Source: Escarpia spicata (Eukaryota; Annelida; Polychaeta; Sabellida; Siboglinidae). From it: a stretch of DNA of 64,000 nt. Positions 1-64,000 of the stretch are shown here, piece by piece; the first letter of the stretch is position 1, and each line of letters starts with the position of its first letter. The position numbers and the translations under genes were made by a program. The stretch spans positions 22,460,120 to 22,524,119 of the forward strand of contig OZ023208.1 in assembly GCA_963995525.1 (NCBI GenBank), given 5' to 3'. The notes under the pieces are model-generated. The model was not told where the DNA came from. It did no database searches and was given only the letters and a program-made list of their open reading frames with translations.

Positions 1-365
1 TCTGTGACACAAGTAATGCTTAACGACACCTGTGACACAAGAAAGTTAAATGACATCACATGATATGCATCTGACACCGGTGGTGTCAAATGATTTTCTG
101 ATATGTCATTGATACAAATTGTACAGCTTCATACACCTCAGAGCTGCAGACATTGTACTCTTCATATATGGAGGTAGAAATGTTGTATGTATCACAAATA
201 TATCTGATAAGTTGGCTTATTTGTCTTTTAATTAAACAGTGCACAAACACAACCAGGCATGGTGAGGAAATTTTCTGTAAATATCCTCACATTATTAACG
301 TATTTATTTATAGGAGATGTTTTCCTGTGAGCCTACATGTTGGACAACATTCGCTTTTGTTGCAG
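1..365 (+). other. RMC1 intron (upstream part)
   Basis: No exon is seen here. The first 100 bases carry a few degenerate copies of a TGTGACACAAG-like word. The stretch ends in a good acceptor, TTTTGTTGCAG, at 355-365, just before the first recognisable RMC1 exon. A weaker acceptor (ATTTATAG, ending at 314) would lengthen that exon in the same open frame, so the exon start is not fully certain. Confidence 0.5.
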
Positions 366-3300
366 ACTTCGATGCTGTTTGATATTAAACTTGGGGGAGA
401 GTCTGATGGCTTCATAAACTATCACTACCCTGTCTTGTCACCGCTTCCAATCAGACCATTCAAATATGTTCTTCCAGGTAAGCCTACTAGTACATAGTAA
501 GACAGGTGGTGGTGGTGGTGCTGGTGGTGGCGGTGATGATTGTGGTGGCAGTGGCAGTTGTGGTGGTGGTGGCTATGGTGGTGATGGTGGTAGCAGTGGT
601 GACTGTTATGGTGGTGTCAGTGGTGATTGTGGTGGTGGCAGTGGTGATTGTAGTGGTGGTGGTGGTGGTGGCAGTGACAGTAGTGATTGTGGTGGTGGTG
701 GCAGTGGCTGTGGTGATTGTGGTGGTGGTGGTTTCAGTGGTGGTGGTGATTGTGGTGGTGGTGGTTTCAGTGGTGGTGGTGATTGTGGTGGTGGTGGTGG
801 TGGAGGTGGCAGTGATGATTATGGTTGTGGTGGTGGAGGTGGCAGTGATGATTATGGTTGTGGTGGTGGAGGTGGCAGTGGTGGTAGTGACAGTAGTGAT
901 TGTGGTGGTGGTGGCAGTGGCAGTGGTGATTGTGGTGGAGGTGGTGGTGGTGGTGGTGGAGGTGGCAGTGGCAGTGGTGATTGTGGTGGTGGTGGCTATG
1001 GTGGTGATGGTGGTAGCAGTGGTGACTGTTATGGTGGTGTCAGTGGTGATTGTGGTGGTGGCAGTGGTGATTGTAGTGGTGGTGGTGGTGGTGGCAGTGA
1101 CAGTAGTGATTGTGGTGGTGGTGGCAGTGGCTGTGGTGATTGTGGTGGTGGTGGTGATTGTGGTGGTGGTGGTTTCAGTGGTGGTGGTGATTGTGGTGGT
1201 GGTGGTTGTGGTGGTGGAGGTGGCAGTGATGATTATGGTTGTGGTGGTGGAGGTGGCAGTGATGATTATGGTTGTGGTGGTGGAGGTGGCAGTGATGATT
1301 ATGGTTGTGGTGGTGGAGGTGGCAGTGGTGGTAGTGACAGTAGTGATTGTGGTGGTGGTGGCAGTGGCAGTGGTGATTGTGGTGGAGGTGGTGGTGGTGG
1401 TGGTGGAAGTGATGATTGTGGTGGTGGAGGTGGCAGTGGCAGTGGTGATTGTGCTGGTGGTTGTGGTGGTGGCAGTGGCTGTTGTGGTGGAAGTGGCTGT
1501 GGTGGTGGCGGTGGTGATTGTGGTGGTGACTGGTGGTGGTGATTGTGGTGGTGGTAATTGTGGTGGTAGTGGTGGTGGTGGTGGTGGTGGCAGTGGTGAT
1601 TGTGGTGGTGGTGATTGTGGTGGCAGTGGTGATTGTGGTGGCGGTGGTGATTGTGGTGTCAGTGGTGATTGTGGTGGCAGTGCTGGTGGTGGTGGTGCTG
1701 GTTATTGTGGTGGTGGTACGGTGGTGTGCGTGTGTGCGTGCATGCATGCATCTGTATAAATCATTAGTAAAAAATAATTCTTCATAAAAAACAATTGTAC
1801 TTGAATATTAAATCCATCTTTATATTTGATAAATGTTATATAACCAAACAAATTATAATTAAGAACATGTGTTTACCAACTTCCTTTCAAAACAGGTTTC
1901 ACTCATTGATGCAATGTTCACCCATTGTTTGTTGTAGCTTTGCCAGCCTCTGCTGCTCCAGATACCCAAGACTTCCTCTGTCAGTTGTGTATCCTTTCTG
2001 CCTCCAGACAAGTTGCTTTCTACAGTTTATCCATATTGTATGTTTATTTCTAGATCAGTTTAATTATACCCTTTCACTCTACAAACAATGTTGGGACATC
2101 CAAGCCCAATCATGTTGTAAACATGGTGGGACAGGCTATTTGATGTTAAAAACAATGTGGGACATCAAAACCATTTCATGCTGTACATGTGTGTGTTTCA
2201 TGTTAAGTTTAGTGCTGAAAGAACTATAAGAATGTGTGACAGTCTCTCAAACAAACATTAATGTGTTTCTTTGTCCTTAACATCACAGACTCTCCCAACT
2301 GGATTGTCTTTCAACCAAACATTGTCATCGATGCCAAATTAGGTATGTTGTTTATCAAGTTTTATGATCTATGTATGTATCTATGTATTGATATATGTGT
2401 AAATAAATAAATACTGTGGCCCAGTAAACTATCATTCTCTTATGTTATCGCTGTTGAAAACATTAAAATGAACAGTAACTGTTCATTGGCATTGAAGTGA
2501 ATAACTGTAGTTGATTGTCAAACTTATTAAATATATTTCGTATTCACTTATCCAAAGATTAAGTTACCTGTGTAGAGTCATTTTCTTGAAATGTTGTTTC
2601 AGTAATCTGATTGTGGGAATTTGTTTGGCAGGTTATGTGTGGTACGTGCAGCTACGACTTGAGCCACTCACTGCCATGCTACCCGACAAGGTAGGTTCTC
2701 TTGGTGTGTTTTACTTGGCATGGTGGTTTCTTCCATGTGTGTTTGTTCTCCCTTGCAGTGTCAGTGGATAGACTGTATCCATGTGTGTTTGTTCTCCTTT
2801 GCGTTGTCAGTGGATAGACTGTATCCATGTCTGTTTGTTCTCCCTTGCAGTGTCAGTTGGTAGACTGTATCCATGTCTGTTTGTTCTCCCTTGCAGTGTC
2901 AGTGGATAGACTGTATCCACGTGTGTTTGTTCTCCCTTGCAGTGTCAGTTGGTAGACTGTATTCATGTGTGTTTGTTCTCCCTTGCAGTGTCAGTGGATA
3001 GACTGTATCCACGTGTGTTTGCTCTCCCTTGCAGTGTCAGTGGATAGACTGTATCCATATGTGTGTGTTCTCCCTTGCAGTGTCAGTTGATAGACTGTAT
3101 CCATGTGTGTTTGCTCTCCCTTGCAGTGTCAGTTGATAGACTGTATCCACGTGTGTTTGTTCTCCCTTGCAGTGTCAGTTGATAGACTGTATCCACGTGT
3201 GTTTGTTCTCCCTTGCAGTGTCAGTTGATAGTCTGTATCCACGTGTGTTTGTTCTCCCTTGCAGTGTCAGTTGATAGACTGTATCCATGTGTGTTTGCTC

Positions 3301-6300
3301 TCCCTTGCAGTGTCAGTGGATAGACTGTATCCACGTGTGTTTGTTCTCCCTTGCAGTGTCAGTGGATAGACTGTATCCACGTGTGTTTGCTCTCCCTTGC
3401 AGTGTCAGTGGATAGACTGTATCCATATGTGTGTGTTCTCCCTTGCAGTGTCAGTTGATAGACTGTATCCATGTGTGTTTGCTCTCCCTTGCAGTGTCAG
3501 TTGATAGACTGTATCCACGTGTGTTTGTTCTCCCTTGCAGTGTCAGTTGATAGACTGTATCCACGTGTGTTTGTTCTCCCTTGCAGTGTCAGTTGATAGT
3601 CTGTATCCACGTGTGTTTGTTCTCCCTTGCAGTGTCAGTTGATAGACTGTATCCACGTGTGTTTGCTCTCCCTTGCAGTGTCAGTGGATAGACTGTATCC
3701 ACGTGTGTTTGTTCTCCCTTGCAGTGTCAGTTGATAGTCTGTATCCACGTGTGTTTGTTCTCCCTTGCAGTGTCAGTTGATAGACTGTATCCATGTGTGT
3801 TTGCTCTCCCTTGCAGTGTCAGTGGATAGACTGTATCCACGTGTGTTTGTTCTCCCTTGCAGTGTCAGTGGATAGACTGTATCCACGTGTGTTTGCTCTC
3901 CCTTGCAGTGTCAGTGGATAGACAGTATCCATATGTGTGTGTTCTCCCTTGCAGGGTCAGTTGATAGACTGTATCCATGTGTGTTTGCTCTCCCTTGCAG
4001 TGTCAGTTGATAGACTGTATCCATGTGTGTTTGCTCTCCCTTGCAGTGTCAGTTGATAGACTGTATCCATGTGTGTTTGCTCTCCCTTGCAGTGTCAGTT
4101 GATAGACTGTATCCATGTGTGTGTTTGTTCTCCCTTGCAGTGTCAGTTGATAGACTGTATCCATGTGTGTTTGCTCTCCCTTATAGTATAAATTGATAGA
4201 CTGTATCCATGTGTGTTTGCTCTACCTTGCATTGTCAGTTGATAGACTGTATCCATGTGTGTTTGTTCTCCCTTGCAGTGTCAGTTGATAGACTGTATCC
4301 ATGTGTGTGTGTTCTCCCTTGCAGTGTCATTTGATAGACTGTATCCATGTGTGTTTGCTCTCCCTTGCAGTGTCAGTTGATAGACTGTATCCATGTGTGT
4401 TTGCTCCCCCTTGCAGTGTCAGTTGATAGACTGTATCCATGTGTGTTTGCTCTCCCTTGCAGTGTCAGTTGATAGACTGTATCCATGTGTGTTTGTTCAC
4501 CCTTGCAGTGTCAGTTGATAGACTGTATCCATGTGTGTTTGTTCACCCTTGCAGTGTCAGTTGATAGACTGTATCCATATGTGTGTGTTCTCCCTTGCAG
4601 TATCAGTTGATAGACTGTATCCATGTGTGTTTGTTCTCCCTTGCAGTGTCAGTTGATAGACTGTATCCATATGTGTGTGTTCTCCCTTGCAGTGTCAGTT
4701 GATAGACTGTATCCATATGTGTGTGTTCTCCCTTGCAGTGTCAGTTGATAGACTGTATCCATGTGTGTTTGCTCTTCCTGATAGTATAAATTGATAGACT
4801 GTATCCATGTGTGTTTTCTCTACCTTGCAGTTTCAGTTGATAGACTGTATCCATGTGTGTTTTCTCTCCCTTGCAGTTTCAGTTGATAGACTGTATCCAT
4901 ATGTGTGTGTTCTCCCTTGCAGTGTCAGTTTATAGAGTGTATCCATGTGTGTTTGTTCTCCCTTGCAGTGTCAGTTGATAGACTGTATCCATGTGTGTTT
5001 GCTCTCCCTTATAGTATAAATTGATAGACTGTATCCATGTGTGTTTTCTCTCCCTTGCAGTTTCAGTTGATAGACTGTATCCATGTGTGTTTGTTCTCCC
5101 TTGCAGTGTCAGTTGATAGACTGTATCCATGTGTATTTGCTCTCTTTGACAGTATCAATTGATAGACTGTATCCATGTGTGTTTTCTCTCCCTTGCAGTT
5201 TCAGTTGATAGACTGTATCCATGTGTGTTTGCTCTCCCTTGCAGTGTCAGTTGATAGACTGTATCCATGTGTGTTTGCTCTCCCTTATAGTATAAATTGA
5301 TAGACTGTATCCATGTGTGTTTGTTCTCCCTTGCAGTGTCAGTTGATATACTGTATCCATGTATGTTTGCTCTCCCATGCAGTGTCAGTTGATAGACTGT
5401 ATGCATGTGTGTTTGTTCTCCCTTGCAGTGTCAGTTGACAGACTGTATCCATGTGTGTTTGCTCTCCCTTATAGTATAAATTGATAGACTGTATCCATGT
5501 GTGTTTTCTCTCCCTTGCAGTTTCAGTTGATAGACTGTATCCATGTGTGTTTGTTCTCCCTTGCAGTGTCAGTTGATAGACTGTATCCATGTGTGTTTGC
5601 TCTCCCTTATAGTATAAATTGATAGACTGTATCCATGTGTGTTTTCTCTCCCTTGCAGTTTCAGTTGATATACTGTATCCATGTGTGTTTGTTCTCCCTT
5701 GCAGTGTCAGTTGATAGACTGTATCCATGTGTATTTGCTCTCTTTGACAGTATCAATTGATAGACTGTATCCATGTGTGTTTGCTCTCCCTTGCAGTGTC
5801 AGTTGATAGACTGTATCCATGTGTGTTTGTTCTCCCTTGCAGTGTCAGTTGATAGACTGTATCCATGTGTGTTTGCTCTCCCTTATAGTATAAATTGATA
5901 GACTGTATCCATGTGTGTTTTCTCTCCCTTGCAGTTTCAGTTGATAGACTGTATCCATGTGTGTTTGTTCTCCCTTGCAGTGTCAGTTGATAGACTGTAT
6001 CCATGTGTGTTTGCTCTCCCTTATAGTATAAATTGATAGACTGTATCCATGTGTGTTTTCTCTCCCTTGCAGTTTCAGTTGATAGACTGTATCCATGTGT
6101 GTTTGTTCTCCCTTGCAGTGTCAGTTGATAGACTGTATCCATGTGTATTTGCTCTCCCTTATAGTATCAATTGATAGACTGTATCCATGTGTGTTTGCTC
6201 TCCCTTGCAGTGTCAGTTGATAGACTGTATGCATGTGTGTTTGTTCTCCCTTGCAGTGTCAGTTGACAGACTGTATCCATGTGTGTTTGCTCTCCCTTAT

Positions 6301-7908
6301 AGTATAAATTGATAGACTGTATCCATGTGTGTTTTCTCTCCCTTGCAGTTTCAGTTGATAGACTGTATCCATGTGTGTTTGTTCTCCCTTGCAGTGTCAG
6401 TTGATAGACTGTATCCATGTGTGTTTGCTCTCCCTTATAGTATAAATTGATAGACTGTATCCATGTGTGTTTTCTCTCCCTTGCAGTTTCAGTTGATATA
6501 CTGTATCCATGTGTGTTTGTTCTCCCTTGCAGTGTCAGTTGATAGACTGTATCCATGTGTATTTGCTCTCTTTGACAGTATCAATTGATAGACTGCATCC
6601 TTGTGTGTTTGCTCTCTCTATTGCAGTGTCAGTTAATAGACTTCCTGCTCTTGCGCCATGACAGCAAGAAGGTGATCCTACTCGTGTGTAAGGACATGTT
6701 GTTACCTGATGGTCAGGCGACTCTCACAACCATCGCTAGCATCTTCAACAAGCTCAACCGGGTCTACTGGAAATACCTGCAGGACCAGGGCCAATCTCTG
6801 GTGAGTTTATTGATAGTTCCAACACATCAGCAGTCTTATTTTTTGTTCTAAAGGGTGGTCGCACATGTCCCCGGAAACATATAGCATGATGTATTGGTTT
6901 CTTGTGGTTTTGTCGTTACTGTGTGTAGGGGTGGAAATAAATCACTCCAGTGGTGCCACCAGTTGTGTGGTGCAAGTATTATGCAGAGACGAATGATGAG
7001 CATTTGCTGTGTTTTGTAGCCATATTGGACTACATAAGACCATAAATCTGCTGGGATGGTGGGGTGTTGCTGTGTGCTGTATTGAGTTGCAGTGTGCTGG
7101 ATTGAGTTGTTATGTGTGCTGTATTGAGGTGCTGTGTGCTGCATTGAGTTGTCATGTGTGCTGTATTGAGTTGTCATGTGTGCTGTATTGAGTTGCCCTG
7201 TGTGCTGTATTGAGTTGTCATGTGTGCTGCATTGAGTTGCCCTGTGTGCTGTTTTGAGTTGTTATGTGTGCTGTATTGAGTTGTTGTGTGCTATATTGAG
7301 TTGCCCTGTGTGATGTATTGAGTTATCGTGTGATGTATTGAGTTGCCCTGTGTGCTGTATTGAGTTGCTATGTGCTGTATTAAGTTGGTGTGTGCTGTAC
7401 TGAGTTGTCATGTGTGCTGTATTGAGTTGTTGTGTGCTGTACTGAATTGCCCTGTGTGCTGTATTGTATTGTCATGTGCTGTATTGAGTTGCCCTGTTTA
7501 CTGTATTGAGTTGCTGTGTGCTGTATTGAGTTGTCATGTGCTGTATTGAGTTTCATGTGTGCTGTATTGAGTGTTGTTCCACAGTTGACTGAGGGCGCGG
7601 GCCGGGCCGAGCAGACTCACCCACAGCGGGGCCAGCCAATCATTGACCAGTCAGACATGTACACACACGTCTTCTCTGTATTCGCAGACTGTGAGGTGAG
7701 ACCTGGACACATAGACAGTCACATGCACATATACATGCAGGCACACATACACAAGCATGCACGCACGCAGGACACATAGACAATCGCATGCACGTACGCA
7801 TGCATGCACGCAGGACATATAGGCAGTCACATGCACGTACGCACGCACGCATGCACACATCATGCCATACAGACACACACATGCATACCTGCACACACAT
7901 ATAGACGT

Positions 7909-7979
<71 letters not shown>

Positions 7980-10900
7980 TATTGTATAGTGTGTACATCT
8001 ACCTACAGCATCCAGAACATTTATTTGGATGAGATGATATACAAGACTTATTACTATTACAATTACTAACAAACATGGCCATCTTTCTGGATGGCCCTAC
8101 GTACGTACACATGAAGGAACAGTTTTTTTACCAGACTTCTAACAAAGGTTACATAATTTAGAACCTTTGCTCACAATGTCTTGCATGTTTTCATGATTGT
8201 TCAAAGTTATGTCAATCATTAACCTACTGATGGATGGCTTATGTGATTTTGAACAATCAGAGGAAACACACTGCATTGCAGACATCATCAAGACATTATC
8301 AAATTGTCAGTACTACAACCAAGGGGGAATTAAAAAAAGCATTTCAACAATTAGTTCATGTTGTGGTTGTTGCTTGCAGGGGGTCAGCTATAAGTTCATG
8401 TTGTTGTTGCTTGCACAGGAGGTCTGCTATAAGTTCATGTTGTGGTTGTTGTTTGTAGGTGATCAGCTGTAAGTTCATGTTGTTGTTGTTGCTTGCACAG
8501 GAGGTCAGCTATAAGTTCATGTTATGGTTGATGTTTGTAGGAGATCAGCTGTAAGTTCATGTTATGGTTGATGTTTGCAGGAGATCAGCTGTAAGTTCAT
8601 GTTATGGTTGATGTTTGCAGGAGATCAGCTGTAAGTTCATGTTATGGTTGATGTTTGCAGGAGATCAGCTGTAAGTTCATGTTATGGTTGATGTTTGCAG
8701 GAGATCAGCTGTAAGTTCATGTTATGGTTGATGTTTGCAGGAGATCAGCTGTAAGTTCATGTTGTGGTTGTTGTTTGCAGGAGGTCAGCTATAAGTTCCT
8801 GGTGGCCGTGCTTATTGAATATGTCCGTTCCCTCAACCATTTCCAGATTCCTGTCCATGTAAGTAACATGAAGGATATCCAACAAAGCAGTTTTTTTAAG
8901 CTTTCACTTGTGAATCATCTCTTGTTTGAATTCTACAGTTCCAGTGCCCGATTCTGGACAGTAAAATGCACCAACAAAAGATGTATGTCTTCTTTATTAG
9001 TTAGCAGAATACCATAACTTAACATATGTGATGGTGAATAAATTTATCATGGTACGTGGAAGAACTGAATGATCATCTCAGCAATCTGGTGTTGATGTTG
9101 AAGGAACATGCCAACATATCTGCCAAGTGTGAAGGATTATAACATCCTTCAAACAATACCGTATGTTATTTAATAATGAGATCCATTGACATAAGCTAGG
9201 AAAGTTAGTAACCGATATGAATCTGAGGAAATGTAAGATTTACAAATATACACACGTGTGGTTAATTCTATAAAAGTAAGACATTGGTTGGCATTGACGC
9301 ATGGTCAAACTTTGTTTTATGGTCACCTCAGTAATATAGCCACCTCACAATTAAGGTCACCCTTGTATAGACCCAGATTGTTTCCCAAAATTCTGTAATA
9401 GAAAAGTTTAGGAAATTAGTCGCACTAATATGGTCACCTGACTATTCAGGTCACTCTCGTCCATGCACGTGGGTGACCTTAATGGCAAGGTTCCACTGTG
9501 TCTGCATTCGATATCTGATTGTGTTTTATGGAGTGCAGTAGCACAGTGAATAGAGCATCAGACTCAATCGCGAGAACCCGGGTTCGAATCCTCAGCTGCC
9601 GTGTCGAACCTTGGGCAAATTTTGTCACTCTACGTTGCTCCAGTTCACTCAGCTGCATGACTGAGTACCTGGCTATAGACAGCGGTGGATATTTGTGTGC
9701 AGATACATTTCGCGCATTAATTGCTGAATGCTTCCCAGAGAAGTAGAGATGATGTTCAATTGAATAGGTCTGCCAGGGGTAAAGTGTAAAGCGCTTTGAG
9801 TAGTCCTGAGGACTGGACACTGCGCCATATAAGAACTGACCTTGTTGTTGTGTTCTTGCAGCACTACCTGTATGAGTTGATCATTAACACCCTGGTTCAA
9901 CACAGTCGCTTCTATCAGCTGCACCAGTTCCTACAGTACCACGTACTGAGCGACTCCAAGCCACTGGTATGACAACAGTTATGGCTCGTCACATCATTTA
10001 TTTAGTGGAATAAACCAGGAAGTATTTTTATTTAGTAATGTTAACCATAAAATGGATGATTTGATTTGTTTTAGTTCTTGACATGTCATCTTAAAATATG
10101 TAACAGTGTATAAAAACAGTGGCATTTAATCTAAGACTTTCAACCCCCTATATATACGGTAACTTTGTTTTCATAAGGTCACATATGTATAATACTGAAA
10201 AAAGCCTGCACTATATAGATGCCCTTATGTAAAGTGATCAAGAATTTTTTGGGAAAATACAGTGCCAAATTAAACAACATTTTAACCCCCTTAATCAAAT
10301 TAATTAATTTTTTTTAGTATAAAACATCAGTATTTCCATATCTCTTGGAATTTCAGTAACTTATAATTGCTTATCACAATGCTATTGTTATTAGGCTAAA
10401 AGTAAGTTATATATTTAAACATATGATTTATATCAACCAATCAAATGATTATCATGAAGCTTTCTGAGTGACCACTGTGTCATATACTGATGTGTGCACA
10501 TGCATGCTTGCATGTTGCAGGCGTGCCTCTTGTTGTCATTAGAGAGTGTCTATGCACCGGCTCATCAACTGGCACTTGACATGCTGAAGGTAACGTTTCA
10601 CCTCTGTCTGTATAAGTTGTAAATTAGATCCTCCTTTTTATGGCCTTGAAAAGGTCATTCTAAAGGTCCTAATTTTCACTTTAAATTAGATCTAGGCCCG
10701 AATCTATATTTATATATTTCAACAAAGGCGGAACGGATTGTGTATTGCACAGCGGTATACGCATCTTTAATCAAATAATGACATTTGATCACCGAATAAA
10801 TACGTCACGCGTGGTGGGCCTCTGAATAAAATTTCACTGTAATATATAATACAGGTAGGTGTATTATAGTGTTGTAATTTTGTATTGTAATTGGGAAAGG

Positions 10901-13900
10901 TCTTAATTTGTTACATATTTAAAGGTCTTAAATTTGATGAGCCCTAAGCATCATTATCTGTTTTAATGTTTGTTTTCAACTGTGCCCGCGAGGTAACTGT
11001 AGATTGTGGTTGTTGGGCTCCTAGATTGTTTTCAACTGTGCCCGTGAGGTAACTGTAGATTGTGGTTGTAGTGATCTAGTTGTGTTTTCAACTGTGCCCG
11101 TGAAGTAACTAGATTGTGGTTGTAGTGATCTAGTTGTGTTTTCAACTGTGCCCGCGAAGTAACTAGATTGTGGTTGTAGTGATCTAGTTGTGTTTTCAAC
11201 TGTGCCCGCGAGGTAACTGTAGATTGTGGTTGTAGTGATCTAGTTGTGTTTTCAACTGTGCCCACGAGGTAACTGTAGATTGTGGTTGTAGTGATCTAGT
11301 TGTGTTTTCAACTGTGCCCGTGAGGTAACTGTAGTTTGTGGTTGTAGTGATCTAGTTGTGTTTTCAACTGTGCCCGCGAGGTAACTATAGATTGTGGTTG
11401 TAGTGATCTAGTTGTGTTTTCAAATGTGCCCACGAGGTAACTGTAGATTGTGGTTGTAGTGATCTAGTTGTGTTTTCAACTGTGCCCGTGAGGTAACTGT
11501 AGTTTGTGGTTGTAGTGATCTAGTTGTGTTTTCAACTGTGCCCGCGAGGTAACTATAGATTGTGGTTGTAGTGATCTAGTTGTGTTTTCAACTGTGCCCG
11601 CGAGGTAACTGTAGATTGTGGTTGTAGTGATCTAGTTGTGTTTTCAACTGTGCCCGTGAGGTAACTGTAGATTGTGGTTGTAGTGATCTAGTTGTGTTTT
11701 CAACTGTGCCCGTGAGGTAACTGTAGTTTGTGGTTGTGGTGATCTAGTTGTGTTTTCAACTGTGCCCGCGAGGAAACTGTAGATTGTGGTTGTAGTGATC
11801 TAGTTGTGTTTTCAACTGTGCCCGCGAGGTAACTGTAGATTGTGGTTGTAGTGATCTAGTTGTGTTTTCAACTGTGCCCGCGAGGTAACTGTAGATTGTG
11901 GTTGTAGTGATCTAGTTGTGTTTTCAACTGTGCCCGTGAGGTAACTGTAGATTGTGGTTGTAGTGATCTAGTTGTGTTTTCAACTGTGCCCGCGAGGTAA
12001 CTGTAGATTGTGGTTGTAGTGATCTAGTTGTGTTTTCAACTGTGCCCGCAAGGTAACTAGTTTGTGGTTGTAGTGATCTAGTTGTGTTTTCAACTGTGCC
12101 CGCAAGGTAACTAGTTTGTGGTTGTAGTGATCTAGTTGTGTTTTCAACTGTGCCTGCAACGTAACTGTAGTTTGTGTTTGTAGTGATCTAGTTGTTTTTT
12201 CAACTGTGCCCGCAAGGTAACTGTAGTTTGTGGTTGTAGTGATCTAGTTGTGTTTTCAACTGTCCCCCCGAGGTTACTGTAGATTGTGGTTGTAGTGATC
12301 TAGTTGTGTTTTCAACTTTGACTGCGAGGAATCTGTAGATTGTGGTTGTAGTGATCTAGTTGTGTTTTCAACTGTGCCTGCGAGGAATCTGTAGATTGTG
12401 GTTGTAGTGATCTAGTTGTGTTTTCAACTGTGCCTGCAAGGTAACTGTAGTTTGTGGTTGTAGTGATCTAGTTGTGTTTTCAACTGTGCCTGCGAGGAAT
12501 CTGTAGATTGTGGTTGTAGTGATCTAGTTGTGTTTTCAACTGTGCCTGCAAGGTAACTGTAGTTTGTGGTTGTAGTGATCTAGTTGTGTTTTCAACTGTG
12601 CCTGCAATGTAACTGTAGTTTGTGTTTGTAGTGATCTAGTTGTGTTTTCAACTGTGCCCGCAAGGTAACTGTAGTTTGTGGTTGTAGTGATCTAGTTGTG
12701 TTTTCAACTGTGCCCGCAAGGTAACTGTAGTTTGTGGTTGTAGTGATCTAGTTGTGTTTTCAACTGTGCCCACGAGGTAACTGTAGATTGTGGTTGTAGT
12801 GATCTAGTTGTGTTTTCAACTGTGCCCGCGAGGTAACTGTAGATTGTGGTTGTAGTGATCTAGTTGTGTTTTCAACTGTGCCCGCGAGGTAACTGTAGAT
12901 TGTGGTTGTAGAAATCTAGTTGTGTTTTCAACTGTGCCCGCGAGGTAACTGTAGATTGTGGTTGTAGAAATCTAGTTGTGTTTTCAACTGTGCCCGCAAG
13001 GTAACTGTAGTTTGTGGTTGTAGTGATCTAGTTTTTTTTTCAACTGTGCCCGTGAGGTAACTGTAGATTGTGGTTGTAGTGATCTAGTTGTGTTTTCAAC
13101 TGTGCCCGCAAGGTAACTGTAGTTTGTGGTTGTAGTGATCTAGTTGTGTTTTCAACTGTGCCCGCAAGGTAACTGTAGTTTGTGGTTGTAGTGATCTAGT
13201 TGTGTTTTCAACTGTGGCCACGAAGGTAACTAGATTGTGGTTGTAGTGATCTAGTTGTGTTTTCAACTGTGCCCGCAAGGTAACTGTAGATTGTGGTTGT
13301 AGTGATCTAGTTGTGTTTTCAACTGTGCCCGTGAGGTAACTGTAGATTGTGGTTGTAGTGATCTAGTTGTGTTTTCAACTGTGCCCGCAAGGTAACTGTA
13401 GTTTGTGGTTGTAGTGATCTAGTTGTGTTTTCAACTGTGCCCGCAAGGTAACTGTAGTTTGTGGTTGTAGTGATCTAGTTGTGTTTTCAACTGTGGCCAC
13501 GAAGGTAACTAGATTGTGGTTGTAGTGATCTAGTTGTGTTTTCAACTGTGCCCGCAAGGTAACTGTAGATTGTGGTTGTAGTGATCTAGTTGTGTTTTCA
13601 ACTGTGCCCGTGAGGTAACTGTAGATTGTGGTTGTAGTGATCTAGTTGTGTTTTCAACTGTGCCCGCGAGGAAACTGTAGATTGTGGTTGTAGTGATCTA
13701 GTTGTGTTTTCAACTGTGCCCGTGAGGTAACTGTAGATTGTGGTTGTAGTGATCTAGTTGTGTTTGCAGAGACTCTCGACTGCGAATGACGAGATCATTG
13801 AAGTGCTGCTCTCAAAGCAACAACTCTTGACAGCTCTCAGGTAATGTGTATTTCTAATTCACCAGCAATAAAAGTCACAATAATTTGTAATTCATGCTAT

Positions 13901-15407
13901 GAAAAGTTGGTTGTTTTAGAACCCAATTTTGACAGGAATGATCAAAGTAGAAAGGTTGTGCAAAACATCAGTACTCCAAAGTTTCATTGTATCTGTTAAA
14001 ATTATCACACTTGATTACTGGATAAATATTTATGTAATGTTGTTAAAGCATTTGTGAGTTTAATAGGTAGACATCTTAGATTTTATTTTATCTGAACAAA
14101 AACAGGAAAACATCAAACTAGTTTCCGTGAAGTAAGACCACATTTATCCAGTGCAATTACAGTGGACACTTACTGTTAAGGTTCCCGCGGGACTGGGGCC
14201 AGTGTTACGTGAATGCAAGGTGGCCATATTATACGATTAATTTTCTGTACTTCACTGTTACAGTAATAATTTGGGACTGTCCTAGGGTGACCTTAATTGT
14301 GAGGTGGCTGTATTACTAAGGTGACCATAAAGCAAAGTTTGACTGAATTAACTTGATTTCACATGGCAGAATAACAGAAATGTTATGCTGATAATAACAG
14401 TAGTAGCAGGACATCTAATCAGTGTAATTGCTAGTGCATCAATAACACAGATACCTTGTGAGGACATCTTTTTGAGCATCAGGTTTAGGGAGAACAGAAC
14501 TCGGCAAATAAGTTACAGTCTTTAAAATGAATACTTCAATTAAATACTGTCTTTGAATATGCAGGTTTGTGCGCAGCGTTGGTACGGCTGACCAGGTTTC
14601 TGCCAGGAAGTTCCTGGAAGCTGCCCAGAACACAAACGATGCGATGCTCTTCTATACAGTGTTCAAATTCTTCGAGCAGAGGAATGTTCGACTCAGGGGA
14701 AATCCACAGTTTCCACAAGGTACAGCTCAGGGTTAACACTGTTGAAACAAGGACACATTCTCAATCGAGAGGCCGGTGTTAAAATCTGCTTGCTGCCATT
14801 TCGAAATTGGGGCTTCATATTGGTATAGTTCACTTAGCTATGTAAAAGGGTAGCTAAACAATAGTAGAATTATGAGAATTAATATTCTGTGCAGTAATTG
14901 CACCATGGCTGAATGCTTCCAATATGAGTTGGTGTTGCAATTTACTTGTCCAGTAGGGGTGAAATATAATAATGCCTTATAAGAATTACAAAGAACTTGT
15001 TCCTATACAATATATAAGAATATAAGATTTTACATACAAGTGTCACCATCATAAGATTGTAACAACATATTGAATTCAAAATAAGGATGGAACTTGAAGT
15101 CGACAGTGCTGTCTATAGAATCTGGTCGAAGGGCAGGAAGTTATCAATTTGTTTCTTTATTTTAGTTTTAAAATGAGACATGTTTCACAAGTCCAGTCGT
15201 CTGTCTTGTTATTCTCCCTGCTCAATGTCTGTGTGTACTGATACTGGGAGTGACAGTTTCATGATCCTTTCTTTATGACTAACTTACCATGTTAGTGATC
15301 GTTGTTTTGTTTTTTCAGGGGATCACTGCTGTCAGTATGTGAAGCGCTTCGAGTCACTATTTGGCACTGAAGCATTGGCCAAGTCGGCAAATCTTACTGT
15401 CACATGA
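366..15407 (+). CDS. RMC1: Regulator of MON1-CCZ1 complex (Mic1/C18orf8 family), C-terminal half, 11 exons
   Basis: RMC1 is the third subunit of the metazoan MON1-CCZ1 guanine-exchange factor, which activates Rab7 on late endosomes and autophagosomes. Exons: 366-477, 2289-2342, 2632-2690, 6627-6800, 7585-7695, 8781-8858, 9862-9966, 10521-10589, 13770-13840, 14565-14719, 15319-15407 (stop TGA 15405-15407). All joins are GT-AG and phases agree throughout, giving 358 residues, about the C-terminal half of a family of roughly 650. Diagnostic stretches are LFDIKL, SNWIVFQPNIVI-like (read DSPNWIVFQP), the Mic1-domain core QFLQYHVLSDSKPLACLLLS, LDMLKRLSTANDEI, and FFEQRNVRLRGNP near the end. The N-terminal WD/beta-propeller half lies left of the window. 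No frameshift or stop is seen. Introns 3, 4, 5 and 8 are swollen by minisatellites that run up to the acceptor. Identification rests on remembered family sequence and is very secure. Confidence 0.95.
502..1722 (+). repeat. GGT-rich trinucleotide minisatellite in RMC1 intron 1
   Basis: About 1.2 kb is built almost wholly from GGT, GAT, TGT, AGT and CAGTGG words, with strong G-over-C strand bias. Larger blocks are duplicated: the block starting GGCTATGGTGGTGATGG at 571 recurs at 994, a shift of 423 bp. Within it GGAGGTGGCAGTGATGATT blocks recur two or three times. Because the period is three, both strands look open (Gly/Ser/Cys-rich, Val-rich and His/Thr-rich frames), but it starts 25 bases after a splice donor and is intronic. 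The remainder of the intron to 2288 is AT-rich with nothing else recognisable. Confidence 0.9.
2735..6626 (+). repeat. 46-bp acceptor-spanning minisatellite, about 84 copies (RMC1 intron 3)
   Basis: The unit is TGTCAGTTGATAGACTG, then TATCCATGTGTGTTTG, then TTCTCCCTTGCAG. The final 3' splice site is CTCTCTCTATTGCAG followed by exon sequence TGTCAGTTAATAGACTTCC, so every unit contains a copy of the polypyrimidine tract, the AG and about 17 bases of exon edge. The array fills nearly all of the 3.9-kb intron. Units from about 4770 on include variants CTTATAGTATAAATTGATAG and TTTCAGTTGATAG. They are organised in a higher-order period of 414 bp (nine units), seen as three near-identical blocks ending at 5728, 6142 and 6556. 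Confidence 0.95.
7055..7580 (+). repeat. About 22-bp minisatellite (RMC1 intron 4)
   Basis: The unit is approximately GTGTGCTGTATTGAGTTGCC, with TTGTCAT or TTGCCCT variants, repeated imperfectly about 24 times. The last copy, GTGCTGTATTGAGTGTTG, runs directly into the acceptor TTCCACAG that precedes the exon at 7585. Units do not contain the AG, so this array only abuts the splice site. The intron part before it (6801-7054) shows nothing. Confidence 0.85.
7703..7974 (+). repeat. About 50-bp repeats and (CA)n microsatellite (RMC1 intron 5)
   Basis: Three imperfect copies of a GGACACATAGACAGTCACATGCAC block start seven bases after the donor at 7696. They are followed by GTACGCACGCATG-type runs and a pure (AC)n run at 7911-7974. 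Confidence 0.85.
8360..8780 (+). repeat. 40-bp acceptor-plus-donor minisatellite (RMC1 intron 5)
   Basis: About ten units of 40 bp. Each begins GAGATCAGCTGTAAGTTC and ends GGTTGATGTTTGCAG. The adjoining exon at 8781 begins GAGGTCAGCTATAAGTTC and is preceded by GGTTGTTGTTTGCAG, so the unit spans the intron/exon boundary. In most units the exon-like part has TATAAG changed to TGTAAG, which creates a consensus donor GTAAGT ten bases after the AG. Earlier units (8380-8470) are more diverged. Confidence 0.95.
9296..9515. mobile_element. Short non-autonomous repeat, copy 1 (RMC1 intron 6)
   Basis: This block starts TGGTCAAACTTTGTTTTATGG and ends AAGGTTCCACTGTG. A related block in opposite orientation lies at 14158-14346 (ACAGTGGACACTT ... 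CATAAAGCAAAGTTTGAC). Shared inner words are GGTGACCTTAAT and CACCTCAC. It looks like a small DNA-transposon derivative, but terminal repeats and target duplications are not clear enough for a family call. Confidence 0.5.
9528..9855 (+). mobile_element. tRNA-derived SINE next to an exon (RMC1 intron 6)
   Basis: A tRNA-like head holds an A-box-like region (TAGCACAGTGAATAGAGC) and a perfect B box, GGTTCGAATCC, at about 9582-9592. The middle (CTTGGGCAAATTTTGTCACTC ... CACTCAGCTGCATGACTGAGTACCTGGC) resembles the deeply conserved central domain of metazoan SINEs. The tail (TAAAGCGCTTTGAG ... GCGCCATATAAGAA) resembles LINE-related SINE ends and closes with GTTGTTGTTGTG. The anticodon arm does not fold as a working tRNA, so it is not a tRNA gene. 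The tail stops only a few bases before the acceptor TTCTTGCAG of exon 9862-9966. Confidence 0.8.
10972..13769 (+). repeat. 56-bp minisatellite, about 50 copies (RMC1 intron 8)
   Basis: The unit is GTAGTGATCTAGTTGTG, then TTTTCAACTGTGCCCGCGAG, then GTAACTGTAGATTGTGGTT. The last, partial unit (GTAGTGATCTAGTTGTG at 13747-13763) runs straight into TTTGCAG, the acceptor of exon 13770. The branch/pyrimidine region of the real splice site is therefore array material. Each unit also holds a donor-like GAG-GTAACT. Exon homology within units is weak, seen only in older units with GACTGCGAGG. A 279-bp higher-order duplication is visible: the blocks beginning at 13096 and 13375 are nearly identical. Confidence 0.92.
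14158..14346. mobile_element. Short non-autonomous repeat, copy 2 (RMC1 intron 9)
   Basis: This is the inverted relative of the block at 9296-9515. It starts ACAGTGGACACTTACTG and ends GGTGACCATAAAGCAAAGTTTG. The copies are diverged, which suggests old insertions. Confidence 0.45.
14735..15000 (+). mobile_element. Degenerate SINE, same family as 9528 (RMC1 intron 10)
   Basis: The words CATTCTCAATCGAGAGGCCGG, TTCACTTAGCTATG, GCTGAATGCTTCC, GGGGTGAAAT and GCCTTATAAGAA occur in the same order as in the better-preserved SINE at 9528-9855. The B box is decayed (GGTGTTAAAATC). The rest of the intron to 15318 shows nothing further. Confidence 0.55.
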
Positions 15408-16340
15408 ATGAGCCTGATGGACAACTATTGAGTGCCATAGTTGTGTGACTGTACGGTTCCACATTGTGGGGCTACCTTGTGCCCAAATCGTGTGGCTGTT
15501 GGGTGCCCAGATTGTGGACAGCCTTGTGCCCAATTTGTGTGGCTATTGGGTGCCCAGATTGTGGGGCTGCTTTTTGTCCAAGTCATGTGGCTGTTTGGTA
15601 CCCAGATTGTGCCCAAGTCATGTGGCTGTTGGGCACCCATATTGCATTGCTGCCTTGTACCCAAGTTGTGTGGCTGTTGGGCTCCTAGATTGTGGGGCTG
15701 CTTTGTGCCCAAGTCATGTGGCTGTTGGGTGCCCAGATTGTGGGGCTGCGTTGTGTCCAGATTATGTCGCCTTGTATTACGTGGAAATAATGCAGCCTAT
15801 AGGTTTCATTCACATATTTCCATTCTACAACATTCCTTCCATGAATTAATTAATTTGACGTGTACATGCTCTGTATGTACTAACTAGGTATGCACAAGTT
15901 AACTTACCTTAAGTCTGCCAAATGGTGTTCGTAAAGCACATATGACCCAGGTGTATATAGTTTGATAACCCAATCATTTCAATCAAACTACCATTTAACG
16001 CCAAACTGAAGGAGTTTCTGGAACTTGATAATGTAATCGAACCTTTACAGAAAATTGTTTAGACATTAACTAGGGCAAGTGCAATTTTTCTTACCATTTG
16101 TCGTAGTTTCATTCTTAAATAAAATGTTTGATTAGTGCATTTACGGAAGTCTATAATGCCATATTTATTTAACGTTATCTACATTTTGTAGAGTTGTTTC
16201 GTGTACAAAAGTATTTATAAAATAGCACGGTAGAGTGCTTCCCCTGGCGGTGGAGAGGGTAACTTAGTTATAATGTATCAGGTGCTACCATCTGGTGAAC
16301 ATAATAAAACTGTTGACAATTCACTTGTTGCATGTTATTA
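15408..16340 (+). other. RMC1: RMC1 3' UTR with polyadenylation signals
   Basis: After the stop there is no further exon. AATAAA occurs at 16118-16123 and at 16313-16318; the latter is followed by a T/G-rich stretch (TTGACAATTCACTTGTTGC) fitting a cleavage region near 16335. The transcript end is inferred only. Confidence 0.55.
15436..15770 (+). repeat. About 48-bp minisatellite in RMC1 3' UTR
   Basis: Imperfect units combine GCCCAAGTCATGTGGCTGTT with GGGTGCCCAGATTGTGGGGC. Roughly seven copies follow the stop codon within 30 bases. The open frames across it on both strands are a by-product of repetition. Confidence 0.85.
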
Positions 16341-16465
16341 TTATTCAGTTTTCTGGGTGATCGTGATGTTGTGCAACGTAGCAATCCATCGCCTATCATA
16401 TAACCGTAGGGCTCGTTGTTGCGCCATCTGACGTCCTATCTCCACATATGTCGGTCCCTTACCAG

Positions 16466-16850
16466 GGCCGTATCCAAGGCCAGAAAACCTCCACAACTGC
16501 ACCCCTTTGAGGCTCGGCTAAAACCTCCACTGGCACCGGAACCAAATCAATATTTTGTGGGCTGAGCCACAGCTTGAGCAGGACTCCGTTGTTGGATGAT
16601 AACATCGGAAGATGGGAGACGGGGGGTGCAGTTGACAGTTTTTCGCAGTTACTATCAGAATTCGGAAGCTCACTACAAACCTCCAATTATACCCCCCCCC
16701 CCCCGCGTCCTGGGACTATTCTAAAGGGGGACGCATTCAAAAGGTCTGGGAAAGGGGCGTAACGGGAGCACATTCCAAAGGCCTAGAGTGCAGCCAAATT
16801 CCAAAGGTCTAGGGAGCATGTGCAAATACCCATGATCCGCCTATGCTTAC
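16466..16850. repeat. Dispersed repeat related to 44735-45080
   Basis: Shared words with the block at 44.7-45.1 kb include AAAACCTCCACTGGC / AAAACTTCCACTGGC, GGCTGAGCCACAGCTTGAGCA / GTCTGAGCCGAAGCTTCAGCA and GATAACATCGGAAGA. It contains a C14 run at about 16691 and ends near GGATCCGCCTATG-like sequence (GATCCGCCTATGCTTA). No coding capacity is seen, and the mobile-element class is unknown. Confidence 0.5.
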
Positions 16851-17422
16851 TTGCATGTGCATCGTATGGAACTCGAGTCCTGACCATTCTGGGTAGGCAT
16901 TGTAGGGCCTACAATGCCCCACTTGGAACATAATTAAATTGGGACATTTCACTCAACCAGGGGCATATAGGTACATGTGTGCTTGGACAGTTATCAGGAG
17001 CAGACATGGTTGGGGAACATGTGCCAAATCGTGGCCTTTTTGGTTGCCTATAAAGCGCTAACCGTTAGTTGAAATGGGTATGATTCCAAGCCTATGAAAG
17101 TTCGCCTTCGAGTCAGTGATCAGTCAAAAGGGCTGCTTTGTGGTCGAATTGATGCGTACTTGTTTGCCTATACATTGATGCCTGTCCAACCTCTTCTTAT
17201 GTTTACCTCAGAACTCTGTATCAGCCACACGTGTGGCTAGAGTATTGTCGAACTTGGGTGGACCGTCGCAGGTAGGGGGTGGTGCAACGCTGGCTTAGGT
17301 CTATAGTCGGTGTGCCTATAGCTTCGTGAGCGTGGATTACTTTAGGCAGGCGAGAGGAGATGCTTTCTAAACGAGTCCAGTGATTGTTTGCTAACTACCT
17401 GTTGTGTGCATTTGTTCCATCA
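16851..17422. other. Intergenic, nothing recognised
   Basis: Unique-looking intergenic DNA lies between the RMC1 end and LINE copy A. No open frame, RNA gene or repeat was recognised. Confidence 0.4.
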
Positions 17423-17519
17423 TTTAACAAGATTTAACAAGATTGCCACCCAGAGAATTAACTCTAGGTAGCAGGTGGACAAGGAAGCCCTTGGCTTTTC
17501 GAGAGTCCGACCTTTTTAT

Positions 17520-20408
17520 CTATGTGTATCCCGCCCGTCTGAGGTATGTGTCGATTTTATTTTTAAACATGTTCACGCTACTAGCACCCACACAATCAGC
17601 AGGTAATCTGTTCCATTCATTTACAGTCCTTTGTGAAAATGAAAACTTTCTTATATCCAATCTACTCTGCTCCTTTGCTAATGCAAGATCATGTCCTCTA
17701 GTCCTTCTATCTTTCAAAAACATATTTCTATCAATATTTTCATAACCCTTCAATATTTTAAACACTTCTATCTGATCTCCTCTCAATCTCCTGGTCTCTA
17801 GTGTTGTTAAACCGCATTTTTTTAGGCGTATTTCATAACAAAGATCCCTCAGATTTTGTATCATTTTAGTTGCTCTCCTCTGCACTCTTTCTAGCATATC
17901 TATGTCCTTCCTGCGATATGGCCTCCACGCTTGAATACAATATTCTAAATGAGGCCTAACTATTGTTTTGTACAGCGGTATTATTAGCTCTTTTTCCTTA
18001 TACGTTATGTTTCGCCTAATTAATCCAAGGATTTGATTTCCCTTTGAAGCTGCAATTCCGCACTGCTCTGAAATCTTCATATCAGCACTAACGGTTAACC
18101 CTAAGTCCTTTTCTTTTACAGTAGTACTTAGTACAGTACCCCCCATTGTATATTCTATCTCTTCGTTCCCATGTCCTATGTGGAGGCATTTACATTTCCC
18201 AAAATTGAACATCATTTGCCATTTTTCAGACCATTTCATCAACCTGTCAAGATCATCTTGTAAATGCTGTCTATCTCCATCACTTTTAATCCTTCTAAAC
18301 ACTTTTGTATCATCCGCAAATTTCAACACCTTGCTTGTTATTTCATCATCCAAATCGTTGTTGTATATTAAGAATAATATAGGACCTAATACTGATCCCT
18401 GTGGTACCCCACTCAATACCGATTTCCAGTTTGAAGCCTCCCCATCAACTACTACACGTTGTCTTCTGTCAATCAGCCATTGTTCTATCCAGTTTATTAT
18501 ACCATTTCCTATGCCATGGGCCTTTAGTTTAAGCAGTAATCTTTGATGTGGTACTTTGTCAAAAGCTTTTTGAAAATCTAAGTAGACTATATCTACTGGT
18601 GTTCCCTCATCTACCCACTTAGTGATGTCTTCCAAAAAACATAACATATTTGTTAAGCATGACCTCGCTTTAAAAAAACCATGTTGAGATGGGTTTATCA
18701 AGTTTTGTTTAACAAGAAAATCCACCATGTGATCTTTAATTAGTCTTTCTAATAATTTACAAATCACTGATGTTAAACTCACTGGTCTATAGTTCTCTGA
18801 CTTGTTTCTCGAACCTTTTTTGAATAACGGTATAATGTTTGCTTCTTTCCATTCTAAAGGAACCACTCCCTCTTCTAATGACAAGTTGAAAACTGTTGCA
18901 AGTGGTATGCTAATTTGTTCTACAATTTCCAATAGTAGTTTGGGTGGAATACCATCCACTCCAGGTGATTTATTTTCCTTCATAGCCCTTATTTTCTTAG
19001 CTACCATTTCCGGGGTTACAATTAATTGTCCTAAATAGTCTGAATCTGCCCCCTTGAACTTAGCCTCTGGTATTGGCAGTGAACTAATATCTTCCCTGGT
19101 AAACACTGAACTAAAGTACTCATTCAGGTCTTCTGCCATTATGAATCCCTCTGATATCATATTTCCAGCACTATCTTCTAGAGGACCGACCTTATCTTGA
19201 ACTTTCTGTTTGCTTCGAACATACGCATAAAAACTCTTGCTGTCATGTTTTATATTACTAGCTAATTGTTGTTCATAGCTTCTCTTTGAATTTCTAATTT
19301 CAGCTGTAGCTTGGTTAAGTGCTTCTTTATAATTGTTGTAGTCTTCATCATTTCCAGTACATCTATATGACTTCCACATCATTTGTTTATACTTAATTTT
19401 TCTAATGGCTTCTTTCGATAAGTGTTTCTTTTTGGACCGTTTTCCTTGTTTTTTGAAGGGTACAAATTTATCGATTATGCACTTAATTTCACTCTTTAAT
19501 ATATTCCAGCATTCTGTTGCCGTCTTATTTTTCAGTGTCTTATTCCAGTCTATCTTTGCTAAATATTTCCTCATGTCCTTATACCTTCCTTTGTGGACAT
19601 TTCTCCTATACTGCTTTTTGCTATTCCTTTCTGATTTTACTTTGATGGTAAAATGTATCTGGTTGTGATCGCTACTCCCCAGTGGCTCACATATCTTGAC
19701 ATTGTCAACTAATTCATTCTGTGAGGACAAAACTATGTCTAACACATTCTCACCCCTGGTTGGTTCTAGCACATGTTGAGAAAGGAATGTATCTTGAACT
19801 AAAACTAAAAACTTGTGGTCCTCTCTCCCCATACTCTGTAGAGATTTCCATTGTATATGCCCATGGTTAAAATCCCCCATAATAATACAGTCCCGTTTGC
19901 TTACTTCCCTTATAGCGTTTTGTATTTTTTCATTCTCTTCTATGCTTATGTTTGGACTTCGATAAACTAACCCAACTGTTAACGTTGAGTTTCCTGTAAC
20001 TATGTTACACCAAACAGCTTCTTCGCAATCTGCTTCTCTTTCTAATTTTATTTCATAAGCCTGAATAGATTCTTTAATATATAAAATAACTCCACCTCCC
20101 TTTCTTCCTATTCTATCTTTTCTAAACATTACATATCCTGTCAGTCCCAATTCAGCATCTGATATATCGGTGGTGGTCCAGGATTCGGTTATACCTATTA
20201 TATGAGGGTCAATATCTTCTACCATAATGTTTAGTTCATTTCTTTTGTTTACTATACTCCTTGCATTTAAACAAACACATTTATATCCAGCTTCAGAAGA
20301 GTTTTCCAGACTGTTATTTGTTGATTTATTTGTGCTGTCTTTATCTATGCCTCCATTTTCAGGCTTTTCTGTGAGTCCCCCCTGTGAATCTAGTTTAAAT
20401 AGATGCAA
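17520..20408 (-). CDS. LINE ORF2: endonuclease-reverse transcriptase (copy A), intact
   Basis: A 962-codon uninterrupted frame encodes the enzyme that nicks target DNA and reverse-transcribes the element's RNA. The APE-type endonuclease spans about residues 40-270: LNARSIVNK, ITESW, GDFNHGHIQW and the SSDHN catalytic end are all present. The reverse transcriptase spans about 470-760, with FQKAFDKVPHQ, GVPQGSVLGPILF and the FADD active site. A C-terminal region follows with RPHLEYCIQAW and QRRATKMI. No stop or frameshift is present, which is unusual among the LINE copies here and suggests a young insertion. The start Met at 20408 overlaps the end of ORF1 by 19 bases. It is a transposon protein, not a host gene. 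Confidence 0.93.
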   Translation of the reverse strand: MHLFKLDSQGGLTEKPENGGIDKDSTNKSTNNSLENSSEAGYKCVCLNARSIVNKRNELNIMVEDIDPHIIGITESWTTTDISDAELGLTGYVMFRKDRIGRKGGGVILYIKESIQAYEIKLEREADCEEAVWCNIVTGNSTLTVGLVYRSPNISIEENEKIQNAIREVSKRDCIIMGDFNHGHIQWKSLQSMGREDHKFLVLVQDTFLSQHVLEPTRGENVLDIVLSSQNELVDNVKICEPLGSSDHNQIHFTIKVKSERNSKKQYRRNVHKGRYKDMRKYLAKIDWNKTLKNKTATECWNILKSEIKCIIDKFVPFKKQGKRSKKKHLSKEAIRKIKYKQMMWKSYRCTGNDEDYNNYKEALNQATAEIRNSKRSYEQQLASNIKHDSKSFYAYVRSKQKVQDKVGPLEDSAGNMISEGFIMAEDLNEYFSSVFTREDISSLPIPEAKFKGADSDYLGQLIVTPEMVAKKIRAMKENKSPGVDGIPPKLLLEIVEQISIPLATVFNLSLEEGVVPLEWKEANIIPLFKKGSRNKSENYRPVSLTSVICKLLERLIKDHMVDFLVKQNLINPSQHGFFKARSCLTNMLCFLEDITKWVDEGTPVDIVYLDFQKAFDKVPHQRLLLKLKAHGIGNGIINWIEQWLIDRRQRVVVDGEASNWKSVLSGVPQGSVLGPILFLIYNNDLDDEITSKVLKFADDTKVFRRIKSDGDRQHLQDDLDRLMKWSEKWQMMFNFGKCKCLHIGHGNEEIEYTMGGTVLSTTVKEKDLGLTVSADMKISEQCGIAASKGNQILGLIRRNITYKEKELIIPLYKTIVRPHLEYCIQAWRPYRRKDIDMLERVQRRATKMIQNLRDLCYEIRLKKCGLTTLETRRLRGDQIEVFKILKGYENIDRNMFLKDRRTRGHDLALAKEQSRLDIRKFSFSQRTVNEWNRLPADCVGASSVNMFKNKIDTYLRRAGYT

Positions 20409-20725
20409 CCTGTCCCACTGTCAGCAGATTGCAGCAGATTCTCTGAGAAAACTGCTGCCCCCTTTCCACTAAGATGGAGGCCATCTCTCATGTACATATC
20501 TTCCCTCCCAACAAAGTATCCCCATAAATCTGTGAATCCCACCCCCTCTTCTTCACACATCTGCTCAGCTAGTGCATTGATCGCCATCCTCTTGCAGTTT
20601 CTATACGTTGCCCCCCTTCCTCCCATTACTGGCAAAATTCCTGACAAAATAACCTGTTCGACTCTCGTCTTCTTTAGCTTCCTCACTAACTGTCTATACT
20701 TCTGTACTATCGCAGTTGATGGTGG
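20390..20725 (-). CDS. LINE ORF1, C-terminal SGNH/esterase-like domain (partial)
   Basis: The frame reads VILSGILPV, then N-CKRMAINALAEQMC, then GVGFTDLWGYF, and ends in DGLHLSGKGAAVFSENL. The last part is the Asp-x-x-His block of SGNH hydrolases that occurs in ORF1 of many CR1/L2 elements. The Ser block is not found in the window, so the N-terminal part is missing or decayed. The open frame continues upstream past the GTG at 20686 to about 20725. It ends 19 bases inside ORF2. Function in the element (lipid or membrane association of the RNP) is unproven. Confidence 0.75.
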   Translation of the reverse strand, partial: PPSTAIVQKYRQLVRKLKKTRVEQVILSGILPVMGGRGATYRNCKRMAINALAEQMCEEEGVGFTDLWGYFVGREDMYMRDGLHLSGKGAAVFSENLLQSADSGTGCIYLN

Positions 20726-20740
20726 TTGGAAAGAATGAGT

Positions 20741-22690
20741 GCTTGTATGAGTCGATGCGGGTGGATGTCTGGAAGTAGCGATACGCGTTGCCTCTGGTAC
20801 GAGTTGAAGCTTCTTCTGTCAGCCCGACGTTGTCTTGTTTTCCCTGCCCTGAACGATGAGTGTGCTAGACCAGACCTCGTGACGTGGCCATGGCAAATCC
20901 GTGTGTGAAAAGCACAAACATCTGGTGAAATAATAAGTTCCCTTTTATGCAAATGTCGGTTCATCCTGCCGTGTGCTACACAGCGAACACGAGAACACTG
21001 GGTGCTAAGTGTTTTCTTGTTCACGGTTGTCACTCGCACTATTCGTCATTGCACGTGCGATTGCGAACACTGCATTCAAAGGTGACTGACCGAACCGGTC
21101 TTTCACACGGGGCATTTGATGCTGGATGTAAGAGACCGTCTCTCATAAGGTTGTAGCTGTGTGTTTAATGGTTTCCGTTATGTACACACGAACGTTTAGA
21201 AAGAGGCTGGGGAAAAGTCGACTATAGTGGACTGGATATGTGGAGCGAATGGGAATAGAACGGTTGGCAAAGAAAACAGATGCCCGGAGAGTGGAATGGA
21301 AAAGAATGCAAGGACGTCTTAGACTGCGTTGGGAGGATTTAGTAGAGAGAATGTGAGGGATTTGGAGAAGAGTGGAGACGGTTGGTGGAACAGTGACGGG
21401 AAAGAAAAGAAAAATCGAGTACCAAGATCGATGCCCGCCTCTCCCCGGACATACAAGAACACAGAAGAGGAGAACAACGTAATGTGTATGTTATGTAATC
21501 GACCAGAGAGTGTGGCTATTGTTACATACACGTAAAGTTGTGTCTACAAAATCAATATTATTTCATATTATTTAATTATAGTAACACTTTGTTTTATCGA
21601 ACTTTGAAACTCGAATACGCATTACAACTCGAACCTTGAGCCCTTGTGTAAACACGACTTCATATACTCGAACGTATGTTTAATTCGACGTGTGTTCCCG
21701 TTCCCGCCAACTTCAAACGTTAGCTAAATTCTGCTGTACGTATATGTATCTACATTTATGACAATAGTATGTATAAAAAAACACCGAAGACAGATAAATG
21801 TGCAACACTGATATGTTAGTTATTATTTACTGTCGAATCGAATTACATAAGTACAACGACGTATCTTGATACACCAAGGGACACACCATTCGGTTTCTAG
21901 TAGGGCTATTTCTTCCAAAAATACCCCTAAAGTTAAAAAACCTGTTATTTATTTATTTCCTCCTTTTATTGCCATCAGAGATATATGGTGTATCCCGAAT
22001 AAATTTAACACATACACACGGACAAAATGTTCAGACCCCACAAAACACTGAGTTAATCGCATTAGTTGTTGATGCTTACTCTCACTAATAATAAATTTTA
22101 TGTAAATAATTACTGTGAATAACAACATATTTGCATCCTGAGTAGTGGAAATAGCATATTTTGGAGAAATCACGTGAGATAGTTGTAGAGCAAACAGAGT
22201 CGGTAAAGTGCGTCCTATTTTGGCTGATGTGGTGTATGCTGTCACTGCGATTGCAAAATACTGTCTAGACACATTTGAGTGACGTATTGATATCAAGCAC
22301 CCATACATAACTTAATGTCTGAGTATTGGTACTGACACCAAGCAACAGTCGGAACTTGATGTTAAGCACCCATACCCAACTTTGCGTTACATGTTCTGCG
22401 CACAATTCATAGGACTATATATAAATACCATTTGTCGTATAACGTAGTTTTGATTTTCTGCTGACATGCATCAACACATCCCTCCTTTACATTGTACACT
22501 GATCAAATATAACACTGAAAACATGCATATATCCCCCGATAATCGCATTATTAGCACAATCAGAGATTGCCATTCCGCAGAGAAGCTGGTCAGGCGTTTC
22601 ACCGGTATGATCTGTGTCTTTCCTCCGATACACATTATTGGTTCGGTAAGGCTTATGTACATCGCGGATTAGCGTACAATTGCTGTACAG
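20741..22690. other. Intergenic between LINE A and ELOVL, with decayed transposon scraps
   Basis: At about 21180-21440 (+) a broken frame reads YVERMGIERLAKKTDARR ... GRLRLRWEDLVERM, which resembles the extreme C-terminus of other LINEs. At about 21590-21720 the words TTTTATCGAACTTTGAAACT and ACTCGAA recur, reminiscent of a pogo/Tigger-type terminus. AAGCACCCATACCCAACTT-like words repeat at 22295-22385. None is complete. The ELOVL 3' UTR should occupy the right end, but no clear polyadenylation signal was picked. Confidence 0.35.
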
Positions 22691-24094
22691 CTATGCAAGT
22701 TTCTTGCTCTTGGCGTAAGGGCCATTTGTGCTGGTCTTGCTGGTCTTCGTCGTGCGGCTGGATCGACGGTAGGCGTTCCAGTAGAAGTTGGCGAAGAGAA
22801 CGAGAAGGGAGAGTGAGATCCACACGATGAGAAGCTGGCCCCAGCGTGGGTAGTCGCAGCCCAGGTACATGTTCAGCGCGACGTGGCCGAAGCACGTCCA
22901 GAACTGAGTCTGCAAACAGGACCGAAAGTGGAGGTGAACGCGCTTGTGCAGATCGTCAATATCAATAAATTAATGCACTTGTGGCATTATCACTAACCGA
23001 ACACACGGGTACAGATAAATGGTCCATACGTATTAGCGGATGAACGGACTTGTGGACACAGTCTATTATGGTTATAAATAATTAAACGCTTTTGTAGAAA
23101 TTGTTAATGTGACTCTATAATTGCATTTTTAATGATGGGATGGTCCATCAATTAACATAATGAATCGCGTATATGAATGACAAAACAAAAGTATTGTGCC
23201 TACATGTATCCTGTGGACGTAATATAAAATAAATAATATAGCTTCTTAAATACTTGTTTAAGAAATAAAATTGTGCCTTGATCAAAACAAATGCTGCTTC
23301 ATTGAGGAAAAAGCAGAACTGCTACCTGTCGGAACGACTATAATTATGGTTTACGCACCCGCCCGTCCTCGTCACCGGCTAAACCTAGATCTAGGCTATA
23401 TATCCCATTTAGGTTCCCCCAAGAGCGACCAGACTTAGTAACAATTCCGAGAAGGAGGTGGAGGAGTGTACATATGTACAGGGAATGAGATGTAAGATGC
23501 TAAAATGTAGTGGCACAACAGGTCAGGACAAATTCAAGAACCAATCTGCCAAGAGGCGCCATGGCCCAACTCAATGTCCCGCTGTATCCAAATAGATAGC
23601 ATAGCTACCCTTGGGTGACGAGGTCGGCTGCAATACCCGCTACTGTCACTCACCATCTGCAGCCGTGTGATGTACTTCTTCCACCAAAGATAAGGCCGCA
23701 GTGCCGGTACTGATGCTAGCAGGTAGTAGGCGTACATCACGACGTGCACAAAGCAATTAAAGCAGGCGCCGAAGAACGCTACAAACGCAAATGAGAAATA
23801 CAATATTCCGTGTTCGTTCGCCTGGCCCAGTACAATACGGTGGAACATCGTTAATGCCGACATTTTCGTCCTCCGTGAAGAGGCTTGTACGTATCAACGA
23901 GTTTTCAGAATAAACAAATCATGCATATAATTAGAGGGGAGAGCGTTTAAAAATGTGGTTCCCCTGAAACGATATCAGGATTAATGCCAACGAAAAAACA
24001 AATGTCGTGTTCCCGAGCTAGTTTCAGCTTGCTGGGATGGTGTGCGTGTGTGTGTGTGTGTGCGTGCGTGCGTGTCTGCGTGCGTGTGTCTGTA

Positions 24095-24190
<96 letters not shown>

Positions 24191-27100
24191 CGTGCATGCA
24201 TGCGTGCGTGTTTATGTGTGTGTATTTGTGCGTGTATTGGATTTGTTTTAATTTGCAACTTTTCGTTGTGTTCACTGTGTAGCCCTACCCATTTAGATAA
24301 TGAACGTGTTTGCGTGATATTTTATCCGAGGCGGAATGAGTAGTGAACAAACAGATACGCGAACCTAGCCAATGCATTATATATATACTTCTTCAGTAAA
24401 TTGTAGACACAATAAATCGTTAGCTTGCCGTCTGAATAGCCATACAGTTAGATAATTCACAAGTCTAGGGGTACATATATTGAAACGATATTGAAATTAC
24501 TGTTTATATAACGTGAAGTAGGCTGTCACAGAATGCACGACTTCCACCGATTTACACGCTGTGAGCCCGATGAGTAATAACAAAAGCATGATGTTGACGT
24601 AGTACAGAATGTCGTTGGTCATTTACGTCATAATATGGAATTCCGTGTCGTAGTAACGTCACGCTATGTACTAGTAAGTCTAGTGTATAGCGCCTATTGT
24701 ACATGACGTCACAAATACAAGTTTGTGGACGCTTTATACATTGTTGAGCTCAAACAACCGGAAGTGTGTCGAATTAGAAGAAGTTAGTTGATATGCAGAC
24801 ATCTTGAATCAAATAAATTGGAATTCTAAATTTGTCTTAACGCCGAGATGGAGTTCCGTTGGTCTTACTTAACGTTTGAGTTACTTTGAAAACAACTGTT
24901 GCATTTCTAAGTTGCATGTTCTTTAATACGAGGGTGGTCGTTGGAATAAGTTACACCATTCATTCGTCACATCAGATCAGGCCGACTCCATGCGTAGCCC
25001 TTCGCAGGAGTTTTTCTGTCTTTGTTTGTTCGTTTCCAAAGCAGCTCTTGCGTAGTTGGTAATGTTGTTGAGCAATCGTCTTTTTGTCTACCTCTTGTTT
25101 ATTTCCGGGCTCCCATTGAGTAGTTCTGATGTTCCCTGCATTGCCTTTTATTCTTGCAATGTGGCTTGTCCATTTCTGCTTAGTTTTCATGACACATTTT
25201 TATTATTGAGAATCCTAAACTGGAAGAAACTTGAAAGGAAAGATGAGAGACTAGTACTCACCAACGCCACCAGGGATAAACTTCATCACCCACCACCATG
25301 TGTTGAGGATAAGCACGTGATGATAAACATGTAGAAAGGTCACCTGGTTGTCCTTCTTCCGCAGTATCATTAACACCGTGTCCAGCAGCTCGATCGCCTT
25401 CGAGATGAAGTGCCAGTACAGCACCTTCGCCACCTGGCGAAACACAACCGTACCGTTGACCTATTTGACAAGTGAAGGCATGCCCTGTTCTAAACGTGAG
25501 CTGTGTTTTCATATTGTGTTTTATTGGCGTTTAGTTACACCGACAAACGAATCACGACTCCAGCACATGTGTCTGTGCGAGGTGAGTGTCGCACTTAAAA
25601 TAATGTCCACCTAAAATATCATTCTACTAACAAGCTGAACAGGTGCGCGTTTCGTGCAACCGCTCCACATACAAATGCGTGTAAACACCTGATGTAAATC
25701 TTGTCAAAAGGACCTTCAACCTAACCCTAAACAAAACCATAAACATAACCCCTTTTGTACATCACACCAAACATTTGTACGTGGACAGATTTCAGGAAGT
25801 TCCCTCCGTTGGTGTCAACAGGACTTTCAGCTGCGAAGTTGGTGGTCCCTCCCAAACGTTGGTGGTCCACGTAACAACTTAACATGTAAATAACACTTCC
25901 ACTTTCAATATTTGATGTACGAATTTCGATAGCTGCTGAACAGATTTAAGAATATTGCTGTCGCAGTCGTTTTCTTGGCTAGTGGAGAAGGGTGTCTCTC
26001 GCTGATGGGGAGTCCAACAATGTTTCCTTTTTTGTGTAGCCCGCCCTCTCAAATATCTTCCAATTTAAAAAAATATATTTATTAAATTACTCCGATAGTT
26101 ACCCGTAATTCTTTTGGGTTCTTCCTAGTCTCGAGATTATACGGTGCACAGATGTAGTCATATTTTGCATCCCAGGTACTCAGAAGTATCTGCAACACAG
26201 AGGACAAGGTGATTTACGTGAACATTTCATAGATTAATAAAGGCTGAAATATGTTTGAAAGCCAATCCGTACGATTGCATAAGCAGTTGCCCAATTACTT
26301 AGCGTCACGTGGTTGCGTAATTTCCTAGGTGCGCTTAGTTTAAAAAAAGGTCTGCGTCATTTACTAATACAGTCATTTTAGCGTTAAGAACGTTTTTAGC
26401 CGCTTCATAAAACCGGCCCCTGGATCCTAATTCTAATCCCACCACCTTCTGTTGTTAATGTGGGGCTTAGAATAAACAATGGAGACTGAACATTAGAATA
26501 GTTGGATGTTTTAAGTCTATCTACGGAATATTTGTTGCAGGATTAATCCTGAAGCCAGTTCTGCACCCACCTCGATGCACATGTATGCTGAGAACGCGAC
26601 AAGGGCGAAGTTATGGACGATCATGACGTTCCTCAGATCCAGCGGCTTCTTGTTCCGCATGTACTTGGGTCCGAGCCAGACGAAGAGCAGATAAGCGACG
26701 GAGCAGTACCACACGGGCCACGGACTGTCCAACATGAACCACGAGCCCGTGCGCGGATCTGCCATAAACACACGCAGTTCTGTATAAAATATTATATCCG
26801 CTTTCTTGTTCAGTGCCACTTCTAAAATCACTGCTTTGGCTCCGTGTGGGATATCGCGTTACTTTCATGATCTCTACAATTACCTATCAAGCCCGTTCAT
26901 CCAAACAATCTGCATGCACCAACATCCAGTGCCCACCCCAGCAAGAAAGCCCAGACAGCTTCAGTCAGCTGGTTCTAATCTACTTTTTGTTCTATTAGTT
27001 AAGATCAACTCTCGCACTTTCCCGATTGCCGTACCATCTTTGTGGAACTCACTCCCTAGTTCCTGTTGATGTTAAGTCGGTGGGAAATATAGTTTCATAT

Positions 27101-29080
27101 CACCGTCGTCTAAAAAATCTACCGTTTTAATATTGTATATCCACATTTGCTTCTTAGCAATTCCATCCATCTGTTGACGACTTTTGCTATGATTATGAGA
27201 ACGCTTAACCCTTTGGTTTCGTTGCGCCATTTTCCAACGATATTGGCGCTAAAGAAGTTATTTTATTATTATTATTATCATATGCATGATTTGTGTAGCA
27301 TACGCATTCCAGCATGACAAAAACGTTAGACATCCGATAAGCTTCCTTATATACTTCTATCTGAATTTCAGTTGTGTTCGTTCCTGTTTAATGACCGATA
27401 CAAATGCTGCATACATGAGAAGTTGCATGACACGTGACGGTGGCAGCAGAAAAGCACACTGAGGAGCACAGAAATAAAGCAGTGGATGGTCGTGATTAGA
27501 AAAGAATTAATGTTTCGCATTGACTGCACTCTGCTATTATGACATGGGTGTAACCTGACTAACGACGCCCAAATATCACCTGATGTTGATAATGTATGGG
27601 GATATAGTCGTCGTATTACAAGACGGGCACAAACAGATTAGGCGCATTTCATTGAATGTGCTCTAAGAATATCGCATGCAAAAGATAACAAGCGGCTTTA
27701 ATCAAGCACTCTATCAGCAGACATATACAGTACTGATCACATATTGTGCTCTATACAAACACATCGGAGAGGGGTCAGCTAGTTTATTGTTTGGAAATTT
27801 AGGCTGCGCAATAACTCGCTTGTCGCGAGGAAAATGATATGGTGCCAACATTATAGAGTACCAGCTAATATGAATAGTTACTGTAAAGGCAAACAATGTA
27901 TTTGCTGTAAAGGAACATATGTCTCAATCAGTCACGATCGAATTAATTATATAATTTCTCCATTTACACTAACAGCTATTTTAGGGAGAGACTCGTAAGG
28001 AGAATAACACGGCAAGCCAAGTAATTGCGACGTACGCCAAGTAACTACACCACATGTCAAATCATTACACCGCATGTCAAGTAATTACACCGCATACCAA
28101 GTAAGTACACCACATGCCAAGTAACTACACTGCATGTCAAGTAATTACACGGTATGTGAAGTGATTACACCGCATACCAAGTAATTAAATCGTATGCCAA
28201 GTAATTACACCACATATCAAGTAATTATACCGTGTATTAAATTATTACACCGCATACAAGATTTAACAAGACTGCCACCCAGAGAATTTACTCCAGATAG
28301 TAAGTGAACACGGGGACCTTTTGGCTTATCGATACTTCAACTTTTTCCTCCGTGTGTATCCCGCCCTTCTGAAATACATTATGTCGATTTTGTCTTTAAA
28401 CCTATTCACGCTGCTAGCATCTACACAATCAAGAGATAATACGTTCCATTTTATTGTCCTCGTGAGAATAACTACTTTCTACACTGTTCCTTCACCAATG
28501 TTACTTCATGTCCTCTAGTCGTTGCATCGCATACCGAATAAAATTACATCGCATACCAAGTAATTACCCCACTTGTCAAACAATTTCACCCCGTACCAAG
28601 TAATTTCACTGCATACAAACAATTGCACCGCGTTCCACCAAGTATAATTACATCGCATAGTAAGTAATTACATGCTACGGGATAAAACATAGACGGTACA
28701 ACAAATGTATCTAACGTGAACGTTTGAGCACGTATTCTCAAAATATAGTCACTACTCAAGGTTTTCGTAAATATGGCGGTAAACCTGATTCGGGTGGGGT
28801 CAATTATATAATAGAATTACAAATTATAACGGAAGTCTGTCATTCATGGCTGAGATTCAACATGCATTGTGTGACACTTCAGCAGGCATAGTCAGTATTT
28901 AGCACACCGATATTCCACAAATGAACCTCGCGCACGGGACTCTTTTGCCGCGCTATTAACAGAAGCGATGAGTTATTAATTCATAAGTCATTCTATAATG
29001 CGGTCCCTGATGATCTACTTACCCGCTGATGGCAAAGCCTCGTCATACTGTCGCATCAACTCTGTCACTATGGCGATCAT
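22691..29080 (-). CDS. Very-long-chain fatty acid elongase (ELOVL family), complete, 6 coding exons
   Basis: This ER-membrane 3-ketoacyl-CoA synthase condenses malonyl-CoA with long-chain acyl-CoA. Exons on the - strand: 29080-29023, 26758-26571, 26189-26103, 25433-25262, 23778-23654, 22909-22691. All joins are GT-AG with matching phases, giving 282 residues, the usual family length. The start ATG (29080-29078) gives [16 protein letters not shown], a typical ELOVL N-terminus leading into [10 protein letters not shown]. Hallmarks are [13 protein letters not shown], the histidine box [28 protein letters not shown] and QFW. Several hydrophobic membrane segments are present. The last four residues, KKLA, form a KKXX ER-retrieval signal. 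The QFW-GH-A... wording favours the ELOVL4/1/7 side, but I do not fix the orthologue. Intron 1 (26759-29022) holds a LINE fragment and minisatellites. Confidence 0.93.
24036..24234. repeat. (TG)n microsatellite with GCGT edges (ELOVL intron 5)
   Basis: A pure TG run spans about 24098-24186, flanked by TGCG/TGCA variants. It lies in the intron between exons 25262-25433 and 23654-23778. Confidence 0.95.
26800..27290 (+). mobile_element. 5'-truncated LINE 3' fragment, family of LINE E (ELOVL intron 1)
   Basis: Broken frames read [24 protein letters not shown] and later [18 protein letters not shown], the usual C-terminus of CR1/L2-type ORF2. The 3' end (GGCGCTAAAGAAGTTATTTTATTATTATT) matches the end of LINE E at 46247 and of the fragment at 63233, including the ATT/TTA tail. 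It is opposite in orientation to ELOVL. Confidence 0.75.
28018..28680. repeat. About 20-bp minisatellite (ELOVL intron 1) split by a LINE fragment
   Basis: The unit is approximately ACCGCATGCCAAGTAATTAC, about twelve copies at 28018-28255 and a further group at 28528-28680. Units on both sides of the LINE fragment match, so the fragment interrupted a pre-existing array. Confidence 0.85.
28256..28527 (-). mobile_element. Truncated 3' end of LINE A/B/C family
   Basis: About 270 bp matches the 3' end of copies A-C: ACAAGATTTAACAAGACTGCC, CCCAGAGAATTTACTC, CTTTTGGCTTATCGA, GTGTATCCCGCCCTTCTGA, ACGCTGCTAGCATC and TCATGTCCTCTAGTC. It is much more diverged than A-C, so it is older. It is 5'-truncated and embedded in the minisatellite. 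Confidence 0.85.
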
Positions 29081-29115
29081 GGTGTGTGTGGAGACTGCAC
29101 CGCCGCACTGCACAC
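29081..29115 (-). other. Possible 5' UTR part of ELOVL exon with upstream acceptor
   Basis: A good acceptor (TGTTATTGCAG on the - strand) lies 35 bases upstream of the start codon. The coding exon may therefore be preceded by non-coding exons. A donor-like AGT-GTAAGT at about 30112 and one at 33546 are candidates for their ends. This is inference only. Confidence 0.4.
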
Positions 29116-29329
29116 CTGCAATAACAGTGACGCAGCACATTGGTCGCCGTTCTTTCGGTACCTGCCTTTCACCGGAATTTAACTGTGTACTGTGTAAGAT
29201 ACTAACACTATGGGTTCCTTATAATGCCAGGGAAGTAATAGTATATTTCCCAATGTAAGTTTGTATATTAGTAATACTTAGTTGTGTTTGTATGCTTAGA
29301 AACGTATATCGTTGTCAGTGGGGCATATA

Positions 29330-29545
29330 TCATGCGGCACGAAGGTGTTCACGAAAGCATAGTTGTGCAACGTTCATGAATACTGAGTTCATATAGCACC
29401 ACAGTGTTCACGAAGACTCAACACAACAGTGTGATGAAGACGTCATGTCATATTGCACCGCAATGTTCACGAAGGTCCAACCATGTTTCCCCGCAGTGTT
29501 CACGAAGACTTTTGTCACATTGCACCGCAGTGATCATGGAGGCTT
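29330..29545. repeat. Degenerate about 50-bp tandem repeat
   Basis: The words GCACCGCAGTGTTCACGAAG and relatives recur four or five times with variable spacing (29337, 29397, 29455, 29492, 29521). Beyond it a (GCGT)n run occupies 29991-30030. Confidence 0.7.
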
Positions 29546-29996
29546 AGCAGGGACGGGTCTAGGTGTAACACTGGACAGGTGTCCAACGATAGCAAGTTGA
29601 GGATCCTAAGGCATGGTCGTTCGAAGACCGCAATACAATAAAAGCGCGGCAGGACATTTAAATATAACAAGTGTAATTATTGCTCTTCAAACACTGTTTA
29701 TAATGTCCATTTGCAACTTGACACAAGTTCGTTTAAGTTGACATGAGGACGTTCTCGCAGCACAGTTCTATTTAAACTAAACCACGGACTCTGTCTACCA
29801 CTGCGGCGTGAAGGGGACGTGTGAGTCGCGGTGAAACGTATCCTTCTGATCGTCTGTCTTTGCCTACGATTAAATGTGAAATGTTCATATTGGCTTAAAT
29901 CTAATAGCAATGTAGTGTTCGCAAAGATCTACAACATAAGCCATGTGCTCATGAAACTATTGTCCACAACTTGTGTTCTTTGATAGCTTGTGTGTG

Positions 29997-30031
<35 letters not shown>

Positions 30032-33000
30032 AAAATATCGTCGAATAACAGTGTTGGTCGTATATTACGCTAACACAATAAAACAGACATAATGATACTT
30101 ACACTGGGCTGCTTTGAGCCGGGTGATGAACAAACGGCCGGGGACAGTTTCATTCTAACTCATCAGTTGTGAGGAACAAGTAGAAACGTCTACTATGCAA
30201 ACGAAGCAATTATACAGTTTTAAAATAAGTATACAGCTTCCTTTCAGAGTTCTGATTTGGTGATCAACTGAGCTTTCGATCCTTCATCGGTGTTATTGTG
30301 TGCTGCTGTCGTATAACAACCACCAACATAGATGACGCTGACGCTGATGAAGGGACCCTGGCGGTCCTGTAAGCGCCATTGAGCACAAACTCTACACCAT
30401 GAAAGGCAGCTACAATCGTCTTTTTAAACGAATGTAACGTAGTCCGGTATCAACTAGACATTGTAAGGCTTTCCCGTACAAAACTGCCACCAGCCAGTAC
30501 TGACATTGTTGTGGATAAGTGGTAGTTCGGATCGGCCTCGAGTGTCTGTGCCCGCGACGGCAACTACTCATTGCCCGTTAATTGTTCAGTAAATGCCAAC
30601 AATGGACTGAACGAACGGAACTAAATCAACTGAACGATCTGTAATTTAATGTCAAGCTGGACAGACGAACAGGCGGATGCTAGGATTATGTACGCTGTCA
30701 GCCAAATCAACAATGTTGGCGGTATCGTGAGCGGGTGTATTCTACACAGTGGTGACTGACTCTCCAAATGCGATCATTATTTTAGTCGCTGGTTCAACTG
30801 CCTTTAAGAAGTAATTTTGCCGTGCGCTGTAATTTAGGGAAGGCCCAACATTTACACATAATTTATATAACACTTATTTATATAGATGTTAATATAGCGC
30901 CAACATAAATCAGCCCGATTTGTTAGTACTGATGCTATATGCCTATTCGTGACGGTAACAGGCTAAACGTGGCTGACATCTCGCTGTAATCTCGGCAAGT
31001 CCACGAAGGCGGACGAGAGTCAGCTAAGCGAGATAGATTTCGGGTCTGGTCAAAACAAAATTAATGGGCAAACACTGTCTAGCTCTTTAATTACGAGCTT
31101 TTAACTAGAATAGAATATTTTAACAACACTACGCACTCTTTTATTAGTTATAAACCAATTGTGCATTTACTTTTAAAGATGCATACTGAGATCGTCCATC
31201 TTTCTGTGGACACCTTGAACAAATTTCCAGTGAATCATCATGTCCTATATCACTTTCCTCAATACCATAATACATACTCTTTTTCACATAGTATGCAATT
31301 TTAAAGTAAAACGGTGAAAAGACGAACAATTAAACCCGCGCGCCAGGCGTTTATGTTGGCCATACATGGCGACTGGTAATTTTGCAAATGCATAATTTCT
31401 CGTTTAACATATAAAATGCCAAAGTGACATATATGGTGGCAAATATGATCAAATAAGTAAATAATGTTTATGTTGTATGTACACTTCCTTAAAAATAGCT
31501 TAAAATTGTAGTTTAGCTTTAAAATGCAACCTCAAACTCTATTCACACATCTTACATTTAAACATCAACGGGTTTGTTCTGTGCATTAATAAATATAGTT
31601 ACAGTGGAGGGAATTTAAATACTCCCCTGTCTCACGTGATTACTAGGCCTATTCTGGTTTATTTTAAGAAAGAATTATCAACGCACATTTATGCAGTCGT
31701 AGGTTAGACACTGGATCAACACGACCTCTATAGCAAACATGTATTGTATTGTACAATTCTAAAAATAAAATTTGCTATATATATATGTGTGTGTGGCCCG
31801 TGTGGCATTCATAAGATTCGTCAGATGTTTGTAAACATGCAAGAGTGCACAATAGTCCGTCGACATATTACATAAATCACAAACAGGACATTTTCCCACA
31901 ATGGACAAGGGTGCATCCATAGTACTTTCCGCTTAGGGGTGAGGGGTCTCCGGGCTAGCGTGATGACATGGTGGAGGGGTGTTCATTGGTCCTACCTTCC
32001 AAACTGCGAACGTTGTTACGGGCTTACTAAACACAGTTTGGCGGACAGTGAACCTTCAATATAGTTAGTATAATCTTAATTAAGAACATTATATTATTTA
32101 ATAAATGAAAAACTAGGAACAGACGGCCTCCTGCTAACACCGATGCGCTCGGGTTTGTTACGCATTTCCGGTCAGTGCATGGTGATGTGGAAAATGTACT
32201 CCCTAATTAGCAGGGTTGACGGGCAACATTCGCCCACATTATAAGCTGACGAATGCGTATTATACATATGCGTATACAATAGCAGTACGCTATAGGCATA
32301 TATATGTCGTACTGGTAATTCACCAGTATCCAGGGTCCTTCGATATCGTATTACTATAATGGGCCGGGCTGAGGAATAGGAGCTAAGTTAAGTTAACCGT
32401 CAATTAAAGGGATGGACATCAGTATCTGGTTCACAGGTGTAGGCGAGGGAACAGAGGGTGGCAAAGGGAGCAGCTGCCCCCGGAATTTTGCCGGGGGCAA
32501 ACATGGTTTTGCCTCCCGCCAGTAAATCTGGGCCTGAATGTGGTTTTTTTGGCGAGCCTGAAGGGTGGTATAAATCGAGGTTTTTCTGAGAGTCTTAAGG
32601 TGGGGTTTTTGTGGTGAGCGTCAAGGGGGGGTCAACTGGAGGATTGTCGAAACGAGTGGGTTATTAAACCACCTGGGACTTACCAATTGCGCAGTAAATG
32701 TCACGGAATCGTCTGCGTGAATCTACCATTGGCACCCAAGTTTCAGAGCGACCTCAGGTTCAGGTGCAACTAGGTGTTATTAAATCATGCATCATGTCTA
32801 CTCGCCCATGAATTAGACACAGCATGGCAATGCTGTACAAAAAATACACGGCAGCACCTGGTATTTTCTACTCCATGGACGTCTTTATAATAATACTCGA
32901 GCTAGCCTACGCGGACAGAAATAACAACCGGGAAAACGACTTTTTGTACACCCCTACTGTGACCGCAAGCGCAGTCCTACGCTATGTGTAGCCACTCCCT

Positions 33001-33540
33001 GGTATAATATTAATATAGTCAGTGACACACTAAAATTACGATAACACACCCCATGACGCATACTACGTTTAGGTCACATCGCTCTGTGCCTCTGTTCCAT
33101 AACACCCCATGTCGGTGTTCCAAACAGATCGGTGTTTCCAATTAAACGTTCCCCGTTCCGTATTGAGAATGCTACACAAGTGCTGCACGTGGTTCACCGG
33201 TTTCGTGGACCTAGACAGTGTACACATCTATGACCTAGATTCAGGTGTATTCATAGACGCATTCAAAAGCTCGGCTGTTTCTGCAAATAACACCAGGAAA
33301 CATCACCGACCCGCATATGCATTGAAGGCATCACGAACGGTTGCCCCCGTAGAAATATTCTCGAAAATGTCTACTAACATCTACGGCACTTAGCTAAGTA
33401 TAGTCTTCATCAAGTTCATGATTGAGCATTCCTTAGGCTTAGCGTTAACCGTGATTTCGCGTGACGACGCCACTGCGATCGTCTGTGCATTACTGATTAT
33501 CATAAATTATTGATATCATGAGGATTCGGTGCCTCTTTCC
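29546..33540. other. Long stretch with no recognised gene
   Basis: No exon, RNA gene or complete transposon was recognised. Small items are a (GCGT)n run at 29991-30030, a 9-bp perfect hairpin at 32475-32499 and a G/T-rich patch with repeated TGGGGTTTTTGTGG-like words at 32530-32640. Much of this may be the first intron of ELOVL if its promoter is at about 33.7 kb. Confidence 0.4.
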
Positions 33541-33546
33541 ACTCAC

Positions 33547-33860
33547 CGAGTAATAGATGCGGGAAAAATACGTTCCCGGTCGACCGGCTGCACGATGAGA
33601 AGTCAGAGTGCCCTCCTGCGCTTCAGACGTAAGCCGCTGTAACGCTGCTGGGACGGCGTGACCTCGTCGGGTCACTGGCGGCGCTCGGGTATAAATTCGA
33701 CGCCCTCGCTGAGCGAACGAACGGCGTCCTTATCGCGGGGCATAGAGCGGCCCGACGGTGTGTCCGTTCGGTCCAGTCGCTGACACCTTTCGGCAAAGCG
33801 TGTGCGGTCGCTATGCGTTAAAAAGGCTGGTGCTATTTTCATTGGACGACGTCAGGTCGT
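33547..33860 (-). promoter_or_regulatory. CpG-rich candidate ELOVL promoter and 5' non-coding exon
   Basis: 33540-34060 is markedly rich in CG dinucleotides compared with its AT-rich surroundings. On the - strand a consensus donor, CTCG-GTGAGTGG, ends a GC-rich block at 33547. A CCAAT word lies about 300 bases upstream (near 33843). This would make a first non-coding exon for ELOVL about 4.4 kb before the start codon. No TATA box is seen on that strand; a TATAAA at about 33690 is on the + strand. Confidence 0.35.
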
Positions 33861-34737
33861 ACGATTTAAGTACATCTAGCCCGATCGAGGCGGAGTGTTG
33901 ATCTATTGGCACAGACGTCGGCTGAATACCTTCGCCTTCGACCGAGTCAGATCTACGCTATCGACGGCGCGTGGCGTAGGCACGTTGTCGTATCGATGTT
34001 GATGCGATGCTGCTCAGGACTCGACATCAGCCGCTGTGACACGTTATGTCCGATCGTCGAGTCGTCATCATAAATTAATTGGCTTTCTGGCGGACATGCT
34101 AATTTTGTCATTCTCTCGTTATAATGAACGGAGTATGTAATAATACTATGTATCATCATATATAATTATTTGTAGCATTTTGTACAGCTTCAGAATATGC
34201 TAGAGTTGGTGATGTTGGTGATGTAAGTTTGTTTTGCATGATTGTACACAATATTGAGAATGTCTGCAGACTGCAATTCATTGAATCTACCTATAAGCGA
34301 GCATGCGTACATATGTATGTGGGTAGGTTAACGTTTTCCTCTTAGACGGCTTGAACCTCGAGCGCCAAACTTTCAGGGATTAATCTACAGCCCCTCGAAT
34401 AGGACGTAAGAATTCAATTTTTTTTCAAAATACCCCATATATGTCAAAATTCTCTCACCTTTTATGGGGTAAATCAGTTGTTCGGAACGTAAAACGTAAT
34501 GGGCGCGTAATACGTAAAACGTAACTTAACTATCGCAGGAACCACGCGCGCGGCAGATACTTTGGGATCATGGACTCGGCAACATGAAGTAGACGCTGAC
34601 TCAATAATTAATGCTTAGTCCTTATGTCTTCATGCCAATAGTATAGCAATAAGAATATTATTTGACAATTCTACACTATCACGACTAGGGTCTATCGATG
34701 GACGTGAACTTTACATTCTATCAAAGGTTCACGCATA

Positions 34738-37670
34738 GATAAAGACAGCAGAAATAAATCGGCAAAGAACAGCCTGGAAAACTGTTCTGAATCAGGATAT
34801 AAATGCATTTGTTTAAATGCAAGGAGCATAGTAAACAAAAGAAGTGAACTAAACATTATGGTAGAAGATATTGACCCTCACATAATAGGTATAACCGAAT
34901 CGTGGGCCACCACTGATATATCAGATGCCGAATTGGGACTAACAGGATATGTAATGTTTAGGAAAGATAGAATAGGAAGAAAGGGAGGTGGAGTTATTTT
35001 ATATATTAAAGAATCTATCCAGGCTTATGAAATAAAATTAGAAAGAGAAGCAGATTGCGAAGAAGCTGTTTGGTGTAACATAGTTACAGGAAACTCAACG
35101 TTAACAGTTGGGTTAGTTTATCGAAGTCCAAACATAAGCATAGAAGAGAATGAAAAAATACAAAACGCTATAAGGGAAGTAAGCAAACGGAACTGTATTA
35201 TTATGGGGGACTTTAACCATGGGCATATACAATGGAAATCTCTACAGAGTATGGGGAGTGAGGACCACAAGTTTTTAGTTTTAGTACAAGATAGTTTCCT
35301 TTCTCAACATGTGCTAGAACCAACCAGGGGAGAGAATGTGTTAGACTTAGTTTTGTCCTCACAGAAAGAATTAGTTGACAATGTCAAGATATGTGAGAGT
35401 AGTGATCACAACCAGATACATTTTACCATCAAAGTAAAATCAGAAAGGAATAGTAAAAAGCAGTATAGGAGAAATTTCCACAAAGGAAGGTATAAGGACA
35501 TGAGGAAATATTTAGCAAAGATAGACTGGAATAACACACTGAAGAATAAGACAGCAACCGAATGCTGGAATATCTTAAATAGTGAAATTAAGTGCATAGT
35601 CGATAAATTTGTACCTTTCAAAAAACAAGGGAAACGGTCTAAAAAGAAACACTTATCGAAAGAAGCCATTAGAAAAATTAAGTATAAACAAATGATGTGG
35701 AAGTCATATAGATGTACTGGAAATGATGAAGACTACAACGTTTATAAAGAAGCACTTAATCAAGCTACAGCTGAAATTAGAAATTCAAAGAGAAGCTATG
35801 AAAAAAAATTAGCTAGTAATATAAAACATGACAGTAAGAGTTTTTATGCGTATATTCGAAGCAAACAGAAAGTTCAGAATAAGGTCGGTCCTCTAGAAGA
35901 TAGTGCTGGAAATACAATATCAGAGGGATTCTTAATGGCAGAAGACCTGAATGAGTATTTTAGTTCAGTGTTTACCAGGGAAGATATTAGTTCACTGCCA
36001 GTACCAGAGGCTAAGTTCAAGGGGGCAGATTCAGACTATTTAGGACAGTTAGTTGTAACCTCGGAAATGGTAGCTAAGAAAATAAGGGCTATGAAGGATA
36101 ATAAATCACCTGGAGTGGACGGGATTCCGCCCAAACTACTATTGGAAATTGTAGAACAAATTAGCGCACCGCTTGCAACAGTTTTCAATTTGTCATTAGA
36201 AGAGGGAGTGGTTCCTTTAGAATGGAAAGAGGCAAACATTATACCGTTATTTAAAAAAGGTTCGAGAAACAAGTCAGAGAACTATAGACCAGTGAGTTTA
36301 ACATCAGTGATTTGCAAATTATTAGAAAGACTAATTAAAGATCACATGGTGGATTTTCTTGTTAAACATAACTTGATAAACCCATCTCAACATGGGTTTT
36401 TTAAAAGCGAGGTCATGCTTAACAAATATGTTATGTTTTTTGGAAGACATCACTAGGTGGGTAGATGAGGGATCACCAGTAGATATCATCTATTTAGATT
36501 TTCAAAAAGCTTTCGACAAAGTACCACATCAAAGATTACTCCTTAAGCTAAAGGCCCATGGCATAGGAAATGGTATAATAAACTGGATAGAAAAATGGCT
36601 GAATGACAGAAGACAACGTGTAGTAGTTGATGGGGAGGCTTCAAACTGGAAATCGGTATTGAGTGGGGTACCACAGGGATCAGTACTAGGACCTATATTA
36701 TTCTTAATATATATCAACGATTTGGACGATGATATAACAAGCAAGGTGTTAAAATTTGCGGATGATACAAAAGTGTTTAGAAGGATTAAAAGTGATGGAG
36801 ACAGACAGCATTTACAAGATGATCTTGATAGGTTGATCAAATGGTCTGAAAAGTGGCAAATGCTGTTCAATTTTGGGAAATGTAAATGCCTCCACACAGG
36901 TCATGGGAATGAAGAGGTAAAATATAAAATGGGGGGTACTGTTCTAAGTACTACTGTAAAAGAAAAGGAATTAGGGTTAACCATTAGTGCTGATATGAAG
37001 GTTTCAGAGCAGTGCGGAATTGCAGCGTCAAAGGGAAATCAAATCCTTGGATTAATTAGGCGAAATATAGCGTATAAGAAAAAAGAATTAATAGTACCGC
37101 TGTACAAAACAATAGTGAGGCCTCATTTAGAATATTGTATACAAGCATGGAGGCCATATCGCAAGAAGGACATAGATATGCTAGAAAGAGTACAGAGGAG
37201 AGCGACTAAAATGATACCAAATCTGAGGGATCTTAGTTACGAAATACGCCTAAAAGAATGTGGTTTAACAACACTAGAGACCAGGAGATTGAGAGGAGAT
37301 CACATAGAAGTGTTTAAAATATTGAATGGTTATGAAAATATTGATAGAAACATTTTTTTCTCAGTTAAGAAAGATAGAAGGACCAGAGGACATGAAGCTA
37401 CATTAGTAAAGGAGCAGTGTAGATTAGATATAAGAAAGTTCTCATTCTCACAAAGGACTGTAAATGAATGGAACATATTATCTCCTGATTGTGTTGGTGC
37501 TAGTAGCGTGAATATGTTTAAAAATAAAATCAACACACACCTTAAAAAGGCGGGATACATGTAGATAAAAAGTATTGGACTCTCGATAAGCCAAAAGGCT
37601 TCCTTGTCCAACTGCCATCCAGAGTAATTTTCTGGATGGCAATCTTGTTAAATCTTGTTAAATCTTGTAA
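34738..37670 (+). mobile_element. Non-LTR retrotransposon copy B, same family as A
   Basis: This copy is 5'-truncated, beginning in what is the first 30 codons of copy A's ORF2, and complete at the 3' end with three ATCTTGTTAA-type words (37641-37669). It is nearly identical to copy C. Two defects are visible in ORF2: one extra T in a run of six T at 36397-36402, where C has five, and a 9-base loss at about 35398 just before the SDH motif. A and C keep the EPLGSSDH wording; B reads ESSDH. Confidence 0.92.
34739..37564 (+). pseudogene. LINE ORF2 (copy B), one frameshift
   Basis: The frame encodes endonuclease and reverse transcriptase. The first frame runs from before the Met at 34858 to 36456; the second runs 36392-37564 (stop TAG). 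They overlap at the T-run frameshift, which falls between the RT fingers (HGF) and the palm (FQKAFDKVPHQ, GVPQGSVLGPILF, FADD). The rest is intact, so the copy is recent but cannot make a full protein. Confidence 0.9.
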
Positions 37671-39440
37671 CGTCCCGAAGCAGACCACAGCCAGAGCGTA
37701 GGGTCCTGCGTGGTGAATGACGATGTAACAGTGACGCGAGATACACTGGCATGCCTGCATACAGTGCCGTGTGTACAACCACGAGTAACTTGTACTCGAT
37801 GCGCTTTCTCACTGGGAGCCAGTGTAGCTGTTGTAGGACCGCAGTGATAGATCGCAGGTCATCTTGTCGAAGTTGCATCACAACACGAGCGGCTGACCGT
37901 TGGACTCTCTCTAGGCGGTGCAGCAGACGGTCAGGTATACCAAACAGCATCGCATTTCCATAATTATTTCTGGATGTCACAAGTGCATGGACAAGACATT
38001 TGTAGACACTGGTCGTCATTGCCTCTCGTACACGAGCAATTCTCAAGAGATGGTAGTAAGCACTTCGACATGCATTTGCCACCTGCGTCGCCATCGATAA
38101 ATCAGCATCGACTGCCACACCAAGGTCACGAACAATGGTCGATGTCACTACATATTGTCCGCATATGTCGACATGATCAATGAGTATTGGTCTGCGCAAG
38201 CTCGATGAACGTATGACAATTGGTTCCGTTTTGCTTTCGTTGAGAACCAGTCCGTTGTCATAGAGCCACGTTTTAACTTCACTGATGCAAGCCTCCATTT
38301 TGATGAGAGCATTTGAATGTTCAAACGGTGGAAAATCGACGTATAGCTGCGTATCATCGGCGTACAGATGGTGTTGTACGTCGTATCGGTTGAGTAAATT
38401 CGTTAGAGGCGCAATGCAATTCCCGACACACACGGCAGAGGTACGACAATGTAGGTATGACGCCAACCACGCATGCGCTTCGCCGTATATGCCATAGCCA
38501 TACAGTCTTCATAGTAAGATATCGTGATTTATTATGTCGAAGGCTGCTGTTAAAATGAGAAGCAGACGAAGTACTCCACGATGAGCATCAATCGCTTGCG
38601 CCACATCACTGTGAATGCGTAAGAGTGCTGTCTCCGCACTGTGGCGTGGTCGGTAGGCACTCTGGTAGACGCCCAGTATGCCATTCTTGTCCAGCTCGAC
38701 CAAGTAGTGTGTTTGCGATCTGGTAGACACGTCGGATGTTGCTACCGGCGCTTGTCATCTCACTTCGGTAGTAATGCGATCGTGCAGTCATAAGTGATTT
38801 TCGGAACGCGTTGCGCAAACCGGTGTATATTTGACGATGTACAGTCAGTCCAGTTTGTCGCCAGTTACGCTCACTCAGCACGACGTAATGCCCGCTTCTC
38901 GTCAGTTAGCTCGCTTGTATGCCACAGTGTCTTAGGCCTAGCCGTGATAATCCGCGAGATTACTGGGGCATGAGCGTTAACGGTGCTATGTATGCATCCA
39001 TCGTATCGAGTGAGGATAACTTCAGGATTTTGTTCAGGAACGTTAAGATGAGATGCCGCGAGATCTGCGGTAAAACGGCTGCCGTCAATGACTGAGTACT
39101 TGTGGTATTGGACGCGTCGCGTCATGCGCTCTGGTTTGGGTTGGCGTAATCCGCATTCAATCACACGGTGATCGGTGAGAAGAGTTTTCGGCTCAACTGC
39201 TGTGGCTATGACGTGAGATGTTCCCGACGTGATAACCAGGTCCAGGATGTTGCCGCGCTCATGTGTTGCGCTTTGCACATGTTGTACAAAGCCATGAATC
39301 TCCAGCAAATCAGCCAAGTTCGCTGCTTCGGCGCATGTGGAATCACCATATCGTGTGTTGAAATCACCACACACGACAGTCTCGGTAGGGTGGGCCGCGG
39401 CGATGCGTAAAAACCTTCTCAACGTCAAGGAAGGAGCGGA
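37671..39440 (-). mobile_element. Degenerate, internally deleted LINE D between copies B and C
   Basis: Endonuclease frame at 39440-38871: VVCGDFNTRYGDS, NILDLVITSG and LLTDHRVIECGL. A linker (GLRNAFRKSLMTARSHYY) lies near 38800. An RT piece at 38710-38510 reads QSAYRPRHSAETALLRIHSD and TAAFDIINHDILL. The RT C-terminal half at 38466-37672 reads HHLYADDTQLYV, LVLNESKTE and VQRSAARVV...LPVRKRIEYKLL. RT blocks between these pieces are missing and frames shift, so it is dead. Its C-terminus is cut where the 3' end of copy B joins. It belongs to a CR1/L2-type family different from A-C. Confidence 0.85.
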
Positions 39441-39454
39441 AGTTGGACGTTGGC

Positions 39455-39570
39455 GGTATATGTATGCATGTATGTATGTATGTATGTATGTATGTATGTA
39501 TGTATATATATATACATACATATATATGTGTATATATATGTGTATATGTGTGTGTATGTGTATATGTATA
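39455..39570. repeat. (TATG)n / (TA)n microsatellite at the 3' end of LINE C
   Basis: TATG repeats are followed by TATATA and TGTATA runs, lying directly between LINE D and the 3' end of LINE C. Confidence 0.9.
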
Positions 39571-42844
<3,274 letters not shown>

Positions 42845-43240
42845 CTAAAATACTTACTTACTTATTTACTTATCCTCTTCGTGCCGAGTGGCACAAGATC
42901 TCGCCAGACCCCTCTGTATTTGGCTTTCCTTGCTGCTGGGCCCCAAGTCAGCCCGGTAGTCTTCATTTCTTCTTCAATGGTTCGGCGCCAAGTTGTTTTC
43001 GGTCTGCCTCTTTTTCTATTTTCTTCTGGCGTGCAGGTCAGTGCCGTTTTCACTGGCACGTCGCTGCTTATCCTGTAGACATGACCAAGCCACGTCCATC
43101 TCCTCTTTTTTAGGGTGAGGCAGATATGTTGTTGATTTGTTGCTTGGTGGAATAGTCTATCGGGTTGGAGATAGTCTCGGGCCAGTATGCTTTCATTATC
43201 TTCCTTAGGCAGATATTGTGGTAGCTGGAGAGTCTGTTGT
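42845..43240 (-). mobile_element. LINE C-terminal fragment
   Basis: The frame at 43059-42862 reads ENRKRGRPKTTWRRTIEEEM, then GLTWGPAARKA, then W-RDLVPL. This is the C-terminal tail found in many LINE ORF2 proteins. A TACTTACTTATTTACTTA end at 42850 looks like a 3' microsatellite tail on the - strand. Upstream RT is absent. Confidence 0.7.
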
Positions 43241-43548
43241 AAGAGGATGTGCGGGATATATTTTCATTTTTGTAGGAACGCCTATGGGATTGTTCTCGTT
43301 GTCACCCGATGACGGTGTGATACAAATGATGCTGGTCGAAGACACGTGCTGGAGGTGTCGTGGTTGTTGACGGGTGACATATGATAGGTCGTCTTGTAAT
43401 TTGTTCACAACGATCTGTCGCTCCGCCCCCTCTCCTTGACTCGAGTGAACCTGACCAAAGCGTCCGGCAATCTACAAGACACGGTCATACAATTGTCAGA
43501 ATCACTGTCACCCCCAGTCCCCCTAATGTCACCGTGACACAGTGTCAT

Positions 43549-43750
43549 TGTCTGTCTGTCTGCCTGCCTGACCGCCCGCCCGCCCGCCCGCCCGCCCGCC
43601 CGAATTGTAACCTGAACGGGGGCACATTTCCAACGGTCTAGGGACACACGGTCACGTGGGGCCCATTAAAAAGGTATACGGGCAGGCAAAATGTCCATGT
43701 CTAGGGGGATATGTGCCCCAACCCCCTCCCCGGATCCGCCTATGATTAAT
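43549..43750. repeat. (GCCC)n run and adjoining dispersed repeat
   Basis: TCTGTCTGCC steps lead into seven CCCG units at 43573-43602. They are followed by CTGAACGGGGGCACATTTCC and CCCCGGATCCGCCTATGATT, words also seen in the repeats near 16.8 kb and 45.04 kb. Confidence 0.7.
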
Positions 43751-44734
43751 ACGGGTATCACCCACTTTCGCTGGTCGGCAATGTTTACTCTTCAAAATAA
43801 TATTATTGTGTCCCTTGCGTCGAAAACATTGTTAAATTATTCAGTCACAAAACATGTTCTTTGTGGTTTTTTTGGATTGGCCCTTCAGGTTATTATTGGG
43901 CTTTTATATGTTTATAATAAAATAAGTATCACAAGCTGTTTCACAGTCTGAATCTAACTCGGTCAGTTTTTGCCTGTCTGAGGCTAAGGCTAAGTGGATT
44001 TTAATATATATTTAAATAGTGATCCCCCTAAAAGGGCTGTGAATCTCGAGTTGGCCCCGGTTCGACGTTTTCTAATTAAATAAACTAGCATTATAATTAA
44101 AATTGGGCTCTGCTACTTGTAATTTAGTTTTTGACTTAATTACGCCTTAGCATTTACTCTGGGCATTCCTTACTATGTATTGCATATGTTATTAATATCT
44201 TATATCTTCATTATTATACGTTGAGTAACGTATGATTCCCTAATTTCATAATGTTTATTAGTTTTAGTAATATAATATTTATCGCCCAAAGCCATTTGAA
44301 CCATTGATTTCATATCAAAGCCACCCTTCTTTATTTCAAATTAAAGAAACCTACTTTTTTTAAATGTGAATAATATGAAAGTTATTCCTGTCTAAAAGTT
44401 GTAAGTTGAAGGTAACGGAATTTCGTCACCAAATTCCCTCGTAGGATTTTCATGGGAATTGTTCCCCCACACCTCTCCTTAGCCAGTATGTTATAAATAA
44501 GAACAGAGTTCCATTTGTTCAGTCACTTTACTAAAGAGAAAGCGTGAAATGACAATAACTAAACAAGTATTGAACAGGTTGAAATGCGAGTGTGTAATGG
44601 TTCCGTTTCTAGTAGCGCATGCGCACTGGTATAAGGGACCGGTTATTATGCGGGAGCAAGGGACCGGTTATAATGTTCTCTATGTTACGCCTGCAGTTCC
44701 AACACGAAATCAAGGAGTTATCTTTGATGACTAG
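43751..44734. other. Intergenic, nothing recognised
   Basis: AT-rich unique-looking DNA. A 24-base word group GGGACCGGTTATWATG repeats twice at 44634-44675. No coding exon was seen. Confidence 0.35.
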
Positions 44735-45080
44735 TCATCCAGATCCAGAACGGATCCAGAGAGGGTAATCCGGGAGGGGTGCAAAAACTTCCACTGGCGG
44801 CCGAACCAAATTCATATCATTATTGGGTGGTCTGAGCCGAAGCTTCAGCACGATGGGGTGGTAGGTGGGTGCTTCTGAACATTTTTCGTCGCCTCGCCAC
44901 GGTAAATTTTAGCTCTTCAGCTTCTCCGCTGTCTCTTGGCTCCACTGATAACATCGGAAGACAAGGAGGGGGAGAATGCTGTTGAAATTTTTTCGCCGCC
45001 GCGCCACCGTTAACTTCAGCTTCTTCTAACCTAAACGGGGGCACATTCCCAAGGTCTACGGGGGCGCTAAAATGGGCTGA
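44735..45080. repeat. Dispersed repeat related to 16466-16850
   Basis: It starts with TCCAGAACGGATCCAGAGAGG and contains AACTTCCACTGGC, TCTGAGCCGAAGCTTCAGCA, GATAACATCGGAAGA and CTAAACGGGGGCACATTCCC. Inside it a 100-bp segment is itself duplicated: TTTTCGTCGCCTCGCCACGG at 44883 and TTTTCGCCGCCGCGCCACCG at 44988. No coding capacity is seen. Confidence 0.55.
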
Positions 45081-45547
45081 TAACAGTTCTTCTGCTATGC
45101 CTTTGACATTTTCACTTTACCCCTTACCCTGGTAGTTGTTGATTGCCACGTTGCTTGTTTGGACGGAAAACGTATTCGGGGTAAAATTTTTGCCTCACGA
45201 CTAATACAACTTTTGGTTTGTTTTGTAGAGCAGAAAGCTGTGGTTTCGGACGCTTAACAGAGATAACTCGTGTTTTTTTATTTTCGCGCTCTTGTTGAAT
45301 GGAATGTACTGTTCGATTTTTAACGGATACCACTAAATGGCGAGAAAATGGTAACATTTATGTCAGCTATCTATCGCATGAATTGGACGTCCAACGAATA
45401 CATATACATATATACACATGTACCTACGTACGTACTTTCACACATACATATATACATACGTATATATATATAAATATGTGTGTGTGTGTGTATAATAAGT
45501 ATATTTGCGTTTTAAACTACGGAGGTATGTATAGGATTCGCATATGC

Positions 45548-46200
45548 CATTTCAACGATCTGCCCCGTCAGTCCTCGTCATTCGACGCGGCTGATGGCAC
45601 GCAGCATCTCGACATCCCCAAAAATTGTGAAGCTGTAAACCAACGTACTCTAACCAAGACGCCGTTTAGCACAGTCGGTAATGTCACCCTTGATCGCCCG
45701 CAAAAGCCGCCCCTATCTGGGCTGAAGTACTTATCAACGGTAAGTTGAACAGAGATGATCGGTGGTAGACGTAACACGTGACCGAAGAGTCGCCACCGGA
45801 CTTTCCTAACGAACCGACTGATCGACTCGCACTGACATCGACGATACAAGGTTTCTTGTGTAATCTTCTGCGGGTAGTGAACGCCAACGGTGTGATGCAA
45901 GTGGCGGCGATGGTATGAATTCAGCCTGTTCAACTCCGTCTGAGTCAGCCCGTGTTGTACGTCAGCACAGGCACAGCGAATGATGCATAGAGGCGGAGTC
46001 GTAATGCTAAACTAATCTCATTCCGCCTGAACCAGCCTGTCCACAGCTTACAAAATGCTACATTTGCGAGCTGTTTACGGCATGCAGCTTCCTCTGCGTA
46101 TCCTAGTAGAGAACATACTTTCTTCGTCATCCGCCATTCTTCGGATATTAGGTCTGTTTGTCTCCAGATAGATGTTCTTTCCGTTTTTTTATTCATTGAT
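45548..46200 (-). mobile_element. LINE H, C-terminal ORF2 fragment
   Basis: Frames at 46196-45945 and 45933-45568 read KLWTGWFRRNEISLALRLRL, YASFAVPVLTYN and then NRLNSYHRRHLHHTVGV with RWRLFGHVLRLP. This is the post-RT region typical of several LINE clades (coloured by the GHVLR motif). One frame change separates them. The RT core is absent. An AT/GT microsatellite (45420-45495) lies just outside. Confidence 0.65.
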
Positions 46201-46246
46201 GGTTAAAAAAACACTCTGTTAGGCTGCGTGGGGCAGTTGCTTCAAT

Positions 46247-47582
46247 TTAATAATAATAATAATAAGATAACTTCTATTGCGCCTAAATCCTTGTAAACCA
46301 AGCTCAGAGGCGCATCAAGACAAAAGGATTGGTCAATCTCAAAATCCATAAGCAGTATTTCAGTTGTCAACATATGGGTCAAGGCGCTAGGAAGCTATGG
46401 TGGATAAGCAAGGTTGTAAAGATAAGTTTTTAAATGACGACGGAATTGTGTAATATTTTAAACTGATCTAACACTAAGAGGGAGCATATTCCAAAGAGTT
46501 GGTGCAGCAACAGAAAAAGCCCTAGTTCCAATGTTAGTGTTGACTCTAGGAACAAAAAGGTTTTCTTACAGGATTAAACAATGAATGCAAATAAAATGGT
46601 TGCTTACTGGACAGTGTCTAGTATGTAATTGTAGAGATCTTAAATAGTATACGATATCGTACAGGAAGCCAATACAGACTTCAAAAGTGGTACATAGCGA
46701 GAAAAACGACATCTTGTAACTACTCTTGCTAGACATTTTTGGACACGCTGAAGTTTGGTGATATCCGTGATAGCGATATTGTAAGGGAGGGAATTGCAAT
46801 AGTCAAGTCTGCTGTTAACAAGCGCTGTTGCAATAGTCTTAGCAACAGAGAATGACACATACCGGCGAATACGGCGAAGATCACGAATATTATAAAAACA
46901 GCAGCGACATGTTTGAGATATGTGTTGTCGGAAATTGAAGTTGCTATCAAAGATCACTCCTAGATTCCGCACCGAGGTTGCTGGCGTGATATGCCGATTC
47001 AAAATACGCGTAGGGAAAAAACCATCCAGTTTACAACGCTGCATTGGAGTACCAATAATGATCAATTCAGTTTTATTTGCATTTAATTTCAACTTGCTGT
47101 CAGTCATCCAGTGGAAGATATTTTGAAGGCAATCACTCAGTTGATTAAGGGAGCGATTTGTATCCGGGGTAGCTAATGAAATGTAGGTCTGAGTATCATC
47201 AACATAAAGATGATGTTCCAAGTTATGTCTTTGTATAGCAGAGCTTAGTGGCGTGGTGTAAAGAGTAAAAAGCAAAGGCCCAAAAAGAGAACCATGGGGA
47301 ACACCAAATAAAGCCGGCAGTGCAGCTGAAAAGCAGTTCCCAATCTTTATAGTTTGGTATATATCAGTTAGATGTGAAGAAAACCAGCTTAGAGTTGTGC
47401 CAGACACGCCGTACCACTGTAATAAGCGTTCAATGAGAATGTTGTGATCAATCGTGTCAAAAGCGGCAGAGAGATCTAGTAAGGTAAGTGCAGTCACTTT
47501 ACCGTTATTAATGTTCAAGTTAATGTCATTACGAACCTTTAAGAGGGCAGTCTCTGTTGAATGAAACTGTCTATATGCCGAT
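46247..47582 (-). mobile_element. LINE E: 3' half of a CR1/L2-type element
   Basis: The open frame runs from 47582 (QSAYRQFHSTETALLKVRND) to about 46700, then shifts. RT palm motifs are LLDLSAAFDTIDHNILI, GVPHGSLFGPLLF and HHLYVDDTQTY (YVDD rather than YADD), followed by LNANKTELIIIG and LVNSRLDYCNSLPY. The PLLKS...WLPVRYRI region is frame-shifted near 46690. The 3' UTR ends GAAGTTATCTTATTATTATT at 46247. It stops on the right exactly where LINE F's 3' end starts, which suggests F inserted into it. Confidence 0.88.
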
Positions 47583-49420
47583 TGTCATCATCATCATCAA
47601 TAAGTTTATTTTCCAACACATAATACAGATTATAGTAACAAAGACAGTTTAGTGTATACTGAATAATTATCTGATATGTTCATATACCCCTATTACACTG
47701 TTTCGTAATTGAATAATTGTGATAACTTATATACAGCTGTTAGTGTTTATATCAGTCAACTGTAACATAAGTAATTTTAGCTATACTACTAAGTAATACA
47801 GTAATAGTAAGTGTAATACTAATAATGGAGAGTTTAACATACGTAATTGTATCAGAATAATACTTTGTATGTAAACTGTTACTCCAGAAAATCATACAGT
47901 AATATCATATTTGCTAATCATATAAGTTTTTAAGTGATTAACAAATGAGCAAAAATTTGGCACTTTTGTAATGTTGACAGGTAATGAATTCCAAATTTTT
48001 ACACCTTAAATTGACAGACACCGTGATTTGACATTAGTCCTCACACACTGACGTACATATTGACATTCTGATCGAGAAGAATATAATGTGGTGTTTTTGG
48101 TAAACAGGCTTTGTACATTGACAGGTATTGGCATATTGTTAAAGGTCTTAAACAGAATTGACTGGATCTTCAAATCTACCAAGTCTTTAAATTTCAATAT
48201 TCGATATCGGTGAAATAACACACTAGTGTGACACAATCTGTTGACACCACACATTAATCTAACCACCCTTTGTTGTAGTATAGTAATACAGTATACAGTG
48301 GTACTATATGTGGTTCCCCAAATTTCACAGCAATAAGTAAGTATTGATAAAAACAGTGAATAAAATAGTGTAAATAGGTTAGTCTAGAAAGGTTAGTCTT
48401 GACACAATTTATATGGTTTTTCCAATCCAGCTTTTCGTCAATCAAAACTCCAAGGAATTTTGTCTTATTAACCCTGGCAATTTGATTATTGTGAATTATA
48501 ATATCTAGGTCACAATTTAATTTACAGTTACCAAAGATTATGTAGTTTGTTTTGATACATTCAATGACAGTTTATTTAGAGTGAACCGTGTATACAGTTT
48601 ATCCAGTTCACGATTTACAACCCTTGTAAGATTGAGTATATTTTCATCAGAGTACAATATGTATATCGATTGTGACACATTAGTTAAGACATTTGTGCTA
48701 ATATGAGACCTTAGATGACTTGCTACAACCTTTTTTTAGTATTTTGGAAATAAAGCTGAGGTTAGAAATAGGCAGAGATGACTTCTTAAGAAGTGGTGTG
48801 ACATGGGCGTATTTGAAATCATCAGGAAAACAGCCAGAACAAAATGATGCATTTATAATATTTGTTATAGGTCTAATTAGTGTATCGAGACAAGCTTTTA
48901 GCAGTATTTTTGGAAATGGATAAAATGCACAAGATTTATTTGGGGAGGACATACTTATTTTTCTAACTTCAACAACTGTTGCTGGTTCAAATGATACAAG
49001 TAGAGAATTTACTTGTGGAAAGTCCACACTGACATTACGTAAATTATGATGTGGAAAAGCAAAACGAATAATACTTATTTTATTCTTCAAATGACTAGAG
49101 AACGAATCACATAGAGACTTAATTGACACATGATCAGGTAGCGATGGAGTAGGCCGTCTGTGTAGAATGTTATTGATGCAGTTCCACAACTGACGCGGGT
49201 TATCAAACTTATTTATGACCATATTCGTATAATAATATGATTTAGCTTTGGCCATTTATCTGTTACAGTGGTGACATTGCTTAGAATAGCGCGACCTGCC
49301 TAATGGCGAGCGCGATTTGCGCCATACAAGCTCTAAATAACGACGACGCCTTTTAGATAGTATAGTTTCGGAAGTCATCCATGGAGCCGGTGGCCTTTCC
49401 GACACACATTTGGATTTTTA
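47583..49420 (-). mobile_element. LINE F: internally deleted non-LTR element
   Basis: The 3' end on the - strand finishes in ATGATGATGATGA (47583-47600). At 48266-48006 a frame reads RILKFKDLVDLKI, FKTFNNMPIP and SLFTKNTTLYSSRS, the post-RT end. At 48445-48254 it reads DEKLDWKNHINCV. At 49255-48698 it reads PRQLWNCINNILHRR, NKSCAFYPFPKILLKACLDTL and GCFPDDFKYAHVTPLLKK, the start of RT. At 49390-49290 it reads RRRYLELVWRKSRS. Almost all of the RT palm between about 48700 and 48450 is missing, so it is dead. Confidence 0.8.
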
Positions 49421-49444
49421 ATATATAGGTGCATGTTTGTTAAG

Positions 49445-49810
49445 TAATGCATTGAATTTTATTTATTCCAAATGCACCGTATGTGTCCAAAACAAATTCT
49501 AAGATTTAAAATTACTCAAATATGTCATCTGACAGCAAAGATGTGGCAATAATTATGTTGTACTAAGATCTATATGACAGAATTGATCGACAGTAAATAT
49601 ATGACAAGATAGTCAACGTAGAAAACCGGTGGTAAACAAATTGCAATCTGTTCCAAGTGAAACCTTAGTTTGCCTGGACTAATTGTGAAAGATCTAGAGC
49701 AGTAGTACATTCGGTATTCACTGTATCAGCATGTCCTAGGTAATGGCGAACGGACACTGTACTGGTCCGAGTCCAGAGCACTCGTCAGCATGGAGGCAGT
49801 AACACGTCAC
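49445..49810. repeat. Dispersed repeat, partner of 56715-57060
   Basis: TTTTATTTATTCCAAATGCA, TTTAAAATTACTCAAATATG, TGTTGTACTAAGATCT and GGTAATGGCGAACGGACACT occur in the same order in both places. The copies differ by small changes and by an insertion of about 100 bp at 56856-56965. No coding potential is seen. Confidence 0.7.
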
Positions 49811-49839
49811 ATTTACATTACATAATTTTATTTTTAGCA

Positions 49840-52120
49840 TGCGGGCCGCAGGCCAATGTGTTCAGTCGAACAGCACCATGCAGTGGCGAAGAATGACATA
49901 ATTATGACAAGAGAAAAGCTGATACATCGCAGGCGTCCAACACTTTTCCTTTCAGTTGTTTCTTCAATTTTCTGCCCCACATAATGCTCCTGCTTGCACC
50001 CTCCTCTATATTTCTTTACTACTCCTTCCATCTTCACACACTGTACCGCTCAGGTATACGAAGCTGTTCACTTGTTTAATGGTCTCTCCGTCAACAAGTA
50101 CATGCAGATATACCTCCTGTTCACCTATCCACATTACTTCAATCTTCTCCAGATTCATTCGGAGGCCGTGTTTTCTGAAGGTGTTACTCCATTCTTGCAA
50201 TTCTTTTTGTAGTTCCTCTTTGTTATCAGCCACCACTGCTAGGCCGTCTGCATACAGTATATTCTTAAGTTCTTCCTGCTCCGATATCTTTCCACTGATC
50301 AGGTTCATCACCATAATGAAAAGCAGGATACTCAAGGCACTTCCCTGTCCGAGTCCTACTTCCACTACAAATTGTTCCGATGTTTCTCCTTCGACTCTCA
50401 CTACCGCTGTTGTCTCCTTATACATTTCCTCCACCATTCTGACTTCTGCTTCTCCAACCTCCATCCATCTCATGATTGCAAATGCGAGTTCTCTCGGCGC
50501 GGTGTCAAATGCCTTTTCCAGATCTACAAAACCCGATTGCTACACCCTTTAAAAATTATCTCTTCTTCTCGATAATTTGTTTGATAGCAAAAAATCCATC
50601 ATCTGTTCCTCTCCCTTTCCTAAATCCCGACTGATTCTCTCCGATTTGGCACTCCACTATAAGCCTCATCCTAGCATCCAGTATTCTTTCCAACAATTTC
50701 AGGACTTGGCTCAGTAATGTGATGGCTCTGTATCTCCCTGTGTCATGGGTGTCTCCTTTCCCCTTCCATATCGGCACAATCACTCCTCTATGCCACTCTG
50801 CTGGTATCTCTTCTGCTGTGAAGCACACATTAAACAGCCTCGTCAGCAACTTGATTCCAAGTAGTCTGTTTGCTTTCACCATTTCCACTGAGAGTTCATA
50901 CACTCCTACAGCCTTTTCGGTTTTCATCTTCTTTACATCATCTTTCTTCTTCTGTTTTGTCCTCACCTCCAGCTCTCTCCATACAGTATGAGGTATCTCT
51001 ATCTCATATTCTCCCTCCGGATTTAGTACTTTCTTGAAGTACTCCTCCCAAACACTCAGCACTTGTTTTGCTCCAGTGACCAGTGTCACGTCGTTTTTCT
51101 TCATTGCTGATGTTCGAATAGTATCTCTGCTATATTCGTCTCTGGCAAGTTTGAAGATCAGTTTTCCCCTCTATCTCCTTCAATCCTATCACATAGTTCC
51201 TGCTGTTTTTCATCTCTTGCTTTAGCAACCGCCTTATTTGCTGCCTTCTTATTCTCCCGGTACTTCTGCATCAGCCTTGTCGTTTCTTCATCACTCGCTT
51301 CTTCCAAACACTTCAGTGCCTCCTTTTTTCGTATTGCTTGTTTAACTTCCTAGTTCCACTACCTGGTTCTTTCTTCTTCCGGCTTTGTGTGGGTTTTCCA
51401 GATGTCCGGCTACACATCTCCTCAGTCGTTCTAACAAATCCTTCCTGAAGTGCTTTCCACTCTGATTCCACATCCTACCTTTGTTCTTGGAGTAGCCTGA
51501 ACTTCCTTTCTACTTCGGTTTTGTATTGGGCCATCACTTTGCCTTCACATTTCCACCATTTGATTATCTGTCTTTGTTTCCTCCTCTGTTTGCCTCTTCC
51601 TATCCACATTTCATAAACCAATGGTTTATGTTGGCTCGTTATGTGCTCTCCTGCCAAAACTCTGCAGTCCCAAACCTTGCTCAATTGGCTGCTTCTAACA
51701 ATCAGCAGATCTATATATGTTCTGTTGTTTCCACTTCTGTACGTGATCTTGTGTGAATCCCTCTTCTTGAAGACGTATGTCTCCTTCCTGTATGTGCATC
51801 TGGATCACCTGCCACAAACAACATTGTCTCCGGCTCCACATGCCCAATAATTTCTTCCAGGTTGTTTCGGAATGCACCTTGTCTTCTCGAGTTCCCCCAG
51901 TCTATTGTGCGTAGCCCGATTGTACACATCATCTCTCCTCCAACTAACATCCACACTGCAATTATCCTGCTTTCCCATCGTTCCACCCTGATGACTTCCT
52001 TGCTGTATTCCTCCTTCACAATCACTCCCACTCCATTCGTCCTTCCATCTCCCCCTGCATGCAGCATCTTAAACCCTTCTCCCAGATCCACTGCCCGGTC
52101 CCCTTTCCACTTGGTTTCTT
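49840..52120 (-). mobile_element. RTE-like LINE G, main part (degenerate)
   Basis: On the - strand the endonuclease starts at about 52120 with ETKWKGDRAVDLGEGFK, then NGVGVIVKEEYS and FVAGDPDAHTGRR (D in place of the usual DFN). Pre-RT and RT follow at 51104-50556: EYFKKVLN, MKTEKAVGVYELSVEMVKA, LTRLFNVCFTAEEIPAEW, GRYRAITLLSQVLKLLERIL and QSGFRKGRGTDD. The catalytic palm at 50473-50006 reads GQGSALSILLF and LYADGLAVVADN, where YADG replaces YADD. Several frame breaks exist. The 5' continuation lies at 55763-56330, separated by the Gypsy insertion. Confidence 0.88.
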
Positions 52121-52125
52121 GTACC
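52121..52125. repeat. Target-site duplication (left), GTACC
   Basis: Five bases flank the left LTR and match 55763-55767 beyond the right LTR. Such 5-bp duplications are made by Gypsy integrases. Confidence 0.9.
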
Positions 52126-52295
52126 TGTATGATTGCTGCTTTTAAATGAAACACACCATTTATCAGACTGAACGAAACATGGCCGTCGTTCATTATCTCC
52201 TCCGACCAGCACCGGAGAAATCCGAAGTCAACGGGATCCGTCCGTAATACATAGGCTACGTATGTATATAACATGCAGGAAGCGGCTATATTACA
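52126..52295 (-). repeat. 3' LTR of the Gypsy element
   Basis: It is 170 bp. As printed it reads TGTATGATTGCTGC ... GGCTATATTACA. It differs from the other LTR by a few substitutions and small indels (CACACC versus CACC; ATAGGCTACG versus ATAGCTAGGCTACG). Confidence 0.93.
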
Positions 52296-52459
52296 TCCCT
52301 CTCTACCTTGATTACTTAGTCACATTTGTTAATTAAAGGAACATTGAACTGCAATAAAGTTTGTGACACGGATTCCTAATAAGTGTTCGTTGTGAAAAGT
52401 GGTCGTTGTGAAAACAGATGAACGCACAAACATGCCATGTTATTTAACTGAACACTTAA

Positions 52460-53149
52460 GGTAGGTAGTTTGGATTAAAAAAGAGATTTTTTTTAAAAAG
52501 GACTTTCTTTGCTATTTATGTAGTTTCATATCCTTACCTCAATATGCAGTTACTATATTAGCTGAAAAAGTAATACAAAGTGGCAATATTAAGGTTTCTT
52601 CGGATGGCTTTTGGCAGAATTTGGTTATAAAAATTACCTTATCATCGTTTTCTCGGAATACCATTTTTGCTGTGAGTACTTAAAGTTGCTGCGCTCTAGT
52701 AGAATAAATACTGGGTATAACTGCAAAACATTTTGCACCGCAGTGCCTAATGAGTATATCTATAGCATGAATTCAAAGAAATCATAATATATTTAATGGT
52801 TTCTGAATTATAGGCGTTAATTTTGTTAAAAAGTTACACAAAATAGGTTTTCTCAACAAAAAATCTGTTTTCACGTAAACAACACAACATATCTGATTTC
52901 TGTGGTATTCATGCAGTAGATATGCATAACAGTAATCCCTGTGCTAATTTACTTGAATACGTTTTTGGATAGAGCACGGCAAAAAATACCTAATTTTCCC
53001 TATTATGGCGGCCATATTGGATACCTAATTTGCATAATTTATGCGAAACATGAAAAAAACCTTAACTATGTTGGTATGTATCTGCATACCAAATATGGTT
53101 GATCTGTGTTGAAAACTAAAGATTTTTGGTGGAATCCATACTACCTACC
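52460..53149. mobile_element. MITE with TTAA flanks inside the Gypsy element
   Basis: Terminal inverted repeats match 16 of 17 bases: GGTAGGTAGTTTGGATT at 52460, and the reverse complement of the right end reads GGTAGGTAGTATGGATT. Both are flanked by TTAA (52456-52459 and 53150-53153). It is 690 bp, AT-rich and non-coding. TTAA duplications point to piggyBac- or Kolobok-type mobilisation; which of the two is not decided. Confidence 0.85.
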
Positions 53150-53159
53150 TTAACTAGAT

Positions 53160-53250
53160 AACGGATATGAAGGGCAGCGATCCGCCTACACCCTTATATC
53201 GTGTAACTAACTATATCTAGAACGGGCAGTGATCCGCCTACACCCAATTT
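53160..53250 (-). repeat. Short direct duplication after the Gypsy pol frame
   Basis: GGGCAGCGATCCGCCTACACC at 53174 and GGGCAGTGATCCGCCTACACC at 53225 are direct copies about 50 bp apart, just beyond the pol stop. Confidence 0.7.
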
Positions 53251-54761
53251 CTAGATTTGCTCGATTAAGCGCTGTCGCTTCTTTCGAGCTCGTTGTGGAC
53301 GGACAGCTTGCAGAGCAGGTGGCTTAAGCACCTCTTCGTCATCGTGACGGGTCTCAGACGACTCATCATCTGTTGGCGGGTCGTTGTCCGCAGCTGTGTC
53401 CTCGGGATGATGTCGTGCGATTTCATCGGGCGACAAGCCTCGCACGCGACGGAACTTAGACACATTTCGCGTCACCGTGGACCCATCACCACGCACGGCG
53501 GTGACCATTGGTCCTTTCATTGCACCGACGATGAGCGGTGTCGGTGCGAACGGAGTAGAGAGTTTGTTCACTCTAGGCCGCTGTACAAGCACAACCTCTC
53601 CCATTTGTAGGTTCACATGTGAAGCGTGTGCACGCTCGTCTGAGTACTCTTTCATTCTCGCTTTTGCACGACTTCATCTTCTGGGTGCACGCTCTGAAGC
53701 GTTGGCAGCTCAGGTAGCTTAGTTCTTGGTTCTCGACCAAACAGTAGTCGGTGAGGTGTGAACAGCGTAGAACTATGCGGAGTAGATCGATAGTTTCGAA
53801 GAAACTGCTGCAGTTCGCGACGCCAGTTGCGATGTTGAATGATGGCTGAACGTACTGCCTTCATCATCGGCTTGTTGAAGTTCTCCACTTGTGCATTCGC
53901 CATCGGCCATAGCGGTGTGATTTTGCGGTGACGGACGCCACACGACTGCAAAAACTGTGACCACGCATTACTCTGGAATGGTGGGCCATTGTCCGACTTT
54001 ATCGTTTCTGGATATCCGTACATGGCAAAAATGGACTCCATGATCGGCATAACTGTCTCTACACTGGTGCTTCTGGTCACGTGAACGACTGGATATTTTG
54101 AATATTCATCTGTGACGCAGAGTAAATATTCGCCTGTCGGCATTGGGCCGCAGAAATCAATGCTCAAATTGATCCACGGGCCTCGCGGTAGAGTAATGTT
54201 TAATGGCTCCATCTGGCGGCGGTTGGAGTTTGCAACACACAGAATGCAACCCATGACGACTGCTTCCGTTTCTTTGTCGACGCCTGGAAACCACACTTTG
54301 CTTCTGATCAGAGCTTTGGTCTTGCAGATGCCCTGATGACCCTCATGTGCCAACTGTATGACACGACTGCGAAGTGCTGTCGGGATGACAATGCGAGAAT
54401 CTCGTAGCAGAAAGTCTCCATTTTCTCCCACTGTCAGTTCATCCCTCACTTTCCGGAATGCAGCAATGTCAGCTGACTCGTTGTTAGCTGTGTCATGCCA
54501 ACGACCTGTGCGGATGACCTCGATGACCTTGTTTAAGGTCGCGTCTTGTCTTGTGTGCACCTTAATTTCGTCAAGGGTGACGGCATTTGACGTAGAGCTG
54601 TCAGCAATGTGATTGATGAAGTCCTCAGCCATACGCTGCGCTTGGCTGACTTTTGTTGCTGGACTGACTGGCTGTGCACGTTTCTTTTGCCACGTCTGTG
54701 AGCTGCGCTGTGACTGCTGCCTTGGTTTGCTTCGGCACATGACAGCGAAATGTCCACGCAC
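53251..54761 (-). pseudogene. Gypsy pol remnant: integrase and C-terminal tail, one frameshift
   Basis: Two frames (54761-53652 and 53655-53251) together give the integrase that inserts retrotransposon cDNA. The zinc-binding part holds AHEGHQG and a C-x2-C pair (MGCILC). The catalytic core has DFCG, SDNGPPF and VENFNK; 35 residues separate the second Asp and the Glu, a DD35E core. FLRNYRSTPHSST and LLFGREPRTKLPELP follow, then a basic GPMVTAVRGDGS tail. A single-base shift near 53665 breaks the frame. Upstream, the frame runs directly from the zinc knuckles into a serine/glutamine-rich linker with no protease, RT or RNase H. Confidence 0.9.
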
Positions 54762-55588
54762 TCCACATTTGTGACACTCTTTATCACGTGTGCACTTGCA
54801 TTCGTCACTTGTATGGCCCTGTAAGCCACAGCGAGTACACCGATCGTGACGTTGCCGAGTGTTAGATTGTCTGTTGACCGGTTTACGAGTGTGCGCGTTT
54901 CTTGTCTATCTGTGCGTTTCGAATGGTATGCGTGCTGACCTGTTGAATGCAGCATACACTGTGTTGTTTGCTGTGCCACGAGCCATGTCTTTAGCCTGGC
55001 GTTCTGACGATTCTCTCGTTTACGCTATCTCAATCGCCCGGTTTAGCGTGAGATCTTTTCCTGCGGCCAGGAGTTTGGTACGCAACGAATCAGAGCGACA
55101 CCGATCGATTACTTGATCTCTGATGTACTCATCGACATTGTTCCCGTAATCGCATGACGATGCCAGCTGTCGTAACCGTGTTACGAACTGCCCGACGGTT
55201 TCGCCTTCATGCTGTTCAGCGCGATGAAACGTGCCTGTTGACTGTTGTACGGGACGTTTGATTTAGGCGTGACATAGTCCGTCAGTAGTTCTTTTGAAAC
55301 GACGACGACGTACCTGTTTCTGTTTCTGGGAATGTATCCTGTACGCCTTCGCCCGCGGTGTGTAATAGCAAATCACGTTTTTGCTTGTCATCTGTGCATC
55401 CTGACGCACTGGCCATCCTGTCAAAGTTTCGTATCCACTTTTTCCAACGTTCAGCCGTTGTTGAAGGCTCGTTTTGTGCATCGAAGGGCGGTAAGTTGGG
55501 CCACATTGATCGGAACAGCCATGTTGATTCGGTACGGTAGGCGGTTGCTTACTTGTAGGCTTAGCAGGTTCGCTTAATTCTCGTCGCC
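54700..55588 (-). pseudogene. Gypsy gag remnant with two zinc knuckles
   Basis: Broken frames from 55588 read LPPFDAQNEPSTTAERWKKW, FDRMASASGCTDDKQKRDLL and LLHTAGEGVQDTF, the usual gypsy gag start. Near 54850-54730 two CCHC boxes are seen: CTRCGLQGHTSDEC and CHKCGVRGHFAVMC. Several frame changes lie between, so gag is dead. Confidence 0.85.
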
Positions 55589-55590
55589 AT

Positions 55591-55762
55591 TGTATGATTG
55601 CTGCTTTTAAATGAAACACCATTTATCAGACTGAACGAAACATGGCCGTCGTTTATTATCTCCTCCGACCAGCACCGGAGAAATCCGAAGTCAACGGGAT
55701 CCGTCCGTAATACATAGCTAGGCTACGTATGTATATTACATGCAGGGAGCGGCTATATTACA
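55591..55762 (-). repeat. 5' LTR of the Gypsy element
   Basis: It is 172 bp, matching 52126-52295. The TGTAATATAGCC start (- strand) follows the duplicated target. Confidence 0.93.
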
Positions 55763-56330
55763 GTACCCCCAGCACAGACAGTTGCCGCCTCTTCATTAGC
55801 TCCACCACCTCCACTCGTTTCCCCGTCATTGCTCCCACATTGAGAGTGGCAAACCGGACTTCGTATGAGAGTCGATGCCGGCTGTTCGACCCTCCAGGTC
55901 TACGCTGATTTCTTGCTGGTGCCTGGGTCCCAGCGAGTCGGTTCCCCCGCACGCGGTAGCCAATCTTGTAATTACTAAGTGACAGCATATAATTTAGGTA
56001 ATTTATTCGAGCCACGTAATTTTTACGTGGCGCTGCCAATGCTGACCCATGTGGTGGGTTTGTCTTCCGGGTTTTCCTTCCCGTAGGTCAATGTCATGAC
56101 TATTGGACTTGATCTGCCCATGGTTTGAAGTCAGAGTTTTCCTTCTCCTATATAGACCCACTGCCTGTCAATGCTAATGAGTTGATTTTACCCAGGTTTT
56201 AAATCAGAGTTGTCCTTCTCCTAGATCCCTAGCATGTTAGCCTGGGGCCGCAAGGTACCACAAGAAGATCATGCTATAGTCTTGTCAAGCAGGAGAGGCT
56301 TGCGCATTCAATCATGTCCCTTTTCGCGGC
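55763..56330 (-). mobile_element. RTE-like LINE G, 5' part
   Basis: On the - strand a frame reads GGSNSRHRLSYEVRFATLNV, then GAMTGKRVEVVELMKRRQLS, the N-terminus of an APE-type endonuclease. It stops at the Gypsy LTR at 55767. The upstream 5' region to about 56330 includes two CAGAGTT-TCCTTCTCCTA words 65-70 bases apart and CGCGGCTTCGCCCCTATGAGG. The rest of this LINE continues at 52120. Confidence 0.85.
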
Positions 56331-56431
56331 TTCGCCCCTATGAGGGGGCTATAGATGGCGGTCGCAGCTGAAAGCGAGAGCAAGAAGCGCATGCACTACA
56401 AGCTACTCACTACACTGCGACACTACACACG

Positions 56432-56609
<178 letters not shown>

Positions 56610-56714
56610 GTGCTCACACCACACTGTCATATACGACATAAAAAATATGGCAAGCTATTGAGTGTTGGCGACTATATTATATAGAATTTATGCAAATTAA
56701 CTACTCACCCATAT

Positions 56715-57060
56715 TCACATTTTTATTTATTCCAAATGCATCGTATATGTCAAAAATCAATTCTAGAATTTAAAATTACTCAAATGTGTCATTTGACAAC
56801 AAAGATATGGCAGTATGTTGTACTAAGATCTGTATGACAGAATTGACCGGCAGTGGTGCTGAAGCTCCGGTAGCCCCTCCAATATTAATTTCGTTCCCGC
56901 GCCACTGGCAATACCCGTTTGGAAACCCCCTAATATGTCAATCCTGGGTGCGCCCCTGCAAATCGTCGTAGGTAATGGCGAACGGACACTGTATACTGGA
57001 ATTGTGGTTCGAGTCACTAACGTGTGGTCCGAGTCCATTACTTCGCCACAGTAATCGTTA
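56715..57060. repeat. Dispersed repeat, partner of 49445-49810, with inner insertion
   Basis: Same word order as the 49.4-kb copy. An extra block at about 56856-56965 (AGCCCCTCCAATATTAATTT ... CCTGGGTGCGCCCCTGC) interrupts it and may be another small element. Confidence 0.65.
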
Positions 57061-57690
57061 GAACGGGTATTACAATATTATGTACAGCCGAAGAGGAAGT
57101 AGCGTTGCCAGTTGGCGATGAAAGAAAACATGCCATTTCAGGAACTTGAGAAAGGCGCAAAGCTCTAGGAGTGTTTTAGTTAGAATGATTAATCGCAGCC
57201 ATAGTCTGGACTAGTTTGTGACATTAAGATATCAAATGAAAGATCAGTAGATGTTTGGACAGTATATGGGAGTCGTGACGAACCAAAATACACCCGTGAG
57301 AACCGTGTCAGTGACGCATTGATGACGGGTGGTTCCTTCAAATTTCAAGGCTTCATCGCGACTGTCAGTGCCAGGACAGTGGCATCAAACTTTCCGTTGT
57401 GTCGCCTTATCGCTACAGAAAACTAAAACCTGTCTAGCTATGCGTAACTACACAATTGAATACATCTGTGCATTATAGAAGTTGAAGGATTTTGAAGTTC
57501 ACTGTGTCCTTAATTTGGCTTCATTCCTTCAATCAACTTTGACTTTGTCTTTGCCGTTTCAACAGCAAAGTTGACAGAAGAAAATAGCTGTAATATAGGC
57601 CCAGAAAGTTGAGACCAAAGGCCCTATCAACCATATAATAAGGCCTATTTGTACAACTGCAAGTAGCCATCGTCCTGTATTCTTGCCAGT
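57061..57690 (+). other. Region upstream of SPTLC1
   Basis: No transposon or exon was recognised. The SPTLC1 promoter and 5' UTR should lie here, but no TATA box or CpG cluster stands out. Confidence 0.4.
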
Positions 57691-60600
57691 ATGCTTAACT
57701 TCTTGCACATGTGGGGATTGGCTGCTGAGGCTACCTTATCAACAACAGCATCTTGGGATTTGTATGAAACCATCCAAGCTCTTTTCCAGGTAAATATGTT
57801 TTTTGCATGTCTCCAAATATATCTGTTCATCAAATGCATCAATCTCCATGACGGAATAAACACTGCTCTCAAAATTACTTGCAACACTCAGGATGCGCAA
57901 ATGTACATAATGCCGTTGTCACTGTGCAATTTTCGTAAGACGGCAGCTTTAAATGATCTTTTTATGTCGTACATATATAGTATGTTTAAGCATATTGTCA
58001 ATATCATTGTTTGAAAGTGCATAAATCATTTGTTAATAATGAACACATCACATTTTATCAATGGGTGAGGATACGGTCTATAACTAATCATTATTAACTA
58101 TGGGCCACATGAATTGCATTACAAGGTGTATTAGTTTATGAATACACATACATGTATTCATTTAGTATATTCCAGATAGTATTAGCACAATAATATGTAT
58201 GTATGCGTGTAGTAAAATTAATGTTTGTATACATTGCACATGTATAATGTATTTTATTGCTGGCATTGTTTAGGCCCCAAGTTACCACTTGGTGTTTGAA
58301 GCTGCTCTCATACTCTGGATTGTCGGCTTGCTCTTTACCAAGAGTTATACTGCCAAGTATGACAAATTGACACTCACTGACAAAGTAAGTGTTTCATTTC
58401 ATATTATCTTGATAATGGATTAGGTTTAAGGATCACCTCAGAATGTCAATGTCCAATATCAGACAAAATTGCTTTCATCTGCCCTCAACCCCCACCCGTT
58501 CTCTCAGACGAAAATTTGTGTACATTGATAATATTTACCAATACAGAGCCCACGCTAGGGTTTGTGGAAAGGGGTAATGTACCCCCTGCTGTTGAAAACA
58601 AGGGGTAAAAAATGAAATCAAGGGGTAATTTGTTCAGGTTTTCAACCGCGTATGCGAGTGTCCATCTGTATGTGTGAGGGCGTGTATGTTTTTAGTCAGA
58701 ACAATGATAGCCTGTGATTGTTTTAACCACACAGACAATGTTGTCTTCCAATGAAGTTCTGTAAACAGCTGGCATGAGTAGTTCTCGGATGATGAATGAT
58801 AAGTAGAAATGTACATTTAGTACATCGTTTGCACGTGTCATACAGATATGACATTTTCTTCAGGTATCAATTGATCTTTTATATAATTAAGGCCAGACAT
58901 GGCGGGTGGATAGGATTATTTTATAATTTATACAAATAGTCCAATTTAGTCTACCCGAATTATATAATTTAGAGGTATGTAATTGTCATACAAGTAAACT
59001 CTTTAATGATAACAAACTTAAAAGTTATCATAATCTGGCAGAAAACCATTTTGAGTATGTTTGTCAAAAAACACCATGTCACCTGGGGTGTCTAGCCTTA
59101 AGATTGTCATAAAAAATATGCAAAAGATAACCAATTTATTTTAATTTTATTTATTTAAAAGTTCCAGCTGCTGCCCTGCAAATATCCATGTTCTGTTAAT
59201 GAGTGTCCAATATGTTTAACTTTCTACACAACTTGCCCTGCGCCTGTGAATGTGCATGTTCTGTGGCTGTCCAACACATTAGTTATGCAGCTAAACAATA
59301 TTCTTATCTCGTTTCTTGTTTACAATGCAACCATTCCACATAGACAAACATACTCTTACAATATTTTATGCGCCTTTGTTGTTAAAACATTGCCGCGGTT
59401 TGCATCCGCTGTGAGCGATAATACAAGCCAGTGGCGTTCCCAGAAAACGTCGAAGACGCTCACCGCCGATGCAGTCCATGGTGCCAGTTGGACTGCAAAC
59501 GCATACGCATATAATGATACATAATATTACTTGCAAGTCCACACATTGTCGAGAAGTTAAAATAAATAAGTTTTTTTAATTTAAAAAGCAAACCCAGTTA
59601 TCGTTTTCTTTCTGTAATTCTGACCTATATTATAACCCCGCCATGAAAATAACCACATAGTAGTCTTAGTTGTAGAACTTCCAAACTTCTTCACAACATG
59701 TCAACAGTATCTACGACACATGTATACAATTATATATATCATGTGTAAAATACACTTACTATCTTATAAAGATCACTATTTACAAAAAACGTAAGATGTG
59801 TTTGTGTTATGGCAACATTTTGCAATTGCTACGACGATGTATTACTAACTATGTCTATGACTTACAAAACTCCCTGCCCCCTGGACAAGGCTCGCGGCAT
59901 GCATCTGGTTCACGGGGAGCGCGCGCTTACAGGGATTGGTATTACCAATTGGATCACTAATAAAATGTATCAGTTTCCAGTCCATTGTTCACAAAACTTC
60001 ACCCGCTATCATAATTTTTGCCGATGCAGTTTTCTGGCGCGGCAAACCCCGACTATGTGCACCAGGGCAGGTTAAAAATATGTCACTGCCGATGCGTAGA
60101 TTCATGCAGTGGTGTCCAAAATAATGCGTGAAATGCCAAAAATCATGCATATATACGCATAATATTATGCCAACGGGAACTCTGCCAATATAATAACAGT
60201 ATCAGTCAGAAGCATAAAATATCGATGTCCGACACTAGACGAAACTGCCCCAGACATCCCTCTCTCCCAAACGGAAGTAATTTTGTTTGATATCGGACAT
60301 CAACGTTCTGAAATTATCCCTTAGGCTAACCCTAATGTGTGCCATTGATAAAGAGATGCGTGGTGTTCTTGCTTCTAAGTACTGTCCTCTTCACTACTCA
60401 GACACCAACCTGTATCCACAAAGCAGGGCATAGTTGCCCTGGAAAACACAACTCTAAAATTTTGCAAATTTTGATTCAACATAACATCATGACAACTTAT
60501 GGATGCTTGAATGGATAAAAGTTCCGGTTTCTCTGTTGTTGGGAATGGTATGGTACATAGTTACCTCTCGAGAAACTTTCAGTGGCCTTCTTCAGCAGAC

Positions 60601-63600
60601 TGAAATTACAGTTGTGTCACATGAATTACGTCATGTGACATAAGCTGGAGAAAGTAGTTGGTGATATTGTTGGTTGTTGCAGGAGAAATCTATTGACAAT
60701 GTTGTTTGTTGCAGGAGAAAACTGTTGACAATGTTGTTGTCAGAGAAACCTGTTGACAATGTTGTCTATTGCAGGAGAAAGCTGACTTGGTGGAAGAGTG
60801 GCAGCCAGAGCCTCTTGTCCCTAACGTGCCAGAGGATGACCCAGAACTGATCAATATTCGCACAAGGATTGTTGACAGGTTTTTACCTATTTAATGAACT
60901 TAAGAAACAGTTTGATGTTATAAGTTTTAAGCTTATAAAAGAAATGGATGCAGTAGTTATGACAGTCGTAATGTTATGATGACCACTCATGAGTGTTCGT
61001 GTTCCTGATGCAGCAAGATTTATTGATATGCTGTGCTCGCACAGGAACAAGAATACCCATGGAGTTGTTAAGGACCTGACGAATGTGTGTGCATGGCTGC
61101 CAAAATGATGATTGGTCATCGTCTGGGGAGAAGAACTACCGTGATAGTGAACCAGTAGTGCAGAGATAACATAATTTTCCATATACTGGTCACAAGTCTA
61201 GGTACTATGTTAATTATAACAAGCTTTTAACAATGCTCTTTAACTGGCCACATCCATAAAATTACCACAAGACGATGTTGTTATTATTTTTTTGCAATTT
61301 CAGCAAGCTGGGGAAATATGTGACTCTGAACGGCCAGAAGTGCCTCAACATGGCTTCTCTCAACTTCCTGGCAATGGTTGGCAAAGAAGTCATAGAGGTA
61401 AGTTTAAAGGTTACACAGCGTCCTGCAATGGTTGGCAAAGAAGTCGTAGAGGTACGTTTAAATGTTACACAACTTACTGGCAATGGTTGTCAAATAAAAG
61501 TCATATTGGTGAGTTTAAATGTTACACAACTTCCTGGCAGTGGTTGGCAAACAAGTCATATAGATAAGCTTAAAGGTGACACATAAAACAAAATACGGCC
61601 TGAATTTCTAATTAAAAATATAATGCAAATGATTTGGTGACAATGTGAATTTTAAAATGGGTTGGCTCCTTGCAGAATTCCTGTGAAGGTTTTTCCTTAG
61701 TTAATGTAAATCTTTTAGTGTAGAATTTATTTATCTTAGCCAATCAGCAACATGAAAGTTAGTTAGCTATTATATTTATTAACACTCAGTATTTATTTTG
61801 TAGGAAGAAGCTGTGAAATCATTGAAGAAATATGGTGTTGGATCCTGTGGACCACGTGGCTTCTACGGCACTGTCGGTAGGTAAAGCATACGTTAGCACC
61901 TGTGGTTGCTGTTCTTTGTGTTGTTGTTACACATGTACACTTGTAATATGCTTTGTGTTGTTGCAGATGTACACTTGGAATATACTTTGTGTTGTTGCAG
62001 ATGTACACTTGGAATATACTTTGTGTTGTTGCAGGTGTACACTTGGAATATATATTGTGTTGTTACAGATGTACATTTGGAATATACTTTGTGTTGTTAC
62101 AGATGTACACTTGGAATATACTTTGTGTTGTTGCAGATGTACACTTGGAATATACTTTGTGTTGTTGCAGGTGTACACTTGGAATATACTTTGTGTTGTT
62201 GCAGGTGTACACTTGGAATATATGTTGTGTTGTTACAGATGTACATTTGGAATATGCTTTGTGTTGTTACAGATGTACACTTGGAATATACTTTGTGTTG
62301 TTACAGATGTACATTTGGAGGAAGAAGAGAAACTGGCACAGTTTATGGGCACTGAAGAAGCCATTGTTTACTCCTATGGCTTTGCAACTATTGCCAGTGC
62401 CATTCCGGCCTACTCCAAAAGGGGTGACGTCATATTCTGGTAGAATGGGTGTTCTAACAAATTACAAACAAAACTGTTGCAGTGATGAGGGTATGTATGG
62501 TTGTAGTGATCAAGTTGTGTTCTGGTTGCACTAATCAAGGTGTGTTTAAGTTGCCATCATGAAGGTGTGTTTTGATTGAAGTGATTAGGGTATGTTGGGT
62601 TGCTGTGATGACGATGTGTTTTGGTTGCAGTAATGAGAGTGTGTTTGGTTGCAATGACAGGGATGTGTTTTGGTTGCAGTGTCAAGGGTGTGTTTGGTTG
62701 CAGTGATAATGGTGTGTTTTGGTTGCAATGACAAGGGTGTGTTTGGTTGTAGTGATGAGGGTGTGGTTGGTAGAAGTGATGAGGGTGTAGTTGGTTGAAG
62801 TGATGAGGGTGTGTTTTGGCTGCAGTGATGAGGGTGTTTGGTTGCAGTGATCAGGATGTGTTTGGTTGCAGTGATGAGGGTATATTTGGTTGCAGTGATG
62901 AGGCTGTGTTTTGGTTGCAGTGGTGATGACATGTTTGGTTGCAGTGACAGGGGTGTGTTTTGGTTGCAGTGACAAGGTTGTGTTTGGTTGCAGTGATGAG
63001 GTGTGTTGTAATGATGAAGGTATGTTTGGTTGTACTGATAATGCAGTGACGAGAGTATGTTTGGTTGTAGTGATGAGGGTGTGGTTGGTTGAAGTGATGA
63101 GGGTGTGTTTGGTTGCAGTGATTAGGGTGTGTTTGGTTGCAATGATGAGTGTGCGGTTGGTTGAATTATGATGGTGTGTTTGGTTGCAGTGATGAGGGTG
63201 TGTTTGATTGCATTAATGAAGATGCTTTAGTTGCAATAATAATAAGGTAACTTCTTTTACACCTAAATCTTGAGATACCAAGCTCAGATGTGCATCAATA
63301 CAAATCTGTTAGTCAATCTCAGAATCAATAAGCCATATTAAAGACGTCAACAGAAGGATCGATATGCTAGGGAGTTAAGGTGGATACGCAAGTTTATAAA
63401 GTTTTTAAATAATGGCAAAATTATGTAATATTTTCAACTGATCTAACACTAAGAGGGAGCATATTGCAAAGTAGGTGCAGCAACAGAAAATACCCTAGTT
63501 CCAATATTAGTACTGGCTCTAGGAACAAAAAGTAAATCAGAACTAGATGATCGAAGCTGGATAAGCTTTTTTTACAGGGGTAAGCAATTAATATATATGT

Positions 63601-63799
63601 TGAAAGTATGTTTTGTTCCTGTGACAAGGTTGTGTTTTGTTGCTGTGACGAGGGTGTGTTTTGTTGCAGTGATGAGGGCGTGTGTTTCGCCATCCAGAAG
63701 GGCATTCAGGCAAGTCGTAGCAAGGTGAAATTATTCCGACACAACGACACAGCGGACCTTGAGAGATTGCTGGCTCTGCATGCCCACGAGGAAAGGAAG
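57691..63799 (+). CDS. SPTLC1: Serine palmitoyltransferase long-chain base subunit 1, N-terminal part, 7 exons
   Basis: SPTLC1 pairs with SPTLC2/3 in the ER membrane to condense serine and palmitoyl-CoA, the first step of sphingolipid synthesis. Exons: 57691-57789, 58274-58384, 60775-60878, 61304-61397, 61804-61876, 62307-62439, 63670-63799; phases agree and 248 codons are covered. The rest lies beyond 64000. Landmarks are [20 protein letters not shown], a membrane segment ([11 protein letters not shown]), [55 protein letters not shown] and [12 protein letters not shown]. The Cys in [10 protein letters not shown] corresponds to human Cys133, mutated in hereditary sensory neuropathy. The ATG at 57691 (A at -3) is preferred; 57709 is an alternative. 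The last donor (AAG-GTTGGT) is weak. Five junctions carry copies of themselves in flanking minisatellites. Confidence 0.95.
58385..60674 (+). other. SPTLC1 intron 2, unassigned content
   Basis: AT-rich DNA. Between about 59427 and 60185 there are related words (CCAGTGGCGTTCCCAGAAAA; GCCGATGCAGT twice; ACGCATAATATTATGCC and a looser inverted partner near 59510) that suggest a decayed DNA transposon, but clear ends were not found. Elsewhere nothing was recognised. Confidence 0.35.
60670..60774 (+). repeat. About 32-bp acceptor-spanning repeat (SPTLC1 intron 2)
   Basis: Three and a half units of TTGACAATGTTGTTTGTTGCAG followed by GAGAAA(A/T)CTGTTGAC. The real acceptor is TTGTCTATTGCAG, followed by exon GAGAAAGCTGACTTG, so each unit copies the pyrimidine tract, the AG and about 12 exon bases. 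One unit has lost the AG context (GTTGTCAGAGAAACC). Confidence 0.9.
61370..61566 (+). repeat. Donor-spanning tandem repeat (SPTLC1 exon 4 / intron 4)
   Basis: The end of exon 4 (GCAATGGTTGGCAAAGAAGTC, AUAGAG at its edge) plus its donor GTAAGTTTAAAGGTTACACA is repeated about three more times downstream with decay: GTCGTAGAG-GTACGT, GTCATATTG-GTGAGT and GTCATATAG-ATAAGC. Units are about 54-56 bp. Three of the four keep a GT donor. Confidence 0.92.
61925..62306 (+). repeat. 34-bp acceptor-spanning minisatellite, about 11 copies (SPTLC1 intron 5)
   Basis: The unit is ATGTACACTTGGAATATAC followed by TTTGTGTTGTTGCAG. The real junction is TTTGTGTTGTTACAG, then exon ATGTACATTTGGAGGAAG, so each unit carries the acceptor and about 12 exon bases. 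Units alternate GCAG and ACAG, and GATG and GGTG, in patterns that suggest block duplications. Confidence 0.95.
62470..63232 (+). repeat. About 24-bp acceptor-spanning minisatellite (SPTLC1 intron 6)
   Basis: The unit is GTGTGTTTTGGTTGCAG followed by TGATGAGG. The real junction is GTGTGTTTTGTTGCAG, then exon TGATGAGGGCGTGTGTTTC. About 30 imperfect copies occur; some replace TGATGAGG with TGACAAGG or TGAAGTGATGAGG. The array resumes after a LINE fragment at 63605-63669 and runs into the exon. Confidence 0.95.
63233..63600 (-). mobile_element. LINE E-family 3' UTR fragment inside the SPTLC1 array
   Basis: It matches 46247-46565 in order: AATAATAATAAGGTAACTTCT, ACCAAGCTCAGA, GATCTAACACTAAGAGGGAGC, GGTGCAGCAACAGAAAA and GGCTCTAGGAACAAAAAG. 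It continues with AAATCAGAACTAGATGATCG. It is 5'-truncated and lacks coding sequence. It splits the 24-bp array. Confidence 0.88.
63605..63669 (+). repeat. Last units of the 24-bp acceptor array (SPTLC1 intron 6)
   Basis: Three diverged units (GTTCCTGTGACAAGG; GTTGCTGTGACGAGG; the real GTTGCAG) lead into exon 7. Confidence 0.85.
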
Positions 63800-64000
63800 G
63801 TTGGTGGTGCTGCTACAGCGGTGTTTATTATTAGAATCTGCTGCAGTGTGGGTACAAACAATCCTTTCAGCGGCTGGTGTCATGAAGCTGTTAAGAACGT
63901 TCTTAACACTAAGATGATGATAAGCAAACAGTAGTTTATGCAAACACATAGCCTAGCTCAGTCAGAACTTGGTGTATAACTTGTGTGTTCTGTCTAGCCT
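63800..64000 (+). other. SPTLC1 intron 7 (start)
   Basis: No further exon is seen before the window ends. Two AAGAACGTTCTTAACACTAAG-type inverted words at 63893-63914 form a short palindrome. Confidence 0.4.

Follow-up and report, generated by a model that had tools for sequence, protein, structure and literature searches.

Minisatellites spanning exon-intron junctions in the RMC1 and SPTLC1 genes of a vestimentiferan tubeworm

Where do tandem arrays come from whose repeat unit contains both a splice site and a piece of the adjoining exon, and are exon borders favoured places for their birth? A 64,000-nucleotide stretch of the Escarpia spicata genome, hereafter the window, raises this question in two of its genes, RMC1 and SPTLC1.

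Arrays at the exon borders of RMC1 and SPTLC1

We placed the exons of RMC1 by homology to PDB 9l0d_C (E 4e-129) and those of SPTLC1 by homology to 6m4n_A (E 1.5e-87). The two genes are separated by about 42 kb, RMC1 starts ~11 kb upstream of the window, and the spliced frame is open across both. SPTLC1 shares 96% identity with Ridgeia piscesae, 90% with Lamellibrachia satsuma and 62% with Branchiostoma, and RMC1 is 67% identical to Branchiostoma, so that amphioxus was rejected as the source of this DNA. Scans of the window for tRNAs and against Rfam (gathering threshold) gave no matches.

Tandem arrays were called with TRF over the window (Table 1), and every array named in a preliminary description of this DNA was recovered, with periods of 46, 40, 32, 34, 24, 54, 22 and 56. 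In six of the ten complex arrays of the two genes the unit extends across a junction to include 10-37 bases of true exon. Five of these arrays lie at acceptors, with 10-18 exon bases each, and the sixth joins an exon end to its donor (37 exon bases at donor 61397), just as the preliminary description had it. The highest copy number is that of u46, with 85 units arranged head to tail. The region 62470-63669 does hold a junction array, but not the single one reported, since it consists of two blocks separated by 389 bases of other sequence. Similarly, the 22-bp and 56-bp arrays said to run into an acceptor do abut it, but they end 12 and 4 bases short and contain no exon. Straddling and abutting arrays (n=8) occupy 8 of the 17 complete introns and complex arrays of any kind 9 of 17, so the statement that most introns are involved holds barely or not at all. 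Two arrays absent from the preliminary description, the GGT-rich one and that at 7744-7856, are both away from junctions.

Table 1. Exons and tandem arrays in the window, in order of position
Feature	Position	Strand	Basis	Remarks
RMC1 exon	366..477	+	homology	first inside window
GGT-rich array, RMC1 intron 1	505..1717	+	TRF	period about 30-33 bp; begins 27 bp past donor; not junction-derived
RMC1 micro-exon, 42 nt	1938..1979	+	frame kept; closes gap in homology alignment	GTCAGT donor
RMC1 exon	2289..2342	+	homology	
RMC1 exon	2632..2690	+	homology	
u46, 46-bp x 85	2732..6642	+	TRF	straddles acceptor 6627; 16 bp exon; 99% of intron filled
RMC1 exon	6627..6800	+	homology	
u22, 22-bp	7071..7572	+	TRF	abuts acceptor (12 bp short); unit without exon
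RMC1 exon	7585..7695	+	homology	
43-bp x 2.5 array, RMC1 intron 6	7744..7856	+	TRF	off junctions
u40, 40-bp x 11	8353..8798	+	TRF	straddles acceptor 8781; 18 bp exon
RMC1 exon	8781..8858	+	homology	
RMC1 exon	9862..9966	+	homology	borders without array
RMC1 exon	10521..10589	+	homology	
u56, 56-bp x 50	10971..13765	+	TRF	last part-copy reaches acceptor (abutting, 4 bp short); without exon
RMC1 exon	13770..13840	+	homology	
RMC1 exon	14565..14719	+	homology	
RMC1 last exon	15319..15408	+	homology	with stop codon
SPTLC1 first coding exon	57691..57789	+	homology	
SPTLC1 exon	58274..58384	+	homology	
u32, 32-bp x 3.8	60668..60784	+	TRF	straddles acceptor 60775; 10 bp exon
SPTLC1 exon	60775..60878	+	homology	
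SPTLC1 exon	61304..61397	+	homology	
u54, 54-bp x 4	61361..61583	+	TRF	straddles donor; 37 bp exon end + GTAAGT
SPTLC1 exon	61804..61876	+	homology	
u34, 34-bp x 11.7	61922..62319	+	TRF	straddles acceptor 62307; 13 bp exon
SPTLC1 exon	62307..62439	+	homology	
u24 block a, 24-bp x about 30	62476..63219	+	TRF	
u24 block b, 24-bp x 3	63609..63683	+	TRF	straddles acceptor 63670; 14 bp exon
SPTLC1 exon	63670..63799	+	homology	

Origin and growth of the arrays

The repeat units copy local segments of 20-80 bp lying across an exon-intron border. At an acceptor the genuine exon edge forms the final unit, at a donor the first. In homologues (99 of RMC1, 120 of SPTLC1) alignments of the exon-edge segments contain few gaps or none. 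Conservation reaches 99-100% for the DVHL residues of SPTLC1 (n=120) and 100% and 96% for an L and an F of RMC1 (n=99), while conservation among RMC1 homologues is poor for the residues that open the u40 edge. The u40 site had residues inserted in 8 of 99 homologues and the u54 site in one of 120; the other four straddled junctions had none. The edges are thus old, conserved coding sequence, which indicates that the arrays came from the junctions and not the reverse.

The claim that the units are unrelated to one another largely held, since for seven of the eight no further copy exists in the window at ≥75%; however, u24 resembles part of u56, and in 4 of 28 pairs the similarity of the units exceeded that of 100 shuffles at P ≤0.05, where chance would give about 1.4. 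When 1.5 kb of u46 was searched against the genome, with very common words skipped, the matches were the u46 array itself and a second array with a 22-bp unit (L006). Neither the window comparison of all units nor this search with u46 revealed related units at many unlinked places, as spread by a mobile element would leave them, and the u46 unit pattern had no matches in viral contigs. The exon-edge units, the conserved edges and the unit comparison all agree with the earlier proposal that each array was born locally from its own junction.

Among 84 units u46 holds 33 distinct ones, organised by nested duplication; stretches of 390, 321 and 237 bp recur within it exactly, 18, 8 and 11 units apart. 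These long multi-unit duplications, seen in one assembled sequence, would fit recent change. In u34, identity is highest at a lag of 5 units. Local tandem duplication with nested growth appears well supported by these patterns. The first duplication may have occurred through end joining or replication slippage, and unequal exchange would account for growth and homogenisation. The inferred founder breakpoints show 5 nt of microhomology in each of two arrays, 2 nt in another and none in the remaining three; among random pairs, 0.7% share ≥5 nt, and 5% do so when a 3-nt wobble is permitted. Being mixed and partly expected in random pairs, it gives no single repair signature. DNA hairpins as seeds were discarded, with z between -1.6 and 1.8 against shuffles for the eight array stretches and four array-free acceptors; folded as single-stranded DNA, none of the eight array stretches was clearly more stable than its shuffles (z of -1.2 or higher). 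As for the transcripts, open frames and the protein models of other species suggest correct splicing. Splicing would still choose the outermost site, leaving most inner copies as neutral decoys, and the arrays are presumably tolerated because that site and the coding sequence stay intact. In our judgement these are probably junction-spanning minisatellites of the kind called 'mirages' in amphioxus, that is, local copies of border segments that later grew and were tolerated.

Three other readings of the arrays were weighed. That the minisatellites came first and exons were later extended into them would explain why units match exon edges, but is scarcely credible given that these segments are nearly gap-free in homologues and that several of their residues are nearly invariant. 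An assembly artefact deserves a thought, since assembly of long arrays is difficult and may give wrong copy numbers; the distinct, nested units of u46, the presence of similar arrays on several chromosome-scale contigs, and the re-sequencing reported to uphold amphioxus PGBD5 tandem repeats of the same class (PMC3902484) make it highly improbable. We also regard it as very unlikely that selection keeps the arrays because decoy sites or intron length regulate splicing or expression. The AG is indeed intact in 82/84, 11/11 and 10/11 complete units of u46, u40 and u34 (2/3 in u32, 23/30 in u24 block a and 1/3 in block b; GT is intact in 3/4 units of u54). However, 27/46, 27/40 and 28/34 columns of these three units vary no more than the more variable of the two AG columns. 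Selection on the AG was dropped, since its columns are no more conserved than many others, as expected of neutral copies. Moreover, use of an inner site would break the frame or introduce a stop codon in almost every decoy; an open frame is retained in 1/82 cases for u46, 0/10 for u40, 0/3 for u32, 0/23 for u24 block a and 3/10 for u34.

Junctions among the minisatellites of the genome

A 40-mer taken across the junction recurs within 4 kb (≥28/40) at six of the 36 junctions; the figure was 1.1% for random non-array positions (n=1,259) and 0/6 for the junctions of a third gene, ELOVL. The check suggested in the preliminary description, a comparison with shifted junctions, did not bear out an excess: with all junctions shifted together, 10 of 11 shifts gave as many or more matches (5-17 per 32-36 junctions vs 6 observed). 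Arrays take up so large a share of the introns that this control is confounded. When we compared junction-crossing founders with a collapsed-gene null, 6 of 10 were observed in the window vs 0.7-0.95 expected (P 3e-5 to 1e-4, a value inflated because the window was flagged for its arrays). A version of the null requiring ≥12 exon bases was set aside because u32 carries just 10.

Outside the window, junction arrays affect 3 of the 14 SPTLC1 junctions counted downstream (the acceptor near 64320, the first there, lies outside this count) and 0 of 18 upstream RMC1 junctions (likewise for one donor near -5650). A wider sample comprised 78 exons chosen by Pfam family. For chaperonin, 41 of 46 matches were used (L014, L015 and L016 had long open frames with no introns seen, and two more were left out); for aldehyde dehydrogenase, 11 of 13 (of 81 candidates 13 had been scored; L044 and L045, also long open frames with no introns seen, were left out); for myosin, 26 of 78, hand-picked before the DNA was seen, mostly stop-free and spread over genes. 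Affected exons numbered 3/41, 1/11 and 3/26, respectively. Around the 78 exons we counted 36 distinct arrays of ≥2.5 copies, of which six cross a junction vs 1.3-2.3 expected (P 0.001-0.007). The P value is 0.007 with the 118-bp entry of L048, whose null is degenerate (p = 1), 0.001 without that entry and 0.003 without L048 altogether. At ≥2.0 copies 6 of 49 arrays cross a junction (P 0.015), and at ≥4.0 copies the excess has P 0.003. The sampled arrays are not fully independent, since L060/L092 and L051/L056 are overlapping loci or near-copies. An array of 2.2 copies shared by L019 and L042 falls out of the 36 and, at the 2.0-copy cut-off, enters once as intronic, L019 being read first. L006 was excluded from the counts because it was located through the array itself, and its gene is left unnamed because the exon peptide had no Pfam match. 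At L017 a single, non-tandem junction copy lies 1,159 bp away.

Junction-crossing arrays thus occur elsewhere in the genome, as had been anticipated, with 10 straddling cases at acceptors and 6 at donors over the window and the outside samples. This genome is rich in intronic minisatellites, and junction-crossing founders are over-represented among them several-fold, at donors and acceptors alike. A tie to splice sites, proposed earlier, stands as a founder excess, but not as a rule: 30 of the 36 sampled arrays lie away from junctions, so that junctions are preferred founding sites in a genome where intronic minisatellites abound anyway. A cause confined to acceptors or polypyrimidine tracts was abandoned after donor cases were found outside the window.

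What lies behind the excess can be read in two ways. Chance combined with selection of the window would have very many intronic arrays, some of which fall at junctions, and 36 distinct arrays around 78 exons, the naive shifted-junction control, the unaffected upstream RMC1 junctions and the weaker outside P value at ≥2.0 copies all speak for it. Nevertheless, the collapsed-founder nulls, both in the window and in the exons chosen by Pfam (≥2.5 copies), make this reading unlikely. Alternatively, a mutational process at splice junctions, such as transcription- or R-loop-linked nicking or polymerase pausing at exon borders, might make them preferred birthplaces of tandem duplications. The founder excess in the window and outside it points this way, as do two sequence properties: G exceeds C on the coding strand in all eight units tested (skew 0.05 to 0.83), and the last 30 nt before 11 acceptors of array-free introns are rich in T and G and have a simpler sequence than 123 stretches from intron interiors (permutation P 0.01 for simplicity). 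On the other side stand the many sampled arrays off junctions, the eight of eight array stretches without clear single-stranded folding beyond shuffles, and the donors, which, being affected as well as acceptors, make a polypyrimidine cause insufficient. We hold such a process to be a tentative possibility.

Known systems and biological meaning

The amphioxus parallel drawn in the preliminary description is real: 'mirages' are minisatellite-like duplications of intron-exon boundaries, described in Adh3, the globins BflGb6 and BflGb9 and troponin C, with similar repeats in PGBD5 and with splicing reported as normal (PMC3087553, PMC3902484). As in those descriptions, the tubeworm units span the border in tandem, at its 5' or 3' end, vary in length and in many cases carry AG or GT. 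The differences are that the tubeworm is an annelid, that it reaches 85 copies vs the 6 and 3 units given for two BflGb6 haplotypes, and that six straddling arrays lie in 17 complete introns of two genes, with a measured excess over the null. Literature searches found no annelid report of junction-spanning minisatellites. Earthworm metallothionein genes also combine a large intronic minisatellite (monomers of 25-216 bp) with conserved splice sites, but the repeats are described as lying inside intron 1, an exon edge in the unit being unmentioned in that description (PMC12783039). The Rogers model of intron gain through tandem duplication of AG/GT (cited in PMC3087553) likewise involves tandem copies with splice signals in both; unlike it, the tubeworm arrays sit in existing introns, with no gained intron shown. 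Some units, in u40 and in L030 (78-bp units), hold an AG, a short exon piece and GTAAGT, the inner u40 units reading GTAAGT where the true exon has ATAAGT. Such units may be regarded as raw material for new exons and introns.

Until now, junction-spanning minisatellites have been known from a few lancelet genes; what is new here is their occurrence in an annelid at a measurable density, which turns a lancelet curiosity into something open to statistics. It is a speculative idea that in lancelets and annelids alike exon-intron borders are favoured minisatellite birthplaces, through a break process linked to splicing or transcription that adds decoy sites, intron length and ready-made mini-exons; if true, such a process could quite generally give rise to new introns and exons. 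Gene models in array-rich genomes may break at introns of this kind. For the tubeworm itself, the arrays offer a natural experiment in which the spliceosome would choose one acceptor among up to 85 near-identical ones, and they bear on how introns grow and how introns and exons may be born by tandem duplication.

Arrays at exon edges of RMC1 and SPTLC1

Homology places 12 RMC1 exons within the window, among them a 42-nt micro-exon; together they form the 3' end of the gene. Of SPTLC1, the window takes in coding exons one to seven. Complex arrays are present in nine of the 17 complete introns of these genes. For the RMC1 part, arrays account for 8,946 of the 13,923 bases of intron; for the SPTLC1 part the figures are 1,483 and 5,365. 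TRF recovered every array named in the preliminary description: six cross a splice junction and two end 4 and 12 bases before an acceptor. At acceptors, the straddling arrays reach 16, 18, 10, 13 and 14 bases into the exon, and the one at a donor covers 37 exon bases. A 40-mer spanning the junction recurs close by (at least 28/40) at six of the 36 RMC1 and SPTLC1 junctions, compared with 1.1% of 1,259 random non-array control positions and none of the six junctions of the ELOVL-type gene. Several exon-edge residues are nearly invariant across 99 RMC1 and 120 SPTLC1 homologues and gaps in these segments are few or absent; copying therefore ran from exon to array. At the edge of u40 (arrays are named by unit length) the first residues are poorly conserved among homologues.

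Outside the window we searched its own genome (1.06 Gb). Downstream SPTLC1 holds three further straddling arrays among 14 tested junctions, and a fourth array, of 17-bp units at donor 69405, has only ~5 exon bases and falls below the threshold at 27/40. No straddling array was found in upstream RMC1 at 18 junctions set by eye from tblastn ends.

Features in and around the window (window numbering, unless a contig of the same genome is named)
Feature	Position	Strand	Remarks
54-bp array (L007)	-17813 to -15092		upstream past RMC1, away from junctions
57-bp array (L008)	-5544 to -4666		upstream in RMC1 intron, away from junctions
RMC1 micro-exon	1938-1979		42 nt, placed by homology
24/48-bp array	15475-15763		RMC1 3' flank, directly past stop codon
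LINE-type reverse transcriptase frame	17523-20420	minus	mobile element between genes (Pfam)
ELOVL-type elongase	~22.7-26.8 kb	minus	third gene, small control
20-bp-unit arrays (CAAGTAATTACACCGCATGT)	28003-28257, 28542-28672		outside RMC1 and SPTLC1 (TRF)
Integrase/zinc-knuckle frame	53655-54905	minus	mobile element between genes (Pfam)
Straddling array	donor 65668		downstream SPTLC1
Straddling array	donor 70217		downstream SPTLC1
Straddling array	acceptor 71011		downstream SPTLC1
78-bp-unit array (L030)	1587-2433 of locus		G000:C2, ~27.726 Mb; chaperonin gene; unit with AG, ~36 exon-end bases and GTAAGT
Single non-tandem copy (L017)	1,159 bp upstream in intron		G000:C5, ~4.4137 Mb; acceptor and ~25 exon bases
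22-bp x 31 array (L006)	1451-2138 of locus		G000:C6; ~16-base stretch common to u46 unit; stops at likely acceptor of unrelated open frame

Chance expectation in the window and outside it

Shifting the junctions, as the preliminary description proposed, was of no use as a control because arrays occupy so much of the introns: shifted sets gave 5-17 matches per 32-36 junctions vs 6 observed, and 10 of 11 shifts equalled or exceeded the observed number. Under a collapsed null, which reduces each array to one unit and counts the placements of an equally long founder that fall across a junction, six of ten window founders cross one against 0.7-0.95 expected (P 3e-5 to 1e-4 over six versions, one of which returned 0 of 20,000 placements). 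The original observation that arrays beside exons are non-random is borne out.

Since the window had been picked for its arrays, an outside test was needed. Exons were sampled by Pfam family, fixed before their DNA was viewed, with flanks of 500 or 1,500 bases per side (chaperonin, 41 exons; aldehyde dehydrogenase, 11; myosin, 26 picked by hand). A junction-crossing array occurs at seven of the 78 (L030, L035, L042, L048, L071, L075 and L093); that of L042 has 2.2 copies only, and the exact acceptor of L093 is uncertain. Every copy of the L030 unit looks like a mini-exon. Six of 36 distinct arrays with at least 2.5 copies straddle a junction vs 2.3 expected (P 0.007), or 1.3 expected when one degenerate entry is left out (P 0.001); with at least 2.0 copies the figures are 6 of 49 vs 2.5 (P 0.015). 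Pooled over all sets, the straddling cases comprise 10 acceptors and 6 donors. The suggested process tied to splice sites finds moderate support: the founder excess in the window and outside speaks for it, whereas 30 of the 36 outside arrays lie off junctions.

Founding, growth and tolerance

Founding by local tandem duplication over the exon-intron border is well supported. Microhomology at the inferred breakpoints is 5 nt in two arrays, 2 in one and none in three, so that end joining and template slippage are both possible. Growth by nested duplication of units is likewise well supported: copies offset by whole units in u46 match exactly over as much as 390 bp, and identity is highest between units 3, 6 and 9 apart in that array and 5 apart in u34. 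Exon-like sequence in u40 is kept in the last and some outer copies and the inner copies have common changes, as expected from homogenisation sparing array ends. The last acceptor or first donor is kept whole, which may be why such arrays are tolerated. Inner acceptors of u46 are intact in 82 of 84, yet AG columns showed no special conservation, and splicing at an inner site would preserve an open frame in just 1 of 82 cases there. Presumably, then, it is the outermost site that is spliced, or else transcripts from the other sites are cleared by nonsense decay.

Relatives and known parallels

SPTLC1 is identical at 237 of 248 positions to that of Ridgeia piscesae, an annelid of the family Siboglinidae whose assembly is given as 575 Mb (PMC9921365), smaller than the 1.06 Gb genome of the window. 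As the proteins differ too, the animal is probably a vestimentiferan other than Ridgeia piscesae. For RMC1, none of the 120 matches listed in either search is named as siboglinid and identity among them is at most 69%; perhaps arrays break the gene models. In the Lamellibrachia satsuma SPTLC1 model (P0221, 750 aa), the end of an exon is overrun and a 9-residue repeat follows that looks like an intronic minisatellite read as protein.

Minisatellite-like duplications of intron-exon boundaries, named mirages, are described in the amphioxus Adh3, globin and troponin C genes (PMC3087553, PMC3902484), and similar repeats in amphioxus PGBD5 (PMC3902484). Among the open-licence papers that literature searches listed, none describes such arrays in an annelid in its title or the opening of its abstract. 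The tubeworm arrays are an unusually rich case of this known kind, in a new phylum.
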